The translations under genes and the position numbers were made by a program. DNA of 64,000 bases from Nocardia sputorum (GTDB taxonomy: Bacteria; Actinomycetota; Actinomycetes; Mycobacteriales; Mycobacteriaceae), in NCBI RefSeq assembly GCF_027924405.1, contig NZ_AP026978.1, forward strand, positions 3,472,001 through 3,536,000, written 5' to 3'. The notes under the pieces were generated by a model. It had not been told where the DNA came from and made no database searches. It saw only the letters and a list, made by a program, of their open reading frames with translations. Within the stretch, counting starts at the first letter, position 1, and every line of letters begins with the position of its first letter. Positions 1 through 64,000 of the stretch are shown here, one piece after another.

Positions 1-141
1 CCACCCGCATTCCGCAAGAGGAGCTTCATGCTGCCGAGAACGGTTCCCAGCACATCGACGGAGCCCGCGCCGCGGATCGTGGTGCCGATGACGACGAGCG
101 CCCCCGCACCGTCGTTCCTCCGTGTGGAGCCGCTGGTATGA
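1..141 (+). CDS. 3' end of an upstream gene, probably another PKS subunit
   Basis: The frame is open from base 1 and ends at TGA 139-141, which overlaps the ATG of the large polyketide synthase (ATGA). Only the last 46 residues are visible. They are rich in Pro, Ser, Thr and Ala, like an inter-domain linker or flexible tail, and match no domain I can name. Because the next protein starts in mid-module with a dehydratase, this gene would be expected to encode the missing ketosynthase of that module. That is inference from the split-module logic of trans-AT systems; the visible residues do not prove it. Translational coupling through the overlap supports one operon. Confidence 0.55.
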   Translation, partial: PPAFRKRSFMLPRTVPSTSTEPAPRIVVPMTTSAPAPSFLRVEPLV

Positions 142-3100
142 GCGGGATCGACCTGAACAGCTTCGCCACCACCCTGCGGGCCGAGGACCCGGTGGTGCGC
201 GACCACCGGGTGCACGGTGTACGGATCCTGCCGGGCGTGGTGTATCTCGACATGATCCTGCGCGCGGCGATGGCCGCCGGTTACCAGCCCGGCGACCTGA
301 CGATCCGGGAAGCGTTGTTCCAGCGTCCGGTCGCCCTCGCCGACGACGGCGCGGCACGCATCGCGTTCCGGGTCGATCGCCCGACCGGCCGGATCGCCAT
401 CGACGTACAGCGTTTGGATGCCGCGGGCGTGCCGGTCGGGGCGGTCGAGCCGGTAGCGGAATGCGTTGTCCAGCAGACGGAATCAGCGGACGAGCCGCAA
501 GGAATCGATGTCACCGGATTCCGTGCGGCGCTGGCGCGCGGTATCGCCGAGATGTATGCCCAAAGCGGGAGCCGGGGTATCGAGCATCGCGCGTTCATGC
601 GCGCCACCGGGCATTTCGCCCGCCGAGACGACGTGGTCACCGCGACGCTGGGTCTCGGCACCGAGGCGGCCGCGCATCTCCCCGGTTTCCTGCTGCATCC
701 CACCTTCTTGGACGCCTCCACGATCGTGCCGTTCATCGACCCGCACCGGCTCGGCGTGGACGACGACAGCGCGTTCATCCCGATCTATTTCGGTGACGTG
801 CGCGCCTGGCGGGCCACTCCTGAGGAGGTCTTCGTGCGGGCCTCGCTGCGCGGTGGGCACGGTGGGGATCTGCTCGAAGCCGAGGTGGCGCTCTACGATC
901 CGGACGGGTCACCGGTGGCGCGGTATCGGCTGACGTCCAAGCGTGTGCGTGGCAGCGCCGACATCCAGCGGTTGCTGACCCAGCCGGAGGCGGCGTCCCC
1001 GCAGCGACCGGCCGCGCCCACCGCTGCGTCCGCGGCCGTCCCTCTGGGCGACGCGCGTGCGGTGATCACCGCCGACTTGGCCGCGCTCGTCGCGGGCGAA
1101 CTCGGCGCCGAGCCCGCAGGCATCGCGACGGACGTGGGGTTCTACGAGCTCGGCTTGGATTCCGGTCGCCTGCTGCGGTTGACCGCGGAGCTGGAGGCGC
1201 GGGTCGGTGAGCCGCTCTACCCGACGTTGTTGTTCGAGTACCAGACCATCGAGGCGCTCGCCGGGCACCTCTCCGAGATCGTCGGCGCGAACTACCGGCC
1301 CGGTGACACCGCCGTCCCCTCGGCAACGCCTGTTCGAATAGATGCTCACCCAACTGAATCAGTTCCGAACGCAACACAATCGAGTACCAGCGCCAAGACA
1401 TCGGAAGCAGTCGCCACGCCGGTGGTATCCGCCTCGGTCCCAGCCGTGGACGACCTGATCGCCTTCGGATTCGACTGGGAGCCCGACCCCGCCGCGCACC
1501 CACGTCGCGAACCGGCCGCTTTGCTCGTCTTCGATACCGCTGACCACCCTTACCCGCACGGCGCGGCCACGGCCGTCCGCGTTCGCCCCGGCAACGAGTT
1601 CGTGGCGGGAACAGACCGGTTCGACGTCGACCCGGCGAACCCAGAACACATGGAGCGGCTGGTCGCTCAACTGGCGTCGCGGCGAGTGCGCTTCGACGCC
1701 GCGTTGTATCTGTGGCCCGAAGCGGTGACCGACACCGACCCGCAAGGCTTGATCGAACGGGTGTACCTGCCGCTGCGTGATCTGCTGCGTGCCGCCGCGG
1801 CGGCGCCCGAACCGCCGATGCGCCGGATACTCGCTCTCACGCCCGCCACACCCGCAGGTGAATCGACCTGCGCGCTCCTGGGCGGTTTGGCGCGCACCCT
1901 GCGGCTCGAGCAGCCACAACCGATCCTGCGGGCCGTCCAGCGCGAGCCCGGCGGTGCGATCGAGGACATCGTGGCCACCGAACTCGGCGTCGACGAACGC
2001 GACTCAGCCACCGAGATCCGCTATCTCGGCGGGCGACGCCAGATCCGCCGGTCCCGGCTGCTCGCCGACACCACGCCGAGTTCCGGCGACGCGGTGCCGC
2101 GCCCGGGGTCGGTTGTCGTGATCACCGGCGGATTCGGCGGAATCGGCCGGCAGCTGGCCCGCCGCCTCGCCACCGAGTGCGGCGCCCGGATGGTGCTGGT
2201 ATCGCGCCGCCCGCTCGACGCGGCGGCCGCCGCGCTGCTCGCCGAACTCGGCCATCTCGGCGCGGAAGCGGTGCACGTGCGCGCCGACGTGTCGGTCGCC
2301 GCGGATGCCGACCGCGTCGCCGCGATCGCCCACGCCACGTTCGGACCCGTCGAGGTGCTGTATCACGGTGCGGGACAACTGCGCGACGGACTGTTGGCGG
2401 GCACCGGCCGTGACGACGCGATATCCGTGCTGGCGCCGAAGGTCTACGGCGTCACGCATTTGACGCGGGCGCTGCCGGAGGTCCGCCTGACGGTGTTGTT
2501 CTCGTCGGTCTCCGCAGTGCTGGGCAACCCCGGGCAAGCGGATTACGCGGCGGCCAACCGCTATCTGGACGTCTTCGCCGAACAGCGCGATCAGTCCGGA
2601 AGCAGAACCATCAGTGTGGGCTGGCCGCTGTGGGCCGAGGGCGGCATGCGTCCACCCGCCGAACAGATCGCCGCGCTGCGGCGGGCCGGTGTGGGACTGC
2701 TGCCGACCGCGACCGGCCTGGACCTGCTGGTGTCCTGTGCCACGCTGAACCGCGCGCACTTGGCCACGGTGTGGGGTGAGCCCGAGGCGCTGCGCGCGCG
2801 ACTGCAACCGGCAGCCGCACGGCCGACCGCCGCCGTCATCGAGCCCTCGCCGGCTGCACATCGCCGGTCCGTCGCGGAGCCCATCGCGATCGTCGGGATC
2901 AGCGGTCGCTACCCGGACGCGGAGGACATCGAGGAGTTCTGGCGGAATCTGCGCGACGGACACGACGCGGTCGGTCCCGTCCCCGCCGAACGCTGGTGGC
3001 TCACCGCCGCCGGGGACGCGCCCGGCGCGCCCCCGATGATCGGCGGATTCCTCCGTGACGTAGGCGGTTTCGACCCGCAGTTCTTCCGCATCCCGCCCGT

Positions 3101-6100
3101 CCAGGCGCCGCTGCTGGACCCCCAGGAGCGGCTGTTCCTGCAGCAGGCGTACGCGGCGCTGGAGCACGCAGGCTACCACCACACCGATCCGGCCGTGCGG
3201 GATCGCCGCGTCGGCGTGTTCGTGGGCTCCACCTGGAGCGACTACCGATTGCTCGGGGTCGCGGCCGCCCGCGAGGGCGATCCGGTCGCGGTGGCCTCGA
3301 TCCCGTCGTCCATCGCCAACCGCACCTCCTACACCCTCGGGCTGCGCGGGCCCAGCCTCACCGTGGACACCGCCTGCTCGGCGTCGCTGACCGCGCTGCA
3401 TCTGGCGCGGCGCAGCCTGCTCGACGGCGAATGCGACGCGGCGCTGGTGGGCGGGGTGAATCTGCTGCTGCACGAGGACAAATTCCGGCTGCTGCACAGC
3501 TTGGGCATGATGTCCGACACCGGACGGTGCCGGCCCTTCGCCGCCGCGGCCGACGGTTACGTGCCCGGCGAAGGAGTCGGCGCCTTGTATCTGAAACCGC
3601 TGTCGGCCGCCCGCGCCGACGGCGACACCATCCACGGACTGATTCTCGGCAGCGCGGTCAACCACGGTGGCCAGACCTCCGGATACAGCGTGCCGCACCC
3701 GGGCGCGCAGGCCGAGGTGATCGGTGAGGCCCTGCGCGCGGCCGGGGTCGACCCCACCGCGATCGACTACCTCGAGGCGCACGGCACGGGGACCCCGCTC
3801 GGCGACCCCATCGAAATCGCGGGGCTCGCTGCCGCTTTCGGGAGGTCCCCCGGAGCCGGGCACTCCCGCGCTCTGGGGTCGACGAAGTCGAACATCGGCC
3901 ACTTGGAAGCGGCCGCCGGTGTCGCGGGCCTGACCCGGGTGCTGTTGCAGATGCGTCACGGCCGGATCGCGCCGACGCTGCACGCCGAACAGGCAAATCC
4001 GGCCATCGCGTTCAATTCGGTGCCGTTCCGCCTGCCGCGCGAAGTGCAGGAGTGGCCGCGCCGCACCATCGACGGCGTCGCCGTGGCGCGTCACGCCGGC
4101 ATCAGCGCGTTCGGCGCGGGCGGCGCCAACGCCCATGTGGTGCTGGCCGAATACCTCGACGACCGCGTTCGCCCGGCCGCCACGGGTGAACCGGAGATCT
4201 TCGTGCTGTCGGCGCGCACTCCCGAGCGACTGCGCCGCTACGCCGAGACCATGGCCCGGCACTTCCGCACCCTCGATCCCGCGGATTTCCGCGACGCCGT
4301 GCGCACCTTGCAGGTGGGCAGGCCCGCGCTCGCGCATCGTCTGGCGGTCGTCGCGTCCGCACCCGCCGAGGTGGCCGACGCGCTCGACCAGTTCCGCACC
4401 GACCAGCTCGGTCCCGTGGTGACCGGCACCGTCGACGCGCAGACCCGGCCGACGCTCTCCGCGCCCACGTCCGACGACCAGGAGCTGGCCCGCCGGTGGG
4501 TCGCCGGCGCGGAGTTCGACTGGCGTGGGCGCGGCGGGCCGCTGCGCCGGATCCCGTTGCCCGGCTATCCCTTCGAGCGCACCGATTACTGGATCATCGC
4601 ACCACCGCGCTCGGGGTTCGACGCCGCGGTGCAGCGGTTCGAGGCGGCCGTCGAGCCCGCGGGCGTCGTGGAGCCCGGCAAGGCCGAACTCGGCCGCTAC
4701 GCGGCGATGCGGCTGTTCGCCACGCTCGCCGGCATGGGACTCACGCCGGGGGAGTGGACCGCGCGGTCGGTGGACGCGCGCCTGGGCATACGACCCGAGT
4801 TCGACCGGCTGCGCACCAGCTGCCTGGACATCCTGCGGCGACACGAGCTGGTGCGCTCGCAGGACGGCCGGATCGTGGTTCCCGGCCCGCCACCCGGGAC
4901 CGGCGGGATGCGCGCCGACCTGCTCGCGCGCTTCCCGGAAACTCAGCCGTATGTGACATTGCTGGACGCCTGCCTGGCCGCGTATCCGCGCGTCCTACGC
5001 GGCGAGCTGTCCGCGACGGAGGTGCTGTTCCCCGGCGGCGACCTCGAACTGGTGGGCGCGATCTACCGTGGCAACGCAGCTTACGATTTCACCAACGGCT
5101 TGCTCGCCGGGTTGGTGTCGGCGGTAGCGCAGCCGCCGGGCCCGGCGCGGCCGCTGCGCATCATCGAAATCGGCGCGGGCACCGGCGGTTCCACGCACGC
5201 GGTACTCGACGCGCTCACCGAGCGCGCGATCGCGTTCGACTACCACTACACCGACGTGTCGCACAGTTTCGTCGCGCACGGACGACGCACCTTCGGTACG
5301 CGCGAGAACCTGCGTTTCACGGTGCTGGACATCGAAGCCGATCCGGTCGCGCAGGGATTCCCCGCGCATGAGGCCGACCTGGTGCTCTGCGCCAACGTCC
5401 TGCACGCGACGCGGTCGATCGGCACGACGCTGCGCAACGTCCGGCGGCTGCTGGCGCCCGGCGGCGTGCTCGCGTGCACGGAGGCGACCACCGACCTCGA
5501 GGTCCTCGCGCTGACCTTCGGGCTGCTGGAGGGCTGGCACGCCTACCGCGATCCGGAGGCGCGGCTTCCGCACTCGCCGTTGCTGTCCGAGTCCCAATGG
5601 AACACAGCGCTGGCCGCAGCGGGTTTCACCGGGATCCGCTCGTGGGGGCCCGGCCTGTCCACGGATCCGGAGCCGAGTTTCCGGCTGCTGGCCGCCGTCA
5701 GCGCCTCCGTGCCCGCCGTCGCGCAGTCTCAGCCGACGGTTGCCGCCGCCGCGAAGCTCCAGCCCGCGGCCGCCGCCGAATTGCACGTCGAGCCTGGGCT
5801 CGTCTCCGGTGCGCAGTCCCAGCCGACAGTCGCCGCCGATCCGCAGGTCCAACCCACGGTCGCCGCCGAATTGCAGGTCCAGCCCACGGCTGTCTCCGGT
5901 GCGCAGTCTCAGCCGACAGTCGCCGTCGATCCGCAGGTCCACCCCGCGCTCGCCGTGGAGTCGGCCCCCGTCGCGCCGCTCCACCCAGCAGACGCCGCCC
6001 GACCAGCGGCCGAGACGCGGACCGAACCCACGGTGGTGACCGTACTTTCACAGCCCGGCACTGCCCAGGCGCTCGAGGCCGAGCTCACCGCCATAGTCGC

Positions 6101-9100
6101 TGACGGACTCGGCGTGGCACGCAGCGAGGTGCGGGTGGATTTGTCGCTTTCGGAGTACGGGGTCGACTCCATACTCGCGGTGAAGATCATCGACCGGGTC
6201 AACGCCCGGTACGGCCTGGCGCTACGCCCGACGGTGGTGTTCGACCATCCGTCGGTACGGCTGCTCAGCGCTCGCCTGGCCCAAGAGGGCGCCGAGGCGA
6301 CGAGCGCATCCGGGGCACCAGCGCGCGCCCGGACAGCGCCCGTCTCGAACCTGCCGACGCCCGGCACCCGAACCGCCGCCGAGCGGCCCAGCGAGAGGTC
6401 GGCATCGATGGACGTCGCCATCATCGGCATGTCCGGGCAGTTCCCGGGCGCGGCGAACCTCGACGAGTTCTGGCGCAATCTCGCCGCCGGGCACGACGCG
6501 GTGACCGAGATCCCCGCGACGCGCTGGCCGATCGCCGATCACTTCCGGCCGGCGCCGGCCACACCGGGCAAGACCTACTCCAAGTGGGGCGGCTTCCTCG
6601 ACGGCGTCGAGCAGTTCGATCCGGCGTTCTTCGACCTGGTGCCCGCCGAAGCCGACTACATGGACCCGCAGCAGCGGTTGTTCCTGGAACACAGCTGGCT
6701 GGCCCTGGAAGACGCCGCCATCGACCCGAAGTCGTTGCGGCGCAGCCGGTGCGGTGTGTTCGCCGGGTCGCCGGGGTCGGACTACGCCACCCTGCTGCGC
6801 AACAGTGGAACGGTCGGGTCTCATCACCTGTTCACCGGCAACAGCCCGGCCATCCTGCCCGCCCGGGTGGCGTATCACCTGGATTTGACCGGTCCGTGTC
6901 TCGGGTTGGACACCGCGTGTTCCTCCGCGCTGGTCGCGCTGCACCAAGCCTGCCGCAGCCTCGCTTCGGGCGAGTCGGAACTCGCGCTGGCCGGTGGTGT
7001 CGCGGTGTTCGTGACGCCCGAATACCACCTGCTCGCCTCGTCGATGGGCATGCTGTCGCCGCGCGGGCGGTGCGCGAGCTTCGACGCCGACGCCGACGGT
7101 TTCGTGATCGCCGAGGGCGTCGGTGTGGTCGTGCTCAAGCCGCTGGCCGCCGCCGAACGCGACGGCGACCCGATCCACGGGGTGATCCGCGGGATCGGCG
7201 TCAATCACGACGGCCGCACCAATGGCATCACCGCGCCGAGTGTGCGCTCGCAAACCGAGCTGGAGCTGGCGGTATATCGCGACGGCGGGATCGATCCGTC
7301 CACCATCGGCTACGTCGAAACGCACGGCACGGGGACGCGTTTGGGCGATCCGATCGAAATCGAAGCGCTCACCGCCGCCTTCCGCCGCTACACCGGCGCG
7401 GTCGGCGCCATCCCGGTGGGATCGGTGAAATCCAATATCGGGCACGCCTCGCACGCCGCGGGCATGGCGAGTCTGTTCAAGGTGCTGCTGGCGATGCGCG
7501 CCCGACAGTTGCCGCCGTCGCTGCACGTCGCCGCGGTGAACCCGCTGCTCGGGCTGGCTGATTCACCGTTCTTCGTCAACACCGAACTGCGCGCATGGGA
7601 CGGTTCACCCCGGCGAGCCGCGATCAGTTCCTTCGGATTCAGCGGCACCAACGCGCACCTGGTGGTCGACGACGCTCCGGCCGTGGCAGCCGCCGGGCCT
7701 GCCGCGCCGGGCGCACCGCAGGTCATCGTGCTCTCCGCGCGCAGTACGACCAGCTTGGCCCGGATGGCGCGCTCGCTGCGCAGGTATCTGTCCGCGCATC
7801 CGGATGCGGTGCTCGCGGATGTCGCGCGCACGCTGGCGTTCGGGCGCAGCGGCTTCGAGCATCGCCTCGCGGTGGTCGCGGACACGGTGGACGCCGTCGC
7901 GGCCCGGCTCGCCGCCTTCGCCGAGGGTGATCGGCCCGCCGGGGTCTTCACCGGCACGATCGACGCCCCCGCCGAGCGAACCGGAGCCACTGTGCTGAAC
8001 GACCCGGCAGCGGCGGCACAGGCGTGGGTCGAAGGGGTTCAGGTCGAATACGCGGGCTGGACCGATCCCTCCGCGCGCCGTATTCACCTGCCCGGGTATG
8101 AGTTCGACCGGGAAAGGTGCTGGGCGCCGGAGGTGGGTGCGTCTTCGTCCACGCGGCCGGCTGCGGTCGGGCGCTCGCGGCAAGGGGTCTCCCAACCGGC
8201 CGACAGCGAAGCCCCGGGCCTCGCCGCGATGCGTGCAACGAGCCCGTCGACCGGCGCGGCACCGCGAAAGCTGCGGGCGTCCGACAGCGCCGAGGGAATG
8301 CTTCCCGCCCCGCCCATGGCCGAGCCGGTTCTCGATAACATCTCGGCACCCTCGGAGATTGCCGACAATACACTCGCGACGGCTGCTCCGCCCCACGACA
8401 GCGTGCTCCGCAACGAAGCCGACCACGCGGCTCACGGATTCACGCCTGATGCCGGATCCACCTCGCCGGGTTCCCTGCCTTTGCGGCAGTCCGCCGAGAC
8501 CTACCTCAAAGGTCTGCTCGCCGAATACTGCCGACTCGGCCCGCAACGGATCCGCACCCGTATTCCGTTGCAGGACTATGGCATCGACTCGGTCCTCATC
8601 AGCAAGATGAACGACCGGCTGGAAACCGATTTCGGCCCGCTGCCCAGCACCCTGTTCTTCGAATACCAGACCGTCCGCGACCTCGCGGGCTATCTCGCCG
8701 ACGAGCACGCGCCGCGCCTGGCCGCGCTCACCGATTCGAAGCCGGAGACGACCTCATCCGGCGACGTCGTCGCACCCGCGCACACGGCGGCCTCCACCTC
8801 CGCGCCCGACAGCGCGGACGACGCCGAGGACATCGCCGTCATCGGCATGGCGGGCAAGTTCCCGATGGCGGGGGACATCGACGAGTTCTGGGCCAACTTG
8901 GTCGCCGGCCGCGACTGCATCGTCGAGGTCCCACCGCAACGCTGGGACCACCGCGAATACCTCTCCGACGACCCGGACGAACCCGGCACCACCTACGCGC
9001 GCTGGGGCGGATTCCTCGGCGACGTGGACAAGTTCGACGCCCGCTTCTTCGGCATCACCCCCAAGGACGCCGAGGAGATGGACCCGCAGCAACGGCTGTT

Positions 9101-12100
9101 CCTGGAGACCTCCTGGGCCGCGCTGGAAGACGCGGGTTACTCACCGGATCGCGTGCGCCGCAGCGCCGCCGCACGCGGCCTGCCCGATGCCGGAGTCTTC
9201 GCCGGGGTGGGTTACGCCGAATACCAGGCGTTCGTCGGCGTGCCGATCTCGGGATACTTCGCGGTGGCGAACCGGGTCTCCTACCACCTCGGGTTCAACG
9301 GCCCCAGTCTCGCGGTGGACACGGCGTGCTCGGCGTCGCTGACCGCGCTGCATCTGGCATGCGAGAGCCTGCGCCGCGGCGAAGCGGCCTACGCCCTGGC
9401 CGGCGGGGTGAACGTGTCGATCCACCCCGGCAAATACCTGCTGCTGGGCTACGGCCGCTGGGCATCCACCGACGGCCGCTGCCGATCGTTCGGAGCGGGC
9501 GGTGACGGCTACGTGCCGGGCGAGGGGGTGGTCACCCTCGTGCTCAAACCGCTGCGGCATGCCCGCGCCGACGGTGACCGCATCCACGGGGTGATCCGGG
9601 GCAGCACGCTCAACCACGGCGGACGCACGAACGGTTTCACCGTCCCCAACCCCGTCGCCCAAGCTGATCTCATCGGCCGGGCGCTGACCGCGGCGCGCGT
9701 CGACGCGGGCGACATCGGCTATGTGGAGGCCCACGGCACCGGGACCGCGCTGGGCGATCCCATCGAGATCGCGGCGCTGACCAAGGCGTATCGCCGCTCG
9801 ACGGCCGAGCGCGGCTACTGCGGCATCGGCTCGGCGAAATCCAGTGTGGGGCATCTGGAGGCAGCGGCGGGCGCGGCGGGCGTGGTCAAGGCGCTGCTAC
9901 AACTGCGCCACGACACCATCGCACCCAACCTGCACAGCGACCCGCCGAACCCGGGAATCGACTTCGCGGCGACACCGTTCCGCGTCATCGATCGGCCCAC
10001 GCCGTGGCCGCGCCCCGATGACGGGGGCCCGCGCGTCACCGCCGTCAGCTCGTTCGGCGCGGGCGGATCGAACGCCCACCTGATCCTCACCGACGCCGAG
10101 CCCATCGCACCGACCCCAGAGGACGGACGACCGAGGATCGTGGTGCTGTCGGCGCGCGACGCCGACCGGCTCGCGGAACTGGCCGCCCGCACCGCCGACC
10201 GGCTGCGCGACCACCCGCTGTCGCTGCCCGACGTGGCGTGGACGCTGGCCGTCGGCCGGGCCGCGTTCGACCATCGCCTCGCGGTGGTGGCCACCTCCAC
10301 CGCCGAACTGGTCGCCTTGCTCGACAGCACCGCCGATTCCAGCGCGCCCGCACCCGCCGAGGGGCTGCTGGTCTTCCACGGCGTGGCCCGCACCCACCGC
10401 GACCTCGACGAACTGCCCGGCGAGTCGGACGCCGAGCGCGCCGAAGTGCGCGCGCTGCTGCGCTCGGGCAACCTGCCGCGGGTGGCCGAGCTGTGGGCCG
10501 GCGGATGGACCGTGGACTGGGAACAGGGCTACGAGCAGCCCTTCGGCCGGATCGTCGGCCTGCCCGGTTACCCGTTCGCGCGGCGCAGGTACTGGATCGT
10601 GCCCGAGGACTATCGCCGGCGCACGAACCCGACCGCGCAGGTGGTCGCGAAAACGGTCTTCGCGCAGGAGACGGAAGTGCCGCAGGCGCAGCTGCGCAAC
10701 GGACATACCACCAATGGCAGTGCGCAGCAGGCTATTCCGAGTGAACCGGTCCAGACGCCTGCGGTCGTTTCCCCCGAACCGGCCGGCACCGAGCCGTCCG
10801 GCGACGAATCCGACAGCGCGTTGCGCGATCGGCTCGCCGAGCACATCCGCGACATCTTCGCCGATCTGACGAAGACCGACCCGGACGATCTCGATCTCGA
10901 CGCCGAGTTCGCCGACTTCGGGTTCGACTCGGTGGCCACCGTCCGAATGCTCAACCGCCTGATGAAGCACTACGACGTCAAGATCCCGGCGGAGTCGACC
11001 GAGCTGTATCCGACCATCGCGTCGCTGTCGGGCTACCTGGTGGACGAAGGGATCATCACCGGCGCGGCGCAGGAGGGGCCGCGCCCCACCACGGTCGCCG
11101 CGGCCACGGCTGCGCAGCAGGACATCCCCGTAGTGACCATGGACGCCCCGATCCCGGTGCGGTCGGTGTTCATCACCGGCGTCACCGGTGTGCTGGGCGG
11201 CAAGCTGCTGCACGATCTGCTCACCCGCACCGATGTGCGGGTGACCTGCCTGGTGCGCGGCAAGACCGTGGCCGCGGCCGAGCGCCGGATCAAGCACTTC
11301 CTCGGCACCTACGATCCGGAAGCGACCCTGGACGAGGCGTTCGCCGAACGCGTCACCACGGTGCTGGGCGACGTCTCCAGTGAACGACTGGGCCTGGACG
11401 AGGTCACCTGGCGGCGCCTGGCCGACGACGTGGACCTGACCATCCACGCCGCGGGCCGCACCACCTTGGTCACCTTCTACGACGCGCTGGCCCCGATCAA
11501 CGTCGAAGGCACCCGCCGCGCCGTGGAATTCGCGCTCAGTTCGCGCGGCAAGTACCTGCTGTACGTGTCGAGCTTCAGCGCGCTGGGCGACCGGCTCAAC
11601 TTCAACAACCCGCCGTTCACCGAGCGCGACCTCGAACTGGGCCAGGGTTACGACCATCTGCCCTATCAGCAGACGAAGTACGAGTCGGAGAAACTGATCC
11701 GGGCGGCGAGCGAGCGCGGGCTGCTGTGGGACATCGTGCGCCCGGGCAACATCATGGGCGACAGCCGCACCGGCCGTTACCCGTTCTCCGAGGTCAGCGT
11801 CAAAGGCGCGTACTACGACATCCTCAAGACGATGATCGAGACCGGCGAGACGATGCTGACGCCGGTGCACTGGGACATCACCCCGGTCGACTACGTCAGC
11901 GCCGCGATGGTGCACATCGCCACGCGGCGTCCCACCTATCGCGAGACCTACCACCTGACCAATCCGGACATCCGCCGCTATTACGACGTGGTGCGCTATG
12001 TCCAGCGCGCCGGGTACGAGGTGGAGCTGGTGCCGCTCGAGGAATTCCACCGCAGGGCCACCGACCGGCAGATCTACCGGCTGGGCACCGACGACGTCTA

Positions 12101-12332
12101 CGACAGCCAGACCTTGGAGATGTTCAAGTACGGCATCGAGTTGTTCGGCACGATCCACTACGAGGAGAGTTCCTACGCCGACTGCGCCTACACCCGGCGA
12201 GTACTCGGCGCGGCGGGCATCGACTGCCCGCCGACCGAGGAACTGGTGCGGACCTACCTCACGCACTGCGCCGAGGTGGGCTACATCCCCGCGCCGCGCG
12301 GGGCCGAGCCGACCGCGGAGGTGCTGCGATGA
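138..12332 (+). CDS. trans-AT type I polyketide synthase (DH-ACP-KR-KS-MT-ACP-KS-ACP-KS-ACP-R)
   Basis: A 4064-residue multimodular synthase with no acyltransferase domain. Domains in order (approximate residues): dehydratase 1-280 with HxxxGxxxxP (H23, G27, P32) and D192; ACP1 with LGLDS (S342); ketoreductase 430-880 with GGFGGIG near 663 and an intact Ser-Tyr-Asn site; KS1 from 914 (C1080, H1215, H1255); C-methyltransferase with EIGAGTGGS near 1678; a repetitive linker; ACP2 (S2011); KS2 from 2091 (C2261, H2396, H2436); ACP3 (S2818); KS3 from 2899 (C3064, H3199, H3239); ACP4 (S3598); thioester reductase from about 3675 with TGVTGVLG and YQQTK. Each KS is followed by a YPFxRxxYW-type tail, the AT-docking remnant usual in trans-AT synthases. 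All three KS triads are complete, so elongation is expected. The last two modules have no reductive domains. The R domain should release an aldehyde or alcohol. The protein lacks the KS for its first DH-ACP-KR set. Confidence 0.95.
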   Translation: MSGIDLNSFATTLRAEDPVVRDHRVHGVRILPGVVYLDMILRAAMAAGYQPGDLTIREALFQRPVALADDGAARIAFRVDRPTGRIAIDVQRLDAAGVPVGAVEPVAECVVQQTESADEPQGIDVTGFRAALARGIAEMYAQSGSRGIEHRAFMRATGHFARRDDVVTATLGLGTEAAAHLPGFLLHPTFLDASTIVPFIDPHRLGVDDDSAFIPIYFGDVRAWRATPEEVFVRASLRGGHGGDLLEAEVALYDPDGSPVARYRLTSKRVRGSADIQRLLTQPEAASPQRPAAPTAASAAVPLGDARAVITADLAALVAGELGAEPAGIATDVGFYELGLDSGRLLRLTAELEARVGEPLYPTLLFEYQTIEALAGHLSEIVGANYRPGDTAVPSATPVRIDAHPTESVPNATQSSTSAKTSEAVATPVVSASVPAVDDLIAFGFDWEPDPAAHPRREPAALLVFDTADHPYPHGAATAVRVRPGNEFVAGTDRFDVDPANPEHMERLVAQLASRRVRFDAALYLWPEAVTDTDPQGLIERVYLPLRDLLRAAAAAPEPPMRRILALTPATPAGESTCALLGGLARTLRLEQPQPILRAVQREPGGAIEDIVATELGVDERDSATEIRYLGGRRQIRRSRLLADTTPSSGDAVPRPGSVVVITGGFGGIGRQLARRLATECGARMVLVSRRPLDAAAAALLAELGHLGAEAVHVRADVSVAADADRVAAIAHATFGPVEVLYHGAGQLRDGLLAGTGRDDAISVLAPKVYGVTHLTRALPEVRLTVLFSSVSAVLGNPGQADYAAANRYLDVFAEQRDQSGSRTISVGWPLWAEGGMRPPAEQIAALRRAGVGLLPTATGLDLLVSCATLNRAHLATVWGEPEALRARLQPAAARPTAAVIEPSPAAHRRSVAEPIAIVGISGRYPDAEDIEEFWRNLRDGHDAVGPVPAERWWLTAAGDAPGAPPMIGGFLRDVGGFDPQFFRIPPVQAPLLDPQERLFLQQAYAALEHAGYHHTDPAVRDRRVGVFVGSTWSDYRLLGVAAAREGDPVAVASIPSSIANRTSYTLGLRGPSLTVDTACSASLTALHLARRSLLDGECDAALVGGVNLLLHEDKFRLLHSLGMMSDTGRCRPFAAAADGYVPGEGVGALYLKPLSAARADGDTIHGLILGSAVNHGGQTSGYSVPHPGAQAEVIGEALRAAGVDPTAIDYLEAHGTGTPLGDPIEIAGLAAAFGRSPGAGHSRALGSTKSNIGHLEAAAGVAGLTRVLLQMRHGRIAPTLHAEQANPAIAFNSVPFRLPREVQEWPRRTIDGVAVARHAGISAFGAGGANAHVVLAEYLDDRVRPAATGEPEIFVLSARTPERLRRYAETMARHFRTLDPADFRDAVRTLQVGRPALAHRLAVVASAPAEVADALDQFRTDQLGPVVTGTVDAQTRPTLSAPTSDDQELARRWVAGAEFDWRGRGGPLRRIPLPGYPFERTDYWIIAPPRSGFDAAVQRFEAAVEPAGVVEPGKAELGRYAAMRLFATLAGMGLTPGEWTARSVDARLGIRPEFDRLRTSCLDILRRHELVRSQDGRIVVPGPPPGTGGMRADLLARFPETQPYVTLLDACLAAYPRVLRGELSATEVLFPGGDLELVGAIYRGNAAYDFTNGLLAGLVSAVAQPPGPARPLRIIEIGAGTGGSTHAVLDALTERAIAFDYHYTDVSHSFVAHGRRTFGTRENLRFTVLDIEADPVAQGFPAHEADLVLCANVLHATRSIGTTLRNVRRLLAPGGVLACTEATTDLEVLALTFGLLEGWHAYRDPEARLPHSPLLSESQWNTALAAAGFTGIRSWGPGLSTDPEPSFRLLAAVSASVPAVAQSQPTVAAAAKLQPAAAAELHVEPGLVSGAQSQPTVAADPQVQPTVAAELQVQPTAVSGAQSQPTVAVDPQVHPALAVESAPVAPLHPADAARPAAETRTEPTVVTVLSQPGTAQALEAELTAIVADGLGVARSEVRVDLSLSEYGVDSILAVKIIDRVNARYGLALRPTVVFDHPSVRLLSARLAQEGAEATSASGAPARARTAPVSNLPTPGTRTAAERPSERSASMDVAIIGMSGQFPGAANLDEFWRNLAAGHDAVTEIPATRWPIADHFRPAPATPGKTYSKWGGFLDGVEQFDPAFFDLVPAEADYMDPQQRLFLEHSWLALEDAAIDPKSLRRSRCGVFAGSPGSDYATLLRNSGTVGSHHLFTGNSPAILPARVAYHLDLTGPCLGLDTACSSALVALHQACRSLASGESELALAGGVAVFVTPEYHLLASSMGMLSPRGRCASFDADADGFVIAEGVGVVVLKPLAAAERDGDPIHGVIRGIGVNHDGRTNGITAPSVRSQTELELAVYRDGGIDPSTIGYVETHGTGTRLGDPIEIEALTAAFRRYTGAVGAIPVGSVKSNIGHASHAAGMASLFKVLLAMRARQLPPSLHVAAVNPLLGLADSPFFVNTELRAWDGSPRRAAISSFGFSGTNAHLVVDDAPAVAAAGPAAPGAPQVIVLSARSTTSLARMARSLRRYLSAHPDAVLADVARTLAFGRSGFEHRLAVVADTVDAVAARLAAFAEGDRPAGVFTGTIDAPAERTGATVLNDPAAAAQAWVEGVQVEYAGWTDPSARRIHLPGYEFDRERCWAPEVGASSSTRPAAVGRSRQGVSQPADSEAPGLAAMRATSPSTGAAPRKLRASDSAEGMLPAPPMAEPVLDNISAPSEIADNTLATAAPPHDSVLRNEADHAAHGFTPDAGSTSPGSLPLRQSAETYLKGLLAEYCRLGPQRIRTRIPLQDYGIDSVLISKMNDRLETDFGPLPSTLFFEYQTVRDLAGYLADEHAPRLAALTDSKPETTSSGDVVAPAHTAASTSAPDSADDAEDIAVIGMAGKFPMAGDIDEFWANLVAGRDCIVEVPPQRWDHREYLSDDPDEPGTTYARWGGFLGDVDKFDARFFGITPKDAEEMDPQQRLFLETSWAALEDAGYSPDRVRRSAAARGLPDAGVFAGVGYAEYQAFVGVPISGYFAVANRVSYHLGFNGPSLAVDTACSASLTALHLACESLRRGEAAYALAGGVNVSIHPGKYLLLGYGRWASTDGRCRSFGAGGDGYVPGEGVVTLVLKPLRHARADGDRIHGVIRGSTLNHGGRTNGFTVPNPVAQADLIGRALTAARVDAGDIGYVEAHGTGTALGDPIEIAALTKAYRRSTAERGYCGIGSAKSSVGHLEAAAGAAGVVKALLQLRHDTIAPNLHSDPPNPGIDFAATPFRVIDRPTPWPRPDDGGPRVTAVSSFGAGGSNAHLILTDAEPIAPTPEDGRPRIVVLSARDADRLAELAARTADRLRDHPLSLPDVAWTLAVGRAAFDHRLAVVATSTAELVALLDSTADSSAPAPAEGLLVFHGVARTHRDLDELPGESDAERAEVRALLRSGNLPRVAELWAGGWTVDWEQGYEQPFGRIVGLPGYPFARRRYWIVPEDYRRRTNPTAQVVAKTVFAQETEVPQAQLRNGHTTNGSAQQAIPSEPVQTPAVVSPEPAGTEPSGDESDSALRDRLAEHIRDIFADLTKTDPDDLDLDAEFADFGFDSVATVRMLNRLMKHYDVKIPAESTELYPTIASLSGYLVDEGIITGAAQEGPRPTTVAAATAAQQDIPVVTMDAPIPVRSVFITGVTGVLGGKLLHDLLTRTDVRVTCLVRGKTVAAAERRIKHFLGTYDPEATLDEAFAERVTTVLGDVSSERLGLDEVTWRRLADDVDLTIHAAGRTTLVTFYDALAPINVEGTRRAVEFALSSRGKYLLYVSSFSALGDRLNFNNPPFTERDLELGQGYDHLPYQQTKYESEKLIRAASERGLLWDIVRPGNIMGDSRTGRYPFSEVSVKGAYYDILKTMIETGETMLTPVHWDITPVDYVSAAMVHIATRRPTYRETYHLTNPDIRRYYDVVRYVQRAGYEVELVPLEEFHRRATDRQIYRLGTDDVYDSQTLEMFKYGIELFGTIHYEESSYADCAYTRRVLGAAGIDCPPTEELVRTYLTHCAEVGYIPAPRGAEPTAEVLR
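5719..5960 (+). repeat. 90-bp tandem repeat in the PKS linker
   Basis: Between the methyltransferase domain and ACP2 the coding DNA repeats with a 90-bp (30-residue) period. The string gtctccggtgcgcag begins at 5802 and again at 5892. A shorter sub-repeat, a Q-P-T-V-A core, recurs within each unit. The encoded stretch is Ala/Pro/Val/Gln-rich and probably unstructured, serving as a flexible linker. Repeats like this are prone to copy-number change and to assembly collapse, so the true length may differ from that shown. Confidence 0.8.
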
Positions 12333-14203
12333 GCGCCGAGTGCACAGTCGTCTTCCCGGGGCAAGGCGCCCAGCGGACCGGGATGGGAGCGGACTTCTGC
12401 GCCGAATTCCGCGTCGCACGCGACACGTTCACCGAGGCGAGCGACGCGGTGGGCGAGGACCTGCTGCGGATCTGCACCGAGCGGGATCCGCGACTGCATC
12501 GCACGGAGTACACCCAGCCGTGCGTGCTGACGATGGAGATCGCCGCCTATCGAGTGCTGGCAACCGAATTCGACATCAAGGCAGTGGCTTTCGGCGGACA
12601 CAGTCTCGGCGAGTATGCCGCGCTGGTCGCGGCGGGCGTCTTCGAACTCGCCGACGGGGTCCGGCTCGTGCGCACGCGGGGCGCGCTGATGCAACGCGCG
12701 GTGCCGGAGGGCGCGGGTGCGATGGCCGCCCTCATCCTGCCGGGCATCACCGGCGCCGGGGTGGCCGAACTGGTGGCCGAGGCGGGCGCCGAGGTGGCCA
12801 ACGACAATTCGACCGACCAGCTGGTCATCAGCGGTACGCGCGACGCGATCGCCGCCGCGCGCATCCTGCTCGCCGAACGTCATCCGGATCTGCGGTTCGT
12901 TCCGCTGCGGGTGAGCGCGCCGTTCCATTCCCGCTGGATGCGCGGCATCGAGGCCGAATTCGCCGGGCACCTCGCCGACTGCGCGCCGCGCATGCGCGCC
13001 GAGCGCGCGGTCGCGGTGACCTCGAACTACACCGGGCAGTTCCACCAGCCCGAAACTCTCGCCGAGCATCTGGTCCGCCAGATCTCCGCGCCGGTGCGCT
13101 GGACCGCGAACATGCGCGCACTACTGCGCGCGAGCACACCGCGCTACGAGGTCGGTCCGTCCGCGCCGCTGTCGAAGTTCTTCGCGACGCTGGATGCGCC
13201 GGTGTCCCGGATCGCGACGGTCGGTGATCTGCGTGCCCTCCTCGAGGAATCGGCCCCGACCACCACTGGCGCCGCGACTCCTCCGGATTCGGCGGCACCA
13301 CCGGCCGTCCCCGGACTCGGAAGCATCCCGGCCGACAACGTCGCCGCACCGGTGACACCTCCGGCCACCATCGAACCGGAACCCGCTGCGGTAGTGATCG
13401 CTCCGGCTGCGGTCGCAACGTCGGCCGCCCCCGTCGCATCGCACCCGGCCGAGACGGGCGGGCTGACCATCCACCGCAAGACCGCCGGCGCCCCGGCCCT
13501 GCGGTTGTTCTGCTGGCCGTTCGCCGGCGGCAAAGCCGCCGCCTACACCCCGTGGCGGCGCAGCCTGCCCGACTGGGTGGAGCTCTGCGTGATCGAACTG
13601 CCCGCCCGGCAGCGGCATCTGGCGCAGACACCGATCCGCCGCTTCGCCGACCTCGTCGACGTCGCGCTGGCCCAGGTGCTGCCCCTGACCGAGCTGCCGT
13701 TCGCATTCTTCGGCCACAGTCTCGGCGCGCTGACCGCCTACGAAGTCGCCCGCCGTCTGCCCGCGGGCGTCGCGCCGCGCGCGCTGTTCCTCGGCGGCGC
13801 GGTGGCCCCGCACCTACCGAGGCCCGGCCGTTTGTCGCAACTGCCGGATCACGAGTTCGCCGCCGCGGTGGGCCATTACGGCGGGATCCCGCCGGAAGTG
13901 CGTGAGACGCCGGAGGTGATGGCGCTGTTCCTGCCCGCGCTGCGCAGCGACTTCGAGATCTTCGACGACTACCGTTTCGCCCCCGCCGCCGCCCCGACGT
14001 GCCCGGCCCACCTGTTCGGCGGCCGCGACGACCGCCAGGTCGCGGTCACCCAATTGGAGGCATGGCGCGACGTCCTGCCGGGGCTGCGCTCCACCGAGCT
14101 GCTGCCCGGCGGCCATTTCTTTCTCGTCGAGCAGCGCGCCGCGCTGCTCGCCTCGCTCGCGGACAAGCTCGCCGCTGTCCGCCCCGACGCGGTATCCGCC
14201 TGA
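12329..14203 (+). CDS. Fused trans-acting malonyl transferase and type II thioesterase
   Basis: A 624-residue protein with two parts. Residues 1-300 are a FabD-like acyltransferase: the FPGQGAQ opening, GHSLGEY with nucleophile S92, and APFHS with H200, the form usual for malonyl-CoA loaders. After a Pro/Ala-rich linker of about 80 residues comes a type II thioesterase (about 390-620): a WPFAGG opening, GHSLG with S464, an acidic pair in GGRDD (D567/D568) and H596. It starts with ATG 12329 overlapping the synthase stop (ATGA), so the two are translationally coupled. The AT should load malonate onto all the ACPs of the AT-less synthase, and the thioesterase should clear stalled or mis-primed chains. 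Both sets of catalytic residues are intact. The fusion itself is uncommon, since trans-ATs more often occur alone or fused to another AT or an enoyl reductase. Confidence 0.93.
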   Translation: MSAECTVVFPGQGAQRTGMGADFCAEFRVARDTFTEASDAVGEDLLRICTERDPRLHRTEYTQPCVLTMEIAAYRVLATEFDIKAVAFGGHSLGEYAALVAAGVFELADGVRLVRTRGALMQRAVPEGAGAMAALILPGITGAGVAELVAEAGAEVANDNSTDQLVISGTRDAIAAARILLAERHPDLRFVPLRVSAPFHSRWMRGIEAEFAGHLADCAPRMRAERAVAVTSNYTGQFHQPETLAEHLVRQISAPVRWTANMRALLRASTPRYEVGPSAPLSKFFATLDAPVSRIATVGDLRALLEESAPTTTGAATPPDSAAPPAVPGLGSIPADNVAAPVTPPATIEPEPAAVVIAPAAVATSAAPVASHPAETGGLTIHRKTAGAPALRLFCWPFAGGKAAAYTPWRRSLPDWVELCVIELPARQRHLAQTPIRRFADLVDVALAQVLPLTELPFAFFGHSLGALTAYEVARRLPAGVAPRALFLGGAVAPHLPRPGRLSQLPDHEFAAAVGHYGGIPPEVRETPEVMALFLPALRSDFEIFDDYRFAPAAAPTCPAHLFGGRDDRQVAVTQLEAWRDVLPGLRSTELLPGGHFFLVEQRAALLASLADKLAAVRPDAVSA

Positions 14204-14219
14204 TGAAGGGATGCAGTAA

Positions 14220-14636
14220 ATGAAGGTCGAAGTCCTCACCCCGTCGTGCAACCTCGACACCGTCCGCGACGGGCGCGGCGGCATTTTCACCTGGGTCCCG
14301 CCCGAACCACTGCTCGAGTTCAACCTGATCTACATGCACCCCGGCAAGGTGCGCGGCCTGCACTACCACCCGCATTTCGTCGAGTACCTGCTGTTCGTCG
14401 AGGGCAACGGCGTGCTGGTGACCAAGGACGACCACGAGGACCCGGACTGCCCCGAGGAGTTCATCCACGTCGGCAAGGGCATCTGCACCCGCACGCCGAT
14501 CGGGGTGATGCACACCGTGTACTCGATCACCCCGCTGACGTTCGTCGCCATGCTGACCAAGCCGTGGGACGAGTGCGATCCGCCGATCGTGCAGGTGGCG
14601 CCGCTGCCGCACACCTTGGAAGGCAACGGCGCGTGA
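14220..14636 (+). CDS. RmlC-like cupin, possible NDP-ketosugar epimerase or isomerase
   Basis: A single-domain cupin of 138 residues. The motif GLHYHPH in the first cupin box and a later Gly-rich strand (FVEGNGVLV) fit the beta-barrel fold shared by sugar 3,5-epimerases and ketoisomerases. It lies 16 bp after the AT-thioesterase and immediately before NDP-sugar genes. A role in isomerising a 4-keto sugar is therefore likely but unproven. The protein is shorter than true RmlC (about 180-200 residues), and I cannot place all of the catalytic residues. A metal-dependent polyketide-modifying cupin is an alternative. Confidence 0.65.
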   Translation: MKVEVLTPSCNLDTVRDGRGGIFTWVPPEPLLEFNLIYMHPGKVRGLHYHPHFVEYLLFVEGNGVLVTKDDHEDPDCPEEFIHVGKGICTRTPIGVMHTVYSITPLTFVAMLTKPWDECDPPIVQVAPLPHTLEGNGA

Positions 14637-14739
14637 ACGCCGCGACCGGACAGCGAAGCCACGCAGGAGCATGCCGGCCCGGTATGCCCGGCCCCCGTGC
14701 GCGCCGATGGAGTCTCGTGACTCCTGGAAGGGACTCGAG

Positions 14740-15465
14740 GTGAGCCGGTTACGTGTGGCTGTGGCGGGCGCCGCCGGATACGTGGGCTCCGCGCTGGTGG
14801 AAGCGCTCGAGCGGAGCGGCCGGACGGAGGTGGTGCCGGTGCTGCGCGCCGACCACGAACGGCATCGCACGGCAGGTCGCTACGACGTGCTGATCAATGC
14901 CGCCTGCCCGTCGAAGAGGTTCTGGGCCGAACAGCATCCCGAGGAAGACCGGCGGGAGACGGTGGACAAAACGCGCTTGCTGCGTGAGCAGTGGCGCTGG
15001 GAGCGGTTCGTGCAGATCAGCAGCATCTCCGCGCGCGCCCAGCTGGACACGGTCTACGGCCGCCATCGCGCGGAGGCGGAGCAGCTGTGTTCTGGCCCCG
15101 ACACGCTCGTCGTGCGGCTCGGCCCGATGTACGGCGGGGACTACCGCAAGGGCGTGCTGGCGGACATGGCCGCCGACCGTCCGGTGTTCGCCAGTGGCCG
15201 CTCACGGCAGAGCTTCGCCCCCGTGGACTGGTGCGCCGAGTGGATCACAGGCCACCTCGGCGACACCGGACTGCGCGAGGTCGGCGCACGCACCACCGTG
15301 ACGCTGTCCGAGGTGCGCGACGCGGTGGGCTCGCACTCGCCCTTCGCCAAAGACTATGTCGACGACCAGTTCCCGATCACCGCCACCGGCCCGGACTGGC
15401 CGGAGGCGGCGGCGGTGATCGACTGGCTGGCCGGGCGGAGGGTCAGCGGTGCACCGGCGAGGTGA
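14740..15465 (+). CDS. NAD-dependent epimerase/dehydratase-like protein (short-chain fold)
   Basis: A 241-residue extended-SDR-like protein. The Rossmann motif GAAGYVG sits at about residue 9, and SSIS precedes the catalytic tyrosine. The usual YxxxK is YGRHR here, with the lysine replaced by arginine, which is unusual. The GTG at 14740 is preferred because GGAAGGGA ends seven bases upstream and translation then begins directly at the first beta strand; an ATG at 14707 is possible. It is probably a nucleotide-sugar 4-ketoreductase or epimerase acting with the neighbouring sugar genes. The 3' end overlaps the convergent gene at 15443-16201 by 23 bp. Confidence 0.8.
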   Translation: MSRLRVAVAGAAGYVGSALVEALERSGRTEVVPVLRADHERHRTAGRYDVLINAACPSKRFWAEQHPEEDRRETVDKTRLLREQWRWERFVQISSISARAQLDTVYGRHRAEAEQLCSGPDTLVVRLGPMYGGDYRKGVLADMAADRPVFASGRSRQSFAPVDWCAEWITGHLGDTGLREVGARTTVTLSEVRDAVGSHSPFAKDYVDDQFPITATGPDWPEAAAVIDWLAGRRVSGAPAR

Positions 15466-16201
15466 CGCGATGCCTGCTGGGGCGCAGGTACTTCTCCGCG
15501 CACAGCGTGAGCAGGAAACGCACGCTGGTCGCCACGTCGCGGGTGCGCATCTTGGACGCGCCCGCGGTGCGGTTGAGGACGTGGATCGGCACCTGCTCGA
15601 TCCGGAAGCCATTCGTGGCGAGAATGTAGAGACTTTCGAAGAAGAAGGAGTAGCCGGTCGATCGGACGCGATCGAAAACCGCCACCGGAACGGCGTCCAG
15701 CCGGTAGTATCGGAACGCGCCGGTGGCATCGTAGGGCATCCGCAACAGTGTCACGGTCAGAAAATGCCCGACCCGGGTGAGGATCTTGCGGAAGGGAGTC
15801 CAGTCGGCCAGGCTGTCCTCTTTCAGATACCGCGATCCGACCACGACGTCGAACCCCGCAGCGGCGGCGCGCAATGCCGGAAGATACGACGGCGGATGCG
15901 CGAAATCGGAATCCATCGTGATGATGTGCGCATATCCCTGCGCGTAAGCCCAGCGGATACCGGCCTGGTGTGCGGAGCCCACACCCTGGCGACCGGCCCG
16001 GTGCAGCACATGGATGCGGGGCGCGTGCTGTCGGGCCAGCTCATCGAGCAGATCTCCGGTGCCGTCCGGGGAATTGTCGTCGACGAACAGGACGTCGAAA
16101 TCGGAGCCCTGTTCCAGGATCTGAGCGAGCAACGGGCCCACGTTGCGACGCTCGTTGTACGTCGGAATCATTACCAGAGTTTTTTCGGAGGCCGCGCTCA
16201 T
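15443..16201 (-). CDS. Polyprenol-phosphate sugar synthase (GT2, dolichol-phosphate-mannose synthase-like)
   Basis: A 252-residue GT-A glycosyltransferase without membrane helices. It has the DDNSPDGTG opening of dolichol/polyprenol-phosphate-mannose synthases, TMDSDFAHPP (the metal-binding DxD and the family H-P-P), and GSRYLKED followed by a Tyr-rich C-terminal region. The family moves mannose or glucose from GDP- or UDP-sugar to polyprenyl phosphate on the cytoplasmic face. Its likely partner is the membrane GT87 enzyme at 21933-23501, which would use the lipid-linked sugar on the outer face. It is transcribed against the rest of the cluster, from the 86-bp divergent region it shares with the GDP-mannose dehydratase gene. 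A housekeeping Ppm1-type role cannot be excluded, but the position inside the cluster argues for tailoring. Confidence 0.88.
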   Translation of the reverse strand: MSAASEKTLVMIPTYNERRNVGPLLAQILEQGSDFDVLFVDDNSPDGTGDLLDELARQHAPRIHVLHRAGRQGVGSAHQAGIRWAYAQGYAHIITMDSDFAHPPSYLPALRAAAAGFDVVVGSRYLKEDSLADWTPFRKILTRVGHFLTVTLLRMPYDATGAFRYYRLDAVPVAVFDRVRSTGYSFFFESLYILATNGFRIEQVPIHVLNRTAGASKMRTRDVATSVRFLLTLCAEKYLRPSRHRVTSPVHR

Positions 16202-16214
16202 GCAATCGAATTCT

Positions 16215-16244
16215 AATACCGGCGGCGACCGAAAGATAGGTATT
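16215..16244. promoter_or_regulatory. Inverted repeat in divergent promoter region
   Basis: AATACC (16215-16220) and GGTATT (16239-16244) form six-base inverted arms 18 bp apart. They lie in the 86-bp gap between the divergent GT2 and GDP-mannose dehydratase genes. The site is placed to control both directions. No cognate regulator can be named from the sequence. Confidence 0.35.
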
Positions 16245-16287
16245 GCCCGCTTTTTTGCGACCCGATAGTCTCGGGGTTGGAGGTTTG

Positions 16288-17310
16288 ATGAGAAAGGCGC
16301 TGATAACCGGCATCACGGGCCAGGACGGGTCTTATCTGACGGAATTCCTGTTGCAGCAAGGATATGAGGTGCACGGGATTATCCGGCGTGCCTCGAATTT
16401 CAATACCGATCGGATAGACCACCTGTATTCCGATACGCATTCCCAACGCCGGCTGTTTCTGCATTACGGGGATCTCATGGATTCCAGCAGTCTCAACCGG
16501 ATCCTGGAGGACGTGCGGCCGGCCGAGATCTACAACCTGGGCGCGCAGTCGCACGTGCACATCTCGTTCCAGATCCCGGAGTTCACCGCGGAGACCAACG
16601 CGATCGGCACGCTGCGCATCCTGGACGCGATCCGCAAGACCGGCATCGCGACCCGGTTCTACCAGGCCTCGTCCTCCGAGCTGTACGGCGGGCTGCACGA
16701 CGTGGCGCTGAGCGAGCAGACACCGTTCCATCCGCGCTCGCCGTACGCCGTGGCGAAGCTGTACGCGTACTGGATCACGGTGAACCACCGCGAGGCCTAC
16801 GGCATGTACACGGTCAACGGCACCCTGTTCAACCACGAATCACCCCGGCGCGGAGAGGTTTTCGTGACCCGCAAGGTGACTCGCGGCGCGGTGCGCATCG
16901 CGCAGGGCAAACAGGACAAGCTCTATATCGGCAACCTGGACGCCCGCCGGGACTGGGGATACGCCAAGGAGTACGTCGAAGCGATGTGGCTCATGCTGCA
17001 ACAGGCCGAACCCGACGATTACGTCATCGCCACCGGCGAGACACACAGCGTGCGTGAGCTGTGCGAGACCGCCTTCTCGGCCACCGGTGTCGAATTGGTC
17101 TGGGAAGGAACAGGTTTGGCGGAGAAGGGGATCGACCGGCGGACGTCGCGGGTGCTGGTCGAGGTCGATCCGACCTATTTCCGGCCCGCCGAGGTGCATC
17201 ATCTCACCGGTGATCCGAGCAAGGCGCGCGAGAAGCTCGGATGGGAACCCCGTACGAGTTTCACCGAACTGGTCGAGTTGATGGTCGCCCACGATATGGA
17301 GAACGCGTGA
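16288..17310 (+). CDS. gmd: GDP-mannose 4,6-dehydratase
   Basis: A 340-residue extended SDR that converts GDP-D-mannose to GDP-4-keto-6-deoxy-D-mannose. Family marks are the [11 protein letters not shown] nucleotide loop at the N-terminus, the active site SSSELYG (the usual Thr is Ser; the catalytic Glu is kept), YAVAK with the catalytic Tyr and Lys, and the diagnostic [10 protein letters not shown] and [11 protein letters not shown] blocks. The length matches the family. The start at 16288 has GGAGG about five bases upstream. It overlaps the next gene (GTGA). In this cluster it is the entry point from primary metabolism to the deoxysugar; no dTDP-glucose genes are present. Confidence 0.95.
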
Positions 17311-18560
17311 CGCAAGCAGTGGCGGTGCAGGCCTGCCGGGTGTGCGGGAACACCCGGCTCGAGTCGGTGGTCGATCTCGGCACCATGGCGTTGACCGGGG
17401 TGTTCCCGGCCACCGATCCGACCGAGGTGCCGCGCTACCCGTTGGAGTTGGTGCGCTGCGTGCCCGAGAGCAGCGCGGAGTGCGGGCTGGTGCAGTTGCG
17501 CCACACGGCCGATTTCGACGAAATGTATTCCCCCGGCTACGGATACCGCTCCGGGCTGAACCGCTCGATGATCGACCACCTCGCCCACCGGGTGGCCCGC
17601 ATCCGGCAGCGGGTGCCGTTGTCGCCGCAGGATCTGGTGATCGACATCGGCAGCAACGACGCGACGCTGCTGCGCGCCTACCCCGAAGGGTCGGCGACGA
17701 TTCTGGGCATCGACCCGCTGGGGGAGAAGTTCCGCCGGTTCTATCCGCCGCACGTGCGGCTGGTGACCGGCTACTTCACCCGCGAACTGGCCGAATCGGT
17801 GCTGGAGGGGCGACGGGCCAAGGTGATCACCTCGATCGCCATGTTCTACGACGTGCCGAATCCGCTGGAATTCATGGGCGCGGTGTACGACAGTCTCACC
17901 GACGACGGCGTCTGGGTGCTCGAGCAGAGCTATCTGCCCGCGATGCTGGCCACCACCTCCTACGACACGATCTGTCACGAGCACTTGGAGTACTACGCCC
18001 TCGACCAGATCGAGTGGATGGCGCGGCGGTGCGGATTCGTGGTGCTCGAGGTGGAACGCAATGCCGTCAACGGCGGCAGCTTCGCGCTCACGCTGGGCAA
18101 GCGAGGGGTCGCGTCGGCTGCCGATGCCGCGGTGCTGGACCGGATGCGGCAGGAGGAGTCCGCGCTCGGGCTGCACACCTCCCAGCCATACGCCGACTTC
18201 GCCAAACGGGTCGACCAGCACCGCGAGCAGGTGCGCGATTTCTTCGACCGCTCCCGCAAGGCCGGTCTGCGCACGCTCGGTTACGGCGCCTCCACCAAAG
18301 GCAACGTGGTGCTGCAGCACTGCGGGATCGGCCCGGAGGACCTGCCGTGCATCGCGGAGGTCAACGACGACAAGTTCGGCAAGTTCACCCCGGGCAGCGC
18401 GATCCCGATCGTCTCCGAGACACAGGCGCGGGAGCTGGCGCCCGACCAGTTCTTCGTGCTGCCCTGGCATTTCCGAACCATGATGCTGGAGCGGGAGAGC
18501 GCCTTCCGCGCGGCGGGCGGGCGGCTGGTGTTCCCGCTGCCGGAACTGGACGTGGTGTGA
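17307..18560 (+). CDS. Sugar C-methyltransferase (TylCIII/NovU type)
   Basis: A 417-residue SAM-dependent methyltransferase with the three-part layout of deoxysugar C-methyltransferases. An N-terminal zinc-binding region has CRVCGN and a second Cys pair around residues 50-60. A central SAM fold carries [10 protein letters not shown]. The C-terminal domain contains [18 protein letters not shown] is the family block near the active site. These enzymes methylate carbon next to the keto group of an NDP-4-keto sugar, giving branched sugars. GTG 17307 overlaps the preceding stop. The implied substrate here is a GDP-linked ketosugar, whereas the characterised relatives use dTDP-sugars. Confidence 0.9.
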
Positions 18561-18561
18561 G

Positions 18562-19509
18562 ATGACCGTCGTCGTCACGGGCGCGGCCGGGCAGGACGGC
18601 ACGCTGCTGTCGGACCTGCTCGCCGCGCGCGGCGAACGTGTGCTGCGGATCGGCCGCGCCGGCCCCGTCGACATCACCGACGCGGCCGCGGTCGAGGAAC
18701 TGATCGCCACCGAACGCCCCGCGCAGGTGTACCTGCTGGCGGCGGTGCAGCACTCCTCGCAGGACGACCACGGCGACCCGCGCGAACTGGCCCGCGCCTC
18801 GCACCGGGTGAACACGCTGCCGGTGCACCACTTCGCGGAGGCGATCGACCGGCACCGCACCGGCACCCGGCTGTTCTACGCGGCCTCGTCGCATATCTTC
18901 GGCTCCGACGCCGCCGCGGTGTGCGACGAGCGCAGCGGGCTGCGACCGGACTCGATCTACGGCGTGACCAAGGCGGCGGGCCTGCTGACCTGCCGCGCCT
19001 ACCGCGCCCGGGGCGTCTTCGCGGCGGCGGGGATCATGTTCAACCACGAATCGCCCTTGCGCGCGGAGAAGTTCGTCACCCGCAAGATCGTGCGCGCCGT
19101 CGCCCGGATCCAGCGCGGCGAGACCGGCACGGTGGAGGTGGGCAAGGTGGACGCGGGCGCCGACTGGGGATACGCACCGGACTACGTCGAGGCGATGACA
19201 CGGATCCTGGCCCTCGACGAGCCGGACGACTTCGTCGTCGCCACCGGCGAACACCACACGGTCGCGCAGTTCTGCGCGGCGGCGTTCGGCATGGCCGGAC
19301 TGGACTGGAACGACCATGTCCGCGAACGTTCCTCGGTGCTCACCCGCGGCAGGCAACCGCTGGCGGGCGACGCGACGAGGCTGCGCGAGCGGACCGGGTG
19401 GCGTCCTTCGGTGGATTTCCACGGCATGGTGCGCGCCATGCTCGTCGCCGAGGGCGTGCGCCTGGTGGAGGAATCGAGGCCGGTGCGCACCGGCGGAACG
19501 GATGGATGA
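18562..19509 (+). CDS. GDP-mannose-dehydratase-like reductase/epimerase with altered active site
   Basis: A 315-residue paralogue of the gene at 16288. It keeps the TGAAGQDG loop, YGVTK (Tyr/Lys), and the FNHESPLRAEKFVTRK and DWGYAPDYVEAM blocks that mark the GMD branch. The active-site string is SSHIFG where the dehydratase has SSELYG, so the acid Glu needed for C5/C6 dehydration is replaced by His. It is therefore unlikely to be a 4,6-dehydratase and more likely reduces or epimerises the 4-keto sugar after C-methylation. It starts two bases after the C-methyltransferase stop and overlaps the next gene by 8 bp. Confidence 0.85.
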   Translation: MTVVVTGAAGQDGTLLSDLLAARGERVLRIGRAGPVDITDAAAVEELIATERPAQVYLLAAVQHSSQDDHGDPRELARASHRVNTLPVHHFAEAIDRHRTGTRLFYAASSHIFGSDAAAVCDERSGLRPDSIYGVTKAAGLLTCRAYRARGVFAAAGIMFNHESPLRAEKFVTRKIVRAVARIQRGETGTVEVGKVDAGADWGYAPDYVEAMTRILALDEPDDFVVATGEHHTVAQFCAAAFGMAGLDWNDHVRERSSVLTRGRQPLAGDATRLRERTGWRPSVDFHGMVRAMLVAEGVRLVEESRPVRTGGTDG

Positions 19510-20695
19510 CGTGACCTTGAACGACGAGAATGTCCTCGCCGCCCACTTGATCTCCGTCGCCGACGGCGTCTACGAGGAGACCGCCGCGCGGATCGGCGAG
19601 ATCGGCACCGAGACCGTCGCCGACGCGGTGCTGAAAGAGATCGCCTGGCGTGCGAACTACGGACCCCGGCCCGGACAACCGGTGACGGCGGTATTCGAGC
19701 TGACCCACGAGGGCAAGCAGCTGGACTACCTGCTCACCGTCGGCGCCGACGACCCCGCCGTCGCTCCCGGCACGCTGGAGGATCCGTGGCTGGTGGTGCG
19801 GCAGGATCTGGTGGAACTGCTGCGCGCGGTCTACGGCCCGCCCGACGCCGCGCTCGGCACGCGCGCCATCGCGATCAAGGACGAGCCGGGGCCGGGCAGT
19901 TTCGCCCCGGACGATCCGTGGCGGCTGGCCCGCGACGCCGCGGCGGTCGCCGCCGACCGTATCGTCACCGCCTGCCGCCCGCACCACTACGACCTCAACG
20001 CGCTGTCGCTGCACTTCGGTTCGGACAAGTGGGGCGGGCACTGGTACACCCAGCACTACGAGCGCCACTTCGCACCCCTGCGCGACAGCCGCGTGCGCGT
20101 CCTCGAACTGGGCATCGGCGGATACACCGCGCCCGATGTCGGCGGCGCCTCACTGCGGATGTGGAAGCAGTACTTCCGCCGGGGCCTGATCTTCGGGCTG
20201 GACTTCTTCGACAAGTCCGGCATCGCCGAGCCGCGCTTGCAACCGCTGCGCGGCGATCAGGGCGATCCGGCGTTCCTCGACGGGCTCGGCAGCTCGCTCG
20301 GCCCGTTCGACATCATCATCGACGACGGCAGTCACATCAGCGGTGACGTCATCGCCTCGTTCCAGGCGCTGTTCGCGCACCTGCGGCCGGGCGGGCTGTA
20401 CGTGGTGGAGGACACCCAGACCTCCTACTGGTCGGGCTGGGGCGGCAGCAGCACCGCCACCAACGATCCGGCCACCACCATCGGCTACCTGAAAACCCTG
20501 GTAGACGGTCTGCACCAACAGGAATTCGAGAAGGAATCCGGCCGCGTGGCAGGCGCTTTCGACGACTGGATCGGGGCGCTGCACTTCTACCACAACATCG
20601 TGGTGATCGAAAAACGCCGCAATGCCGAGCAATCGGCTCCATCATGGGTGCCTCGGCACACCAATCCGATGGAGTGGATGAAGCCGAAGGAGTGA
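19502..20695 (+). CDS. MycE-like sugar O-methyltransferase
   Basis: A 397-residue protein with an N-terminal helical domain (about 1-160) and a C-terminal SAM fold. HFGSDKWGGHWYTQHYE, LELGIGGY, MWKQYF, GLDFFDKS, DDGSH and EDTQTSYW together match MycE, the metal-dependent enzyme that methylates a sugar hydroxyl on the macrolide mycinamicin. The length equals that of MycE. The Asp pair and His of DDGSH are the expected metal/catalytic residues. ATG 19502 overlaps the preceding gene by 8 bp; GTG 19511 is an alternative start. It probably O-methylates the sugar after or during its transfer to the polyketide. Confidence 0.9.
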   Translation: MDDVTLNDENVLAAHLISVADGVYEETAARIGEIGTETVADAVLKEIAWRANYGPRPGQPVTAVFELTHEGKQLDYLLTVGADDPAVAPGTLEDPWLVVRQDLVELLRAVYGPPDAALGTRAIAIKDEPGPGSFAPDDPWRLARDAAAVAADRIVTACRPHHYDLNALSLHFGSDKWGGHWYTQHYERHFAPLRDSRVRVLELGIGGYTAPDVGGASLRMWKQYFRRGLIFGLDFFDKSGIAEPRLQPLRGDQGDPAFLDGLGSSLGPFDIIIDDGSHISGDVIASFQALFAHLRPGGLYVVEDTQTSYWSGWGGSSTATNDPATTIGYLKTLVDGLHQQEFEKESGRVAGAFDDWIGALHFYHNIVVIEKRRNAEQSAPSWVPRHTNPMEWMKPKE

Positions 20696-20699
20696 TCGG

Positions 20700-21878
20700 A
20701 TGAAGTTTCTTGTCGTGCCGGTGCCCTCGTCGGGTCACCTGCTGGCGATGGTGCCGTTCTGCTGGGCGCTGCGGCTGGCCGGCCACGAAGTGCTGGTCGC
20801 CTCGCGCAACGACGTGACGGCCACGGCGCTGCGCTCCGGCCTCAACGCCGTCGAGCTGACCGCGCTGAACGTGCCGATGGACCAGTTGCGCACCCAGGTT
20901 AATCCGGGCATGTTCCCGCTTCCGCTGTTCGCCGACCGCGATCAGTCCAGCGGACAGGGCCTGTGGCAGGTCGCCGCGCAGAACTGGCACAACCATGCCC
21001 GCCGATACCTCGAGACGTTCGCGGAGGTGGCCACCGACTGGCAAGCCGACGTCGTCCTGACCGATCCGCTGGCCACCGTCGGCCGTGCGCTCGGCGCCGA
21101 ACTGGATCTGCCGGTCCTGGTGCACCGCTGGGGAATCGACCCCACCGGCGGGCCCTTCACCGAACGCACCGCAGCGCTCGCCGCCGAGGCGGGCACGCGG
21201 CTGGCCGATCCGGTGGCGGTGCTCGACATCTGCCCGCCGAGGTTGCAGGCGCCCGACGCCGTGCCGGGCACGCCGCTGGGTTACGTACCGTTCAACGGCA
21301 CCGGCGCGTTGCCGACGTGGCACCGCGCCGAGCGGGGCCGCAAGCGGATCGCGGTCTGTATGGGCGGCAGCACGCTGGGCCTGACCGGGCCGCGGCCACT
21401 GGAGTCGGTGCTCGCGGCGCTCGGCGACATCGACGACGCCGAGGTGGTCGTCGCGCTGTCGGCGCCCGACCGGGCCACGGTCGGTGAATTGCCCGGCCAT
21501 GTGCGGGTCGTGGAAGAGGTTCCGCTGAACCTGTTCCTGCCCGGCTGCGATCTGCTGGTGCACCACGGTGGCTCGACCACCGGCCTCACCGCGGGGTGGT
21601 TCGGGTTGCCGCAACTGGTGCTGCCCCAGATGTTCGACCAGTTCGACTACGCCCGCGGCCTGGTGCGCAGCGGGGCCGGGCTGGCCGCCGAGACGCCCAC
21701 CGGTCAAGGCGACATCCAAGCGCTGACCGCCTCGATCCGCGCGCTGCTGCGCGAACCCCGCTACCGCGCCGCCGCCGAGCAGATCGGCGCCGACCTGCGT
21801 GCCGCACCCGCCCCGGGCGAGGTGGTGGCGCAGGTCGTTCCGCTGCTGGCCGAGCACACCGCAGCAGCGACCAGATAG
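20700..21878 (+). CDS. GT1 family glycosyltransferase (macrolide type)
   Basis: A 392-residue GT-B enzyme. The N-terminal half opens with VVPVPSSGHLLAMVP, the acceptor-domain signature with the GH dyad used by antibiotic glycosyltransferases. The C-terminal half has the nucleotide-sugar motif HHGGSTTG followed by GLPQLVLPQMFDQFDYA. It should transfer the NDP-deoxysugar made by the adjacent genes to the polyketide in the cytoplasm. It begins four bases after the O-methyltransferase stop. No P450-like activator partner of the DesVIII/EryCII kind is adjacent. Confidence 0.93.
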   Translation: MKFLVVPVPSSGHLLAMVPFCWALRLAGHEVLVASRNDVTATALRSGLNAVELTALNVPMDQLRTQVNPGMFPLPLFADRDQSSGQGLWQVAAQNWHNHARRYLETFAEVATDWQADVVLTDPLATVGRALGAELDLPVLVHRWGIDPTGGPFTERTAALAAEAGTRLADPVAVLDICPPRLQAPDAVPGTPLGYVPFNGTGALPTWHRAERGRKRIAVCMGGSTLGLTGPRPLESVLAALGDIDDAEVVVALSAPDRATVGELPGHVRVVEEVPLNLFLPGCDLLVHHGGSTTGLTAGWFGLPQLVLPQMFDQFDYARGLVRSGAGLAAETPTGQGDIQALTASIRALLREPRYRAAAEQIGADLRAAPAPGEVVAQVVPLLAEHTAAATR

Positions 21879-21932
21879 ACCGTCCGCGCGGCCCGAACCG
21901 GGCGACGCGGGAACCGAAAGCCGTAGGTGCAG

Positions 21933-23501
21933 ATGATATCCAGGACATGGACCCGGTTCCGGGGTTCACTCGACTACTTCGCCGCGATGTACGCGGTGTT
22001 CGTCGTCGGCATTCTCGTCCCCGTCGTGATGATCGCGCTCTCGCTCACCGGCCTACCGGGGCCGGTGACCGCGGTGCTCGGTATCGCGTGCGCGGCGGTG
22101 TTGTTCGTGCTGTTCGTGCCGACCGTGCCCGAGGAGTGGCGGCAGGTGATGCGCGGCAAACCGATCGTGGTGCGGGTGCTGTGGAGCGTGGTGATCCTGC
22201 TCGTGGTCGCGGTGCTGGCCCGGCTGACGCAGTTCATCCTCGACGCCGACAACGTGGACGCCTCGCTGTCGGCCGACGACGACTTCCTGGTCAAGAAGAC
22301 CCACCTGTCCGGATACGTCAGCGGCGCGCTCATGGCCGAACACGACCCGGCCGGTCTCTACGACCGTCACCGCTACGAATCGCCCCAGGCGGATTCGGTG
22401 CTGCCCGCGGTGACCCCGCAGGATCGCGACGCCTACCTCTACCCGCCGCCGTTCCTGCTGCTGCCGCGGTTGCTGCTGCTGTTCAGCCACGATTTCGCGA
22501 CGCTGCGCGCGCTGTACTACTCGCTGTACGTGGCGATCGTGCTGGTGGCCATGTTCGCCATCGCCCGCTGGATCGGCGGCAGGCAGGGCGGAGTGCTGGC
22601 GGCGCTGACCCCGGTCGTGTGGCTCAGCCTGCCGACGCTTGCGACCTTGCAGATCGGCAATATCCACGTGCTGGTGCTGTACGTCGGTGGCGCGGGGGCC
22701 ATGGTCCTGTTCCAGCTGCGGCGCAACATCTTCGGCGGCGCGGCGCTTGCATTTGCGATCATCGCCAAGGTGTCCCCGGCGATCCTGCTCGTCTATCTGC
22801 TGGTCCAGCGACGGTGGCGGCCCGCGGTGTGGACCGCGGTGTTCGGTGGGCTGTATTCGCTGGCCACGCTGGCGATCTTCGGCTGGGAGCCGTGGCGGCA
22901 GTTCCTGTCCGACGGCACCTGGCAGCGGCTGGCCAGCGGGGAATTCCACCAGTTCGTGCTGGTGGAACGGGCCAACCAGCTGGTCAACTATTCGCCGTTC
23001 GGGCTGCCGTACAAAGCGAACATCATGGGCTGGGACATCGGCGACCCCGTCGGCCCCGCCCGCGTGATCACCAACGTCTACACCTTGCTGCTGCTGATTC
23101 TGGTGGCCGTCACGGCGATCCGCATCCACCGGCGGCTGTCCGCCGGGGCCGAGGGCCCTCGGGTTCGCGCGGAGCAGCTGGCCATCTGGCTGGCGGTGCT
23201 GACGCTGGCGTCGTTCCGCGCCCCGTTCGGGCCGTGGGTGTACATCGCCGTCGGCGCGGTGTGGATGCTGGCGGTGTACGCCGGGCTGATGCGCGGCGGC
23301 AAACGCACCGTCGCCCTGCTCACCGTGGCCTGGCTGATCATCGCGGTCTACAACGAGAACGTCTACTTCACGCTCGTGGCGCAAACGGTCATCTACGTCG
23401 CCTGCTTCGTTGTGGCCTGGCGGGCGAGCGCGGGCACCGAGCCGGAACCCGCGCCGCCGCAGGAAGACACTCCCCGAACCGAACGGGTCGGCGCGGCATG
23501 A
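21933..23501 (+). CDS. Membrane glycosyltransferase, GT87 family (polyprenyl-phosphate-sugar dependent)
   Basis: A 522-residue integral membrane protein with about ten hydrophobic segments. It has a long loop after the first helices carrying acidic residues ([14 protein letters not shown]) and [11 protein letters not shown], typical of the GT87/DUF2029 family. Members such as the mycobacterial arabinofuranosyl- and mannosyltransferases use polyprenyl-phosphate sugars on the outer membrane face. ATG 21933 has AGG five bases upstream; GTG 21927 is an alternative. The gene overlaps the flavin monooxygenase (ATGA), so it is co-expressed with tailoring enzymes. Together with the GT2 enzyme at 15443 it suggests a second, extracytoplasmic sugar addition, analogous to the lipid-mannose-dependent step known in ramoplanin and related antibiotics. 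Confidence 0.85.
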
Positions 23502-24775
23502 GCACCTATTGCGTGATCGGCGCGGGCGCGGCCGGTTTGGCCACCGCACGCGAGTTCGCCGCGGCGGGTTTGGATTTCGAGGTGCTCGAAGCGGCCGACG
23601 GGATCGGCGGGATCTGGGACGCCCGACGGCCCGATTCACCGGTCAGCCGCAATACCCACGTGATCGCTTCCAAAGGGGTGCAAGCGTTCTCGGGTTTTCC
23701 GATGCCCGAGGACTATCCCGACTATCCCGGGCACGAACTGGTGCTGCGCTATCTGCACTCCTACGCCGACGCCTTCGATCTGTGGCCGCGTATCCGGTTG
23801 AACACCGCGGTGCGACGCGTCGAGCCGGGCGCGGACGGCTGGTCGGTGACGCTGGCCGACGGGTCGGAGCGACGCTACGCGGGTGTCGTCATCGCCACCG
23901 GGCACGACCGTACGCCGCGTCGCGTCGACATCCCCGGCTCGGGCACGGTGCCCGTGCTGCATTCGAGCGAGTACCGCACGCCCGAACAGGTGCTCGGCAA
24001 GCGGGTGCTGGTGATCGGGGCCGGGCAGTCGGCGGCCGACATCCTGTCCGACTGCGCGGTCAATGCCGCGCTGACCCTGCACAGCAGCAGGCGCGGGTTC
24101 TATTGCATGCCCAAGTACATGCTGGGCCGCCCGACCGACAGCATGCTCCAAGGCCGGATGTGGCGGCCGCTGCGCAAGCGGGCCTTCGAGCGGCTGTTCT
24201 CCTACCTGCGCGGCCGCTCCCGCTCGTTCGGGCTTCCGGTGCCCGATTTCGGTGCGGGCATCGTCATCCCGATGCTCGGCGACCAGCTGCACCATCACTA
24301 CACCCACGGCGACATCACGCCCAAACCGGATGTCACCGCGATCGACGACGACCGGGTGACCTTCGCCGACGGCACCGAGGAGAAGGTCGACCTGGTGGTG
24401 CTGGCGACGGGGTTCGTGCCGAACTATCCCGTCGTCGACCGGGCCGAGCTGAACTGGCCGGAGGGCAGCTTGCGACCGGGCTTGTATCTGAACATCTTCC
24501 CGCCGCACCCTCGGAACCTTTTCGTGGTCGGGATGGTGCGCCCGATCGGCTCGCACTGGGACGTCTACGAGAAACAAGCCGGACTGGTCGCCGAGTACCT
24601 GCGCGCCAAGGCGAGCGATCCCCGCCGGGTCGAGCGTTTCGATCGCGCCGCCCGGGGCCCCCAGCCCGACCTGTATGCCGGGCTGCGGCTCTATCACGCC
24701 GACCAGTACCCGCTGGTGGTGGAGAAACAGGACTACGTGAACCAGCTGCGCAAGCACTCCAAGCTCTTGAAGTGA
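23498..24775 (+). CDS. Flavin-containing monooxygenase
   Basis: A 425-residue class B flavoprotein monooxygenase. The FAD motif GAGAAGLA is at the N-terminus, the NADPH motif VIGAGQSAADI at about 170-180, HSSEY just before it, and LATGF, the late FMO signature, near 305. It should oxygenate a heteroatom or carry out a Baeyer-Villiger reaction on the polyketide. It begins inside the stop of the GT87 gene and ends 11 bp before the P450. The extended BVMO fingerprint is not clearly present, so the reaction type stays open. Confidence 0.9.
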   Translation: MSTYCVIGAGAAGLATAREFAAAGLDFEVLEAADGIGGIWDARRPDSPVSRNTHVIASKGVQAFSGFPMPEDYPDYPGHELVLRYLHSYADAFDLWPRIRLNTAVRRVEPGADGWSVTLADGSERRYAGVVIATGHDRTPRRVDIPGSGTVPVLHSSEYRTPEQVLGKRVLVIGAGQSAADILSDCAVNAALTLHSSRRGFYCMPKYMLGRPTDSMLQGRMWRPLRKRAFERLFSYLRGRSRSFGLPVPDFGAGIVIPMLGDQLHHHYTHGDITPKPDVTAIDDDRVTFADGTEEKVDLVVLATGFVPNYPVVDRAELNWPEGSLRPGLYLNIFPPHPRNLFVVGMVRPIGSHWDVYEKQAGLVAEYLRAKASDPRRVERFDRAARGPQPDLYAGLRLYHADQYPLVVEKQDYVNQLRKHSKLLK

Positions 24776-24786
24776 AAGGTCGGACC

Positions 24787-26136
24787 ATGAAAGCACCCGG
24801 GCCCGGTCTGGTGGAAACCGGACGCATGCTCCCGAAACTGGCGAAGAACCCGCTGACTACGGTGGGCGCGCTGCTGGACGGCTACGGCGACGTCGTGCGG
24901 GTCAAGGCGGGCCCGATGCTGGTCTACCTCGTCGCGGACCCGGCGATGACCGAGTACGTCCTCAAGGACAACTACACCAACTACCGCAAGAGCCCGATCT
25001 ACGACGAGTTCAGCATCCTGCTCGGCGACGGGCAGCTGACCACCAACAACCTGGAGTACTGGCGTAAACAGCGCAAACTCATCTCCCCGGCGTTCTCCCA
25101 CTCGCACGTCAAGGGTTTCGCCGACGACATCACCGACAGCGCCGCGGCGATGCTCGACGACTGGGACGCCGCGTCCGGGCAGTTCCGCGACATCTACGAC
25201 GACTTCGTCAAGCTGCTGCTCGCGGTGACCGGCCGCATCCTGTTCAGCATCGACCTGTCCACCGGCACCACCCAGGTGACCGACGCGATGCGCGCGGCGT
25301 TCGCGTTTATCATGAAGCGGGTGAACGCGCCGGTGAAACTGCCGCAGTCGTTCCCGACCCCGGAGGCGCGCCGGGTCGCGCGCAAGGTGGGCGAACTCGA
25401 CGAGGTGGTGCGCCATCTCATCGATGAACGCCGCCGCGGCGGCGACACCACCGATGTGCTCACCGCGCTGGTGCGCGCCCGCGACGAAGGTGGGCAGGGC
25501 ATGCGCGAGGAGGACCTGCTCAACGAGATCAAGACCTTGCTCGTGGCCGGGCACGAGTCCCCGGCCAACGCGCTGTCGTGGGCCTGCTACCTGCTGGCCA
25601 CCCATCCCGAGATCCAGGAGAAACTGGCCGAGGAGGTGCGGACCGTACTCGGCGACCGCACCCCGTCCTTCGCGGATCTGGGACAGCTGAGCTATTGCCG
25701 CATGGTGATCGAGGAGACGATGCGGCTGTACCCGCCCGCGTGGATCGTCGAGCGCACGCCCATCGCCGATGACGAGATCGGCGGCTACCACGTGCCGGCG
25801 GGCGCGCGAGTCACGTTGTGCATGTACTACATCCACCGCGACAAGCGGCTGTGGGAGGACCCGGAGGAATTCCGTCCCGAGCGTTTCGCCGACGCCGCGG
25901 TGGCCGAGCGGCACAAGTTCGCGTTCTTCCCGTTTTCCGGCGGCCCGCGCATCTGCCTGGGCAAGGACATGTCCATGACGGAAATGGTGCTGATCCTCGC
26001 CATGACGGTGCAGCGGTTCCGGCTCGAACTCGACGCCACCCACCCGGTGGTGCCGCTGGCGTCGGTGAACCTGCGCCCGGAGTTCGGCATCCGCATCCGC
26101 CCGGTCCGCCGCGTCACCGAACCCGCGACGACCTGA
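24787..26136 (+). CDS. Cytochrome P450
   Basis: A 449-residue P450. The heme-ligand loop is FSGGPRICLG near residue 385 and the K-helix ExxR is EETMR. The I-helix reads AGHES where most family members have AGHET, a Thr-to-Ser change at the oxygen-activation position, followed by Pro. The loop form and overall length resemble CYP102/CYP110-like, fatty-acid-type P450s rather than the short macrolide hydroxylases. It lies 11 bp after the monooxygenase and is probably the last gene of the operon. No ferredoxin or reductase gene is adjacent. Confidence 0.94.
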   Translation: MKAPGPGLVETGRMLPKLAKNPLTTVGALLDGYGDVVRVKAGPMLVYLVADPAMTEYVLKDNYTNYRKSPIYDEFSILLGDGQLTTNNLEYWRKQRKLISPAFSHSHVKGFADDITDSAAAMLDDWDAASGQFRDIYDDFVKLLLAVTGRILFSIDLSTGTTQVTDAMRAAFAFIMKRVNAPVKLPQSFPTPEARRVARKVGELDEVVRHLIDERRRGGDTTDVLTALVRARDEGGQGMREEDLLNEIKTLLVAGHESPANALSWACYLLATHPEIQEKLAEEVRTVLGDRTPSFADLGQLSYCRMVIEETMRLYPPAWIVERTPIADDEIGGYHVPAGARVTLCMYYIHRDKRLWEDPEEFRPERFADAAVAERHKFAFFPFSGGPRICLGKDMSMTEMVLILAMTVQRFRLELDATHPVVPLASVNLRPEFGIRIRPVRRVTEPATT

Positions 26137-26226
26137 CGGTGCCGCTGGACGGAGTTCCCGCGCTTGTCCCGCAGCTACAGGTCCTCGAATGACGTCGGCG
26201 CCAGCTGGCGAGGAAAGCCGCAGTGC

Positions 26227-27422
26227 TCACAGCTCGGGGCCTCCGGCGGCGGACAGGATGTCCTCGATGAGGTCAGCGGCGCGCGGCGTGCCGCCCTCGG
26301 CCCGGACCGCGGCCTGCAACTGCTTGGATCGGCCGATCCGTTCCGAATCCGTGACCAGGTCGTTCAGCGCCGCGCGGAGGGTCTCGGCGGTCGCGTCGGC
26401 GGTGTCCACGCGGCGGGCGACGCCGAGTTCCACGAGCCGGTCGGCGTTCATGAACTGCTCGGCACCCTGCGGCACGGCGATCATGGGGACGCCGGCGTGG
26501 AGCCTTCGCCGCAGCCGCCCATGCCGGCGTGGGTGACGAAGGCGTCGGCCTGTTCCAGGATCGCCCGCTGCGGGACCCAGGAGCGCACCTCGACGTTGGG
26601 CGGAATGGCGCCGAGTTCCTCCGGGCCGGTGTACTTGCCGATCTGGAGTACGACATGCCAGCCGGGCAGGTCCCCGAAGGCGGCGATGCACTGGCGGTAC
26701 AACGCCGGTCGGCGGGTGTACGCCGAACCGAGCGAGATCAGCAGCACATAATCTGCGGCCGCCGGACGGGTCCCGCCGCCGGTGTCCGCTCGGCTGTCGA
26801 AGCAGGGGCCGACGAAGGTCACCGTGCCGGTGTCGACTCGATCGGCGTGCGGCTGCATCGCGCGCGGGATGAGGGCGATGGCCCGGGCGGGCGGGCCGGA
26901 GAACGTGTCCACGTCCGTGGTGGCCGCCCCGCAGTCGGCGAGCCACCGCCCGAACCTGTCCCGGTATGTGTCGGCGCCCGGCAGCTTCCGCAGATGCGCC
27001 GCGACTTCCTCCTGGTAGCCGTCCCAGCCGACGAACGTCGGGGACAGCTGCACGAGGGGACGGCCCTGCGCTTCAGCGAGGGCGCGCGCGGCGTAGGCGC
27101 CGATGTCGTAGAGGTACAGGTCGGCCGGATCGTCGTCGTAGGCGGCGCGCAGTTGCGGCAGCGCCTGCACGGCGTCGTCGAGGAAGAGGGCCGCCGCGGC
27201 GATGGGATCGGTGGGCCAGTCGTTGTCCGCGACGGGCAGCGTGGAGGTGCACGCGACCAGTTCCGCGCCGGTGGACTCGATCCGGTCGGCCACGAACGGG
27301 TCGTTGGCGTAGGTGACCCGGTGCCCGCGCGCGACCAGCTCGCGGATGAGCGCGAGGCTGGGCAGGACATGGCTGACGATGGGGATGCCGACCATCGCGA
27401 TATGGGCGCGGCGAGGGGACAT
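26227..27422 (-). pseudogene. Macrolide-type glycosyltransferase broken by a one-base deletion
   Basis: From ATG 27422 the frame encodes a GT1 enzyme of the OleD/OleI/Mgt type: the VGIPIVSHVLPSL acceptor half, then SWVPQRAILEQADAFVTHAGMGG. After GCGEG the frame runs into a stop near 26481. The expected continuation (LHAGVPMIAVPQGAEQ, then MNADRLVELGVARRVD) is intact in another frame down to 26227. One missing base at about 26500-26503 explains the break: adding one C after the GEG codons restores a protein of about 398 residues. It could be a real inactivating mutation or a sequencing error. The intact family inactivates macrolides by glucosylation. The start lies 43 bp after the acetyltransferase stop, so the two are probably co-transcribed. 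Confidence 0.88.
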
Positions 27423-27465
27423 GGGTGACACTCGTTTCTGGCGCGGGACGGGTGCGGGCTCGTTG

Positions 27466-28119
27466 TCAGGGCCGGTCGATCTCAGCGGCGGCGGCCTCCA
27501 TGTCGGCGACGGTTCCCGACATGATCGTCCGTATGTGCCTGGTGATGTGCTGCAAAGGCCAGTCCCACCACGCCAGGGCGACGAGCCGGGCGATGTCCGC
27601 GGCGTCGTAACGGGTGCGGATGAGCCGGGCGGGGTTGCCCCCGACGATGCCGTAGTCGGGGACGTCGCCGGTGACCACGGCGCCGGCGGCGACGATCGCG
27701 CCGTGCCCGATGCGTACACCGGGCATGACCGTGACGCCGTGGCCGAACCACACGTCGTTGCCGACGACCGTGTCCCCCCGACCGGGCAGGTCGGTGATCA
27801 GATCGAAGTGCTCTGCCCAGGAGCCACCCATGGTGGGGAACGGAAAGGTGGAAGGGCCGTCCATGCGGTGGTTGGCGCCGTTCATGATGAACCGGGTGCC
27901 TGTCCCCAGCGCGCAGTATTTGCCGATGACGAGCCGCTCGGGACCGTAGTGGTACAGGACGTTGCGCGTCTCGAACGCGGTCGGGTCGTCGGGATCATCG
28001 TAGTAGGAGAAGTCGCCGACCTCGATCAGCGGCGACTTCACCAACGGCCGGAGCAGGACCACGCGCGGGTGCTCGGGCATCGGGTGCAGCACGGTGGGGT
28101 CGGCGGGAACGGGCGGCAT
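27466..28119 (-). CDS. Vat-type xenobiotic O-acetyltransferase (hexapeptide repeat)
   Basis: A 217-residue left-handed beta-helix acetyltransferase. The block [10 protein letters not shown] followed by FPF is the hallmark of streptogramin A acetyltransferases (Vat) and chloramphenicol acetyltransferases of the CatB type, and contains the catalytic His. Later hexapeptides ([30 protein letters not shown]) and the GGNPARLI turn fit the same family, and the length is typical. It is divergent from a TetR regulator and upstream of the broken glycosyltransferase, which points to an inducible antibiotic-inactivation unit. Whether it protects against the cluster's own product or a foreign drug is unknown. 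Confidence 0.92.
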
Positions 28120-28144
28120 CGCGAAGGCGGTTCCTCTCCACTGG

Positions 28145-28173
28145 ATCCTAGAGCGACATCTGTCGCATTAAGA
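28145..28173 (-). promoter_or_regulatory. Candidate promoter with operator palindrome for the acetyltransferase operon
   Basis: GCGACA-TC-TGTCGC (28153-28166) is a perfect inverted repeat. On the minus strand it lies in the 17-bp spacer between a weak -35 (TCTTAA, 28173-28168) and a -10 (TAGGAT, 28150-28145), 26 bp before the acetyltransferase start. Binding of the divergent TetR protein here would block the promoter. The -35 match is poor, so the palindrome is the stronger part of the call. Confidence 0.5.
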
Positions 28174-28219
28174 TGCTGGCACAGCCATGCCGCCTTGATC
28201 AACCGGATACTGATTGCCG

Positions 28220-28846
28220 ATGACAGACTCATGGGACACGACGACCGACCGCCGTCCGGGCGGTCGCACCGCCCGCATCCGCGCCCAGGTTCTCGATGCG
28301 GTGCGCGCCGAACTCGCCGAAGGCGGTCACGAACGACTCACGATGGAGGGTGTCGCGACGCGGGCCGGAGTACACCGCGCCACGGTCTATCGGCGTTGGC
28401 GCGATGTCGGCGGCCTGCTCGTGGACGTCATCGACGCCGCCGGCGAAATCGACTGGCAGCCGCCGGACACCGGCTCGCTGCGTGGCGATCTGACGGCCCT
28501 CAACCAGGAGATTCGGGAATCCCTCGTCGTACAACCGTCGCTCGCTGTCGCCTTGATGGCCGCCTCGTTCCATTCCGAACAGGCCGCGCGGGCCCAGACG
28601 CGGCTGTGGACGGACCGGTACGCCCAGTGCGAGATCCTCGTCGAGCGCGCCATCGAGCGCGGTGAACTCCCCGCACAGCACACGGACGCGCAGCGCCTGC
28701 TGATCGCCGCCACGGCGCCGCTCTACCACGAGATCGTGCTTCTGCGTGCCGATCCGGACCCGCAACTCCCGGAACGGGCCGCGCAGGCAGCGGTCCTGGC
28801 GGCTGCCGCAGGTGCCTTCTGCGTCCGCCGGGAAGGGAGCGTGTGA
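28220..28846 (+). CDS. TetR family transcriptional regulator
   Basis: A 208-residue regulator. The N-terminal helix-turn-helix includes LTMEGVATRAGVHRATVYRRW (about 40-60), and the C-terminal ligand domain is all-helical. It is divergent from the Vat-type acetyltransferase across 100 bp containing one clear palindrome, the usual arrangement for a repressor that controls both itself and a resistance gene. ATG 28220 is preferred over the TTG at 28214. Confidence 0.92.
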   Translation: MTDSWDTTTDRRPGGRTARIRAQVLDAVRAELAEGGHERLTMEGVATRAGVHRATVYRRWRDVGGLLVDVIDAAGEIDWQPPDTGSLRGDLTALNQEIRESLVVQPSLAVALMAASFHSEQAARAQTRLWTDRYAQCEILVERAIERGELPAQHTDAQRLLIAATAPLYHEIVLLRADPDPQLPERAAQAAVLAAAAGAFCVRREGSV

Positions 28847-28870
28847 CGGCGCGCCATGTCGTTCGCCGTC
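28844..28870. terminator. Possible weak terminator hairpin
   Basis: GACGGCG (28845-28851) and CGCCGTC (28864-28870) can pair around a 12-base loop, starting at the TetR stop codon. It lies between two convergent genes. There is no T-run, so this is only a candidate. Confidence 0.3.
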
Positions 28871-28905
28871 GCTCTACGGGAACAGGGCCCAGATGCGCCG
28901 ACCGG

Positions 28906-29694
28906 TCATGGGGCGGCGCGGTGGCGGTGACCGGTGCGGTAGCGGCCCGGGGTGGTGCCGACGATCTGGGTGAACGCTGCGGTGAAGCTGCTGGGGTTGG
29001 CCCAGCCGCAGGCGTGCGCTACGCGGGTGGTGTCGTGGCCGTCGGCGAGCAACACCAGTGCGTGGTAGATGCGTAGCTGGGTGCGCCACTCGTAGAAGGT
29101 CATGCCGAGCTCGTGGTGGAACAGGCGGCTGAGGGTGCGGGCACTGGCTCCGATCGCGCGCCCGATCTCGGCCAGTGGCGTGTTGTCGGCGGGGTTGTCG
29201 TAGAGCATCCGCGCGACGGCTCGCAGTCGGTCGTCGCGGGGTTGCGGCAGCACGAGTGGCTGCTCGTGTGCTTCCTGGAGTTCATCGACGAGGACGCGAT
29301 GCAGGCGAGCGCGTGCGGCGCGGTCGTGCTCGCGGGGGCCGGTGAGGGTGAGCAGAATTTCCCGGGCGAGGTCGGAGGCCAGGAACACGGCGGGATGGCC
29401 CGGTACGAGCCGGGCCAGGGAGGGGGTCAGGAAGACGATCCGCATATCGGTGTCGCCGTGCGCGCGGTGATAGTGCGTGAACTCGGCGGGAGTCCAGGCG
29501 ATGCGATTGGCGGGAACGATCGATGTGCCCCGTTCGGTGTGCACGGACAGGACGCCACGGGCCGCGTACACCAGATGTCCACGGGCATGCGAATGCGCCG
29601 AAATCGTTCCCCCCGAAGGCCACAGATGCACCCCTGCCGACGGCATCAGCCGGGATGCCGGACCGGGCCGGGGAAGTTGGCGGCCAACGGGCAT
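28906..29694 (-). CDS. AraC family transcriptional regulator
   Basis: A 262-residue regulator. An N-terminal cupin-like sensing domain contains HSHARGHLVYAARG. The C-terminal double helix-turn-helix runs from about 165 to 250, with IGASARTLSRLFHHELGMTF and CGWANPSSFTAAF plus the closing PGRYR. It is divergent from the oxidoreductase at 29812, so it probably controls that gene. Start-to-start distance is about 120 bp. Confidence 0.93.
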   Translation of the reverse strand: MPVGRQLPRPGPASRLMPSAGVHLWPSGGTISAHSHARGHLVYAARGVLSVHTERGTSIVPANRIAWTPAEFTHYHRAHGDTDMRIVFLTPSLARLVPGHPAVFLASDLAREILLTLTGPREHDRAARARLHRVLVDELQEAHEQPLVLPQPRDDRLRAVARMLYDNPADNTPLAEIGRAIGASARTLSRLFHHELGMTFYEWRTQLRIYHALVLLADGHDTTRVAHACGWANPSSFTAAFTQIVGTTPGRYRTGHRHRAAP

Positions 29695-29811
29695 GAGTTG
29701 GCATTCTATCGGTGGTCGGCCGCACGGTCTTGCGGCGACAGTGGACGCATGCGTGATGTTCTTCGATCAGACGGCGCTGCCGACGCGATGCGGTACGCGA
29801 CGAGTACGACG

Positions 29812-30789
29812 ATGCGGGCGGCGGTCTGCCTGCGGGCGGGCGGCCCGGAGGTGCTCGAGATCCGTGAGCTGCCGGTACCGGCGGTGCGCGAGGGCTGGAG
29901 CCTGGTGCGGGTGCAGGGCGCGGGCTTGAACCGCTCGGAGCTGCGAACCCGTCAAGGGCATTCCCCGAACGTGCGGTTCCCCCGTGTGCTCGGGATCGAA
30001 TGCGTGGGAATCGTGGCAGCCTCCACCGACCCCTCGTTGCCGGTCGGCGCGACCGTCGCGGCGGTGATGGGTGAGATGGGCCGGGCATTCGACGGCGGCT
30101 ACGCCGAGTACGCGTTGTTGCCGAATTCGCTGCTGATGCCGGTCACCACCACGTTGCCGTGGGCGGTGCTGGCCGCGCTACCCGAGACATACCTGACCGC
30201 GCAGGGCGCACTGGATGCGCTGGGGGTCGCGCCGGATGCCCGGGGGCGGTTGCTGATCCGTGGCGTGACCTCGTCGGTGGGGATGGCGGCCGCGTCGATC
30301 GCCTCCGGGTGTGGCATCGAGATCGCGGCCACGACTCGGCGGCACGGCAAGATCGACACGGTGGCCGCGGCCGGTGTCGACCACGTGTTGCTCGACGACG
30401 ATGGATCGCTCGCGGCGAGCGTGCACGCGGTCTGGCCCGAGGGTCCGGACTACGTGCTGGATCTCGTCGGGGCTCGCACGGCGACGGACTCGTTGCGCCT
30501 GGTCCGCCGCGGCGGGACGGTGTGCGTGGCCGGTTCGCTGAGTGGGTGGCTGATCTCGGACTTCGAACCGATAGCGATGATCCCGTCCGGGACGAAGCTC
30601 ACGGCCTTCCACAGCGACACCATCAAGGGCAGCGCGGGCGCCACCGTGCTGCAGCGGGTGATCCACGCCGTCGAGGCCGGTGTCTATCGACCCAACCTCG
30701 ACCGCGTTTTCGCTCTGGACGACATCGTCGCCGCCCACCGGTACATGGATGACAACCGAGCCACCGGAAAGGTCGTCGTGGCGCCCTGA
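29812..30789 (+). CDS. Zinc-independent alcohol dehydrogenase/quinone oxidoreductase
   Basis: A 325-residue medium-chain dehydrogenase/reductase. It opens with MRAAVCLRAGGPEVLEI, typical of quinone oxidoreductases. It has a GroES-like first half and a nucleotide-binding half with TSSVGMAAASIA. The catalytic-zinc Cys/His and the structural-zinc cysteines are absent. ATG 29812 is chosen by family alignment; in-frame ATGs at 29788 and 29749 would add 8 or 21 residues. Likely an NADPH-dependent enone or quinone reductase controlled by the divergent AraC protein. Confidence 0.85.
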   Translation: MRAAVCLRAGGPEVLEIRELPVPAVREGWSLVRVQGAGLNRSELRTRQGHSPNVRFPRVLGIECVGIVAASTDPSLPVGATVAAVMGEMGRAFDGGYAEYALLPNSLLMPVTTTLPWAVLAALPETYLTAQGALDALGVAPDARGRLLIRGVTSSVGMAAASIASGCGIEIAATTRRHGKIDTVAAAGVDHVLLDDDGSLAASVHAVWPEGPDYVLDLVGARTATDSLRLVRRGGTVCVAGSLSGWLISDFEPIAMIPSGTKLTAFHSDTIKGSAGATVLQRVIHAVEAGVYRPNLDRVFALDDIVAAHRYMDDNRATGKVVVAP

Positions 30790-30802
30790 GCACTCGCCGG
30801 GC

Positions 30803-32257
30803 TCATAGCCGGTTTCCGGCAGGTCTGTCGGCGAGCCAGCGCCTGGTCGCGGGGGACATGGTGCACAGCAACCCCGTGCAGGAGAACAGCAGGACTGTGC
30901 CGACGAAGATCAAGTCGCTGGCGCGGTTGTCGCCGGTCAGGCTCGCGCCCAAGCCGACCAGGCAGACGAGCGTGATGATCCCGGTGCCGAGTGCCACGGC
31001 GACGCGGCCCGCTCGCCTGCGCCGGAACAGTCCGATCGAGCCGCCGATCAGCAACAGCGCCATCGTGGTGGCGATGGCAATGGGGGGCAGAAGTTCGAGC
31101 GCGGTCTCACGTAGCGTCTGGCGGTGACCGTATTCGATGCGCGGGGTCATCAGCTCATGCACTCCGTTGGCGAGGATCAGGCAGAAGACCAACCCGAACG
31201 CGAACGCGATGACGGCGCCGATCCGGGGCACCACGCCGGAGGGCCGGACGGGATCGTGGACGGGCGTGAGCGGCTGCAGCGGCGGGAGCTGCTCGGCGCG
31301 CCACCGGGGCTCCGAAGGCTGGTTCAGCATGGTCGGGGCCGAACGCGGCCACGGGTCGATCGCCGTGGCCGGGTGGGCCGAGCGCTGGTTGACGAAAGTC
31401 GGCGCGGGTGCCGGGGCGGGAACCTCACCGTGCAGGGCCGCCGCCGCGGCCGCCGCGAAATCGCCGCAGCCGGCGAAGCGTTCGTCGCGGTGTTTGGCCA
31501 TCGAGCGGGCGATCACCTCGTCGAGTCGCCGTGGCAGCTCCGGCCGGATGTCGCTGAGCCGCGGCACCGGCTTGGCGATGTGTCCGGCGACGATTTGACC
31601 GGGGTTGGTGGAGGGGAACGGCGGTTGCCCTGCCAGCATCGTGTAGAGGGTGCAGCCGAGGGAGTATTGATCGGCGCGGTGATCGACCGGCTCACCGGAC
31701 AGTTGTTCCGGTGAGGCATAGGCCAGTGTGGCGGTGAACGTTCCGGTGGCCGTCAATTTGGTGTCGGCGTCGAGCAATCGCGCGATCCCGAAATCCGTGA
31801 GCAGAGCGCGTGTTTCGCGACCCGCTTCCGGCTCGGCGATCAGGATGTTGGCCGGTTTGATGTCACGATGCAGCACACCTCGGCTGTGTGCGTAGTCCAG
31901 CGCCTTCGCCGTATCGCCGACGATCTGCAGGACCTGTTCCGGGCGGGTGGACCGGGGATCGAGCCGGGCGGCGTCGGTGCCGCGGACGTACTGCATGGAA
32001 ATCCACAGGTGCCCGTCGTGCGTGCCGCGATCGTACACGCCCACGATGCCCGGATGTTCCAGGCGGGCAACGACATTGGCTTCCTGCTCGAAACGTCTGC
32101 GCAGCTCCTCGTCCTCGGACACCGCGCGATTGAGCAGTTTGAGCGCCACCAGTCGTGGCAGGCGCGGGTGGCGGGCCAGATAGACGGTCCCCATGCCGCC
32201 TTGCCCGAGCACGCCCTCGATCAGGTACCCGGCGAACGACTCCTGCTGCCTCAACAC
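30803..32257 (-). CDS. Membrane Ser/Thr protein kinase with four C-terminal helices
   Basis: A 484-residue PknB-type kinase. The catalytic domain (about 1-270) has GQGGMGTVYLA, the VALKLL lysine, HRDIKPANI, DFGIARL and ASPEQL, all intact. A Pro-rich linker follows. Residues 345-470 contain four hydrophobic segments rather than the single helix plus PASTA domains of PknB, so the sensor lies in the membrane or in short loops. It is on the minus strand after the VOC protein with a 167-bp gap. The substrate is not evident. Confidence 0.92.
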   Translation of the reverse strand: MLRQQESFAGYLIEGVLGQGGMGTVYLARHPRLPRLVALKLLNRAVSEDEELRRRFEQEANVVARLEHPGIVGVYDRGTHDGHLWISMQYVRGTDAARLDPRSTRPEQVLQIVGDTAKALDYAHSRGVLHRDIKPANILIAEPEAGRETRALLTDFGIARLLDADTKLTATGTFTATLAYASPEQLSGEPVDHRADQYSLGCTLYTMLAGQPPFPSTNPGQIVAGHIAKPVPRLSDIRPELPRRLDEVIARSMAKHRDERFAGCGDFAAAAAAALHGEVPAPAPAPTFVNQRSAHPATAIDPWPRSAPTMLNQPSEPRWRAEQLPPLQPLTPVHDPVRPSGVVPRIGAVIAFAFGLVFCLILANGVHELMTPRIEYGHRQTLRETALELLPPIAIATTMALLLIGGSIGLFRRRRAGRVAVALGTGIITLVCLVGLGASLTGDNRASDLIFVGTVLLFSCTGLLCTMSPATRRWLADRPAGNRL

Positions 32258-32424
32258 CGATGGCCCCCTTCCGATCCCGGCCCACCCGGACCGCAGGCAG
32301 CATAACCCCCCGTTTCCGGATCAGCGGCGCTCAGACCGCGATCACGCGGCCGATCCATCGCGTGCGCCTTCTCGGCATACCGGCTCGTCTCGGTCGATCG
32401 CTTCCGGCACCCCGTCGGGTGTCG

Positions 32425-32826
32425 TCACCGGACGCCCGGATGGCCTGTCGACACCTCGACCCGGCGGCGGAGCAGGCAGAATTCGTTCCCCTCCGGATCG
32501 GCCAGTACGTGCCACGGTGCGTCGGCGGGCTGGCCGATGTCGACCTTGCGCGCGCCGGCGGCGAGTAGCCGCTCCAGTTCGGCGTCCTGCTCGCGGTCGG
32601 TGGGATTCACGTCGAAGTGGACCGGCAGTTTCCCGCGCTTCGGCTCGGTGCTGCGAAGGAACACCACTGTGGGCTGCGGCCCTCCGAACCCGGTTCCGGG
32701 TGGCCCGATCTCCAGAGCGTCGCCCTCCCAGCCGAGTTCGACGTAGCCGAGGACTTCGCACCAGAAGTCGGCGAGCCGTTGCGGATCGGCGCAGTCGATG
32801 ACGAGTTCGGTGATCCTGCAAGCCAT
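32425..32826 (-). CDS. VOC family (glyoxalase-like) protein
   Basis: A 133-residue single-domain protein with the beta-alpha-beta-beta-beta fold pattern repeated. LADFWCEVLGY is in the first half, and VLADPEGNEFCLL, the standard C-terminal block of glyoxalase-like proteins, is in the second. The function is unassigned; members include small-molecule binding resistance proteins and dioxygenases. ATG 32826 gives a start at MACRITEL, immediately before the first strand. Confidence 0.85.
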   Translation of the reverse strand: MACRITELVIDCADPQRLADFWCEVLGYVELGWEGDALEIGPPGTGFGGPQPTVVFLRSTEPKRGKLPVHFDVNPTDREQDAELERLLAAGARKVDIGQPADAPWHVLADPEGNEFCLLRRRVEVSTGHPGVR

Positions 32827-32999
32827 GCACGCGACACTACGCGCGCACGGCAGTTCCTTCGGGATGCCAGGCCCTCTCGGTGGCACAGAGCACGCCGGCT
32901 GCTCGAGCCCAACCGCCCATTCGAGCTGTCGCGCGACGGTAAGAGGGAGGAACGCCCGCTCACGGCCGCGTCGAGCGCGGCGGCGCTCGCGTGTCGGGC

Positions 33000-35402
33000 T
33001 CAGCCGAGCAGTTCCCGGCTCAACGCCAGCAGTTCCGCGGTCGAGAGGACTTCCTCCGCCCCCGGCGGTCGCTGATCCGCCTCCGGCGCGGCGGGGGCCG
33101 GGGACGGCGCCTCCGTCGCCGGGTTCGCCGGGGTGAGGCGGAGGTCGAGCTCAGCCGCCAACAACTCGACGGTGGGGCAGCCCCAGATGACGGCGGCGGG
33201 GACGTCGACACCGAGGCGGGCCCCGAGGCGCGCCGACAGCTCCACGGCGTGCACCGAGCCGATCCCGAGCTGCTCGAAGTTCTGCCGCACGGCCACCCGG
33301 TCGGGCGCGATGCCGACGACTTCGGCCAGTTCGGTGGTGACCAGGGTGGCGAGCGCCGCGAGACCAGGCGTAGTTCCGTGCTCTCCGGCCCCAGAGGGCG
33401 ACGCGAGCGCTGCCGGGCGCGGTAGCGAGTCGGCAACCGTCGCGGTGGTCACGATCCTTTCCGGAGTCGTCACCGACGCCACCGCAGGCGACCTTCGAAC
33501 CGATCCGTCAGGAGAAGCGATTTCGACGAGCGATTCATCCCGCGCAGGCGTCGCGGGCGCGGCGACGCCGAGTGCCTGGTCCTGGGCCTGCGGGTCCGCC
33601 CAGTGCCGTTCGCGCTGGAACGGATAGGTGGGCAGCGAGATCGTGCGGCCCGGCGGGTTCACCGCCGCCCAGTCGGGTTCCACGCCACGCTCGAACAGCG
33701 TGCCCGCCGCGCGCAGTAGGTCGCGACGAGCCACGGCGCCGGGACGCAGGGCCGCGCTCAGCACGAGGCCCAGCACCTCGTTCTCGTCTGCGTCGGCGTC
33801 CTCGGTGGCGCCGTCGAGATAGGCGTCGAGGAATTCCACAACTTGGTCGACATCGTCGGCTACCGTCGCAATGCGCTGCTGGAGAACGGCTCTCGTGGCG
33901 AGAGTATGCGCGAGGTCCCCCAAGCGGATATCCGGATGGTCCACGAGATACTCCCGCAGCCGACGTGCGTGCTCCCGCAGCGCGGCTTCGCTGCGTGCGG
34001 ACAGCACCACCAGCCGCTCCGAGACGCCGCTGTCGCCGACCGGTTCCAACGCGGGCGCGGCTTCGACGAGGACGTGAGCGTTCGAGCCGCCGAAACCGAA
34101 CGCGCTCACCGCGGCGCGCGCGGGGCCGTCGTGGCGCGGCCACGCCATCGCGGTGTCGGCCACCCGCACTCCGGTCGCGGCGGGATCGAACTCGGCGGGC
34201 ACACGGTCGAAGTGGAGACTGCGCGGGATCCGCCGACGCGACACGGCAAGCGCGACTTTCACCAGTCCGGCCATGCCCGCGGCCGCCTCGGTGTGCCCGA
34301 TGTTCGTCTTGACGGAGCCGACGATCAGCGGCTCGCCGAGAGCTCTGCCCGCGCCGTACACCGCGGCCAACGCGGAAAGTTCGGCACGGTCACCGACGGC
34401 GGTGCCGGTGCCGTGCGCCTCGACGTAGTCGATCGTCGAAGGGTCCACTCCCGCCCGCTCGCAGGCCCGCCGCAGCAGTTGCCGCTGCCCGTCGGCGCTG
34501 CTGGCGGGCATGGAGTGGTGCCTGCCGTTGTTGTTGGTGGCGCTGCCGAGCAGGGTGCAGTAGACGCGGTCGCCGTCACGCAGGGCCTGGCGCAGTGGTT
34601 TGAGCACGACGACCGCGCCGCCTTCACCGCGCACGTAGCCGTCGGCGGAGGCGTCGAAGGCGCGGGATCGGCCACCGGCGGACAGCACACCCAGCGCGGA
34701 CAATCCGATCGCGGTCTCCGGTATCAGGTTCAGTTGCACGCCACCCGCGAGGGCCAGCGCGCTCTCCCCTGCCCGCAGGGCCTGGCAGGCCAGATGCACG
34801 GCGACCAGCGATCCGGCGCAGGAGGCGTTCACGGTCATGCTGGGTCCATCGAAACCCAGGACGTACGACACCCGGTTGGCGATCACGCCTTCGACATCTC
34901 CGGTGCTGGTGAACGGCGTGATCGCGGTGGCGCCCCTGGCGAGCTTGACGGCGCGATAATCGTTGAACTTGTTGGCGAAGTACACACCGGTGCGCGGCGC
35001 CCGATCGGGCCGGATCCCCGCGTCTTCGCATGCCTCCCAAGCCAATTCCAGTGCCAAGCGTTGCTGCGGATCCATGTCGGCGGCCTCGCGCGGGGTGATG
35101 CCGAAGAACTCGGCGTCGAAGCCGGCGACATCCGCCAGATACCCACCGGCGACCGACACCGTCTTGCCCGCGGCGGCTCGGTCGGAGCCGAGATGATCCC
35201 CCGGCCAGCGGCCGGGCGGGGGCGCGTCGGCGATCGCGTCGGTCTCCTCGATCAGCAACCGCCACAACGCTTCCGGTGAATCGGCGCCTCCGGCGAAGCG
35301 GCAACTCATGCCGATCACGGCGATGGGCTCCGCGGCACGCGCCGCGGCGTCGACCTCCGGCTGGGGACGGATGCGCCGCTTGGCCTTCTTCACGCTATTC
35401 AC
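33000..35402 (-). CDS. Solitary KS-ACP polyketide synthase without AT
   Basis: An 800-residue protein. The ketosynthase covers about residues 25-460: NASCAGS with C195 (most modular KS domains have DTACSSS), EAHGTGT, KTNIGH and SAFGFGGSNAH. A YPFQRERHW tail follows, as in the trans-AT synthase. A Pro/Thr-rich linker leads to a C-terminal ACP whose attachment motif is LGIGS, so the usual Asp before the serine is Gly. No AT, KR, DH or TE is present. GTG 35402 is chosen because it leads directly into the basic leader and the KS; the frame is open further upstream to 35561. It could add one extra module to the main synthase, using the free AT at 12329, or it may make something separate. It is the last PKS gene in the window. 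Confidence 0.87.
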   Translation of the reverse strand: MNSVKKAKRRIRPQPEVDAAARAAEPIAVIGMSCRFAGGADSPEALWRLLIEETDAIADAPPPGRWPGDHLGSDRAAAGKTVSVAGGYLADVAGFDAEFFGITPREAADMDPQQRLALELAWEACEDAGIRPDRAPRTGVYFANKFNDYRAVKLARGATAITPFTSTGDVEGVIANRVSYVLGFDGPSMTVNASCAGSLVAVHLACQALRAGESALALAGGVQLNLIPETAIGLSALGVLSAGGRSRAFDASADGYVRGEGGAVVVLKPLRQALRDGDRVYCTLLGSATNNNGRHHSMPASSADGQRQLLRRACERAGVDPSTIDYVEAHGTGTAVGDRAELSALAAVYGAGRALGEPLIVGSVKTNIGHTEAAAGMAGLVKVALAVSRRRIPRSLHFDRVPAEFDPAATGVRVADTAMAWPRHDGPARAAVSAFGFGGSNAHVLVEAAPALEPVGDSGVSERLVVLSARSEAALREHARRLREYLVDHPDIRLGDLAHTLATRAVLQQRIATVADDVDQVVEFLDAYLDGATEDADADENEVLGLVLSAALRPGAVARRDLLRAAGTLFERGVEPDWAAVNPPGRTISLPTYPFQRERHWADPQAQDQALGVAAPATPARDESLVEIASPDGSVRRSPAVASVTTPERIVTTATVADSLPRPAALASPSGAGEHGTTPGLAALATLVTTELAEVVGIAPDRVAVRQNFEQLGIGSVHAVELSARLGARLGVDVPAAVIWGCPTVELLAAELDLRLTPANPATEAPSPAPAAPEADQRPPGAEEVLSTAELLALSRELLG

Positions 35403-35482
35403 CTGCCCGCGATCCACCGGCCGCACACCCGCGCAGCGGGTGAGGCGGTGAATCCGCCGATCTTGTTGTGGGGTAGGGACAT

Positions 35483-36022
35483 GTGCCGGAGACTCTACCT
35501 GTGCTGTTTTCCGAACGTCCCGTTTTCGCTCGGGTGACGTCCGCGCTGGGGGGCGAGGCACGGCGTCGAGAACTATTACGTTTCGCCTCTGTCGGTGTCG
35601 CCGCGTTCACGCTGGACACCGCGGTTTTCCTGACTTTGAAGAGCACTGTGCTCGAGGCGCATCCGGTCACGGCGAAAGTGGTCGCGGTGCTGGCGGCGAT
35701 CACGCTGTCGTATGTGCTCAACAAGCAGTGGTCCTTCGACGGGCGCGGCGGGCGGCGCGGTCATCACGAGGCCGCGCTGTTCTATCTGGTCAGTTTCCTG
35801 GCCGTCGCGATCAACACCGCACCGCTGTGGGTGTCGCGGTATGTGCTGCATCTCGAGGTGCCCGAGGTCTCCCGCTTCACCCAGAACCTGGCCGACTTCG
35901 TCGCCGCGCAGCTCATCGGCACGGCGCTGGGCATGGTGTTCCGGTTCTGGGCATTCGTGCGGGTGGTGTTCCCGGACGAGGTGCAGGGGCCCGGCGCGGC
36001 GGGGGAGTTCCGCTCACCCTGA
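35483..36022 (+). CDS. GtrA family membrane protein
   Basis: A 179-residue protein with four hydrophobic segments. The sequence LLRFASVGVAAFTLDTAVF and the NKQWSF motif after the second helix are typical of GtrA proteins, which are linked to translocation of polyprenyl-phosphate sugars or to cell-wall glycan modification. GTG 35483 is the start. It diverges from the KS-ACP gene across 80 bp. A link to the lipid-sugar pathway of the PKS cluster is possible but has no local support. Confidence 0.85.
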   Translation: MPETLPVLFSERPVFARVTSALGGEARRRELLRFASVGVAAFTLDTAVFLTLKSTVLEAHPVTAKVVAVLAAITLSYVLNKQWSFDGRGGRRGHHEAALFYLVSFLAVAINTAPLWVSRYVLHLEVPEVSRFTQNLADFVAAQLIGTALGMVFRFWAFVRVVFPDEVQGPGAAGEFRSP

Positions 36023-36127
36023 CGGCAACCCTGCCATGCGTGATCGCGCACCGTACGGGCCGAATCGCCTCGCCGCGATACCCCGGCCGGACGTCCGCCC
36101 GGCCGCGCGGGTGGTAGGAAAGGGAGC

Positions 36128-37489
36128 GTGTCCGCAACTGGCGAAGGAATCGACCCGAACAGAAGCTCCCGCGCGGTATCGGAAGTGGTGGAGCTGGTCA
36201 GTACGCTGATCCGCTTCGACACCTCCAACACCGGCGATCTGGCCACCACCAAGGGGGAGCGCGAATGCGCGCAGTGGGTGGCCGACCAGCTGCATCAAGC
36301 GGGATACGTCACCGAATACGTCGAGTCCGGCGCGGACGGGCGCGGCAACGTCTTCGCGCGGCTGGAGGGAGCCGACCGCAGTCGTGGCGCGCTGATGATC
36401 CACGGGCACCTGGACGTGGTGCCCGCCCAAGCCGCGGACTGGAGCGTGCACCCGTTCTCCGGCGCGGTGCGCGACGGTTACGTGTGGGGTCGCGGCGCGA
36501 TCGACATGAAGGACATGGTCGGGATGACGCTGGCGGTGGCGCGCCAGTTCAAGCTCGAGGGCACGGTGCCGCCGCGCGATCTGGTCTTCGCCTTCCTCGC
36601 CGACGAGGAGAACGGCGGCAAGTGGGGCTCGCAGTGGCTGGTGGACAACCGCCCCGATCTGTTCGACGGCGTCACCGAGGCGGTGGGGGAGGTCGGCGGG
36701 TTCTCGCTGACCGTACCGCGGCCCGACGGCACCGAGCGCAGGCTGTACCTGGTGGAGACCGCCGAGAAGGGCCTGGGCTGGATGCGATTGCGGGCCAAGG
36801 CCCGCGCCGGTCACGGCTCGTTCCTGCACGAGGACAACGCGGTCACCATCCTCGCCGAGGCGGTGGCCCGGCTGGGCAAACACACCTTCCCCCTGGTGCT
36901 CTCGGATTCGGTGGCCGCGTTCCTCGCCGCCGTCGCCGAGGAGACGGGCCTGGAGTTCGATCCGGCGAGCCCCGACATCGAGGGCCAGCTGGCGAAGCTG
37001 GGCACCATTTCCCGCATCATCGGCGCCACCCTGCGCGACACGGCGAACCCCACCATGCTGCAGGCCGGTTACAAGGCCAACGTGATCCCGCAGACCGCCG
37101 AAGCGGTGGTGGACTGCCGCGTGGTGCCCGGGCGGCAGGCGGCGTTCGAGCAGGAGGTGGACGAGCTGATCGGCCCCGACGTCGAACGCGAGTGGATCAC
37201 CAAGCTCGACTCCTACGAGACGACCTTCGACGGCGATCTGGTCGACGCGATGAACAACGCCGTGCTGGCCCACGATCCGCGCGGCCGCACCGTGCCCTAC
37301 ATGCTCTCCGGCGGCACCGACGCGAAAGCGTTCGCCCGCTTGGGTATTCGCTGCTTCGGCTTCGCGCCGTTGCAGCTGCCCCCGGAGCTGGACTTCACCG
37401 CCCTGTTCCACGGCGTCGACGAGCGGGTGCCGGTGGAGGCCCTCGAATTCGGCACCCGCGTGCTGGAACACTTCCTACTGCACAGCTGA
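36128..37489 (+). CDS. M20 family metallopeptidase (DapE/ArgE-like)
   Basis: A 453-residue zinc peptidase. Metal ligands are visible in [21 protein letters not shown] and ADEENGG, with the late His block [12 protein letters not shown]. It starts at GTG 36128 with GGAAAGGGA just upstream. The PEBP gene follows after 22 bp. The M20-PEBP pair is a conserved mycobacterial neighbourhood (Rv2141c-Rv2140c in M. tuberculosis, from memory). Substrate unknown; it is probably a dipeptidase or amidohydrolase. Confidence 0.93.
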
Positions 37490-37511
37490 TCCGATCCGGA
37501 AGAGAGGTTTC

Positions 37512-38045
37512 ATGACCTACAACCCCTACGACGCGCTTCCGCAGGTGCCGTCGTTCACACTCACCTCCGACGACGTCACCGACGGGCAGCCGTTCAAGAA
37601 CGAGCAGGTCAGCGGCATCTTCGGGGCGGGAGGCCAGGACATCTCCCCGCAGCTGTCCTGGTCGGGTTTCCCTGCGGAGACCAAGAGCTTCGCGGTGACG
37701 GTGTACGACCCCGACGCACCCACCGCCTCCGGCTTCTGGCACTGGGTCGTCGCCGACATTCCCGTCAGCGCGACCTCCCTGCCCGCGGGCGCGGGCAGCG
37801 GCGAAGAGGGCGGCGCGATGCCGACCGGTGCGATCACCCTGCGCAACGACGGCGGCTTCCACGGCTTCGTCGGCGCGGCCCCGCCGCCCGGCCACGGCCC
37901 CCACCGCTACTTCATCGTCGTGCACGCCGTCGACGTCGAAAGCCTCGGCATCGACGAGAACGCCAGCCCCGCCTACCTGGGCTTCAACTTGTTCTCCCAC
38001 ACGCTGGCTCGCGCCACCCTGGTCGCCACCTACGAGCAGAAGTAG
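37512..38045 (+). CDS. YbhB/YbcL family PEBP-like protein
   Basis: A 177-residue phosphatidylethanolamine-binding-protein family member. It has [17 protein letters not shown] (the conserved D-P-D-A-P and H-W block) and [11 protein letters not shown] (the second ligand-pocket block). The family resembles Raf kinase inhibitor proteins; the bacterial function is unclear. An AGAGAGG ribosome-binding site precedes ATG 37512. It is the second gene of the conserved M20-PEBP unit and is followed by a strong terminator. Confidence 0.94.
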
Positions 38046-38392
38046 CCCTTCGGCATGACTGTGGCCCTGAGCGAAACGCTCGGGGCCACGGTGCTTTCTC
38101 CAGCGCGGTTTCGACGCGGCTTCGGAGCGGGCGTGAACCTGGCGCGAGCCGTGGCCGCGGGATCCTCGCGGCCGAGCGCTGACCGCGACCGATCACGGCT
38201 GGCGGAGCACCGTGTGTCGCGCCTCTTTCGTTCCGTATGGCGAGCCCGTAGCCGAGTAGGACCGCATCCGATCCGACCGGTTGGTCTTCCCAGTATTGGT
38301 TCGTTTCTCCCGGGCCGCGACCGGCCGGAGGGGCTACGCTGCCGCTGGACAGCCGCCCAATAGGGCGTGCGAGGACTGATGAGGGTACGAAC
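38046..38392. other. Intergenic region after the PEBP gene
   Basis: 347 bp between the PEBP gene and a small membrane-protein gene. Apart from the hairpin at 38061-38089 I see no coding pattern and no tRNA. The right end must carry the promoter for the TTG-started gene at 38393, but no convincing -10/-35 pair stands out. Confidence 0.6.
38061..38089 (+). terminator. Strong hairpin terminator after the PEBP gene
   Basis: GTGGCCCTGAGCG (38061-38073) pairs with CGCTCGGGGCCAC (38077-38089) across an AAA loop: thirteen pairs with one G-T wobble. It begins 15 bp after the stop codon and is followed by a short T-rich stretch, as expected for intrinsic termination. Confidence 0.8.
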
Positions 38393-38818
38393 TTGATCAT
38401 TCGCACGGAAACGGCCTGGGTGCTCTTCTTCGCCGGGCTCATCTTCCTGTGGGCACTGGTGCTCGGGGTATGGAAGTGGCAGGCGATGACCACCTCGCCG
38501 GACGGTCTGGCCCACCCCTACGTGGACATCGCTCACCGAGCCGCACTGCTGTACTCCTTCGCGACCGGATTGATCGCGTGGTTCGTCGAATTGTCCGGCT
38601 GGCCCACCGCGGTGAACGCCGTCGCGGCGGGGGCCATCATCCTGCTGTTCGTCGTGACGATCGCGAACTACATCCGGCTCGGCTTGCAGCGTGAGACCGA
38701 CAACCAGATGCGCAATCCACCGCCGTCGATGCGTTTCGTTCTCGCCGCGTTGATCATCGGCGAGATCGGCGGATTCGCCGTGCTGCTGGCCGGCTTCGCC
38801 GTGGAACAGTTGGGGTAG
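38393..38818 (+). CDS. Small membrane protein of unknown function
   Basis: A 141-residue protein with four predicted helices (about residues 8-27, 46-66, 73-93 and 113-135). The last two are separated by a short charged loop containing RETDNQMRNPPPSMR. The start is TTG 38393. I recognise no family. The hydrophobic pattern and orderly codon use make it a credible gene. It stands alone between a terminator and a convergent sigma-factor gene. Confidence 0.75.
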   Translation: MIIRTETAWVLFFAGLIFLWALVLGVWKWQAMTTSPDGLAHPYVDIAHRAALLYSFATGLIAWFVELSGWPTAVNAVAAGAIILLFVVTIANYIRLGLQRETDNQMRNPPPSMRFVLAALIIGEIGGFAVLLAGFAVEQLG

Positions 38819-38881
38819 CCCCGCCTCGGAGTGCACGGCTCGCGGCGCCGCGTCGAAGCGGGCGACCGCGAGATCGGTCGC

Positions 38882-40054
38882 TCATCCTCCTTCACTCGAC
38901 AGGCGCTGGCGCAGGGTTGCCGCCCGCAGGGTGAGGTGGTTGCGCTCGGCCAGGTTGTGCGCCTGTGCGGCGGCCCGCGCGTAGAGCTGCGCTGCCGTGG
39001 CGAGGTCTCCCGTGCGCTCATGCAAGTAGGCGGATGAAGCGGTGTATCGCGGCAGCGCCGGGTCGAGGTCGGCGAGCGCGGCCAGCCCCGCCCGCGGTCC
39101 GTCCGCCTCACCCACCGCGACGGCGCGATTGAGCCGCACCACCGGGCTGTCGGTGAACCGGAGCAGTTCGTCGTACCACTCGACGATCTGCACCCAGTCG
39201 GTCTCCTCGGCGGTCTGCGCGTCGGCGTGCAGGGCCGCGATCGCGGCCTGCGCCTGGTATTCCCCGAGCCGGTCGCGGGCCAGCGCCGCTTGCAGCACCA
39301 GCACGCCTTCGGCGATCAGGTCGCGCCGCCAGAGGCTGCGGTCCTGCTCGGACAGCGGCACGAGACTGCCGTCGGCGCGCGTGCGGGCCGCGCGCCTGGC
39401 GTGGTGGAGCAGGAACAGGGCCAGCAGGCCCGCGACCTCCGGGTCGCCGGTGGTCGCGGCCAGCTGCCTGGCCAGCCGGATCGCCTCGGCGGCGAGGTCG
39501 ACATCGCCGCTGTATCCCTCGTTGAACACCAGATACAGCACCCGCAGCACGGTGCGCAGGTCTCCGGGACGGTCCAGCCGGACGCCGGCGACGGTCCGTT
39601 TGGCGCGGCTGATCCGCTGGGCCATGGTCGCTTCGGGCACGAGGTAGGCCTGAGCGATCTGGCGGGTGGTGAGACCGCCGACGGCCCGCAATGTCAGGGC
39701 AACCGCCGACGCGGGGGTGAGGCTGGGGTGCGCGCACAGGAAGTAGAGCTGCAGCGTTTCATCCACCGCGGTGGTGGGTCCGGGCGGTGGCTCCTCGCAG
39801 TCCCGCAGCTCCCGGCGGTGCCGCGCGAGATCGGAGCGGGCGAGATCGAGGAAGCACCGCCACGCCGTGGTGATCAGCCACCCCTTCGGGTCGCCGGGGC
39901 GCTGCTTCGGCCAGGTCTCGACGGCCCGGATCAGCGCTTCCTGCACGGCGTCTTCGGCGGTCGCGAAATCCGCCCCGCGGTGGACGAGGGCTGTCAGGAC
40001 GCCGGGGATCAGATCCCGCAGCTGGGCCTCGTCCACCGCGTCGGCGGCCGTCAC
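38882..40054 (-). CDS. ECF sigma factor with large C-terminal extension (YCII-associated group)
   Basis: A 390-residue ECF sigma factor. Region 2 contains ATAEDAVQEALIRAVETWP and region 4 GLTTRQIAQAYLVPEATMAQR. About 200 further residues, helical and TPR-like, replace an anti-sigma partner. GTG 40054 overlaps the stop of the YCII/DGPF gene. The pairing of this long ECF type (often called ECF42) with a DGPF-motif protein is conserved in actinobacteria. The extension is thought to regulate sigma activity in cis. Targets are unknown. Confidence 0.9.
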   Translation of the reverse strand: MTAADAVDEAQLRDLIPGVLTALVHRGADFATAEDAVQEALIRAVETWPKQRPGDPKGWLITTAWRCFLDLARSDLARHRRELRDCEEPPPGPTTAVDETLQLYFLCAHPSLTPASAVALTLRAVGGLTTRQIAQAYLVPEATMAQRISRAKRTVAGVRLDRPGDLRTVLRVLYLVFNEGYSGDVDLAAEAIRLARQLAATTGDPEVAGLLALFLLHHARRAARTRADGSLVPLSEQDRSLWRRDLIAEGVLVLQAALARDRLGEYQAQAAIAALHADAQTAEETDWVQIVEWYDELLRFTDSPVVRLNRAVAVGEADGPRAGLAALADLDPALPRYTASSAYLHERTGDLATAAQLYARAAAQAHNLAERNHLTLRAATLRQRLSSEGG

Positions 40055-40458
40055 TCGGTGACGGTCGGCGCGGCGGTCAGGAACGGCCGCACCTCGAGCC
40101 ACTCGTGGATCGGCTTGCCGCCCGCGCCGGGCGCCGCGGACAACTCGCCGGCCAGCTCGACGGCGCGCTCGTAGGAGTCGACGTCGATGATCATCCACCC
40201 CGCGATCAGGTCCTTGGTCTCCGCGAACGGGCCGTCGGTCACCGGGGGCTTGCCCTCGCCGTCGTAGCGCACCCACGCCCCCTCCTGCGCCAGGGCTTGG
40301 CCGTCGACGAACTCGCCGGTGCCTTCCAGGCGGGCGGCGAAGTCGTTCATGTACTCGAGGTGCGCCTCGATCTCCGCGGGCGTCCACTGATCCATCGGCA
40401 CGTCGTTGACCGCCGCCGGCGCGCCTCGGTAGTGCTTGAGAAGCAGGTACTTCGCCAT
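40051..40458 (-). CDS. YCII-related DGPF-domain protein
   Basis: A 135-residue YCII-fold protein with the defining DGPFAETKDLIAGW motif and a late Asp-Tyr-Ala helix. ATG 40458 is chosen because GGAAGGA lies about seven bases upstream; ATG 40467 is also in frame. It overlaps the sigma-factor start (GTGA), so the two are translated together. The protein probably senses a small molecule or regulates the sigma factor, but no reaction is established. Confidence 0.9.
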   Translation of the reverse strand: MAKYLLLKHYRGAPAAVNDVPMDQWTPAEIEAHLEYMNDFAARLEGTGEFVDGQALAQEGAWVRYDGEGKPPVTDGPFAETKDLIAGWMIIDVDSYERAVELAGELSAAPGAGGKPIHEWLEVRPFLTAAPTVTE

Positions 40459-40577
40459 GACATCCATCCTTCCGGAACCTGCGACCCCGGTTGGTCGCTC
40501 ACCCCTGGGACGGAGCCGTCACGACGTTCTCGACATCCGCCGCCGAACTTTTTCGCGCCTTCTGGTTTGTGATTGTT

Positions 40578-40784
40578 CTACGACTGCTCGAGCGCCCCAT
40601 CAGCCAACCCGGCGGTAAACGCGTCCCACGCCCTGGGGGTGAACACGAGGGCCGGACCGGACGGGTCCTTGGAGTCCCTCATGCCGATCGTCCCGTCCTC
40701 CAGATATGCCACCTCGACGCAATCCTGGTTGGGTCCGCTGCGACTGCTCTTGAACCACGCCGCCTCGGCCCGATCGGTACTCAC
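40578..40784 (-). CDS. DUF397 domain protein
   Basis: A 68-residue protein containing AAWFKSSRSGPNQDCVEVA and DSKDPSGPALVFTPRAWDAF, the standard DUF397 blocks. It overlaps the HTH gene upstream by four bases (ATGA). Such HTH(DUF5753)-DUF397 pairs are abundant in Streptomyces and Nocardia and are proposed to behave as regulator/antagonist or toxin-antitoxin-like units. Confidence 0.93.
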   Translation of the reverse strand: MSTDRAEAAWFKSSRSGPNQDCVEVAYLEDGTIGMRDSKDPSGPALVFTPRAWDAFTAGLADGALEQS

Positions 40785-41659
40785 TCGGCATACTCCTTAG
40801 CGATCTTCAACACCAGTTCCCTGGTTTCTTCTTCATCCAACGCGGCGGTCTGAATCGCCTTACATGCTGTCTTGTATTGGTCTATTTCACTGGGCTTGTC
40901 CAGGTAGAGCGCACCCGTATAGCCCTCAACGTACACCACTGGAGGCTCGGTGAAAGATTGCAGCTCTGGGAACTCCATCAGCGTGAAAGACCCTGTTACC
41001 AGCGGCAATACGCGCTCAGTTCGGAGTGGCACCACCCGCAGAGTGACGGTGGGCAGCCGCGAAACGGCCAAGAGATGGTGGAGTTGTTCCGACATAACCG
41101 CCGGTCCGCCGATCTGGTATCTCAGCCCTGCCTCTCCGAGAAATACGTTCATGGTGAAGCGGTGACGCGATTCCCGTAAGCGTTCCTGACGCTTGGTCGC
41201 AATCTCGATTCGACGCTCGACATCCGAGGTAGGCATACCGGGATACGCACCCCAAATCACTGAACGCCGGTAGCCAGGAGTCTGGAGCAGACCGGGCAGC
41301 AGCGTGAGATGGAAGGTCGTCAGCTTCCGGGCAGCTTCTTCGAGCCCGAGATAGAGATCGAAGTAGGTCGGCACCGCATCGCCGTAGGCATGCCACCATC
41401 CAGTCCTCTTGGTCTCACGGACAAGGCCCGTCAATGCTGCCGCGTCGTCCTCTGCTACTCCATACAGTTCGCAGAGGGCTTTGATGTAGATGTCCTTCAG
41501 TTTCACGCCCTGGCCGCCCTCCAGCCGCCACATGGTCTGCGGGGACACCTCGATGACCTTGCACGCTTGCGCGACGGTCACACCGGACGCCTCGCGTAGC
41601 TGACGCAGTCGGCGACCCAACATGCGACGGGGAACTGTGGAGCCCGGACTCTCAGTCAT
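40781..41659 (-). CDS. XRE-family HTH regulator with DUF5753 domain
   Basis: A 292-residue protein. The N-terminal helix-turn-helix (about 15-70) includes VTVAQACKVIEVSPQTMWRLE. The C-terminal DUF5753 region (about 105-285) contains LLPGLLQTPGYRR and YVEGYTGALYLDKPSE. It is the first gene of a pair with DUF397 and is divergent from a hypothetical gene across a region with a 12-bp palindrome. Confidence 0.92.
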   Translation of the reverse strand: MTESPGSTVPRRMLGRRLRQLREASGVTVAQACKVIEVSPQTMWRLEGGQGVKLKDIYIKALCELYGVAEDDAAALTGLVRETKRTGWWHAYGDAVPTYFDLYLGLEEAARKLTTFHLTLLPGLLQTPGYRRSVIWGAYPGMPTSDVERRIEIATKRQERLRESRHRFTMNVFLGEAGLRYQIGGPAVMSEQLHHLLAVSRLPTVTLRVVPLRTERVLPLVTGSFTLMEFPELQSFTEPPVVYVEGYTGALYLDKPSEIDQYKTACKAIQTAALDEEETRELVLKIAKEYAE

Positions 41660-41745
41660 TAGCCAACCTCACGGCGTTGTGTGAATTTGGAAGGATCTGC
41701 GGAGCAAGCCTGGAAGATGGGGAGAAATCTAGGCTACTCGCGCCA

Positions 41746-41757
41746 TGGAATATTCCA
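41746..41757. promoter_or_regulatory. 12-bp palindrome upstream of the HTH/DUF397 pair
   Basis: TGGAATATTCCA is a perfect palindrome in the 245-bp divergent region between the HTH gene and the hypothetical gene at 41905. It is AT-rich against a GC-rich background and is a good candidate operator for the adjacent HTH protein. Confidence 0.4.
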
Positions 41758-41904
41758 AAATGCTTGGCTCAGGCGTCTACTGGGAGTGCGCCAGACCGTA
41801 GGAGCGGAATGTGAGGTCTCCGTGGGCATCTCCTGCTTACAACGACGGCGGCTACCGCGAAGCTGGCGCACCGCAAACTATTGTGCGATTGAGCAGGGGG
41901 TTTG

Positions 41905-42396
41905 ATGCTGGGCCGGACACCTTTCGGAAATACGCCGCTGGCGTGGTGCGCCTACTACCGGCAGGTGTGCGACCTGCCCGCGCAGGTCGATCCACCTCAG
42001 GTGGGGCGCATAGTCCTACGCATGGGGGTGGCGTGGGCGGTGATCATGCCCGCCACGTTGGGCCAGGACGTGAAGGTGTGGATGCAGCGGCATCACCACA
42101 GGGTCGGGCCGATCATGTCGCATCCCCGGTCGAAGCGGTGGACGTATCTGACGCAGCCCGACCTGCCCGGTGACATCACGTTGTTCGCGGAGATGTTCGG
42201 GCTCGACGTCTCGTTGGTGTGCGCGGGCGGAACCGTGGCGTTGCCGGGTCCGGCCGATCGGGGCACCGCCTTTCCCGCCTGGGTTACTCTGCCGGACAGC
42301 CCTTTTCGCCCATCCGGAAGCGTCGTCGTGGCCGCGATCCGTGGATGCGTAGCCGAGCGCATCGCCCGCCGGAAGCGTGGCATCGCGTATGCGTGA
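41905..42396 (+). CDS. Hypothetical protein next to HTH/DUF397 pair
   Basis: A 163-residue protein of unknown function. It begins MLGRTPFGNTPLAW, contains a central Trp/His-rich stretch (VWMQRHHHRVGP) and ends with a basic tail. No transmembrane helix or signal peptide is evident. ATG 41905 follows AGGGGG. It overlaps the next small gene by 8 bp, so the two form a unit. Pairs of this kind beside HTH/DUF397 genes are common in Nocardia accessory regions, but I cannot assign a role. Confidence 0.7.
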   Translation: MLGRTPFGNTPLAWCAYYRQVCDLPAQVDPPQVGRIVLRMGVAWAVIMPATLGQDVKVWMQRHHHRVGPIMSHPRSKRWTYLTQPDLPGDITLFAEMFGLDVSLVCAGGTVALPGPADRGTAFPAWVTLPDSPFRPSGSVVVAAIRGCVAERIARRKRGIAYA

Positions 42397-42637
42397 GACG
42401 CCCGAGGCCGAAGAATCACTGCCGCGCCGTGGATCTCCGCTGCCGTCCGAGCCGGATGTGCACTTGTCCGTGTTCTGGCACGGCCTCCGGATGGACTTCG
42501 TCGCCTGCGTGACCGCCGCGTGCCTGTTCGTCCAGGAGTGGCGTGCCCGGCACTGGCACGACGCGGTCGAGGTGTCGATGGAGGACACCGACGGGTATCC
42601 GCGACTGCCGTGCGAGCGGTTGTATCTGGAGCCGTGA
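42389..42637 (+). CDS. Small hypothetical protein, second gene of the pair
   Basis: An 82-residue acidic protein from ATG 42389, within the end of the preceding gene. It contains VHLSVFWHGLRMDFVACVTAACLF and ends EDTDGYPRLPCERLYLEP. The middle could form a helix, but it is not a clear membrane segment. No family recognised. Translational overlap with the 163-residue gene is the main support. Confidence 0.6.
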   Translation: MRETPEAEESLPRRGSPLPSEPDVHLSVFWHGLRMDFVACVTAACLFVQEWRARHWHDAVEVSMEDTDGYPRLPCERLYLEP

Positions 42638-42742
42638 GAGCCGGCAACCCGAACGCTCCGCGGTGGCGGTGGGTAGGCGAATCCGAATAGCGATCCACGC
42701 ACGCCCGCGGCAGGCGCGGATACCCCGCGCGGTGGCGTGGGC

Positions 42743-43873
42743 TCAGCGGATGCGCTCGGGTGCGGTGAACGCGGCGACCAGGCCCTCGGCCGTGCCGTCG
42801 TATCGGTCTCCGAACAACTCGGCGGATTCGGTGGCGACCTTGGTGCTGCGGGCGAACATGGCTTGCTCGTATTCGGTGAGGGCGGTCTCGATGTCGTCGG
42901 GGTGCACGGCGAGGGCGTTGCCGAGTTCGGCGCCGTCGAGTAGGGCGAGGTTGGCGCCTTCACCGTTCGTGGGCATGAGATGGGCGGCGTCGCCGAGCAG
43001 GGTCACCCCCGGCACCCGATTCCACCGGTGCCCGACGGGCAGGGTGTAATGCGGGCGCCAGACCGGCGGGATGTCGGTGTCGGTGATCAGCGCGGTGAGT
43101 TCCGGCGCCCAGCCGTGGAATTCGTGCGCGATTCGTGCGGTGGCCGTGGCGGCGTCGGTGAAGTCGATGGCGGCGAACCAGTCGTGCGGTCTGGCGAGCA
43201 CCACGTAGGCGTGCAGGGTGTCGCCCTTTTCGCGGTGTGCGTGGATCTCTCGGCCCGGCGAGGGCGCCGACATCGACCCGCCGCCGACCGCTGCCGCGGC
43301 GGCGGGGTGGCGGGTGTCGGCGTCGTACAGGTAGGTCTCGACGAACGACTCGCCGGTGTAGTCGGGTACGGCGGTGGACAGCAGCGGCCGGACCCGTGAC
43401 CACGCGCCGTCGGCGCCGACCAGCAGGCTCGTGACGAGCGTGCCGCCGTCGGCGAAGGTCACCTCGTGGCGGCCCGCACCGAGAGTACGAACACCACTGA
43501 GCTTCTTGCCCCACCGGACGGTGCCGGTCGGCAGCGAGTCCAGCAGCAGTTGTCGTAGTTCGCCGCGCTGCACCTCGGGGCGTCCGCCGGTGCCGTCGTC
43601 GGGTTGGTCGAGCAGAACGGTCCCGTTCGGGTCGAGGATCCGCATCGCCTGGCGGCCTTCCAGGATGAGGCCGCGGAATTCGTCCGTCAGTCCGGCCGCC
43701 GCGAGGGCGAGTTGGCCGTTGTAGTCGTGGATGTCGAGCATGCCGCCCTGCGTGCGCGCCGTCGGGGTCGGTTCGGCCTCGTACACCGTGGCCGGGATGC
43801 CGTGGACGTGCAGGACGCGGGCCAGAGCGAGTCCGCCGAGTCCGGCGCCGATGATCGTTACTGGATTGGTCAT
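42743..43873 (-). CDS. TetX-like FAD-dependent monooxygenase
   Basis: A 376-residue class A flavoprotein. GAGLGGLALARVL binds FAD, GGMLDIHDYNGQLAL matches the TetX/tetracycline-destructase branch, a DG pair (GADGAWSRVR) follows in the middle, and LLGDAAHLMPTNGEGANLAL is the second FAD block. ATG 43873 (MTNPVTIIG) is preferred over the in-frame start at 43903. It may oxidise aromatic or polyketide substrates; tetracycline inactivation is possible by homology but unproven. Confidence 0.9.
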   Translation of the reverse strand: MTNPVTIIGAGLGGLALARVLHVHGIPATVYEAEPTPTARTQGGMLDIHDYNGQLALAAAGLTDEFRGLILEGRQAMRILDPNGTVLLDQPDDGTGGRPEVQRGELRQLLLDSLPTGTVRWGKKLSGVRTLGAGRHEVTFADGGTLVTSLLVGADGAWSRVRPLLSTAVPDYTGESFVETYLYDADTRHPAAAAAVGGGSMSAPSPGREIHAHREKGDTLHAYVVLARPHDWFAAIDFTDAATATARIAHEFHGWAPELTALITDTDIPPVWRPHYTLPVGHRWNRVPGVTLLGDAAHLMPTNGEGANLALLDGAELGNALAVHPDDIETALTEYEQAMFARSTKVATESAELFGDRYDGTAEGLVAAFTAPERIR

Positions 43874-44067
43874 GGTGACGAGGGTGCTGGGCAGGGGTTG
43901 CACAGCCCTTGCGCCTGGCTTGCACCCTCATGCGTCCATCCCCCAATGGGGTGAATGCCGGCTCGCGACAGAGCCGCCTCCGGCGTGACCTTGCCCCGCC
44001 TCCGGGAAACCGCAGCGGCCGGCAGCCGGTAAGTTCGGTGGACCGCCGATCCGAACAGGAGTCAGCA

Positions 44068-44598
44068 GTGCCCATCGAGCACGAAGCCAAGATCCTCGAT
44101 ATCGACCCGGACGCCATCGAACGGCACATCGTCGACAAGGGGGGCCGGAAGCTCGGCGAGCGGCTCATGCGCCGCTACGTGTACGACGTCACGCCCGGTG
44201 ATGAATCGAAGTGGATCCGGTTGCGCGACAACGGCGACGGCACCACCCTCGCGGTCAAGCACATCACCAGCGACGCCATCGGCGGCACCCACGAAGTGGA
44301 GGTGGGCGTCGACGATTTCGCCGCCACCAACGCCCTGCTCGAGACGCTGGGGTTCACGGCGAAGTCGTACCAGGAGACCGAGCGGATCAGCTTCGTGCTC
44401 GACGGCGCGCAGCTCGAGATCGATACCTGGCCGCGGATCCCGCCGTACCTGGAGATCGAAGCCGCGACCAAGGACGAAGTAGTCCGCATCGCCGGACTGC
44501 TCGGCTACACCGAAGCCGATCTGACCGGCGAGAACACGATCAAGATCTACGCACGGCACGGCATCGACCTCAACACCGTGCGCGAACTCCGGTTCTGA
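44068..44598 (+). CDS. CYTH-domain protein (class IV adenylate cyclase/triphosphatase fold)
   Basis: A 176-residue CYTH protein. The N-terminal EHEAKIL is the ExExK signature of triphosphate-tunnel enzymes. Later basic and acidic strand residues (RRYVYD, WIRLRD, HEVEVGVDD, LEIDTWP, YLEIE) line the tunnel. GTG 44068 has AGGAG about seven bases upstream. The activity could be triphosphatase or adenylate cyclase; the sequence alone does not decide. Confidence 0.88.
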   Translation: MPIEHEAKILDIDPDAIERHIVDKGGRKLGERLMRRYVYDVTPGDESKWIRLRDNGDGTTLAVKHITSDAIGGTHEVEVGVDDFAATNALLETLGFTAKSYQETERISFVLDGAQLEIDTWPRIPPYLEIEAATKDEVVRIAGLLGYTEADLTGENTIKIYARHGIDLNTVRELRF

Positions 44599-44822
44599 GT
44601 AGTGATCACGGCTCCGCGCCGATGCCGATGCACCTGAGGGGCACGCCTCGGTGCGGTCGCCGGCCGAATACGCTCGCCTTCGTGTGGGCCCGGATGGGCT
44701 GGTAAGCCCGCGCACCGATGCGGCGGCGCGCCGCACCGCTGACGATTCGGTCCGGGTCGGTGGTCCGGGATTCGTCGAGCAGGCGACGGAAGCCGGGTCG
44801 GTCGATACGCACTACATGCCGG

Positions 44823-45902
44823 CTACGAGATGGTCCGCACGATTCCCTCGGCCGCGGACTGTTCGATGGCGGCGAGGAGCCGGTGGTGGCGCAGGGCGGT
44901 CTCGAAGCTGGGATGCGGTTGCCGGGCTTCGGCGATGGCCTGGGCGACTTCCTGGTAGAGGGCCGCGATGTTGGCCGGTGGGCCGGACCGGACGCCGGCG
45001 GGGACGGTGCGATAGGTGTCGGGCACGGGAAGGACCTCGTCGCCGATCCGGATGTCCCAGTCGCCCCAGTGGATGAATGTCCCGGGCTGGGCCGGGGTGG
45101 CGGTCAACGTTCCGTCGCTGCCGACGAGCTCGAGCCGGAACCCGTACCGGGCCGGACCGTTGCCGCCGTGCACGGCGACCGACGCGGTGGCGCCGCCGGC
45201 CAGCTGTCCGTGCAGCAGCACGTGGCTGGGCGTGGCGTTGGGCACGGTCCGCTCCGTCCCGGTGACGAGCACGTGGTCGTGCGTGCGGGGCAGCCGTGCG
45301 GAGACTTCGGTCAGTGGGCCCGCGACTCGTTCGAGTGCGGCCAGGAAGTGACCGGCCATGATGGTCAGGATGTTGGTTCCCTCCGACGGATCGAGGCCGA
45401 ATACCAGGTTCGGCCATATTCGACTGCCGCCCCAGGGGGCGCCCTCCGCCACCAGCGCGACCGATTCCAGCGCGCCGATCCGGCCGTCGGCCACGAGGTC
45501 GGCGGCGAAACGGGCGCTCGGGGAGTGGTGGCCCTGGAGGACGACCGCGTGAACGACGCCCGCAGCGGTGGCGGCCTCGGTCAGCTCGCCCGCTTCGTCG
45601 GCGTCGACGCCCAGCGGCCACTCGGACACGACGTGCTTGCCCGCGGCGAGCGCGGCCCGGATCACGGCGGCATGCCCGGAAGCCTTCACCGAGACCACGA
45701 CCAGGTCGACCTCAGGGTGTGCGATGAGTTCGTCGGCGTCGGCGAAGGCGTGCCGCGCGCCGTGGGCGGCGGCCGCGCGGTCCGCGCTGGCCTGGTTGGT
45801 CGTCGCGACCGCGGTCACGTCGAACTCCTCGAGCGCTGCGAGCGCGGGCAGGTGTGAGCTGTTGGCCCAACCGCTGGCCCCGACAACCCCGACTCGGATC
45901 AT
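44823..45902 (-). CDS. Gfo/Idh/MocA family oxidoreductase
   Basis: A 359-residue NAD(P)-dependent dehydrogenase. The N-terminal Rossmann fold begins VGVVGASGWANSSHLPAL. KHVVSEWPLG is the family E-K/W-P block, with the conserved Lys of EKP replaced by Trp. The C-terminal half is the alpha/beta substrate domain. It is divergent from a TetR regulator with two matching operators in the gap, so it is almost certainly controlled by it. Substrate unknown, probably a sugar or polyol. Confidence 0.9.
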   Translation of the reverse strand: MIRVGVVGASGWANSSHLPALAALEEFDVTAVATTNQASADRAAAAHGARHAFADADELIAHPEVDLVVVSVKASGHAAVIRAALAAGKHVVSEWPLGVDADEAGELTEAATAAGVVHAVVLQGHHSPSARFAADLVADGRIGALESVALVAEGAPWGGSRIWPNLVFGLDPSEGTNILTIMAGHFLAALERVAGPLTEVSARLPRTHDHVLVTGTERTVPNATPSHVLLHGQLAGGATASVAVHGGNGPARYGFRLELVGSDGTLTATPAQPGTFIHWGDWDIRIGDEVLPVPDTYRTVPAGVRSGPPANIAALYQEVAQAIAEARQPHPSFETALRHHRLLAAIEQSAAEGIVRTIS

Positions 45903-45923
45903 GTACGTCGCTCCTTAGTTATG

Positions 45924-45935
45924 TACCTTTCGGTA
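45924..45935. promoter_or_regulatory. Operator copy 1, TACC-N4-GGTA
   Basis: TACCTTTCGGTA lies 22 bp before the oxidoreductase start and is preceded by ATG, giving ATGTACC-N4-GGTA. An identical pattern occurs at 45976-45987. It is a likely binding site for the divergent TetR protein. Confidence 0.65.
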
Positions 45936-45975
45936 TCAAACTAGGCGGCACACCGGGCTCACACAAGAGGTAATG

Positions 45976-45987
45976 TACCGATAGGTA
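45976..45987. promoter_or_regulatory. Operator copy 2, TACC-N4-GGTA
   Basis: TACCGATAGGTA, also preceded by ATG, is centred 52 bp from copy 1, about five helical turns. The two copies sit near the two divergent starts, as expected for a repressor that controls both promoters. Confidence 0.65.
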
Positions 45988-46017
45988 AAAAACGTGGAGA
46001 GAGCATGGAGGGACGGC

Positions 46018-46605
46018 ATGCCCGGAGGACGCCCACGCTCGTTCGACGCAGCCACGGCACTCGACCGCGCGCTGGAGGTGTTCTGGCGGCAGGGCTACGA
46101 GGGCACCTCGCTGGCCGACCTGACCGCCGCCATGGGCATCAACAAGCCCAGTCTCTATGCCGCCTTCGGGAACAAAGAGGAACTGTTCGGCAAGGTCCTT
46201 GCCCGCTACCTCGACGGTCCCGGCGCCTACGCCGCCGACGCGCTGGACGCGCCCACCGGCCGCGAGGTCATCGAGCGGCTGATCCACGGGGCCATCGACC
46301 TGACCGCAGGCGAGAACACGCCCCCCGGCTGTCTGTGCGTCAAAACCGTTCACGCCAGCGGACCCGACGCGCACGCCGCACGCCAGGACGCCGTCGCGGT
46401 ACGCAAAGCCGGCGAGGCGGCGCTGCGCAGGCGGCTCGAGCAGGCCACCGACCTTCCGTCTCGCCACCAGCCGGCCGCCCTGGCCGCACTCGTGCACACG
46501 ATCTCCGACGGCATCGCCGTCCAGGCCGCGGCCGGGCGCAGCCGCGACGAGCTGCGGCGGATCGGCACCTCGGCGCTGCGCACACTCCTGGACGAAGGCG
46601 CGTAG
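46018..46605 (+). CDS. TetR family transcriptional regulator
   Basis: A 195-residue repressor-type regulator. The helix-turn-helix region (about 15-55) includes GTSLADLTAAMGINKPSLYAAF. The C-terminal domain carries GCLCVKTV, common in the AcrR-like subgroup. ATG 46018 follows GGAGGGAC. It diverges from the Gfo/Idh/MocA gene across two TACC-N4-GGTA sites. It is followed by a bidirectional terminator shared with the acyl-CoA synthetase gene. Confidence 0.93.
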   Translation: MPGGRPRSFDAATALDRALEVFWRQGYEGTSLADLTAAMGINKPSLYAAFGNKEELFGKVLARYLDGPGAYAADALDAPTGREVIERLIHGAIDLTAGENTPPGCLCVKTVHASGPDAHAARQDAVAVRKAGEAALRRRLEQATDLPSRHQPAALAALVHTISDGIAVQAAAGRSRDELRRIGTSALRTLLDEGA

Positions 46606-46623
46606 CCCGCGCCGGGAGCCGAG

Positions 46624-46662
46624 AAGCGCTGTGAACCCGAAAAGACTTGGGCCACAGCGCTT
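46624..46662. terminator. Bidirectional hairpin terminator
   Basis: AAGCGCTGTG (46624-46633) and CACAGCGCTT (46653-46662) form a perfect ten-base inverted repeat, extended inside by CCC/GGG. It lies between the convergent TetR and acyl-CoA synthetase genes. The A/T ends give short U-tracts for both directions. Confidence 0.78.
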
Positions 46663-46672
46663 TCCGTCGGGC

Positions 46673-48505
46673 CTATTTGACGCTGATGACCTGTTCGGAG
46701 GGCTCCTCGGCGTACAGGGCCTCGATCTCGGCCTGATACTTGGCCGCGATGGGGGCGCGTTTGAGCGACATCTTCGGGGTCAGCTCGTCGCCGCCGGGTT
46801 CCCAGACCGCGCCGAGGATGGTGAAGCGCTTGATCTGTTCCACGCGCGAGAGTTTGGCGTTGCCCGCCTGGACCGCGGCGAGTACCTCGTCGACGATCTG
46901 CTTGCGCGTGGCCAGGGCGGCGATGTCCTCGCCGGTGGCGTCGAGTTCCTTCGCCCGCAGCGCGGCGACGTCGGGGTCGAGCACGATCAGGGCCGCGATG
47001 TAGGGCTTGGCGTCGCCGAGGGCGACGACCTGGCCGATCAGCGAGGAGACGGCCTTCACCGAGTTCTCGATATTGCTGGGGGCGATGTTCTTGCCCGCCT
47101 CGTTGATGATCAGTTCCTTCTTGCGGTCCACGATCCGCAGGTAACCGTCGGCGTCGAGGGTGCCGATGTCACCGGTGTGCAGCCAGCCGTCGGAGTCGAT
47201 GGCCTCGGCGGTCTTGTCGGGCATGTTGCGGTAGCCGCGGGTGACGATCGCGCCGCGCACCAGCACCTCGCCGTCGGCGTCCAGCCGCAGTTCCACGCCG
47301 TCGGCGGCGCGCCCGACCGAGCCGGGACGCGGCTTGTCCAGTTCGGTATAGGTGCCCACGCCGGTGGTTTCCGACATACCCCACACCTCGCTGACGGTGA
47401 AGCCGAGGCCGAGGAAGTATTCCAGGGTCTCCGGCGGGATGGGGGCGGCGCCGGAGGAGGCGACTTTCAGTTGCTCCAGGCCCAGGGCGTGGCGCAGTTT
47501 GGACAACACCAGGGTCTCGGCGATCTTGTGCTGCGCGCTGAGCAGGGGACCGCGGCCCTTGCCCGCCAGATCGGCGCGAGCGGCGGCGACACCGGTGGCG
47601 ATCGCCCAGTTGGCCAGCGCCTTCTTGACCGGGCTCGGTTCTTCGGCGAGTTTGCCCTCGACACCGGCCTTGATCTTCTGCCAGACGCGCGGGACACCGA
47701 AGAAGGTGGTCGGGCGCGCGTCGGGCAGGGCGGCGGCGACTTCGCGCGGGTCGGGCACGGTGGTGATCTGGATGCCGGTGAGCAGGTTCAGCGCATGGGC
47801 GGAGATCCGGTCGGCCACGTGAGCGGCAGGCAGGTAGGACACCACCCGGTCGTCGAGGCCGACCTGCAACGGGCCGTTGACCAGGACGATGATCTGGGCC
47901 AGCACGTTGCGGTGGGTGATCTCCACGCCCTTGGACGGGCCGGTGGTACCGGAGGTGTAGATCAGGGTGGCCAGGTCCTCGGCGCCGACGGCCTGCCAGG
48001 CGGCGTCGAAATCGAAGTCGGCGGCGGGTGCGGCCTCGACTTCCTCCAGCGTGACGGCGCCCTCGGCAGGTCCGTCGACCATGATGATGTGCTCGACCGG
48101 CACTCCGGCCGCGATGATGCGGTCGAGGAACAGCTGTTCGGTCACCACGACTTTGTTGCCCGCGTTGGTGAACAAGTGGGAGATCTGATCGGGGGAGCTG
48201 GTGTTGTAGATGGAGAACGGGGTGGCGCCCAGATGCAGCGCGGCGGTGTCGACGAGATTGAACTCGGGGCGGTTGGTGAGCATGATGCCGACGGTGTCGC
48301 CGTGGCCGACGCCGAGGCCGGCCAGGCCGGCGGCGATCGAACGCACCCGTTCGGCGTACTCGCGCCAGGTGTATTCCTGGGTGCCGCCCACTTTGCGCAA
48401 GGCGATCTGGTCGGGGCGCAGCCGCGCGGTCTCCTGGAATGCGGCGGGCACGGTGTACACCGTTTTGCCCGACTGGTGCGCGTATCCGATTTCTGTTGTC
48501 GTCAT
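46673..48505 (-). CDS. Long-chain acyl-CoA synthetase (FadD15-like)
   Basis: A 610-residue AMP-forming ligase. LIYTSGTTGPSKGVEITH is the P-loop motif, VWGMSETTGVGTYTE the adenine/A5 block, GWLHTGDIGTLDADGY the A7 block, and RKKELIINEAGKNIAP the hinge; the C-terminal Lys block is PKMSLKR. All core motifs are present. ATG 48505 (MTTTEIGYAH) is preferred over the open frame to 48646. The length and the hinge motif match the FadD15 group of housekeeping fatty-acyl-CoA synthetases rather than the FAALs, which lack CoA use. A perfect 18-bp palindrome lies 118 bp upstream. Confidence 0.94.
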   Translation of the reverse strand: MTTTEIGYAHQSGKTVYTVPAAFQETARLRPDQIALRKVGGTQEYTWREYAERVRSIAAGLAGLGVGHGDTVGIMLTNRPEFNLVDTAALHLGATPFSIYNTSSPDQISHLFTNAGNKVVVTEQLFLDRIIAAGVPVEHIIMVDGPAEGAVTLEEVEAAPAADFDFDAAWQAVGAEDLATLIYTSGTTGPSKGVEITHRNVLAQIIVLVNGPLQVGLDDRVVSYLPAAHVADRISAHALNLLTGIQITTVPDPREVAAALPDARPTTFFGVPRVWQKIKAGVEGKLAEEPSPVKKALANWAIATGVAAARADLAGKGRGPLLSAQHKIAETLVLSKLRHALGLEQLKVASSGAAPIPPETLEYFLGLGFTVSEVWGMSETTGVGTYTELDKPRPGSVGRAADGVELRLDADGEVLVRGAIVTRGYRNMPDKTAEAIDSDGWLHTGDIGTLDADGYLRIVDRKKELIINEAGKNIAPSNIENSVKAVSSLIGQVVALGDAKPYIAALIVLDPDVAALRAKELDATGEDIAALATRKQIVDEVLAAVQAGNAKLSRVEQIKRFTILGAVWEPGGDELTPKMSLKRAPIAAKYQAEIEALYAEEPSEQVISVK

Positions 48506-48622
48506 ATCCCTGTTCCCGGTAGCGCTGGCGTGAACCGGAGGCCGGTCTGCGCCGGCGCCCGATCCGGGACTCGAAGCCCTGACACGGCGCGGCGATGGCG
48601 CTGTCAGCCTCTCACGAGTCGG

Positions 48623-48640
48623 CGCGCCACATGTGGCGCG
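48623..48640. promoter_or_regulatory. Perfect 18-bp palindrome upstream of the acyl-CoA synthetase gene
   Basis: CGCGCCACATGTGGCGCG reads the same on both strands with no spacer. It lies between the end of ribA-like (48697) and the start of the synthetase (48505). A loop-free palindrome fits a dimeric repressor site better than a terminator. Confidence 0.45.
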
Positions 48641-48696
48641 GCTCACTCATGGTAGCCACAGGCGGGAGGCGGGGTGGGGCAAACTTCAACAATCCT

Positions 48697-49428
48697 TCAG
48701 GCACCGATCAGATCCGGCGCGGAGCCGGGGCCCGGACGGACGTGGTCACCGGGAGTGATCACGACCGGGTCGACGGCCGTCGGCTGTTCGGCCGCGGCGC
48801 GGTCGCCGTCGTCCAGTGCCCACGGCGCGGAATCCGTCGGGATCCAGTGCTTGCGCCGGGTGCGCTTGGCCTCCAGATACTCGCGGGCCCGCTCACTGAG
48901 CGCCCTGGTACGCAGCGGCACCGCGGTGACCTGTAACCCCTCCTGCCGCAGCGCGTCGACCTTCGCGGGATTGTTGGTCAGCAGCTGCACCGAACGCAGT
49001 CCGAGTTCGGCCAGCGCCCGGGCGGTGGCCGAATAGGTGCGGGCATCGGCGGGATAGCCGAGCGTCTCGTAACTGGTGAAGGTATCCGCGCCGGAGCGCT
49101 CGCTTTCCCGGTAACCCAGCGCCTTGGCGATCAGCCCCGCGCCGCGGCCCTCCTGCTCGAGGTAGACCAGCACCCCCGAGCCGGCGGCCTGGATGAGATC
49201 CAGCGCCTTGTCCAGTTCCGGCCCGCAGTCGCAGTCCTGCGACCGCAGCGCTTCCCCGTACAGGCAGCGCGAATGCACCCGCACCAGGCAGCCGTCGGTG
49301 ACCGCCCCGAACAACAGCAGGTGCCCCTGCTCACCGCCCCCGCGTAACTCCACCACCCGAACTCGCAGATCTTGCCCGTTGCGACGGAACCGATGCTCGG
49401 TGTCGGCAGGATCCACAACGTTGGTCAA
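48697..49428 (-). CDS. ribA: GTP cyclohydrolase II (RibA-type)
   Basis: A 243-residue enzyme that opens GTP to the first riboflavin intermediate. Zinc ligands are in HSRCLYGEALRS and QDCDCGPEL, the catalytic block is EQEGRGAGL, and LLTNNPAKV is the late signature. It is a stand-alone GCH II without the DHBP synthase domain found in bifunctional RibBA, so it is probably a second copy with a special role. It overlaps the stop of the PfkB-like gene by four bases, implying coupled expression. Confidence 0.9.
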   Translation of the reverse strand: MTNVVDPADTEHRFRRNGQDLRVRVVELRGGGEQGHLLLFGAVTDGCLVRVHSRCLYGEALRSQDCDCGPELDKALDLIQAAGSGVLVYLEQEGRGAGLIAKALGYRESERSGADTFTSYETLGYPADARTYSATARALAELGLRSVQLLTNNPAKVDALRQEGLQVTAVPLRTRALSERAREYLEAKRTRRKHWIPTDSAPWALDDGDRAAAEQPTAVDPVVITPGDHVRPGPGSAPDLIGA

Positions 49429-50927
49429 TGCTCCTCCGTAGCGAGTTTGTAAATTCGCTCGACCTCACTCACCAGTGGCATTGCCCCGGGGACATCCCCG
49501 ATCGATTGCGTCGCCACCATTGCGGCGGTCGCCCAGACGTAGTCCTTGCGTGCGGCGGGGCGGCGCGTCGAAACGAGACGATATACCAGGGCGGCGGAGA
49601 AGGCAGCGTGAGCGCCGACCGAGTCGTCCAGCGCCGTCGGGAACGGCTGGAATCGGTCGCTGAGCTGGTCCGACCACACGGCGCACCGGAAATCCTGGAT
49701 CGCGCAGACCGCGCCGACCCCGAGTGCGCGCAGCCGGGTGGCGGTCTGCTCCCCGTTCGCGGGAACGCCGTCGGAGGCCATCGCCAGCGCGTGCAGGTCT
49801 TTGTCGCCACCGACGAGGTAATCGACCACGCCCAGGTGCTGATACAAGTACTGGGGCCGATCCAGCCGCGGCGCCGGATGCACGACCACCAGGGGCCGCC
49901 GCGGCAGGCTGCGCAGCTGCCCCATGACCTGCTCGATCACCCCGGTCGGTTGTTCGAAGGTCAGCAACACCGCCTCCGACGCCGCGATCGCCGAGCGGAT
50001 CGCGTCGCTGCGTAGATCCTGGGCGCTCAATCGGATTCGCTCGTCCTTGCAGCCGATCGTGCTCGCCGCCCCGGTACCGGCCACGATCACCGCGGTCACC
50101 GGCGTTGGGGCGTAGGGCACCACTTTGACCAGTTCGGTGTCGACGCGTTCGCTGCGCAGGTATTCCAGGATGCGGCCGCCGGCGTCGTCGTCGCCGACCG
50201 CCGAGATCAGCCGCACCCGCAACCCGAGCCGGGCCGCCGCGACCGCACGGGCGAGCCCCTTACCGCCGGGATGTTCCCGATAACTGCCGCGCGTGGTGCC
50301 TCCCGGCCCGGGAATCCGGTCGACCACGTACATGTGGTCGATCACCGCGTCACCGATCACCGTGACCACACCGCGGGAATCCGCCGTAACAGCTTCGGCC
50401 GCAACGGTTCGCGCGGGCTCGCGGAAGTCGATGACGTGCGCGCCGTCGAACACCGAGGCCGTGGCCAGCTGCGCGGCCAGCTCGGTGAACGCCCGGCGCT
50501 CGGGAGCACCGCGCAGCGAGCGCACCGTCAGCGTGCTCGGAACCGGTTGCGCCCCAATGGCTTCGTGCAGCACCGCCCACCGCTCGGCGAGGTACTCCCG
50601 CCGCTCACCCAGATCCCCGGCGTAGAGCAGACCGGGATCCACACCGGCGGGCGGGTTTTCGCGCAACAACCCCAGCGACAATTCCGCGTCGACGACGAGC
50701 CGGTCGGTGGGGTCCAACCGCAGGGCCAGATCACGCACCAGCGGCAGCACCGCCTCTTCCCGATCGATGCCCGCGCGCCGCGCGTACTGCCGCACGGCCA
50801 GCAGATCCAGCAGGGGCAGCACGTCGATTTCGGTGCTGCGCAACCGATCCGAACTCAGCCCCGACCGTTTGCACAACCGGGTGAGGATATTGCGAACGGC
50901 AACCATTGCCGAATCCTGCGCGACCAT
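49425..50927 (-). CDS. PfkB-fold protein with degenerate active site and extra N-terminal domain
   Basis: A 500-residue protein. Residues 1-180 form an extra helical region I do not recognise. From about 185 the PfkB/ribokinase fold begins (VTVIGDAVIDHMYVVDRI) with HPGGKGLARAVAAARLG in place of the usual GGKGANVA motif. The family's catalytic GAGDAF is GAHAAF here, with Ala at the catalytic Asp (residue 441). Sugar phosphorylation is therefore doubtful, and a binding or regulatory role is more likely. It is the first gene of a two-gene unit with ribA. The ATP-site Gly residues around 437 are partly kept. Confidence 0.85.
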   Translation of the reverse strand: MVAQDSAMVAVRNILTRLCKRSGLSSDRLRSTEIDVLPLLDLLAVRQYARRAGIDREEAVLPLVRDLALRLDPTDRLVVDAELSLGLLRENPPAGVDPGLLYAGDLGERREYLAERWAVLHEAIGAQPVPSTLTVRSLRGAPERRAFTELAAQLATASVFDGAHVIDFREPARTVAAEAVTADSRGVVTVIGDAVIDHMYVVDRIPGPGGTTRGSYREHPGGKGLARAVAAARLGLRVRLISAVGDDDAGGRILEYLRSERVDTELVKVVPYAPTPVTAVIVAGTGAASTIGCKDERIRLSAQDLRSDAIRSAIAASEAVLLTFEQPTGVIEQVMGQLRSLPRRPLVVVHPAPRLDRPQYLYQHLGVVDYLVGGDKDLHALAMASDGVPANGEQTATRLRALGVGAVCAIQDFRCAVWSDQLSDRFQPFPTALDDSVGAHAAFSAALVYRLVSTRRPAARKDYVWATAAMVATQSIGDVPGAMPLVSEVERIYKLATEEH

Positions 50928-51651
50928 GGCGATGCCACCCTCCTCTATCGGCGCGATACCGGGGCGTCGCGCGCATGTTGGCCACGCAAATCGGGTTTAG
51001 CCAGCGGGCAAATAGTCAATTACCAAACTACAACGGCAATTGCGCGCGGGGAACGGCAAATGCCACACTGGATGTGGCGATCCCCATCGCACCACCAGGC
51101 ACATCGGGAGGGCTGGTGAGCAGAATGATTCTTCAGATACGGCAGCCGCGACGGCGACGGCGCCACCGCCCCGCCGGATCCGATACCGAGCTGGTGCCGA
51201 AGCCGGTGATGGACTAAACGAGCCGCCGCACACCCCGCACGGCAACGCACCCGTCATCGCCCGCTCCACGCCGGCGCGCGAGCACACACCGTCTCGGGCT
51301 CGCCCCCTCGGCGTCGCGCCCGCCACGCGGCGGGCTCCACGGATCCGGTCACCCTCATGGCGCCGGCCGTCACACCGATCCGACCGCGCACACCCCGGTC
51401 GCCCCTATCCACCCCGCTCGCCCCGCGCTGCGATTCCCCCGACCGCCGCACACCTGCGAGCCGCCCCCTGGACCACCAGGCCCGGCAGCGGAGTTCTCCG
51501 CCCGGCCGACCACACCGCCGGCCCCGGCGGAATGCACGATGCGGCGCCCCCACCGCGCCGCACCAGTGGAGGCACGACGCGAGGCATTCGTGACCATCAG
51601 ACTCAGCGCCCTGGAGCCGGCCTCACTCCACCTGTCGCACCGGAGACCGCG
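50928..51651. other. 724-bp intergenic region
   Basis: It separates the divergent PfkB-like gene from the small gene at 51652. An AT-rich patch at about 50990-51060, containing TTGACT on the minus strand, is a plausible promoter for the PfkB-ribA unit. The rest is GC-rich with Arg/Pro-rich spurious frames. One short frame at 51116-51217 has a ribosome-binding-site-like GGGAGGG but is weak. Confidence 0.5.
51116..51217 (+). CDS. Possible 33-residue basic peptide
   Basis: From GTG 51116 a short frame encodes a peptide with a run of Arg residues (RQPRRRRRHRP) and an acidic-hydrophobic end. GGGAGGG lies immediately upstream, but only about three bases from the GTG; the in-frame ATG at 51125 has better spacing. 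No homology is apparent, and it may be chance in GC-rich DNA. Confidence 0.2.
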   Translation: MSRMILQIRQPRRRRRHRPAGSDTELVPKPVMD

Positions 51652-52035
51652 ATGACCATCCACACCACCGAATGGACGATGACCAGTGACATAACCCCGG
51701 AATCGGCCTACCGCGACACCGACGCGCCCGACAGCTGGCGGCTGAGCTGGCTACCGGACCGGCGGCTGACCCGCACTCAGGCCCTGGCCGGGATGTCGCT
51801 GGACGAACTGCTCAGCGACCCCCACGTCGTACACGACCGCATGACCCAGGCCCGCGTCGAGGTCCACGCCGACCAACTGGGCATCCTGCGCGACCACGCG
51901 GTGATCCTGCTCGCCAAGGCCATGGCCGCGCGGCTGGGCCGGGAACTGCGACCCAAGGGAGATCCGGCGCCGCCGGGGCACAGTCCGTGGACCCGGCGCG
52001 TGCGCACTCCCGAACCGCCGTTCGTGCACGGCTGA
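51652..52035 (+). CDS. Conserved hypothetical small protein
   Basis: A 127-residue soluble protein. The block DSWRLSWLPDRRLTRTQALA followed by GMSLDELLS, and the later HADQLGILRDHAVILLAKAM, look like an ordered alpha-helical domain. ATG 51652 follows GGAGA. The open frame runs upstream to 51040, but that part is Arg/Pro-rich and non-coding in character. It ends 10 bp from the convergent pyrD. Function unknown. Confidence 0.75.
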   Translation: MTIHTTEWTMTSDITPESAYRDTDAPDSWRLSWLPDRRLTRTQALAGMSLDELLSDPHVVHDRMTQARVEVHADQLGILRDHAVILLAKAMAARLGRELRPKGDPAPPGHSPWTRRVRTPEPPFVHG

Positions 52036-52045
52036 GCGCCGCAGT

Positions 52046-53122
52046 TCAGGCGTGCGCTGTGTGCTCCGCGCCGACGGCCTCACCGAGGCTGCGATACCCC
52101 CCGGCGCGCAACCGCTGCGCCAGGCCTCGATGGATGCGGCGCATCCAGAACGGGCCGCCGTAGATGAAACCGGTGTAGCCCTGCAACAGCGTCGCCCCGG
52201 CGAGAACGCGTTCCCACGCCTGGTCCACGGTCTCGATGCCGCCGACCGAGATCAGCACCAGCCGATCACCCACCCGCCGGTACAGCCGCCGCAACACCTC
52301 GAGTGAACGGTCGGCGACCGGCGGGCCGGACAACCCGCCCGCGCCCATGGCGGCCACCTCCTCCGGATCGGTGCGCAGACCGTCGCGGCGGATGGTGGTG
52401 TTGGTGGCCACGATGCCCGCCAACCCGAGTTCCACGGCCAGATCGGCGACCGCGTCGATGTCCTCGTCGGACAGATCCGGAGCGATCTTCACCAGCACCG
52501 GCACCCGCACACTGTCCAGTACCGCCCGCAGCAGCGGGCGCAGCGACTCCACCGCTTGCAGATCCCGCAGCCCCGGCGTGTTGGGGGAGCTGACGTTGAC
52601 CACCACGAAATCGGCCAGCGGGCCCAGCAGGGCGGCACTGACGGCGTAGTCCGCGGCCGCGCCCTGCGGCTCGACGATCTTGGTCTTGCCGATGTTCGCG
52701 CCGATCGGCACTCCGCCGCGACGCGCGCGCAGCCGTTCGGCGGCCGCGGCCGCGCCGTGATTGTTGAAACCCATCCGGTTGATCAGGGCGCGGTCGGCGG
52801 GCAGCCGGAACAGCCGCGGTGCGGGATTGCCCGGCTGCGGTTGCGCGGTCACGGTGCCGATCTCGGCGAAACCGAACCCCAGCGGCGCCCAGGCGTCGAC
52901 GCCGTCGGCGTTCTTGTCGAAACCGGCGGCCAGGCCCAGCGGCGCGGGGAACTCGACCCCGAACGCCTCGGCGCGCAGGATCGGATCCCGGGTGACGAGG
53001 AGTTTGCTCATCGTCCAGCGCAGCGGCGCGAACCAGGCGGCGAACCGCATGACGGCGAAGACGAGATGATGGATGCGTTCCGGCGCGACCAGGAACATCA
53101 GTCGGAGTAGCAGGGCGTACAT
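52046..53122 (-). CDS. pyrD: Dihydroorotate dehydrogenase (quinone), class 2
   Basis: A 358-residue membrane-associated flavoenzyme of pyrimidine synthesis that oxidises dihydroorotate with quinone. An N-terminal helical membrane-binding segment (about 1-40) marks class 2. FMN/substrate motifs are [37 protein letters not shown] with the catalytic Ser, [16 protein letters not shown] and GGLSG. It is the last gene of a lipoprotein-DUF5703-pyrD unit, with four bases between DUF5703 and pyrD. The order matches lppL-pyrD in mycobacteria. Confidence 0.97.
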
Positions 53123-53126
53123 CGGC

Positions 53127-53426
53127 TCACATTCCGGGTTCGGGCTGGGGTAGTAGGGCGGATTTTCGCCGCCGCAGCAGCACCCGCCTGCTGCCGTCGG
53201 TGTAGGCGCGCACCCGCGAGAGTTCCCAGCCGCCGAACTCGGCCTGGATGGCCAGCCGCATGGACGCGGTCACCCGCGTGACATCCGGCGGCAGCCGCAG
53301 CGGCACGTATTCGTAGTCGTCGCTGGTGGTCTCCCAGCCCGCGGGCAGTGCGCGCCCGCGCCCCCGGTGTGCTGCCGGATCGGCAGCTGCCGCGGAATCC
53401 TCGCCCGCGCGTGGTGTCCGAGCCAT
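53127..53426 (-). CDS. DUF5703 family protein
   Basis: A 99-residue basic protein with the family core [19 protein letters not shown] followed by [21 protein letters not shown]. Function unknown. It starts inside the lipoprotein stop (ATGA) and ends just before pyrD, in an arrangement conserved among mycolic-acid actinobacteria. Confidence 0.88.
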
Positions 53427-54439
53427 CAGTGCCCTCTCTTCCGATCCTCCGCACCGATCCGTTGCAGACCGTCGCCGGTCGCGGACCCCACGAACAGATC
53501 ACCGGTGCGTTGCTCGACGGCCACCGAGTTCGGTTGCCGGACGGTGGCGTAGCGGCCCACTTCCTTCGGTATACCAGTCGACAGGTCGAATCCGACGACT
53601 TCGTTGCGCTGCGTACACGTCACCCACACGGTGTCGGACCGCTGATCGTAGGCGAGTGCGTAAGGCGAAGATCCTACCGGGAAACGCTGGCGCAACACGA
53701 GCGGTCCCGCGGTGTAGACCAGCAGTTCACCGCCCGCGGTGTCGGTGACCACGAACCGGCCGCGCGTGTCGCCGATCAGGCGTGTGGCCCCGTCACCGGC
53801 CCGCAACGCCAATCCCGGCCGCCGCTCGCCCGGGTCGAGCTCGAAGATCGCGGTCTGATGCCGGTCCAGCACGGTCACCTCGCCGCCGGCTTCGGCCAGC
53901 TCGTCGGCCGACACCAGCCCCGACACCGTGGCGGTGACCGCACCATCGGCCGCCACATCCAGCACCCGGCCGTCGGCGGTGCCGACCAGCAGCCCGCCGT
54001 CGGCGCGGGCCAGCACCGACCGCACCTCGCCGTCCACGGCCACCGCACCGACCGCGCCGGAGGACAGTTCCACCCGCAGCACCCGCCCCGGCGCGGCCGC
54101 CAGCATCTCACCCGGCCTGCCCGCGCTCAGACCGCGCGCGCGCTCGGGCAACGTCACCGTCCGCACCACCGGCTGGGCCGCGTCCGGGTCGACGACGGTG
54201 AGGGTGGCCCCGTCCAGAGCGGCCAGCAACCCGCCGGCGGAATCAGCGGCCAGCTCGGCGACCGGACCGGCGGGCAGCACGCGCCCGGCCGGCGTCGTCG
54301 ACACCGCCGGCGCGACCGCCGCGGTGGCCGGCTCCCTGGTCGGCAGGTCGGGACCGCCGGCGCCGGAGGAGCATCCCGCCAGCAGCACCAGCACCGCCAC
54401 ACCCGCGAATGCCGAGACGAGCGAGCCGCGAGGGCGCAT
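53426..54439 (-). CDS. Secreted lipoprotein with beta-propeller repeats (LppL-like)
   Basis: A 337-residue lipoprotein. The signal sequence ends in LLAGC (Cys about residue 23). The mature part is a series of short repeats with V-D/G turns, ending VRQPNSVAVEQRTGDLFVGS, as in YncE/NHL-type beta-propellers. ATG 54439 (MRPRGSLVSAFAG) is chosen because the signal peptide begins there; the frame is open upstream to 55396 but lies on top of other genes. By position next to pyrD it corresponds to mycobacterial LppL. Confidence 0.87.
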   Translation of the reverse strand: MRPRGSLVSAFAGVAVLVLLAGCSSGAGGPDLPTREPATAAVAPAVSTTPAGRVLPAGPVAELAADSAGGLLAALDGATLTVVDPDAAQPVVRTVTLPERARGLSAGRPGEMLAAAPGRVLRVELSSGAVGAVAVDGEVRSVLARADGGLLVGTADGRVLDVAADGAVTATVSGLVSADELAEAGGEVTVLDRHQTAIFELDPGERRPGLALRAGDGATRLIGDTRGRFVVTDTAGGELLVYTAGPLVLRQRFPVGSSPYALAYDQRSDTVWVTCTQRNEVVGFDLSTGIPKEVGRYATVRQPNSVAVEQRTGDLFVGSATGDGLQRIGAEDRKRGH

Positions 54440-54592
54440 CGACCGAACTCCTTCTACCGACGAATCTTCCGCAACCTCACCATCTGACCATGATGACGCA
54501 ACCAACCGACCGACCGGGGTGCCGGCTCGAGCGGAATGTCGGTAACCGGAGTTACGGTGGACACCACACCGTCCGATACAGGGAGATCCGGG

Positions 54593-54949
54593 TTGAAAGC
54601 CGACCATACGTCGGGATTTGTCATCGACGACATCACCGTCGGCGCGTACGCGCACGGCTTCGGCACCACCGCCGACGGCCACCCCTTCACCTTCCGCACC
54701 ATCCGCGCCACCCTGACGCTCGAGATCTACCGCCGCGACCTCGGCGACGCCGTCCCCGGTCCCGAGGACGTGCTGGCGGTCGCCGAAGCCACGGTCGCCG
54801 ACATCGACCTCGACGACGAACGCAGTGTCGCGGCCTTGGTGCGGGATATGATCCCCGACGCCGCGACGATCGACGCCGCCGCGGAACGGGACGTCACGAC
54901 CGTGCGTGCCCTGCTGGGACGGATCAGCTCCGTCATCGAAGGTATGTAG
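54593..54949 (+). CDS. Hypothetical protein upstream of the MTB12-like gene
   Basis: A 118-residue protein from TTG 54593 with GGGAGA six bases upstream; ATG 54536 would add 19 residues. The first half is beta-rich (FVIDDITVGAYAHGFGTTAD), the second half helical and acidic. No signal peptide. It is six bases before the secreted protein gene, so it is probably part of the MmpL unit. No family recognised. Confidence 0.7.
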   Translation: MKADHTSGFVIDDITVGAYAHGFGTTADGHPFTFRTIRATLTLEIYRRDLGDAVPGPEDVLAVAEATVADIDLDDERSVAALVRDMIPDAATIDAAAERDVTTVRALLGRISSVIEGM

Positions 54950-54955
54950 GAAGCG

Positions 54956-55489
54956 ATGACCCACACACGACTCGCCCGCACCGCGCTCGCCGTCGCGGGC
55001 CTGCTGACGGCGGTGGCCGCCGCCGCCTGCGACAGCGGCACCGACGAAGCCGCCGTCGACGCCGCCCGCTCCTCGGCGAACGCCTCGCTGTCGTCCTCGA
55101 TCGCCGCCTCCTCCAGCGCAGCCCACCCGCCGCTGCCCACCGCCGCCGACCTCGACGCCCAGATCAAGCGGGCGCTGGACCCGGCGCTGCCCGACAGCGA
55201 ACGCACCGCCCTCATCGAGGACGGCGACTCCTTCCGCCAGGCCATCCCCGACATGTACAAGGCGCTGCAGGACAATCCGCGCGCCGTCTACGGGGTGACC
55301 GACCCGGTGTTCGACAACCACGACGGCACGCTGACGGCCACCATGCGGCTGGACAAGGACGGCACCGGCGCCGCGGTCCGCACCACCGTCGTACATTTCG
55401 TGCTCATCGACGGCAAGTGGAAGATCTCACGCACCGACCTGTGCGGCATCCTGCGCTCGGCCGACTACCGCACCCCGGCCTGCGGCTGA
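54956..55489 (+). CDS. Secreted MTB12-like lipoprotein
   Basis: A 177-residue exported protein. A signal peptide ends near AAAAC (Cys about 25), followed by a Ser/Ala-rich tether. The mature domain (about 60-177) contains PDSERTALIEDG and FVLIDGKWKISRTDLCGIL, the pattern of the low-molecular-weight antigen MTB12 family. It lies 17 bp before the MmpL gene. It may act as a periplasmic partner of that transporter; this is inferred from position. Confidence 0.82.
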   Translation: MTHTRLARTALAVAGLLTAVAAAACDSGTDEAAVDAARSSANASLSSSIAASSSAAHPPLPTAADLDAQIKRALDPALPDSERTALIEDGDSFRQAIPDMYKALQDNPRAVYGVTDPVFDNHDGTLTATMRLDKDGTGAAVRTTVVHFVLIDGKWKISRTDLCGILRSADYRTPACG

Positions 55490-55506
55490 CCGGGCGCCGC
55501 GACGCG

Positions 55507-57600
55507 ATGCACCGTTCCGGATCACTGCGGTGGGGGCGGTTCGTGCACCGCCACCGCGTCCTCGTGCTCGGCTTCTTCATCCTGTTCGTGCTGGTCTCCG
55601 GCTGGTACGGCCGCGACCTGGCCGGACGGCTGACCCAGGAGGGCTGGTTCGACGAGAGCAGCGAATCGGTGGCCGCCGCCGAACTGGCCGACCGCACCTT
55701 CGGCCGCGACACCGACAGCGACCTGATCCTGCTCTACACCGCCCCCGACGGCGCCACCGTCGACGACCCGGCCGTCCGCGGCCCGGTCACCCGGCACCTG
55801 GCCGGGCTGCTGGCCACCTATCCCGATCGCATCCAGAAGATCGACAGCTACTGGGACAGCCCGTTCTCCGCCCAGGCCACCGACGCCACCCACACCCATG
55901 CCTTCGCCAGCGTCGGGTTGCGCGGCTCGGGCACCGCGACGGTGGAGAACTACCTGGCGATCAAGGATCACCTCGGCGCCGGGCGCGCCGGCGGCGGCCC
56001 GGGCGGCACGACGGTGCAGCTGGCGGGGTTGCAGCCGATCGTGGAAGGCATCAACACCGGCATGCAGCGCGACATCAAGCGCGCGGAGATGATCGCGCTG
56101 CCGCTGGTGGCGATCCTGCTGTATTTCGTGTTCGGCGGCGTCGTCGGGGCGCTGCTGCCGGTGCTCATCGGCGGCATGACGATCCTGGGCACCCAGGGCG
56201 GACTGCGGGCGCTGACCGACCACATCGAGGTCAACGTGTTCGCCAGCGCCGTGATGACCTTGGTCAGCCTGGGCCTGGCGATCGACTACGGCCTGTTCAC
56301 CGTCACCCGTTTCCGGGAGGAACTCGCCGCCGGACGCACCGTCGAGGAAGCCACCGCCCGCACCGTCGCCACCGCCGGGCGCACCGTGCTGTTCTCCGCG
56401 GCCATCATCGCCCTCAGCCTCGGCGCGCTGTTCATCTTCCCCAACGGCGTGCTGCGCTCGGTGCCGCTGGGCGGCATCAGCTCGGTGCTGCTGGCCGCGC
56501 TGCTGTCGGTCACCGCGCTGCCCGCGGCATTGAGCATCATCGGACGCCGCATCGACTTCCTGGGCTGGAAACGGTTCTCCCGCACCAGAACCGAAGCGCA
56601 GATCGACGCCGGATTCTTCTCCCGCCTCGCACTGTGGGCGATGCGCCGCCCCTGGGCGGTCGCGGTGCCGATCGTGCTGGCCCTGCTGGCCCTGAGCATC
56701 CCGATGCGCCACATCGAATTCGGCGGCCTGAGCGAACGCTACCTGTCCGACGACAACCCGGCGCGGGTGGCGCAGGAACGTTTCGACGCCCTGTTCCCCA
56801 GCTTCCGCACCGAACCGCTGAAACTGGTGGTCCTCGGCGCCGACCCGCAGCAGCTCGGCGACATCCGCTACGCCGCCAACCAGGTCCCCGGCCTGACCGG
56901 ACGTTTCGAACCCGCCGCACCCACCAAAGACGGCCTCAACGTGCTCGCCGCCGGGCTCACCGACAAACGCGACGCCGACCGGGTGATCGCCGCGCTGCGC
57001 GCCATCCCCGAACCGCCCGGCGTGCAGGTGATGGTCGCCGGGGTGCCCGCCCTGGAACGCGACAGCATCAACGGACTGCTCGACGGCCTGCCCGTGCTGC
57101 TGGCCATCCTCGTCGCCGCGGCGCTGGCATTGATGTACGCGGCGTTCCGCTCTCTGATACTGGCAGTGAAGGCGGTGGCGATGAGCGCGCTCAGCCTCGT
57201 GTCCACCCTCGGCGTGCTGACCTGGGTGTTCGTCGAGGGCCACGGCGCGGGGATCTTCCACTTCACGCCGGGACCACTGATGTTCGCGGTGCTGGCGCTG
57301 ATCGTGACGGTGGTGTTCGGGCTGTCCACCGACTACGAGGTCTTCCTGCTGTCACGCGTGTCCGAAGCGCGCGCCGCCGGCGCGGACGCGCCCGAGGCCA
57401 TCCGCTACGGCATCGCCCACACCGGCGGCGTGATCACCTCCGCCGCCGCGATCCTCATCGTGGTCACCGGCGCGTTCGGCTTCTCCGATCTGGTGCTGAT
57501 GAAATACATCGCCTACGGCATGATCGCCGCGCTGATCCTCGACGCGACCGTGATCCGCATGCTGCTGACCCCCGCGGTACTGAAACTGATCTGGCGGTAG
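55507..57600 (+). CDS. MmpL-family RND transporter
   Basis: A 697-residue membrane transporter with about 11-12 helices. The two proton-relay motifs are GLAIDYGLFTVTRFREEL in TM4 and GLSTDYEVFLLSRVSEA in TM10. Two periplasmic loops (about 40-190 and 415-530) give the usual duplication. The length is shorter than MmpL3/MmpL4 (900-1000) but normal for the small actinobacterial MmpL group. It probably exports a lipid or siderophore; the cargo is unknown. It starts at ATG 55507, 17 bp after the MTB12-like gene. Confidence 0.93.
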   Translation: MHRSGSLRWGRFVHRHRVLVLGFFILFVLVSGWYGRDLAGRLTQEGWFDESSESVAAAELADRTFGRDTDSDLILLYTAPDGATVDDPAVRGPVTRHLAGLLATYPDRIQKIDSYWDSPFSAQATDATHTHAFASVGLRGSGTATVENYLAIKDHLGAGRAGGGPGGTTVQLAGLQPIVEGINTGMQRDIKRAEMIALPLVAILLYFVFGGVVGALLPVLIGGMTILGTQGGLRALTDHIEVNVFASAVMTLVSLGLAIDYGLFTVTRFREELAAGRTVEEATARTVATAGRTVLFSAAIIALSLGALFIFPNGVLRSVPLGGISSVLLAALLSVTALPAALSIIGRRIDFLGWKRFSRTRTEAQIDAGFFSRLALWAMRRPWAVAVPIVLALLALSIPMRHIEFGGLSERYLSDDNPARVAQERFDALFPSFRTEPLKLVVLGADPQQLGDIRYAANQVPGLTGRFEPAAPTKDGLNVLAAGLTDKRDADRVIAALRAIPEPPGVQVMVAGVPALERDSINGLLDGLPVLLAILVAAALALMYAAFRSLILAVKAVAMSALSLVSTLGVLTWVFVEGHGAGIFHFTPGPLMFAVLALIVTVVFGLSTDYEVFLLSRVSEARAAGADAPEAIRYGIAHTGGVITSAAAILIVVTGAFGFSDLVLMKYIAYGMIAALILDATVIRMLLTPAVLKLIWR

Positions 57601-57715
57601 GTCGCGCCGGTCCGCTTCCCCCTCTGCGCCGCCGGCGCCGGCCGCTGGAAGAACCGGCAGCCGAAGCTTCGGGTGCGCCGCGCCGCGAACGGGCGACGCC
57701 GACGATCGCCGGTCG

Positions 57716-57746
57716 GACCACCCGGGCCGCCCCACACCGGGCGGTC
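57716..57746. terminator. Possible hairpin between the MmpL and hmuV genes
   Basis: GACCACCCGG (57716-57725) pairs with CCGGGCGGTC (57737-57746) with one mismatch and an 11-base loop, inside the 248-bp convergent gap. It lacks a U-tract, so it is only a candidate. I see nothing else in the gap. Confidence 0.3.
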
Positions 57747-57848
57747 GCCGCGGCCTCGGGCACCGGCCCCACGCCCGAGCCGTGACGTCTCCACCGCCGT
57801 TCGGCACAGGTCCTCGGCCCGGAAGAGATGACCGGCGGGTCGACTCGA

Positions 57849-58667
57849 TCAGCGGCGGACAGGCAGCACCAGTTGGGCGCCGGTGACCGGATGGTCGAGC
57901 ACTTCCACCGGGTGCTGGTAGACCTTCGTGAGCAGCTCGGTGGTCAGCACTTCCCGGGGCGGCCCGTCCGCGGCGATACCACCGGCATCCAGGACGGCCA
58001 CCCGATCGGCGTAGGCGGCCGCGACACCGAGGTCGTGCAGGACGACGACCACGGCCGCGCCCGCCGCGGCGCGCTCGGCGGCCAGACCCAGCACTGCCTC
58101 TTGGTGGCCGAGGTCCAAGGCGGCGGTCGGCTCGTCCAGCAGCAGGGTGGCGGTGTCCTGCGCCAGCACACGCGCCAACGCGACCCGGGCACGTTCACCG
58201 CCGGACAGGGTGGGGAACGAGCGCGTGGCCAGATGCGCGACGTCGGTGACGGCCATCGCGGCGGCGATCTGTTGCTCGTCGTGTTCGCGGCGTTCGGTGC
58301 GCACCCACGGCGCGCGACCCATCGCCACCACTTCCCGCGCGGTGAACGGGAACCCGACGGTGTGGGTCTGCGGCAGCACCGCCCGCCGCCGGGCCATGTC
58401 CAACGTCGTCCAGTGCGCCAACGGCCGCCCCTCGAGTTCCACCGTCCCCGCGCTCGGCGCCAGCTCCCCGGCCAGCACGGCCAGCAGCGTCGACTTACCG
58501 GCGCCGTTGGGCCCGACGAGCGCCACGACCTGCCCCGCGACCGCCTCGAAATCCACACCGTCGAGCACCCGCCGCGCCTGCCCGCCTCCGCGCCGCTGCA
58601 CGCTCACCCCCGACGCACGCACGGTCACATCCCCCCGCACCGGCCAGCCGGGCACCTCGTGCACCAT
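57849..58667 (-). CDS. hmuV: Hemin ABC transporter ATP-binding protein (HmuV)
   Basis: A 272-residue ABC ATPase. Walker A is GPNGAGKST, the signature is LSGGERARVALARVL, Walker B is LLLDEPTAALD, and the switch His is in VLHDLG. QTHTVGFPFTAREVVAMGR in the helical domain is typical of the hemin/siderophore (FecE) branch. It is downstream of the permease with 94 bp between them if ATG 58667 is used; an in-frame start near 58703 would shorten the gap. Confidence 0.9.
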   Translation of the reverse strand: MVHEVPGWPVRGDVTVRASGVSVQRRGGGQARRVLDGVDFEAVAGQVVALVGPNGAGKSTLLAVLAGELAPSAGTVELEGRPLAHWTTLDMARRRAVLPQTHTVGFPFTAREVVAMGRAPWVRTERREHDEQQIAAAMAVTDVAHLATRSFPTLSGGERARVALARVLAQDTATLLLDEPTAALDLGHQEAVLGLAAERAAAGAAVVVVLHDLGVAAAYADRVAVLDAGGIAADGPPREVLTTELLTKVYQHPVEVLDHPVTGAQLVLPVRR

Positions 58668-58761
58668 CCGCACCCTCACCCCACACCTCCGGTCGAGTGG
58701 CACACCACCGACAGCACTTCTCGGCAGTCACCGCAGCCATGTGCCACTCGACGATGCCCGA

Positions 58762-59856
58762 TCACGCCCAGCCCCCGGAGCGGGCTCGGGTGCGGCGCAG
58801 CAGCCAGAAGAAGACCGGGCCGCCGATGAGGGAGGTCAGCATGCCCAACGGGAGGTCGGCGTTGTCGACCAGGGAACGGGCGGCGACATCGGCGGCCAGC
58901 AGCACCACCGCGCCGACGACGGCGCTGAGCGGGATCAGGATCCGGTGCGCGGGACCGACCAGCATCCGCACCAGGTGCGGCACGATGAGCCCGACGAACA
59001 GAATGATGCCGGTGAACGCGACACCGGCGGTGGCCAGCACCGCCACCACCACGATCACGTTGCGGCGCAACCGCTCCACATCCACGCCGAGATGACGAGC
59101 CGCCGACTCCCCGAGCGCCAGCAGATCCAGTCGCGGCGCCAGCAGCACCGCCGCGGCGACACCGACCGCGCTCAGCGGCGCCACCACACCCACCGACTCC
59201 CACGTGGCCCCGTTGAGCGACCCCAGCTGCCAGAACACGATCTGATCCCGCGCGGCGGGGGAGGCCACGAACAGCAGCAGCGCGATCAACCCGCCCGCGA
59301 ACGCGTTGATCGCGACACCCGTCAACACCAGGGTGACGACCTCGGTGCGGCCGCCCGAGCGCGCCAGCAGATACACCAGCAACGTGGTCGCCAACCCCGC
59401 CACGAACGCCGCCGCCGCCACCGACCACGCCGCCACGAACGCCCCGCCCACCACGATGACCGTGCCCGCACCCACCGCCGCCCCCGCCGACACCCCGATC
59501 ACACCGGGCTCGGCCAGCGGGTTGGCGAACACACCCTGCAACAACGCACCCGCTGTCGCCAGCGCCGCACCGACCAGCATCGCCAGCACCACCCGCGGGA
59601 ACCGCACCTCCCACAGCGTCACCTCACCCGCCGGATGCGCGGGCATCGGCCCCAGATCCACCCCGATCCGATGCAGCACACTGCCGGCCACCTCGGCGGG
59701 CGTCGTCGGCACCTGCCCGATCGCCGCCGACGCCACCGCCAGCGCGACCAGCCCGGCCACCGCGACCACGAACACCAGCAGCACCCGCGAGCGGCCCCGC
59801 GACTTCGGCAGCGGCGGCACCGGCGGCCGCGCCGTCCGCGTCCCCGAAACACTCAT
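58762..59856 (-). CDS. hmuU: Hemin ABC transporter permease (HmuU, FecCD family)
   Basis: A 364-residue permease with about ten helices. RFPRVVLAMLVGAALATAGA followed by LLQGVFANPLAEPGVIGVSAGA, and the late GLIVPHLVRM block, are the FecCD signatures. It overlaps the binding-protein gene by four bases. It forms the membrane channel of the hemin importer. Confidence 0.93.
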   Translation of the reverse strand: MSVSGTRTARPPVPPLPKSRGRSRVLLVFVVAVAGLVALAVASAAIGQVPTTPAEVAGSVLHRIGVDLGPMPAHPAGEVTLWEVRFPRVVLAMLVGAALATAGALLQGVFANPLAEPGVIGVSAGAAVGAGTVIVVGGAFVAAWSVAAAAFVAGLATTLLVYLLARSGGRTEVVTLVLTGVAINAFAGGLIALLLFVASPAARDQIVFWQLGSLNGATWESVGVVAPLSAVGVAAAVLLAPRLDLLALGESAARHLGVDVERLRRNVIVVVAVLATAGVAFTGIILFVGLIVPHLVRMLVGPAHRILIPLSAVVGAVVLLAADVAARSLVDNADLPLGMLTSLIGGPVFFWLLRRTRARSGGWA

Positions 59857-60911
59857 GCGTGACCGGTGCCGTACACCGCCGCACTCAACGCCGCGATCAC
59901 CCGGCCGGTGTTGGGCCCGAAACTCAGCAGCACCGCATCCGACATGTCCACCACCCGCCGGTCGCGCCCCGCCGGGGTCTGCGCGATCCCGGGCACCTTC
60001 TGCAAACCCTCCACACCGCCGACGGACTTCAACCCGTCCGACATCACCAGCAGCACATCCGGCGCCGCACCGATCATGGCCTCACTGGTGATCGCGGTGA
60101 ACGGCTCTGTCAATCCCGCGACGGTGCCCGCGTCCCGCGCACGCAACGCCGCGATCAACGCATCCGCCCCCGACCCCGGCCCGGCCAGCATCGTGATCGC
60201 GGTGGACCGCAGATACAGGAACGCGATGGTCAGCTGCGGATCCTGGACGGGCACCGCGGCACTGGCGGCGGCGATCTCGTCGCGGGTGCGCTGCCCCAGC
60301 GCCTGCCCCCGCTCCGGCACCCCCAACGCGCCCGCCACCGCCTCGATCTGCGGCACCACACCATCCATGGTGCGCTCGGGATCGAAATACACCACCGTCA
60401 CCCCGGCCGCGCGCAACTGCTCGCGCACCGCGGGCGCGGCGCTGGTGGTGTCGGTGAGGAACACCGACGGCCGCATCGCCAGCACCGACTCCACATTCAG
60501 TGACCCGTTGCCCCCGGCCACGTTCGGCACGTCCCGCACCGCGGGAAACGCCGCCGAGGTGCTGCGCCCCACCAGCTTGGGCCCCAGCCCCAGCGCGTAC
60601 ACGATCTGGGCGAGGGTGCCGTAGCGGTCCACGGCGATGATGCGCGAGGCGTCGGTGACGGTGACCTGCGCGCCGTCGAACGAGCGCACCGTCACCGGCA
60701 GCGCCGGGGTGGGCTCCGGCCCGATGGGCACCGGATCCAGATCGGTCAGCGTCGCCGTCGTCGGCCCGTGCCCGCCGTGCGAGGACCCGGCGTCGGCGCC
60801 ACACGCGACCGTCGCCGCCAGCAGACCCACCGCGAACAACGCCGCGACGGCACGCCACCACCCGGCTCGGACTCCGTTCCCACGCCCACCCCCGGTCGCT
60901 GCAGTGCTCAT
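59853..60911 (-). CDS. hmuT: Hemin-binding lipoprotein (HmuT)
   Basis: A 352-residue substrate-binding protein. The signal sequence ends in ATVAC. The mature part has the type III periplasmic-binding fold (VDRYGTLAQIVYALGLGPKL, VAGGNGSLNVESVLAMRPS). ATG 60911 is preferred to GTG 60935 because an iron-box-like element lies directly upstream of it. It is the first gene of the hmuTUV operon, feeding heme to the HmuUV transporter. Confidence 0.91.
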   Translation of the reverse strand: MSTAATGGGRGNGVRAGWWRAVAALFAVGLLAATVACGADAGSSHGGHGPTTATLTDLDPVPIGPEPTPALPVTVRSFDGAQVTVTDASRIIAVDRYGTLAQIVYALGLGPKLVGRSTSAAFPAVRDVPNVAGGNGSLNVESVLAMRPSVFLTDTTSAAPAVREQLRAAGVTVVYFDPERTMDGVVPQIEAVAGALGVPERGQALGQRTRDEIAAASAAVPVQDPQLTIAFLYLRSTAITMLAGPGSGADALIAALRARDAGTVAGLTEPFTAITSEAMIGAAPDVLLVMSDGLKSVGGVEGLQKVPGIAQTPAGRDRRVVDMSDAVLLSFGPNTGRVIAALSAAVYGTGHA

Positions 60912-60914
60912 GCG

Positions 60915-60932
60915 GGCAAGGCTAATCTGTCT
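60915..60932 (+). promoter_or_regulatory. DtxR/IdeR-type iron box
   Basis: GGCAAGGCTAATCTGTC matches the mycobacterial/corynebacterial iron box (TTAGGCAAGGCTAACCTAA) at most central positions. It sits immediately upstream of hmuT and just after the aldo/keto reductase stop. Repression by a DtxR-type protein in iron excess would be expected; the outer bases match poorly. Confidence 0.55.
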
Positions 60933-61891
60933 CACTCGGCGCGTGCACTGACGTCGTCCAGGGCCGCGGCGATCGCCCGCGGCAACTCCAGCGTCTCCGC
61001 GGCCAGCACACCGGTGAGCTGCCCGATGTCGCGGGCGCCGACGATCATGCTCGCGATACCCGGCCGGTCCCGGATCCAGGCCAGCGCCACCGCCAGCGGC
61101 GAGGTACCCAACCCGTCCGCGGCGGTCACCAGCGCATCCACCACCCGGGTGGCGCGATCATCGAGACCACTGCGGATCTCCGCCGCGGTCGCCTCGTCGG
61201 CCCCGCGCGAATCGGCGGGCACACCGTCGCGGTACTTGCCGGTCAGGATGCCGCCCGCCAACGGCGCCGAGGCGATCACCCCGACCCCGTGGAACTGCGC
61301 CGCGGGCACCACATCGGCCTCCGCGTCCCGCGCCAGCAGCGAATACGGTGTCTGCGCCGCCGTCACCGGCGCCACCGCGGCCAGACTGGCCAGCTGCCAG
61401 GCCCCGAACCCGCGCACCCCCGCGTACCGCACCCGCCCCGACCGCACCGCCTGCTCCAACGTCGAGGCCACCTCCTCGAGCGGGGTGCGCGGATCCCACA
61501 CCGCGACATTCCACACGTCGAGGTGATCGGTGCCGAACTCCAGCAGCGTGCGATCCAGTTGCCGCAGCAGCGCCCGCCGCGAGGTGTCCACCGTCACCCG
61601 CGCCGCCCCCGGCACCCCGGCATCGGGAAATCCCCACGGCGCGGTCCCCGCGCACCCGCTGAGCACCAGCTCGTCGCGCGAGACCAGATCCCCGAGCAAC
61701 TCGGCCAGGATCCGCTGCGAAGCCCCGCCCGCGTAGGCGGGGGAGGTGTCCACCAGCGTGCCGCCCGCCTCGACGAACGCCACCAGCTGCCCCGCGGCGT
61801 CCTCGGCGTCGGTGTGCGAACCCCAGGTATGGGTCGCCAGGCCCATCCGCGACACCCGCAGGCCGCTACGGCCCACCGTCCGCTGTTCCAT
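60932..61891 (-). CDS. Aldo/keto reductase
   Basis: A 319-residue NADPH-dependent reductase with a TIM barrel. It opens MEQRTVGRSGLRVSRMGLA, has FVEAGGTLVDTSPAY with the cofactor/catalytic Asp, and the late ASMIVGARDIGQL NADPH block. The Asp and the following Tyr of the tetrad are visible; the Lys is less clear (LVLSGCAG stands where the family has V-x-x-K). ATG 61891 follows an in-frame GTG at 61894. It ends in front of the hmuT iron box and is read in the same direction. Confidence 0.88.
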   Translation of the reverse strand: MEQRTVGRSGLRVSRMGLATHTWGSHTDAEDAAGQLVAFVEAGGTLVDTSPAYAGGASQRILAELLGDLVSRDELVLSGCAGTAPWGFPDAGVPGAARVTVDTSRRALLRQLDRTLLEFGTDHLDVWNVAVWDPRTPLEEVASTLEQAVRSGRVRYAGVRGFGAWQLASLAAVAPVTAAQTPYSLLARDAEADVVPAAQFHGVGVIASAPLAGGILTGKYRDGVPADSRGADEATAAEIRSGLDDRATRVVDALVTAADGLGTSPLAVALAWIRDRPGIASMIVGARDIGQLTGVLAAETLELPRAIAAALDDVSARAE

Positions 61892-62156
61892 CACCGTGTC
61901 CGCGCATTCGTCACGGCGCCAAGCCTAGAGTGTGGAGACGCGACTCGACGCCCACCAGCACAGTGGGTCGCGCTCGGGTGCGCGGGAAACCCGCGGACCT
62001 GCGCGTCGGCGCAGGCGCAACAGCCGGGCACGCTGCCGGGGCCTCGACACTGTACTGTCGCTGCGTGATTGGGGCGCCAGGCACGACGACACGACCGGAC
62101 GCCGCGTCAATGCCCAGGTAGCAACCCGTATTTCGGGCGGAAGTGGAGGATGGTTC

Positions 62157-63101
62157 GTGGTTGGCGAGTCGATGACCTGGGTGCAAGCCTTGGTGCTGGG
62201 TCTGGTGCAGGGGCTGACGGAGTTCCTGCCGATCTCCTCCTCGGCGCATCTGCGCATCGTGTCGTCGGTCTTCTTCGGCGACGACGCGGGCGCCTCCTTC
62301 ACCGCGGTCACCCAGCTGGGCACCGAGGCCGCGGTACTGGTCTACTTCGCCAAGGACATCTGGCGGATCGTCTTGGCCTGGTTCGCGGGTCTGCGCGAAC
62401 GGGCGACCGCGCGCGGTCGCCAACAGCTGCCCCTGCACGATCAGCCCACCACGAAACTTCCGGTCCTCACCGCCGACCACCGGCACCTGCTCGACGAGCA
62501 GGCCCAGCGCGAACTCGACTACCGCATCGGCTGGTATGTGATCATCGCCACCGTCCCCATCGGTGTGCTGGGCTTCTTGTTCAAAGACGAGATCCGCACC
62601 GGCGCCCGCAATCTGTGGCTGGTGTCGTTCATGCTGATCTTCTTCGCGCTGGTCATCGCCGCCGGTGAGCACTTCGGCCGCAAGGAACGCCCGATCGAGC
62701 AACTCACCACCCGCGACGGGCTGGTCATGGGTTTCGCCCAGTGCCTGGCGCTGATCCCCGGCGTCTCCCGCTCGGGCGCGACCTCCACCGCGGGCCTGTT
62801 CCTGGGATTGGAACGCGAAGCCGCCGTACGGTTCTCGTTCCTGCTGGCCATCCCCGCCGTGACCGCCTCGGGCCTGTTCAGCCTGCCGGACGCGTTCGAA
62901 CCCGCCGGTGAGGGACTCAACGCCAGCGGCCCGCAACTGCTGGTGGCCACCGTGCTGGCCTTCGCGGTCGGTTACGCCTCGGTGGCGTGGCTGCTGCGTT
63001 TCGTGGCACGGCATTCGCTGTACTGGTTCGTCGGCTACCGCATCGTGCTCGGCGCGATCCTGCTGGGTCTGCTGGCGGGCGGGGTGGTCTCGGCGACATG
63101 A
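62157..63101 (+). CDS. uppP: Undecaprenyl-diphosphatase (UppP/BacA)
   Basis: A 314-residue membrane phosphatase that recycles undecaprenyl pyrophosphate for cell-wall synthesis. [15 protein letters not shown] and [11 protein letters not shown] are the two catalytic blocks (Glu and Ser/Arg). About eight helices. GTG 62157 is chosen because GGAGG lies about eight bases upstream and the next residues ([12 protein letters not shown]) lead into the first helix; the ATG at 62172 is an alternative. The frame upstream to 61932 is Arg-rich and unlike the family. The histidine phosphatase and DUF3090 follow, as in mycobacteria. Confidence 0.95.
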
Positions 63102-63117
63102 TCGCTAGGCTGGCCGC

Positions 63118-63876
63118 ATGACGGTGATCCTGTTGCGGCACGGTGTGTCGACCTCGAACACCGCCCGCACCCTGGCCGGTCGCAGCACCGGCGTCGAGCT
63201 CACCGAGCGCGGCGAGGAGCAGGCGAGGACCGTGGCCGAACGACTGGCCGGGCTGCCCATCGAACGCATCGTGCACTCCCCGCTGCTGCGCTGCCAGCGC
63301 ACGGTCGCGCCGCTGGCGGAAAAGTTCGGGCTGGAACCGGTATTCGACGACCGGCTGCTCGAGGTGGATTACGGCGCGTGGACCGGCCGCCCCATCGCCG
63401 AACTACTGGAGGAACCGCTGTGGAAGGTCGTGCAGCGGCACGCCTCCGGCGCGGTGTTCCCCGGCGGTGAGGGCCTGGCGCAGGTGCAGGCGCGCGCGGT
63501 CGCCGCGATCCGCGAGCACGACCGCGCCCTCGCCGAACAGCACGGCCGCGACGCGCTGTGGGTGGCGTGCACCCACGGCGACGTGATCAAGTCGGTGCTG
63601 GCCGACGCGCTGGGCATCCACCTCGACGGCTTCCAGCGCATCGTCGTCGAGCCCGCCTCGATCAGCGTCGTGCGCTACACCCCGACCGCACCGTACGTCT
63701 GGCGACTCAACGACACCGGCGCCGACCTGTCGGCCCTCGCCGCGTCCGGCGGGCAACCCCGCGCGGCCGGGTCGGCGTCGCCGGAACCCGAAACCTCCGG
63801 ACCAGTCCCCGGTGGCGAACTCGGCAATACCGGGAGTGCGGATAATGGGAATGCGGAGCGCCGAGATTCCTTGTAG
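63118..63876 (+). CDS. Histidine phosphatase family protein
   Basis: A 252-residue phosphoglycerate-mutase-fold protein. LRHGVSTSN holds the catalytic His and Arg, PLLRCQRT the second Arg, and CTHGDVIK the second His. The C-terminal tail (about 205-252) is low-complexity. It starts 16 bp after uppP. It matches the mycobacterial MSMEG_4193-type family that lies between uppP and DUF3090. Confidence 0.92.
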   Translation: MTVILLRHGVSTSNTARTLAGRSTGVELTERGEEQARTVAERLAGLPIERIVHSPLLRCQRTVAPLAEKFGLEPVFDDRLLEVDYGAWTGRPIAELLEEPLWKVVQRHASGAVFPGGEGLAQVQARAVAAIREHDRALAEQHGRDALWVACTHGDVIKSVLADALGIHLDGFQRIVVEPASISVVRYTPTAPYVWRLNDTGADLSALAASGGQPRAAGSASPEPETSGPVPGGELGNTGSADNGNAERRDSL

Positions 63877-63949
63877 ACAACCGGACGGTCGTCGGATGGA
63901 ATCCCCGCACCGCGGGTAGTCGTTCAGGGTCACGTATCAGGAGGTGCAT

Positions 63950-64000
63950 GTGTCACGCGCAATCCATGTATTCCGCACCCCCGATCGTTTCGTCGCCGGG
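63950..64000 (+). CDS. DUF3090 family protein, 5' end only
   Basis: GTG 63950, with AGGAGG six bases upstream, begins a frame open to the end of the window (17 codons). The residues SRAIHVFRTPDRFVAG match the N-terminus of DUF3090 proteins, which follow the histidine phosphatase gene in mycobacteria. The rest lies outside the window. Confidence 0.75.
   Translation, partial: MSRAIHVFRTPDRFVAG

What the first reader, a model, noticed from the sequence alone, without database searches (positions are those of the whole stretch)
1..26136. Apparently complete right end of a trans-AT polyketide cluster in a Nocardia-like genome
Seen: a 4064-residue synthase with three KS and four ACP domains, no AT, each KS followed by an AT-docking-type tail, and a free AT next to it. 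Known: trans-AT systems are rarer in actinobacteria than cis-AT systems. The domain order DH-ACP-KR-KS-MT-ACP-KS-ACP-KS-ACP-R, with this sugar set, matches no cluster I can name.
Basis: partly seen in the sequence, partly recalled or inferred. Interest (0 to 1): 0.8.

Follow-up and report, generated by a model that had tools for sequence, protein, structure and literature searches.

The report
NOCAP polyketide cluster in a Nocardia
The enzyme assembly line seen at the left edge of this Nocardia window is almost certainly one more copy of the already studied nocardiosis-associated polyketide (NOCAP) synthase, although its gene layout shows a natural fusion of two normally separate kinds of polyketide assembly line.

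Summary
The domains are there as described: a 4064-aa synthase (138-12332) ordered DH-ACP-KR-KS-MT-ACP-KS-ACP-KS-ACP-R with no AT. Two things were missed. The neighbouring "free AT" is an AT-thioesterase fusion. The line continues on both sides: a 7184-aa synthase ends at window position 141 (five KS, AT only in modules 1 and 3), and a conserved KS-ACP protein lies at 33000-35561 (minus strand). Nine KS, a split module, a C-methyltransferase and reductive release fit the NOCAP synthase, which held papers call nonamodular, trans-AT and conserved among pathogenic Nocardia. The primary NOCAP papers were not held, so structural details are recalled and identity with the published proteins was not measured. 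The tailoring block recurs gene for gene in 8 of 8 relatives with enough flank; 12 of 12 assemblies read have the same synthase pair. KS trees put modules 1-3 on the cis-AT side and modules 4-8 on the trans-AT side: a cis/trans chimera with module 2 AT-less. The second synthase's full domain order also occurs in myxobacteria, at least once beside an AT-PfaD instead of an AT-TE. Verdict: known cluster; a few evolutionary features are worth following.

The parts
1..141 (+). 3' end of the upstream 7184-aa hybrid synthase PKS-A (G000:C1:3450587-3472141; KS1-AT-DH-KR-ACP / KS2-DH-ER-KR-ACP / KS3-AT-DH-KR-ACP / KS4-KR-ACP / KS5)
138..12332 (+). PKS-B, 4064 aa: second half of split module 5 plus modules 6-8 and reductive release
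162..926 (+). DH of split module 5
   Evidence: HxxxGxxxxP in 12 of 12, but the second motif reads DASTI without Q/H
1080..1277 (+). ACP of module 5
2112..2639 (+). KR of module 5
2862..4148 (+). KS6 (trans-AT side of tree)
5142..5633 (+). C-methyltransferase of module 6
6069..6272 (+). ACP6
6393..7670 (+). KS7 (trans-AT side)
8505..8687 (+). ACP7
8811..10091 (+). KS8 (trans-AT side)
10842..11039 (+). ACP8
11166..12287 (+). terminal thioester reductase (TIGR01746, 220.5 bits against cut-off 213.35; YxxxK in 12 of 12)
12329..14203 (+). AT-thioesterase fusion, 624 aa: discrete AT plus RifR-like type II TE
14220..14636 (+). 138-aa cupin-like protein (weak, under the Pfam cut-offs), 93-100% identical in relatives
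14671..15465 (+). NAD-dependent epimerase/reductase-like protein
15443..16201 (-). GT2, closest solved relative dolichol-phosphate mannose synthase; candidate polyprenyl-phosphate sugar synthase
16243..17310 (+). GDP-mannose 4,6-dehydratase
   Evidence: TIGR01472, 556.4 bits against cut-off 415
17241..18560 (+). sugar C-methyltransferase (D-mycarose 3-C-methyltransferase / TcaB9 type)
18562..19509 (+). GMD-like sugar dehydrogenase/reductase, exact activity unknown
19316..20695 (+). MycE-type sugar O-methyltransferase (true start probably nearer 19500, inferred)
20700..21878 (+). GT1 glycosyltransferase, closest solved relatives annotated NDP-rhamnosyltransferase
21927..23501 (+). GT87 membrane glycosyltransferase, 11 hydrophobic segments in a simple hydropathy scan
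23498..24775 (+). flavin monooxygenase (FMO-like)
24772..26136 (+). cytochrome P450
33000..35561 (-). PKS-C: stand-alone KS-(AT-docking)-ACP with conserved C-terminal docking-like tail; proposed loading/first module (true start probably about 35402, inferred)

Best explanation
This is the right part of a NOCAP-type (nocardiosis-associated polyketide) cluster. Proposed order: PKS-C (KS-ACP) primes with an acetyl unit and docks to PKS-A. Modules 1-3 build a triene (modules 1 and 3 with their own ATs; module 2 AT-less with a probably dead ER). Module 4 (KR only) leaves a hydroxyl. Module 5, split between PKS-A (KS5) and PKS-B (DH-ACP-KR), iterates to make the second triene. Modules 6-8 (C-methylation, no reduction) build the resorcylic ring, and the thioester reductase releases an aldehyde. 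AT-TE loads malonyl onto AT-less modules and its type II TE edits stalled chains. Sugar enzymes, FMO and P450 then decorate the aglycone. Shown by sequence: the domains, their order, the AT pattern, the KS clades and the conservation. Inferred: direction C to A, iteration, ER inactivity, TE editing, tailoring. Structurally PKS-A is a cis-AT front fused to a trans-AT back in one polypeptide.
For: Domains and motifs. Nine KS in three proteins against 'nonamodular' in PMC10394414 (passages). Trans-AT with programmed iteration in PMC10921412 (passages). [quoted passage not shown] abscessus, arthritidis, asiatica, beijingensis, exalbida and others. Dimer mass 2.69 MDa computed for the four proteins against '3 MDa' in the published title. 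Carbon count (my arithmetic): C2 starter + modules 1-3 (C6) + module 4 (C2) + module 5 three times (C6) + modules 6-8 (C6) = C22, equal to the recalled NOCAP aglycone (15-carbon tail + C6 ring + CHO), with the hydroxyl between two trienes at KR-only module 4. PKS-A/B pair with the same KS/AT pattern in 12 of 12 assemblies read; 34 of 34 listed PKS-A-like proteins that carry an AT have exactly 5 KS and 2 AT. Tailoring genes and PKS-C present in 8 of 8 relatives with enough flank. KS split with SH-aLRT 99.5 after dropping rows as told.
Against: The primary NOCAP papers and accession were not held, so product structure and module map are recalled and identity with the published proteins was not measured. 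An ER domain in module 2 is not expected from an all-triene product; it must be inactive or unused. The DHs are not all textbook: the Gly of HxxxGxxxxP is replaced in DH1 in 10 of 12 sequences and in DH3 in 10 of 12, and DH5 reads DASTI where a Q or H is usual (motif meaning recalled), so dehydration at these steps is not assured by sequence. The starter role of PKS-C is inferred; its KS keeps Cys rather than the KSQ Gln, moving it to the trans side is not rejected (p-AU 0.29), and 5 of 18 genome matches to it hold a stop codon (not examined, possibly in the N-terminal extension before the proposed start). Iteration of module 5 cannot be read from sequence.
Confidence: 0.87

Rival explanations
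1. The locus is an uncharacterised trans-AT cluster that merely resembles NOCAP and makes a different aglycone.
For: No direct comparison with the NOCAP accession was possible; module 2 carries an ER domain; DH1, DH3 and DH5 depart from the usual motifs.
Against: KS count, split module, KR-only module 4, MT, reductive release, carbon count and host species all fit; the locus is conserved across Nocardia species, several of them known as pathogens (papers).
Confidence: 0.08
2. PKS-C (33000-35561, -) is not the loading module but an accessory or in-trans module, and the first KS of PKS-A is primed another way.
For: It lies 7 kb from the P450 on the other strand; its KS has an odd active site (NASCAGSL, Cys kept) and its ACP reads GIGS; its tree position is weakly fixed (p-AU 0.29); 5 of 18 genome matches hold a stop codon.
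Against: It groups with three KSQ-type loading KS (SH-aLRT 96). A docking-like tail is recognisable in 9 of 9 orthologs, and the PKS-A N-terminus is conserved likewise. All 18 genomes with PKS-C at the cut-off are among the 21 with AT-TE, of 150. It supplies the ninth KS of a 'nonamodular' line.
Confidence: 0.25
3. AT-less module 2 is loaded by a neighbouring cis-AT (AT1 or AT3) rather than by AT-TE; AT-TE serves only modules 4-8.
For: KS2 is of cis-AT descent (moving it to the trans side p-AU 0.033), with AT-bearing modules on both sides.
Against: A discrete AT is encoded next to PKS-B; the post-KS linker of module 2 is under constraint (mean identity 0.73, omega 0.20).
Confidence: 0.3

Closest known systems
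NOCAP (nocardiosis-associated polyketide) synthase, Kuo 2016 and Yuet 2020 (primary papers not held; known here through passages in PMC11762266, PMC10394414, PMC10921412, PMC11907408, PMC13254586)
   Same: Genus, nine KS, AT-less modules with discrete AT, mass near 3 MDa; recalled: split stuttering module, SAM-dependent methylation, reductive release, resorcylaldehyde with two trienes and one hydroxyl
   Different: No difference could be tested; not comparable at sequence level here
Myxobacterial homologs of PKS-B (P0160 and P0161 Pyxidicoccus, P0168 Myxococcales MAG)
   Same: Same complete domain order DH-ACP-KR-KS-MT-ACP-KS-ACP-KS-ACP-R; KS8 72-73%, R 66-68% identical
   Different: In P. parkwayensis the related AT is an AT-PfaD fusion on a contig of the same length (13,211,353), not AT-TE; the proteins upstream were not seen
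Short form in Kitasatospora, Micromonospora, Dactylosporangium (P0170, P0172, P0175)
   Same: DH and KS-MT-ACP-KS-ACP-KS-ACP-R
   Different: ACP5 and KR5 not found; some relatives (P0171, P0174) list a fused AT in their Pfam column
Hybrid cis/trans-AT lines such as kirromycin or enacyloxin (recalled)
   Same: Mix of AT-bearing and AT-less modules
   Different: Not compared here

Membership tests
NOCAP synthase | nonamodular assembly line (PMC10394414) | tested here: met
   5 + 3 + 1 KS; counting PKS-C as the ninth module is an inference
NOCAP synthase | trans-AT, programmed module iteration (PMC10921412) | tested here: inconclusive
   AT-less modules and discrete AT met; iteration not readable from sequence
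[quoted passage not shown]
   21 of 150 Nocardia genomes carry AT-TE at E<=1e-100
NOCAP synthase | about 3 MDa | tested here: met
   2.69 MDa for the dimer of the four proteins
NOCAP synthase | split module, C-methyltransferase, terminal reductive release (recalled) | tested here: met
   domains present; that these define NOCAP is recalled
NOCAP synthase | sequence identity with the deposited NOCAP proteins | not testable with these tools
   primary papers and accession not held
trans-AT PKS | KS modules without AT plus a discrete AT | tested here: met
   modules 2 and 4-8 and PKS-C
trans-AT PKS | KS in trans-AT clades | tested here: met
   KS4-KS8; moving KS4 to the cis side p-AU 0.0008. Not so for KS1-3
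trans-AT PKS | no AT in the modules of the line as a whole | tested here: not met
   AT1 and AT3 in PKS-A: the line is a cis/trans hybrid
type II thioesterase | RifR-like alpha/beta hydrolase with Ser/Asp/His | tested here: met
   best TE matches are RifR chains; GHSLG, GRDD, GGHFF motifs

The most novel reading that the evidence does not exclude
PKS-A is a natural in-frame fusion of a three-module cis-AT front (whose middle module has lost its AT) to the back end of a trans-AT resorcylaldehyde line shared with myxobacteria; the trans-AT of that family exchanged its PfaD partner for an editing thioesterase in Nocardia. The finished molecule is further mannosylated outside the membrane by a GT2/GT87 pair, making NOCAP an envelope-associated glycolipid.
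Probability: 0.3. Interest if true: 0.6.

Novelty: already known. Interest (0 to 1): 0.35.

Why it matters
As a discovery claim it does not stand: the assembly line is very probably the deorphanised NOCAP synthase. What remains useful is a clean natural case of cis-AT and trans-AT modules joined in one polypeptide, with an AT-less module of cis descent between two AT-bearing ones. PMC7930024 (passages) calls module-block swapping widespread in trans-AT lines and virtually unknown in cis-AT lines. The junction, the AT-less module and the partner exchange (AT-PfaD against AT-TE) are directly testable in vitro, because the NOCAP proteins have been reconstituted. Whether the NOCAP authors already described the chimera I could not see.

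Tried and rejected
Rejected: a free-standing AT (it is AT-TE); a wholly trans-AT line; a KSQ loading domain in PKS-C (Cys kept in 9 of 9); the 138-aa protein as a membrane flippase (no hydrophobic segment, cupin-like). The idea that the post-KS tail is diagnostic of trans-AT was dropped because the same Pfam linker scores in AT-bearing module 3.

Led nowhere: PMC7413640 and PMC12153302 (finds) hold no 'nocardiosis-associated'; PMC4035055 was searched for other words only, and the listing shows 0 occurrences of the NOCAP name there. PMC11260071 mentions it only in its reference list. A search with an author name I misremembered found nothing relevant. The nine papers and the two were seen as listings there (PMC7930024 and PMC6164871 as passages). 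No structure prediction was run. No MIBiG or antiSMASH tool was on hand.

Rows dropped: of 63 KS domains found, 2 (KS beside an HMG-CoA synthase gene) were left out of the first tree (61 rows). Six more, all from the two Streptomyces trans-AT records, were left out of the second (55 rows): four trans references that lay on the cis side in the first tree, and a pair on a very long branch. The clean cis/trans split holds only after dropping them. The AU groups were named after the first tree was seen. Of the 14 relatives with a near full-length match, PKS-A/B were read in 11 (plus the window); exalbida, asiatica and pneumoniae were not fetched for that, and one search shows the PKS-A KS of exalbida and asiatica in shorter frames or on two contigs of those draft assemblies.
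Full report
Where it is. The window is bases 3472001-3536000 of a 7.43-Mb single-contig genome. The synthase named in the finding (PKS-B here) is at 138-12332. Its ATG overlaps the stop of a 7184-aa ORF (PKS-A) that starts 21.4 kb to the left and ends at window 141. Of ten ORFs scanned left of PKS-A none is a PKS; an imine-reductase-like gene and a GT87 are among them. I take PKS-A as the left edge of the line, but did not test the left flank in relatives.

The line. PKS-A reads KS1-AT-DH-KR-ACP / KS2-DH-ER-KR-ACP / KS3-AT-DH-KR-ACP / KS4-KR-ACP / KS5. PKS-B reads DH-ACP-KR (completing module 5) / KS6-MT-ACP / KS7-ACP / KS8-ACP-R. Both ATs of PKS-A carry an AFHS motif, which I recall as malonyl-type. 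The next gene is a 624-aa AT-thioesterase fusion; solved relatives of its AT include FabD, PksC/PksE and DisD, and of its TE the type II thioesterase RifR. A stand-alone KS-ACP protein (PKS-C) lies at 33000-35561 on the minus strand.

Conservation. In 8 of 8 relatives whose fetched flank reaches far enough, every gene from the 138-aa cupin-like protein to the P450 is present in the same order, and PKS-C follows downstream on the opposite strand (69-96% identical in the best piece). Four further relatives (niwae, exalbida, asiatica, pneumoniae) had short flanks and show the genes as far as the flank goes. PKS-A and PKS-B show KS x5 / AT x2 and KS x3 / AT x0 in 12 of 12 assemblies read, the window included. 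AT-TE is found in 21 of 150 Nocardia genomes at E<=1e-100, PKS-C in 18 of 150 at E<=1e-230, all 18 among the 21; 5 of the 18 PKS-C matches hold a stop codon, which I did not examine. N. paucivorans misses that cut-off but has a PKS-C. Median per-domain omega is 0.07-0.12 for KS, 0.14-0.19 for KR, 0.17-0.22 for AT, 0.21 for DH5, 0.31 for ER2, 0.33-0.38 for DH1-3 and 0.39-0.95 for linkers.

Cis or trans. KS domains were taken from the window genome and from named plasmid records as controls; an HMM search showed an AT behind each of the 24 cis references and behind none of the trans references. In the 55-row tree the 24 cis references with KS1-3 and PKS-C form one side of a branch against the 22 trans references with KS4-KS8, SH-aLRT 99.5. 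Moving KS4 to the cis side is rejected (p-AU 0.0008), moving KS2 to the trans side is rejected weakly (0.033), moving PKS-C is not rejected (0.29). Before the second tree six trans-record rows were dropped, four of which had lain on the cis side in the 61-row tree. KS5 groups at 100 with two B. velezensis KS that also lie near the end of their ORFs. So PKS-A is best read as a chimera with its joint between modules 3 and 4, and module 2 as an AT-less module of cis descent. Among the best 120 proteins matching the PKS-A back half (of 778), 34 carry an AT domain, each with exactly 5 KS and 2 AT, and those of the 34 with a source name are all Nocardia; the other 86 carry none.

What it makes. Held papers describe NOCAP as the product of a nonamodular PKS from Nocardia of nocardiosis patients, fully reconstituted (passages: PMC10394414; PMC11762266; PMC11907408), and as a trans-AT line with proposed programmed iteration (PMC10921412). 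From memory the aglycone is a substituted resorcylaldehyde with a 15-carbon tail bearing two trienes separated by a hydroxyl. The layout here gives that carbon count (C22) if PKS-C supplies acetyl and module 5 acts three times, with the hydroxyl from KR-only module 4. The ER of module 2 has D or E for the first Gly of the GGxG dinucleotide motif in 12 of 12 sequences (window ADGMG), while the four other ER motifs found in fetched loci of the same genome read GGVG or GGMG; this is consistent with an alkene at that position. Against an easy reading, DH1 and DH3 lack the Gly of HxxxGxxxxP in 10 of 12 sequences each and DH5 reads DASTI at its second motif; their catalytic His and Asp are kept in 12 of 12.

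Loading. The PKS-C KS clusters with three loading KS that bear Gln at the active site (SH-aLRT 96) but itself reads NASCAGSL, Cys kept, in 9 of 9 orthologs. Its C-terminal tail is recognisable in 9 of 9 (diverged in abscessus and paucivorans) while the linker before it is not conserved, and the N-terminus of PKS-A is conserved likewise. This suggests a docking pair. I take PKS-C as the loading module, with reserve.

Tailoring. GDP-mannose dehydratase, sugar C-methyltransferase, GMD-like protein, MycE-type O-methyltransferase and a GT1 (nearest solved relatives annotated NDP-rhamnosyltransferase) point to a branched, methylated 6-deoxyhexose from GDP-mannose. A GT2 nearest to dolichol-phosphate mannose synthase and a GT87 with 11 hydrophobic segments suggest a polyprenyl-phosphate sugar used outside the membrane, with a precedent in Ram29 of ramoplanin (PMC4635501, passages). 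FMO and P450 complete the block.

Wider family. PKS-B's full domain order recurs in all six long-form proteins compared from P0159-P0168 (two Pyxidicoccus, one Myxococcales MAG, three unnamed): KS7 67-70%, KS8 72-74%, R 62-70%. Without ACP5/KR5 it recurs in Kitasatospora, Micromonospora and Dactylosporangium. In three named cases the contig length shown for a PKS-B homolog equals that of an AT protein with PfaD-type Pfam domains (P0161/P0056, P0172/P0070, P0170/P0052). Of the 120 AT-TE homologs listed (of 759), 53 match the TE: the first 51, from Nocardia where named, and two distant ones; one Nocardia AT protein (P0053, strain NPDC020380) has no TE match. I found no paper on this wider family in one search (listing only), which is not evidence of absence.

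Verdict. Interest lies in the evolutionary joint, not in a new cluster. After rechecking, confidence was lowered slightly (0.88 to 0.87) for the DH motifs and the PKS-C stops.

Noticed in passing
window 26481-28119 (-): A Vat-family streptogramin acetyltransferase-like gene (244 bits, below the family cut-off 300) and a macrolide-glycosyltransferase-like ORF that ends before the last part of the family profile; no match at E<=1e-8 in the 8 relatives with enough flank.
   Followed up: partly
L042, L044, L045 (N. paucivorans PKS-A): The KR of module 1 is missing: DH1 runs into a linker and ACP1, so this species should make a different or differently processed chain.
   Followed up: partly
PKS-C, window 33000-35561: KS active site NASCAGSL in place of DTACSSSL (9 of 9 orthologs) and ACP motif GIGS in place of GxDS (8 of 9).
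   Followed up: partly
P0159-P0168, P0170-P0175: Complete and shortened homologs of PKS-B in myxobacteria and other actinobacteria, a cross-phylum family of C-methylated, reductively released lines.
   Followed up: partly
P0053, P0157, P0275 (Nocardia sp. NPDC020380): A divergent Nocardia member: PKS-A-like protein of 6175 aa with 5 KS and 2 AT, but its AT protein has no TE match.
   Followed up: no
G000:C1:3930001-3975500: A second, cis-AT modular PKS cluster with a Gln-type loading KS in the same genome.
   Followed up: no
H41, H42 (Azospirillum argentinense plasmids): A gene annotated fabD covers 80% of AT-TE at 37-38% identity in two pieces, possibly another AT-TE fusion.
   Followed up: no
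window 28906-32257: AraC regulator, quinone-oxidoreductase-like gene and Ser/Thr kinase between P450 and PKS-C vary between relatives; AraC and oxidoreductase matched in 2 of 8.
   Followed up: no
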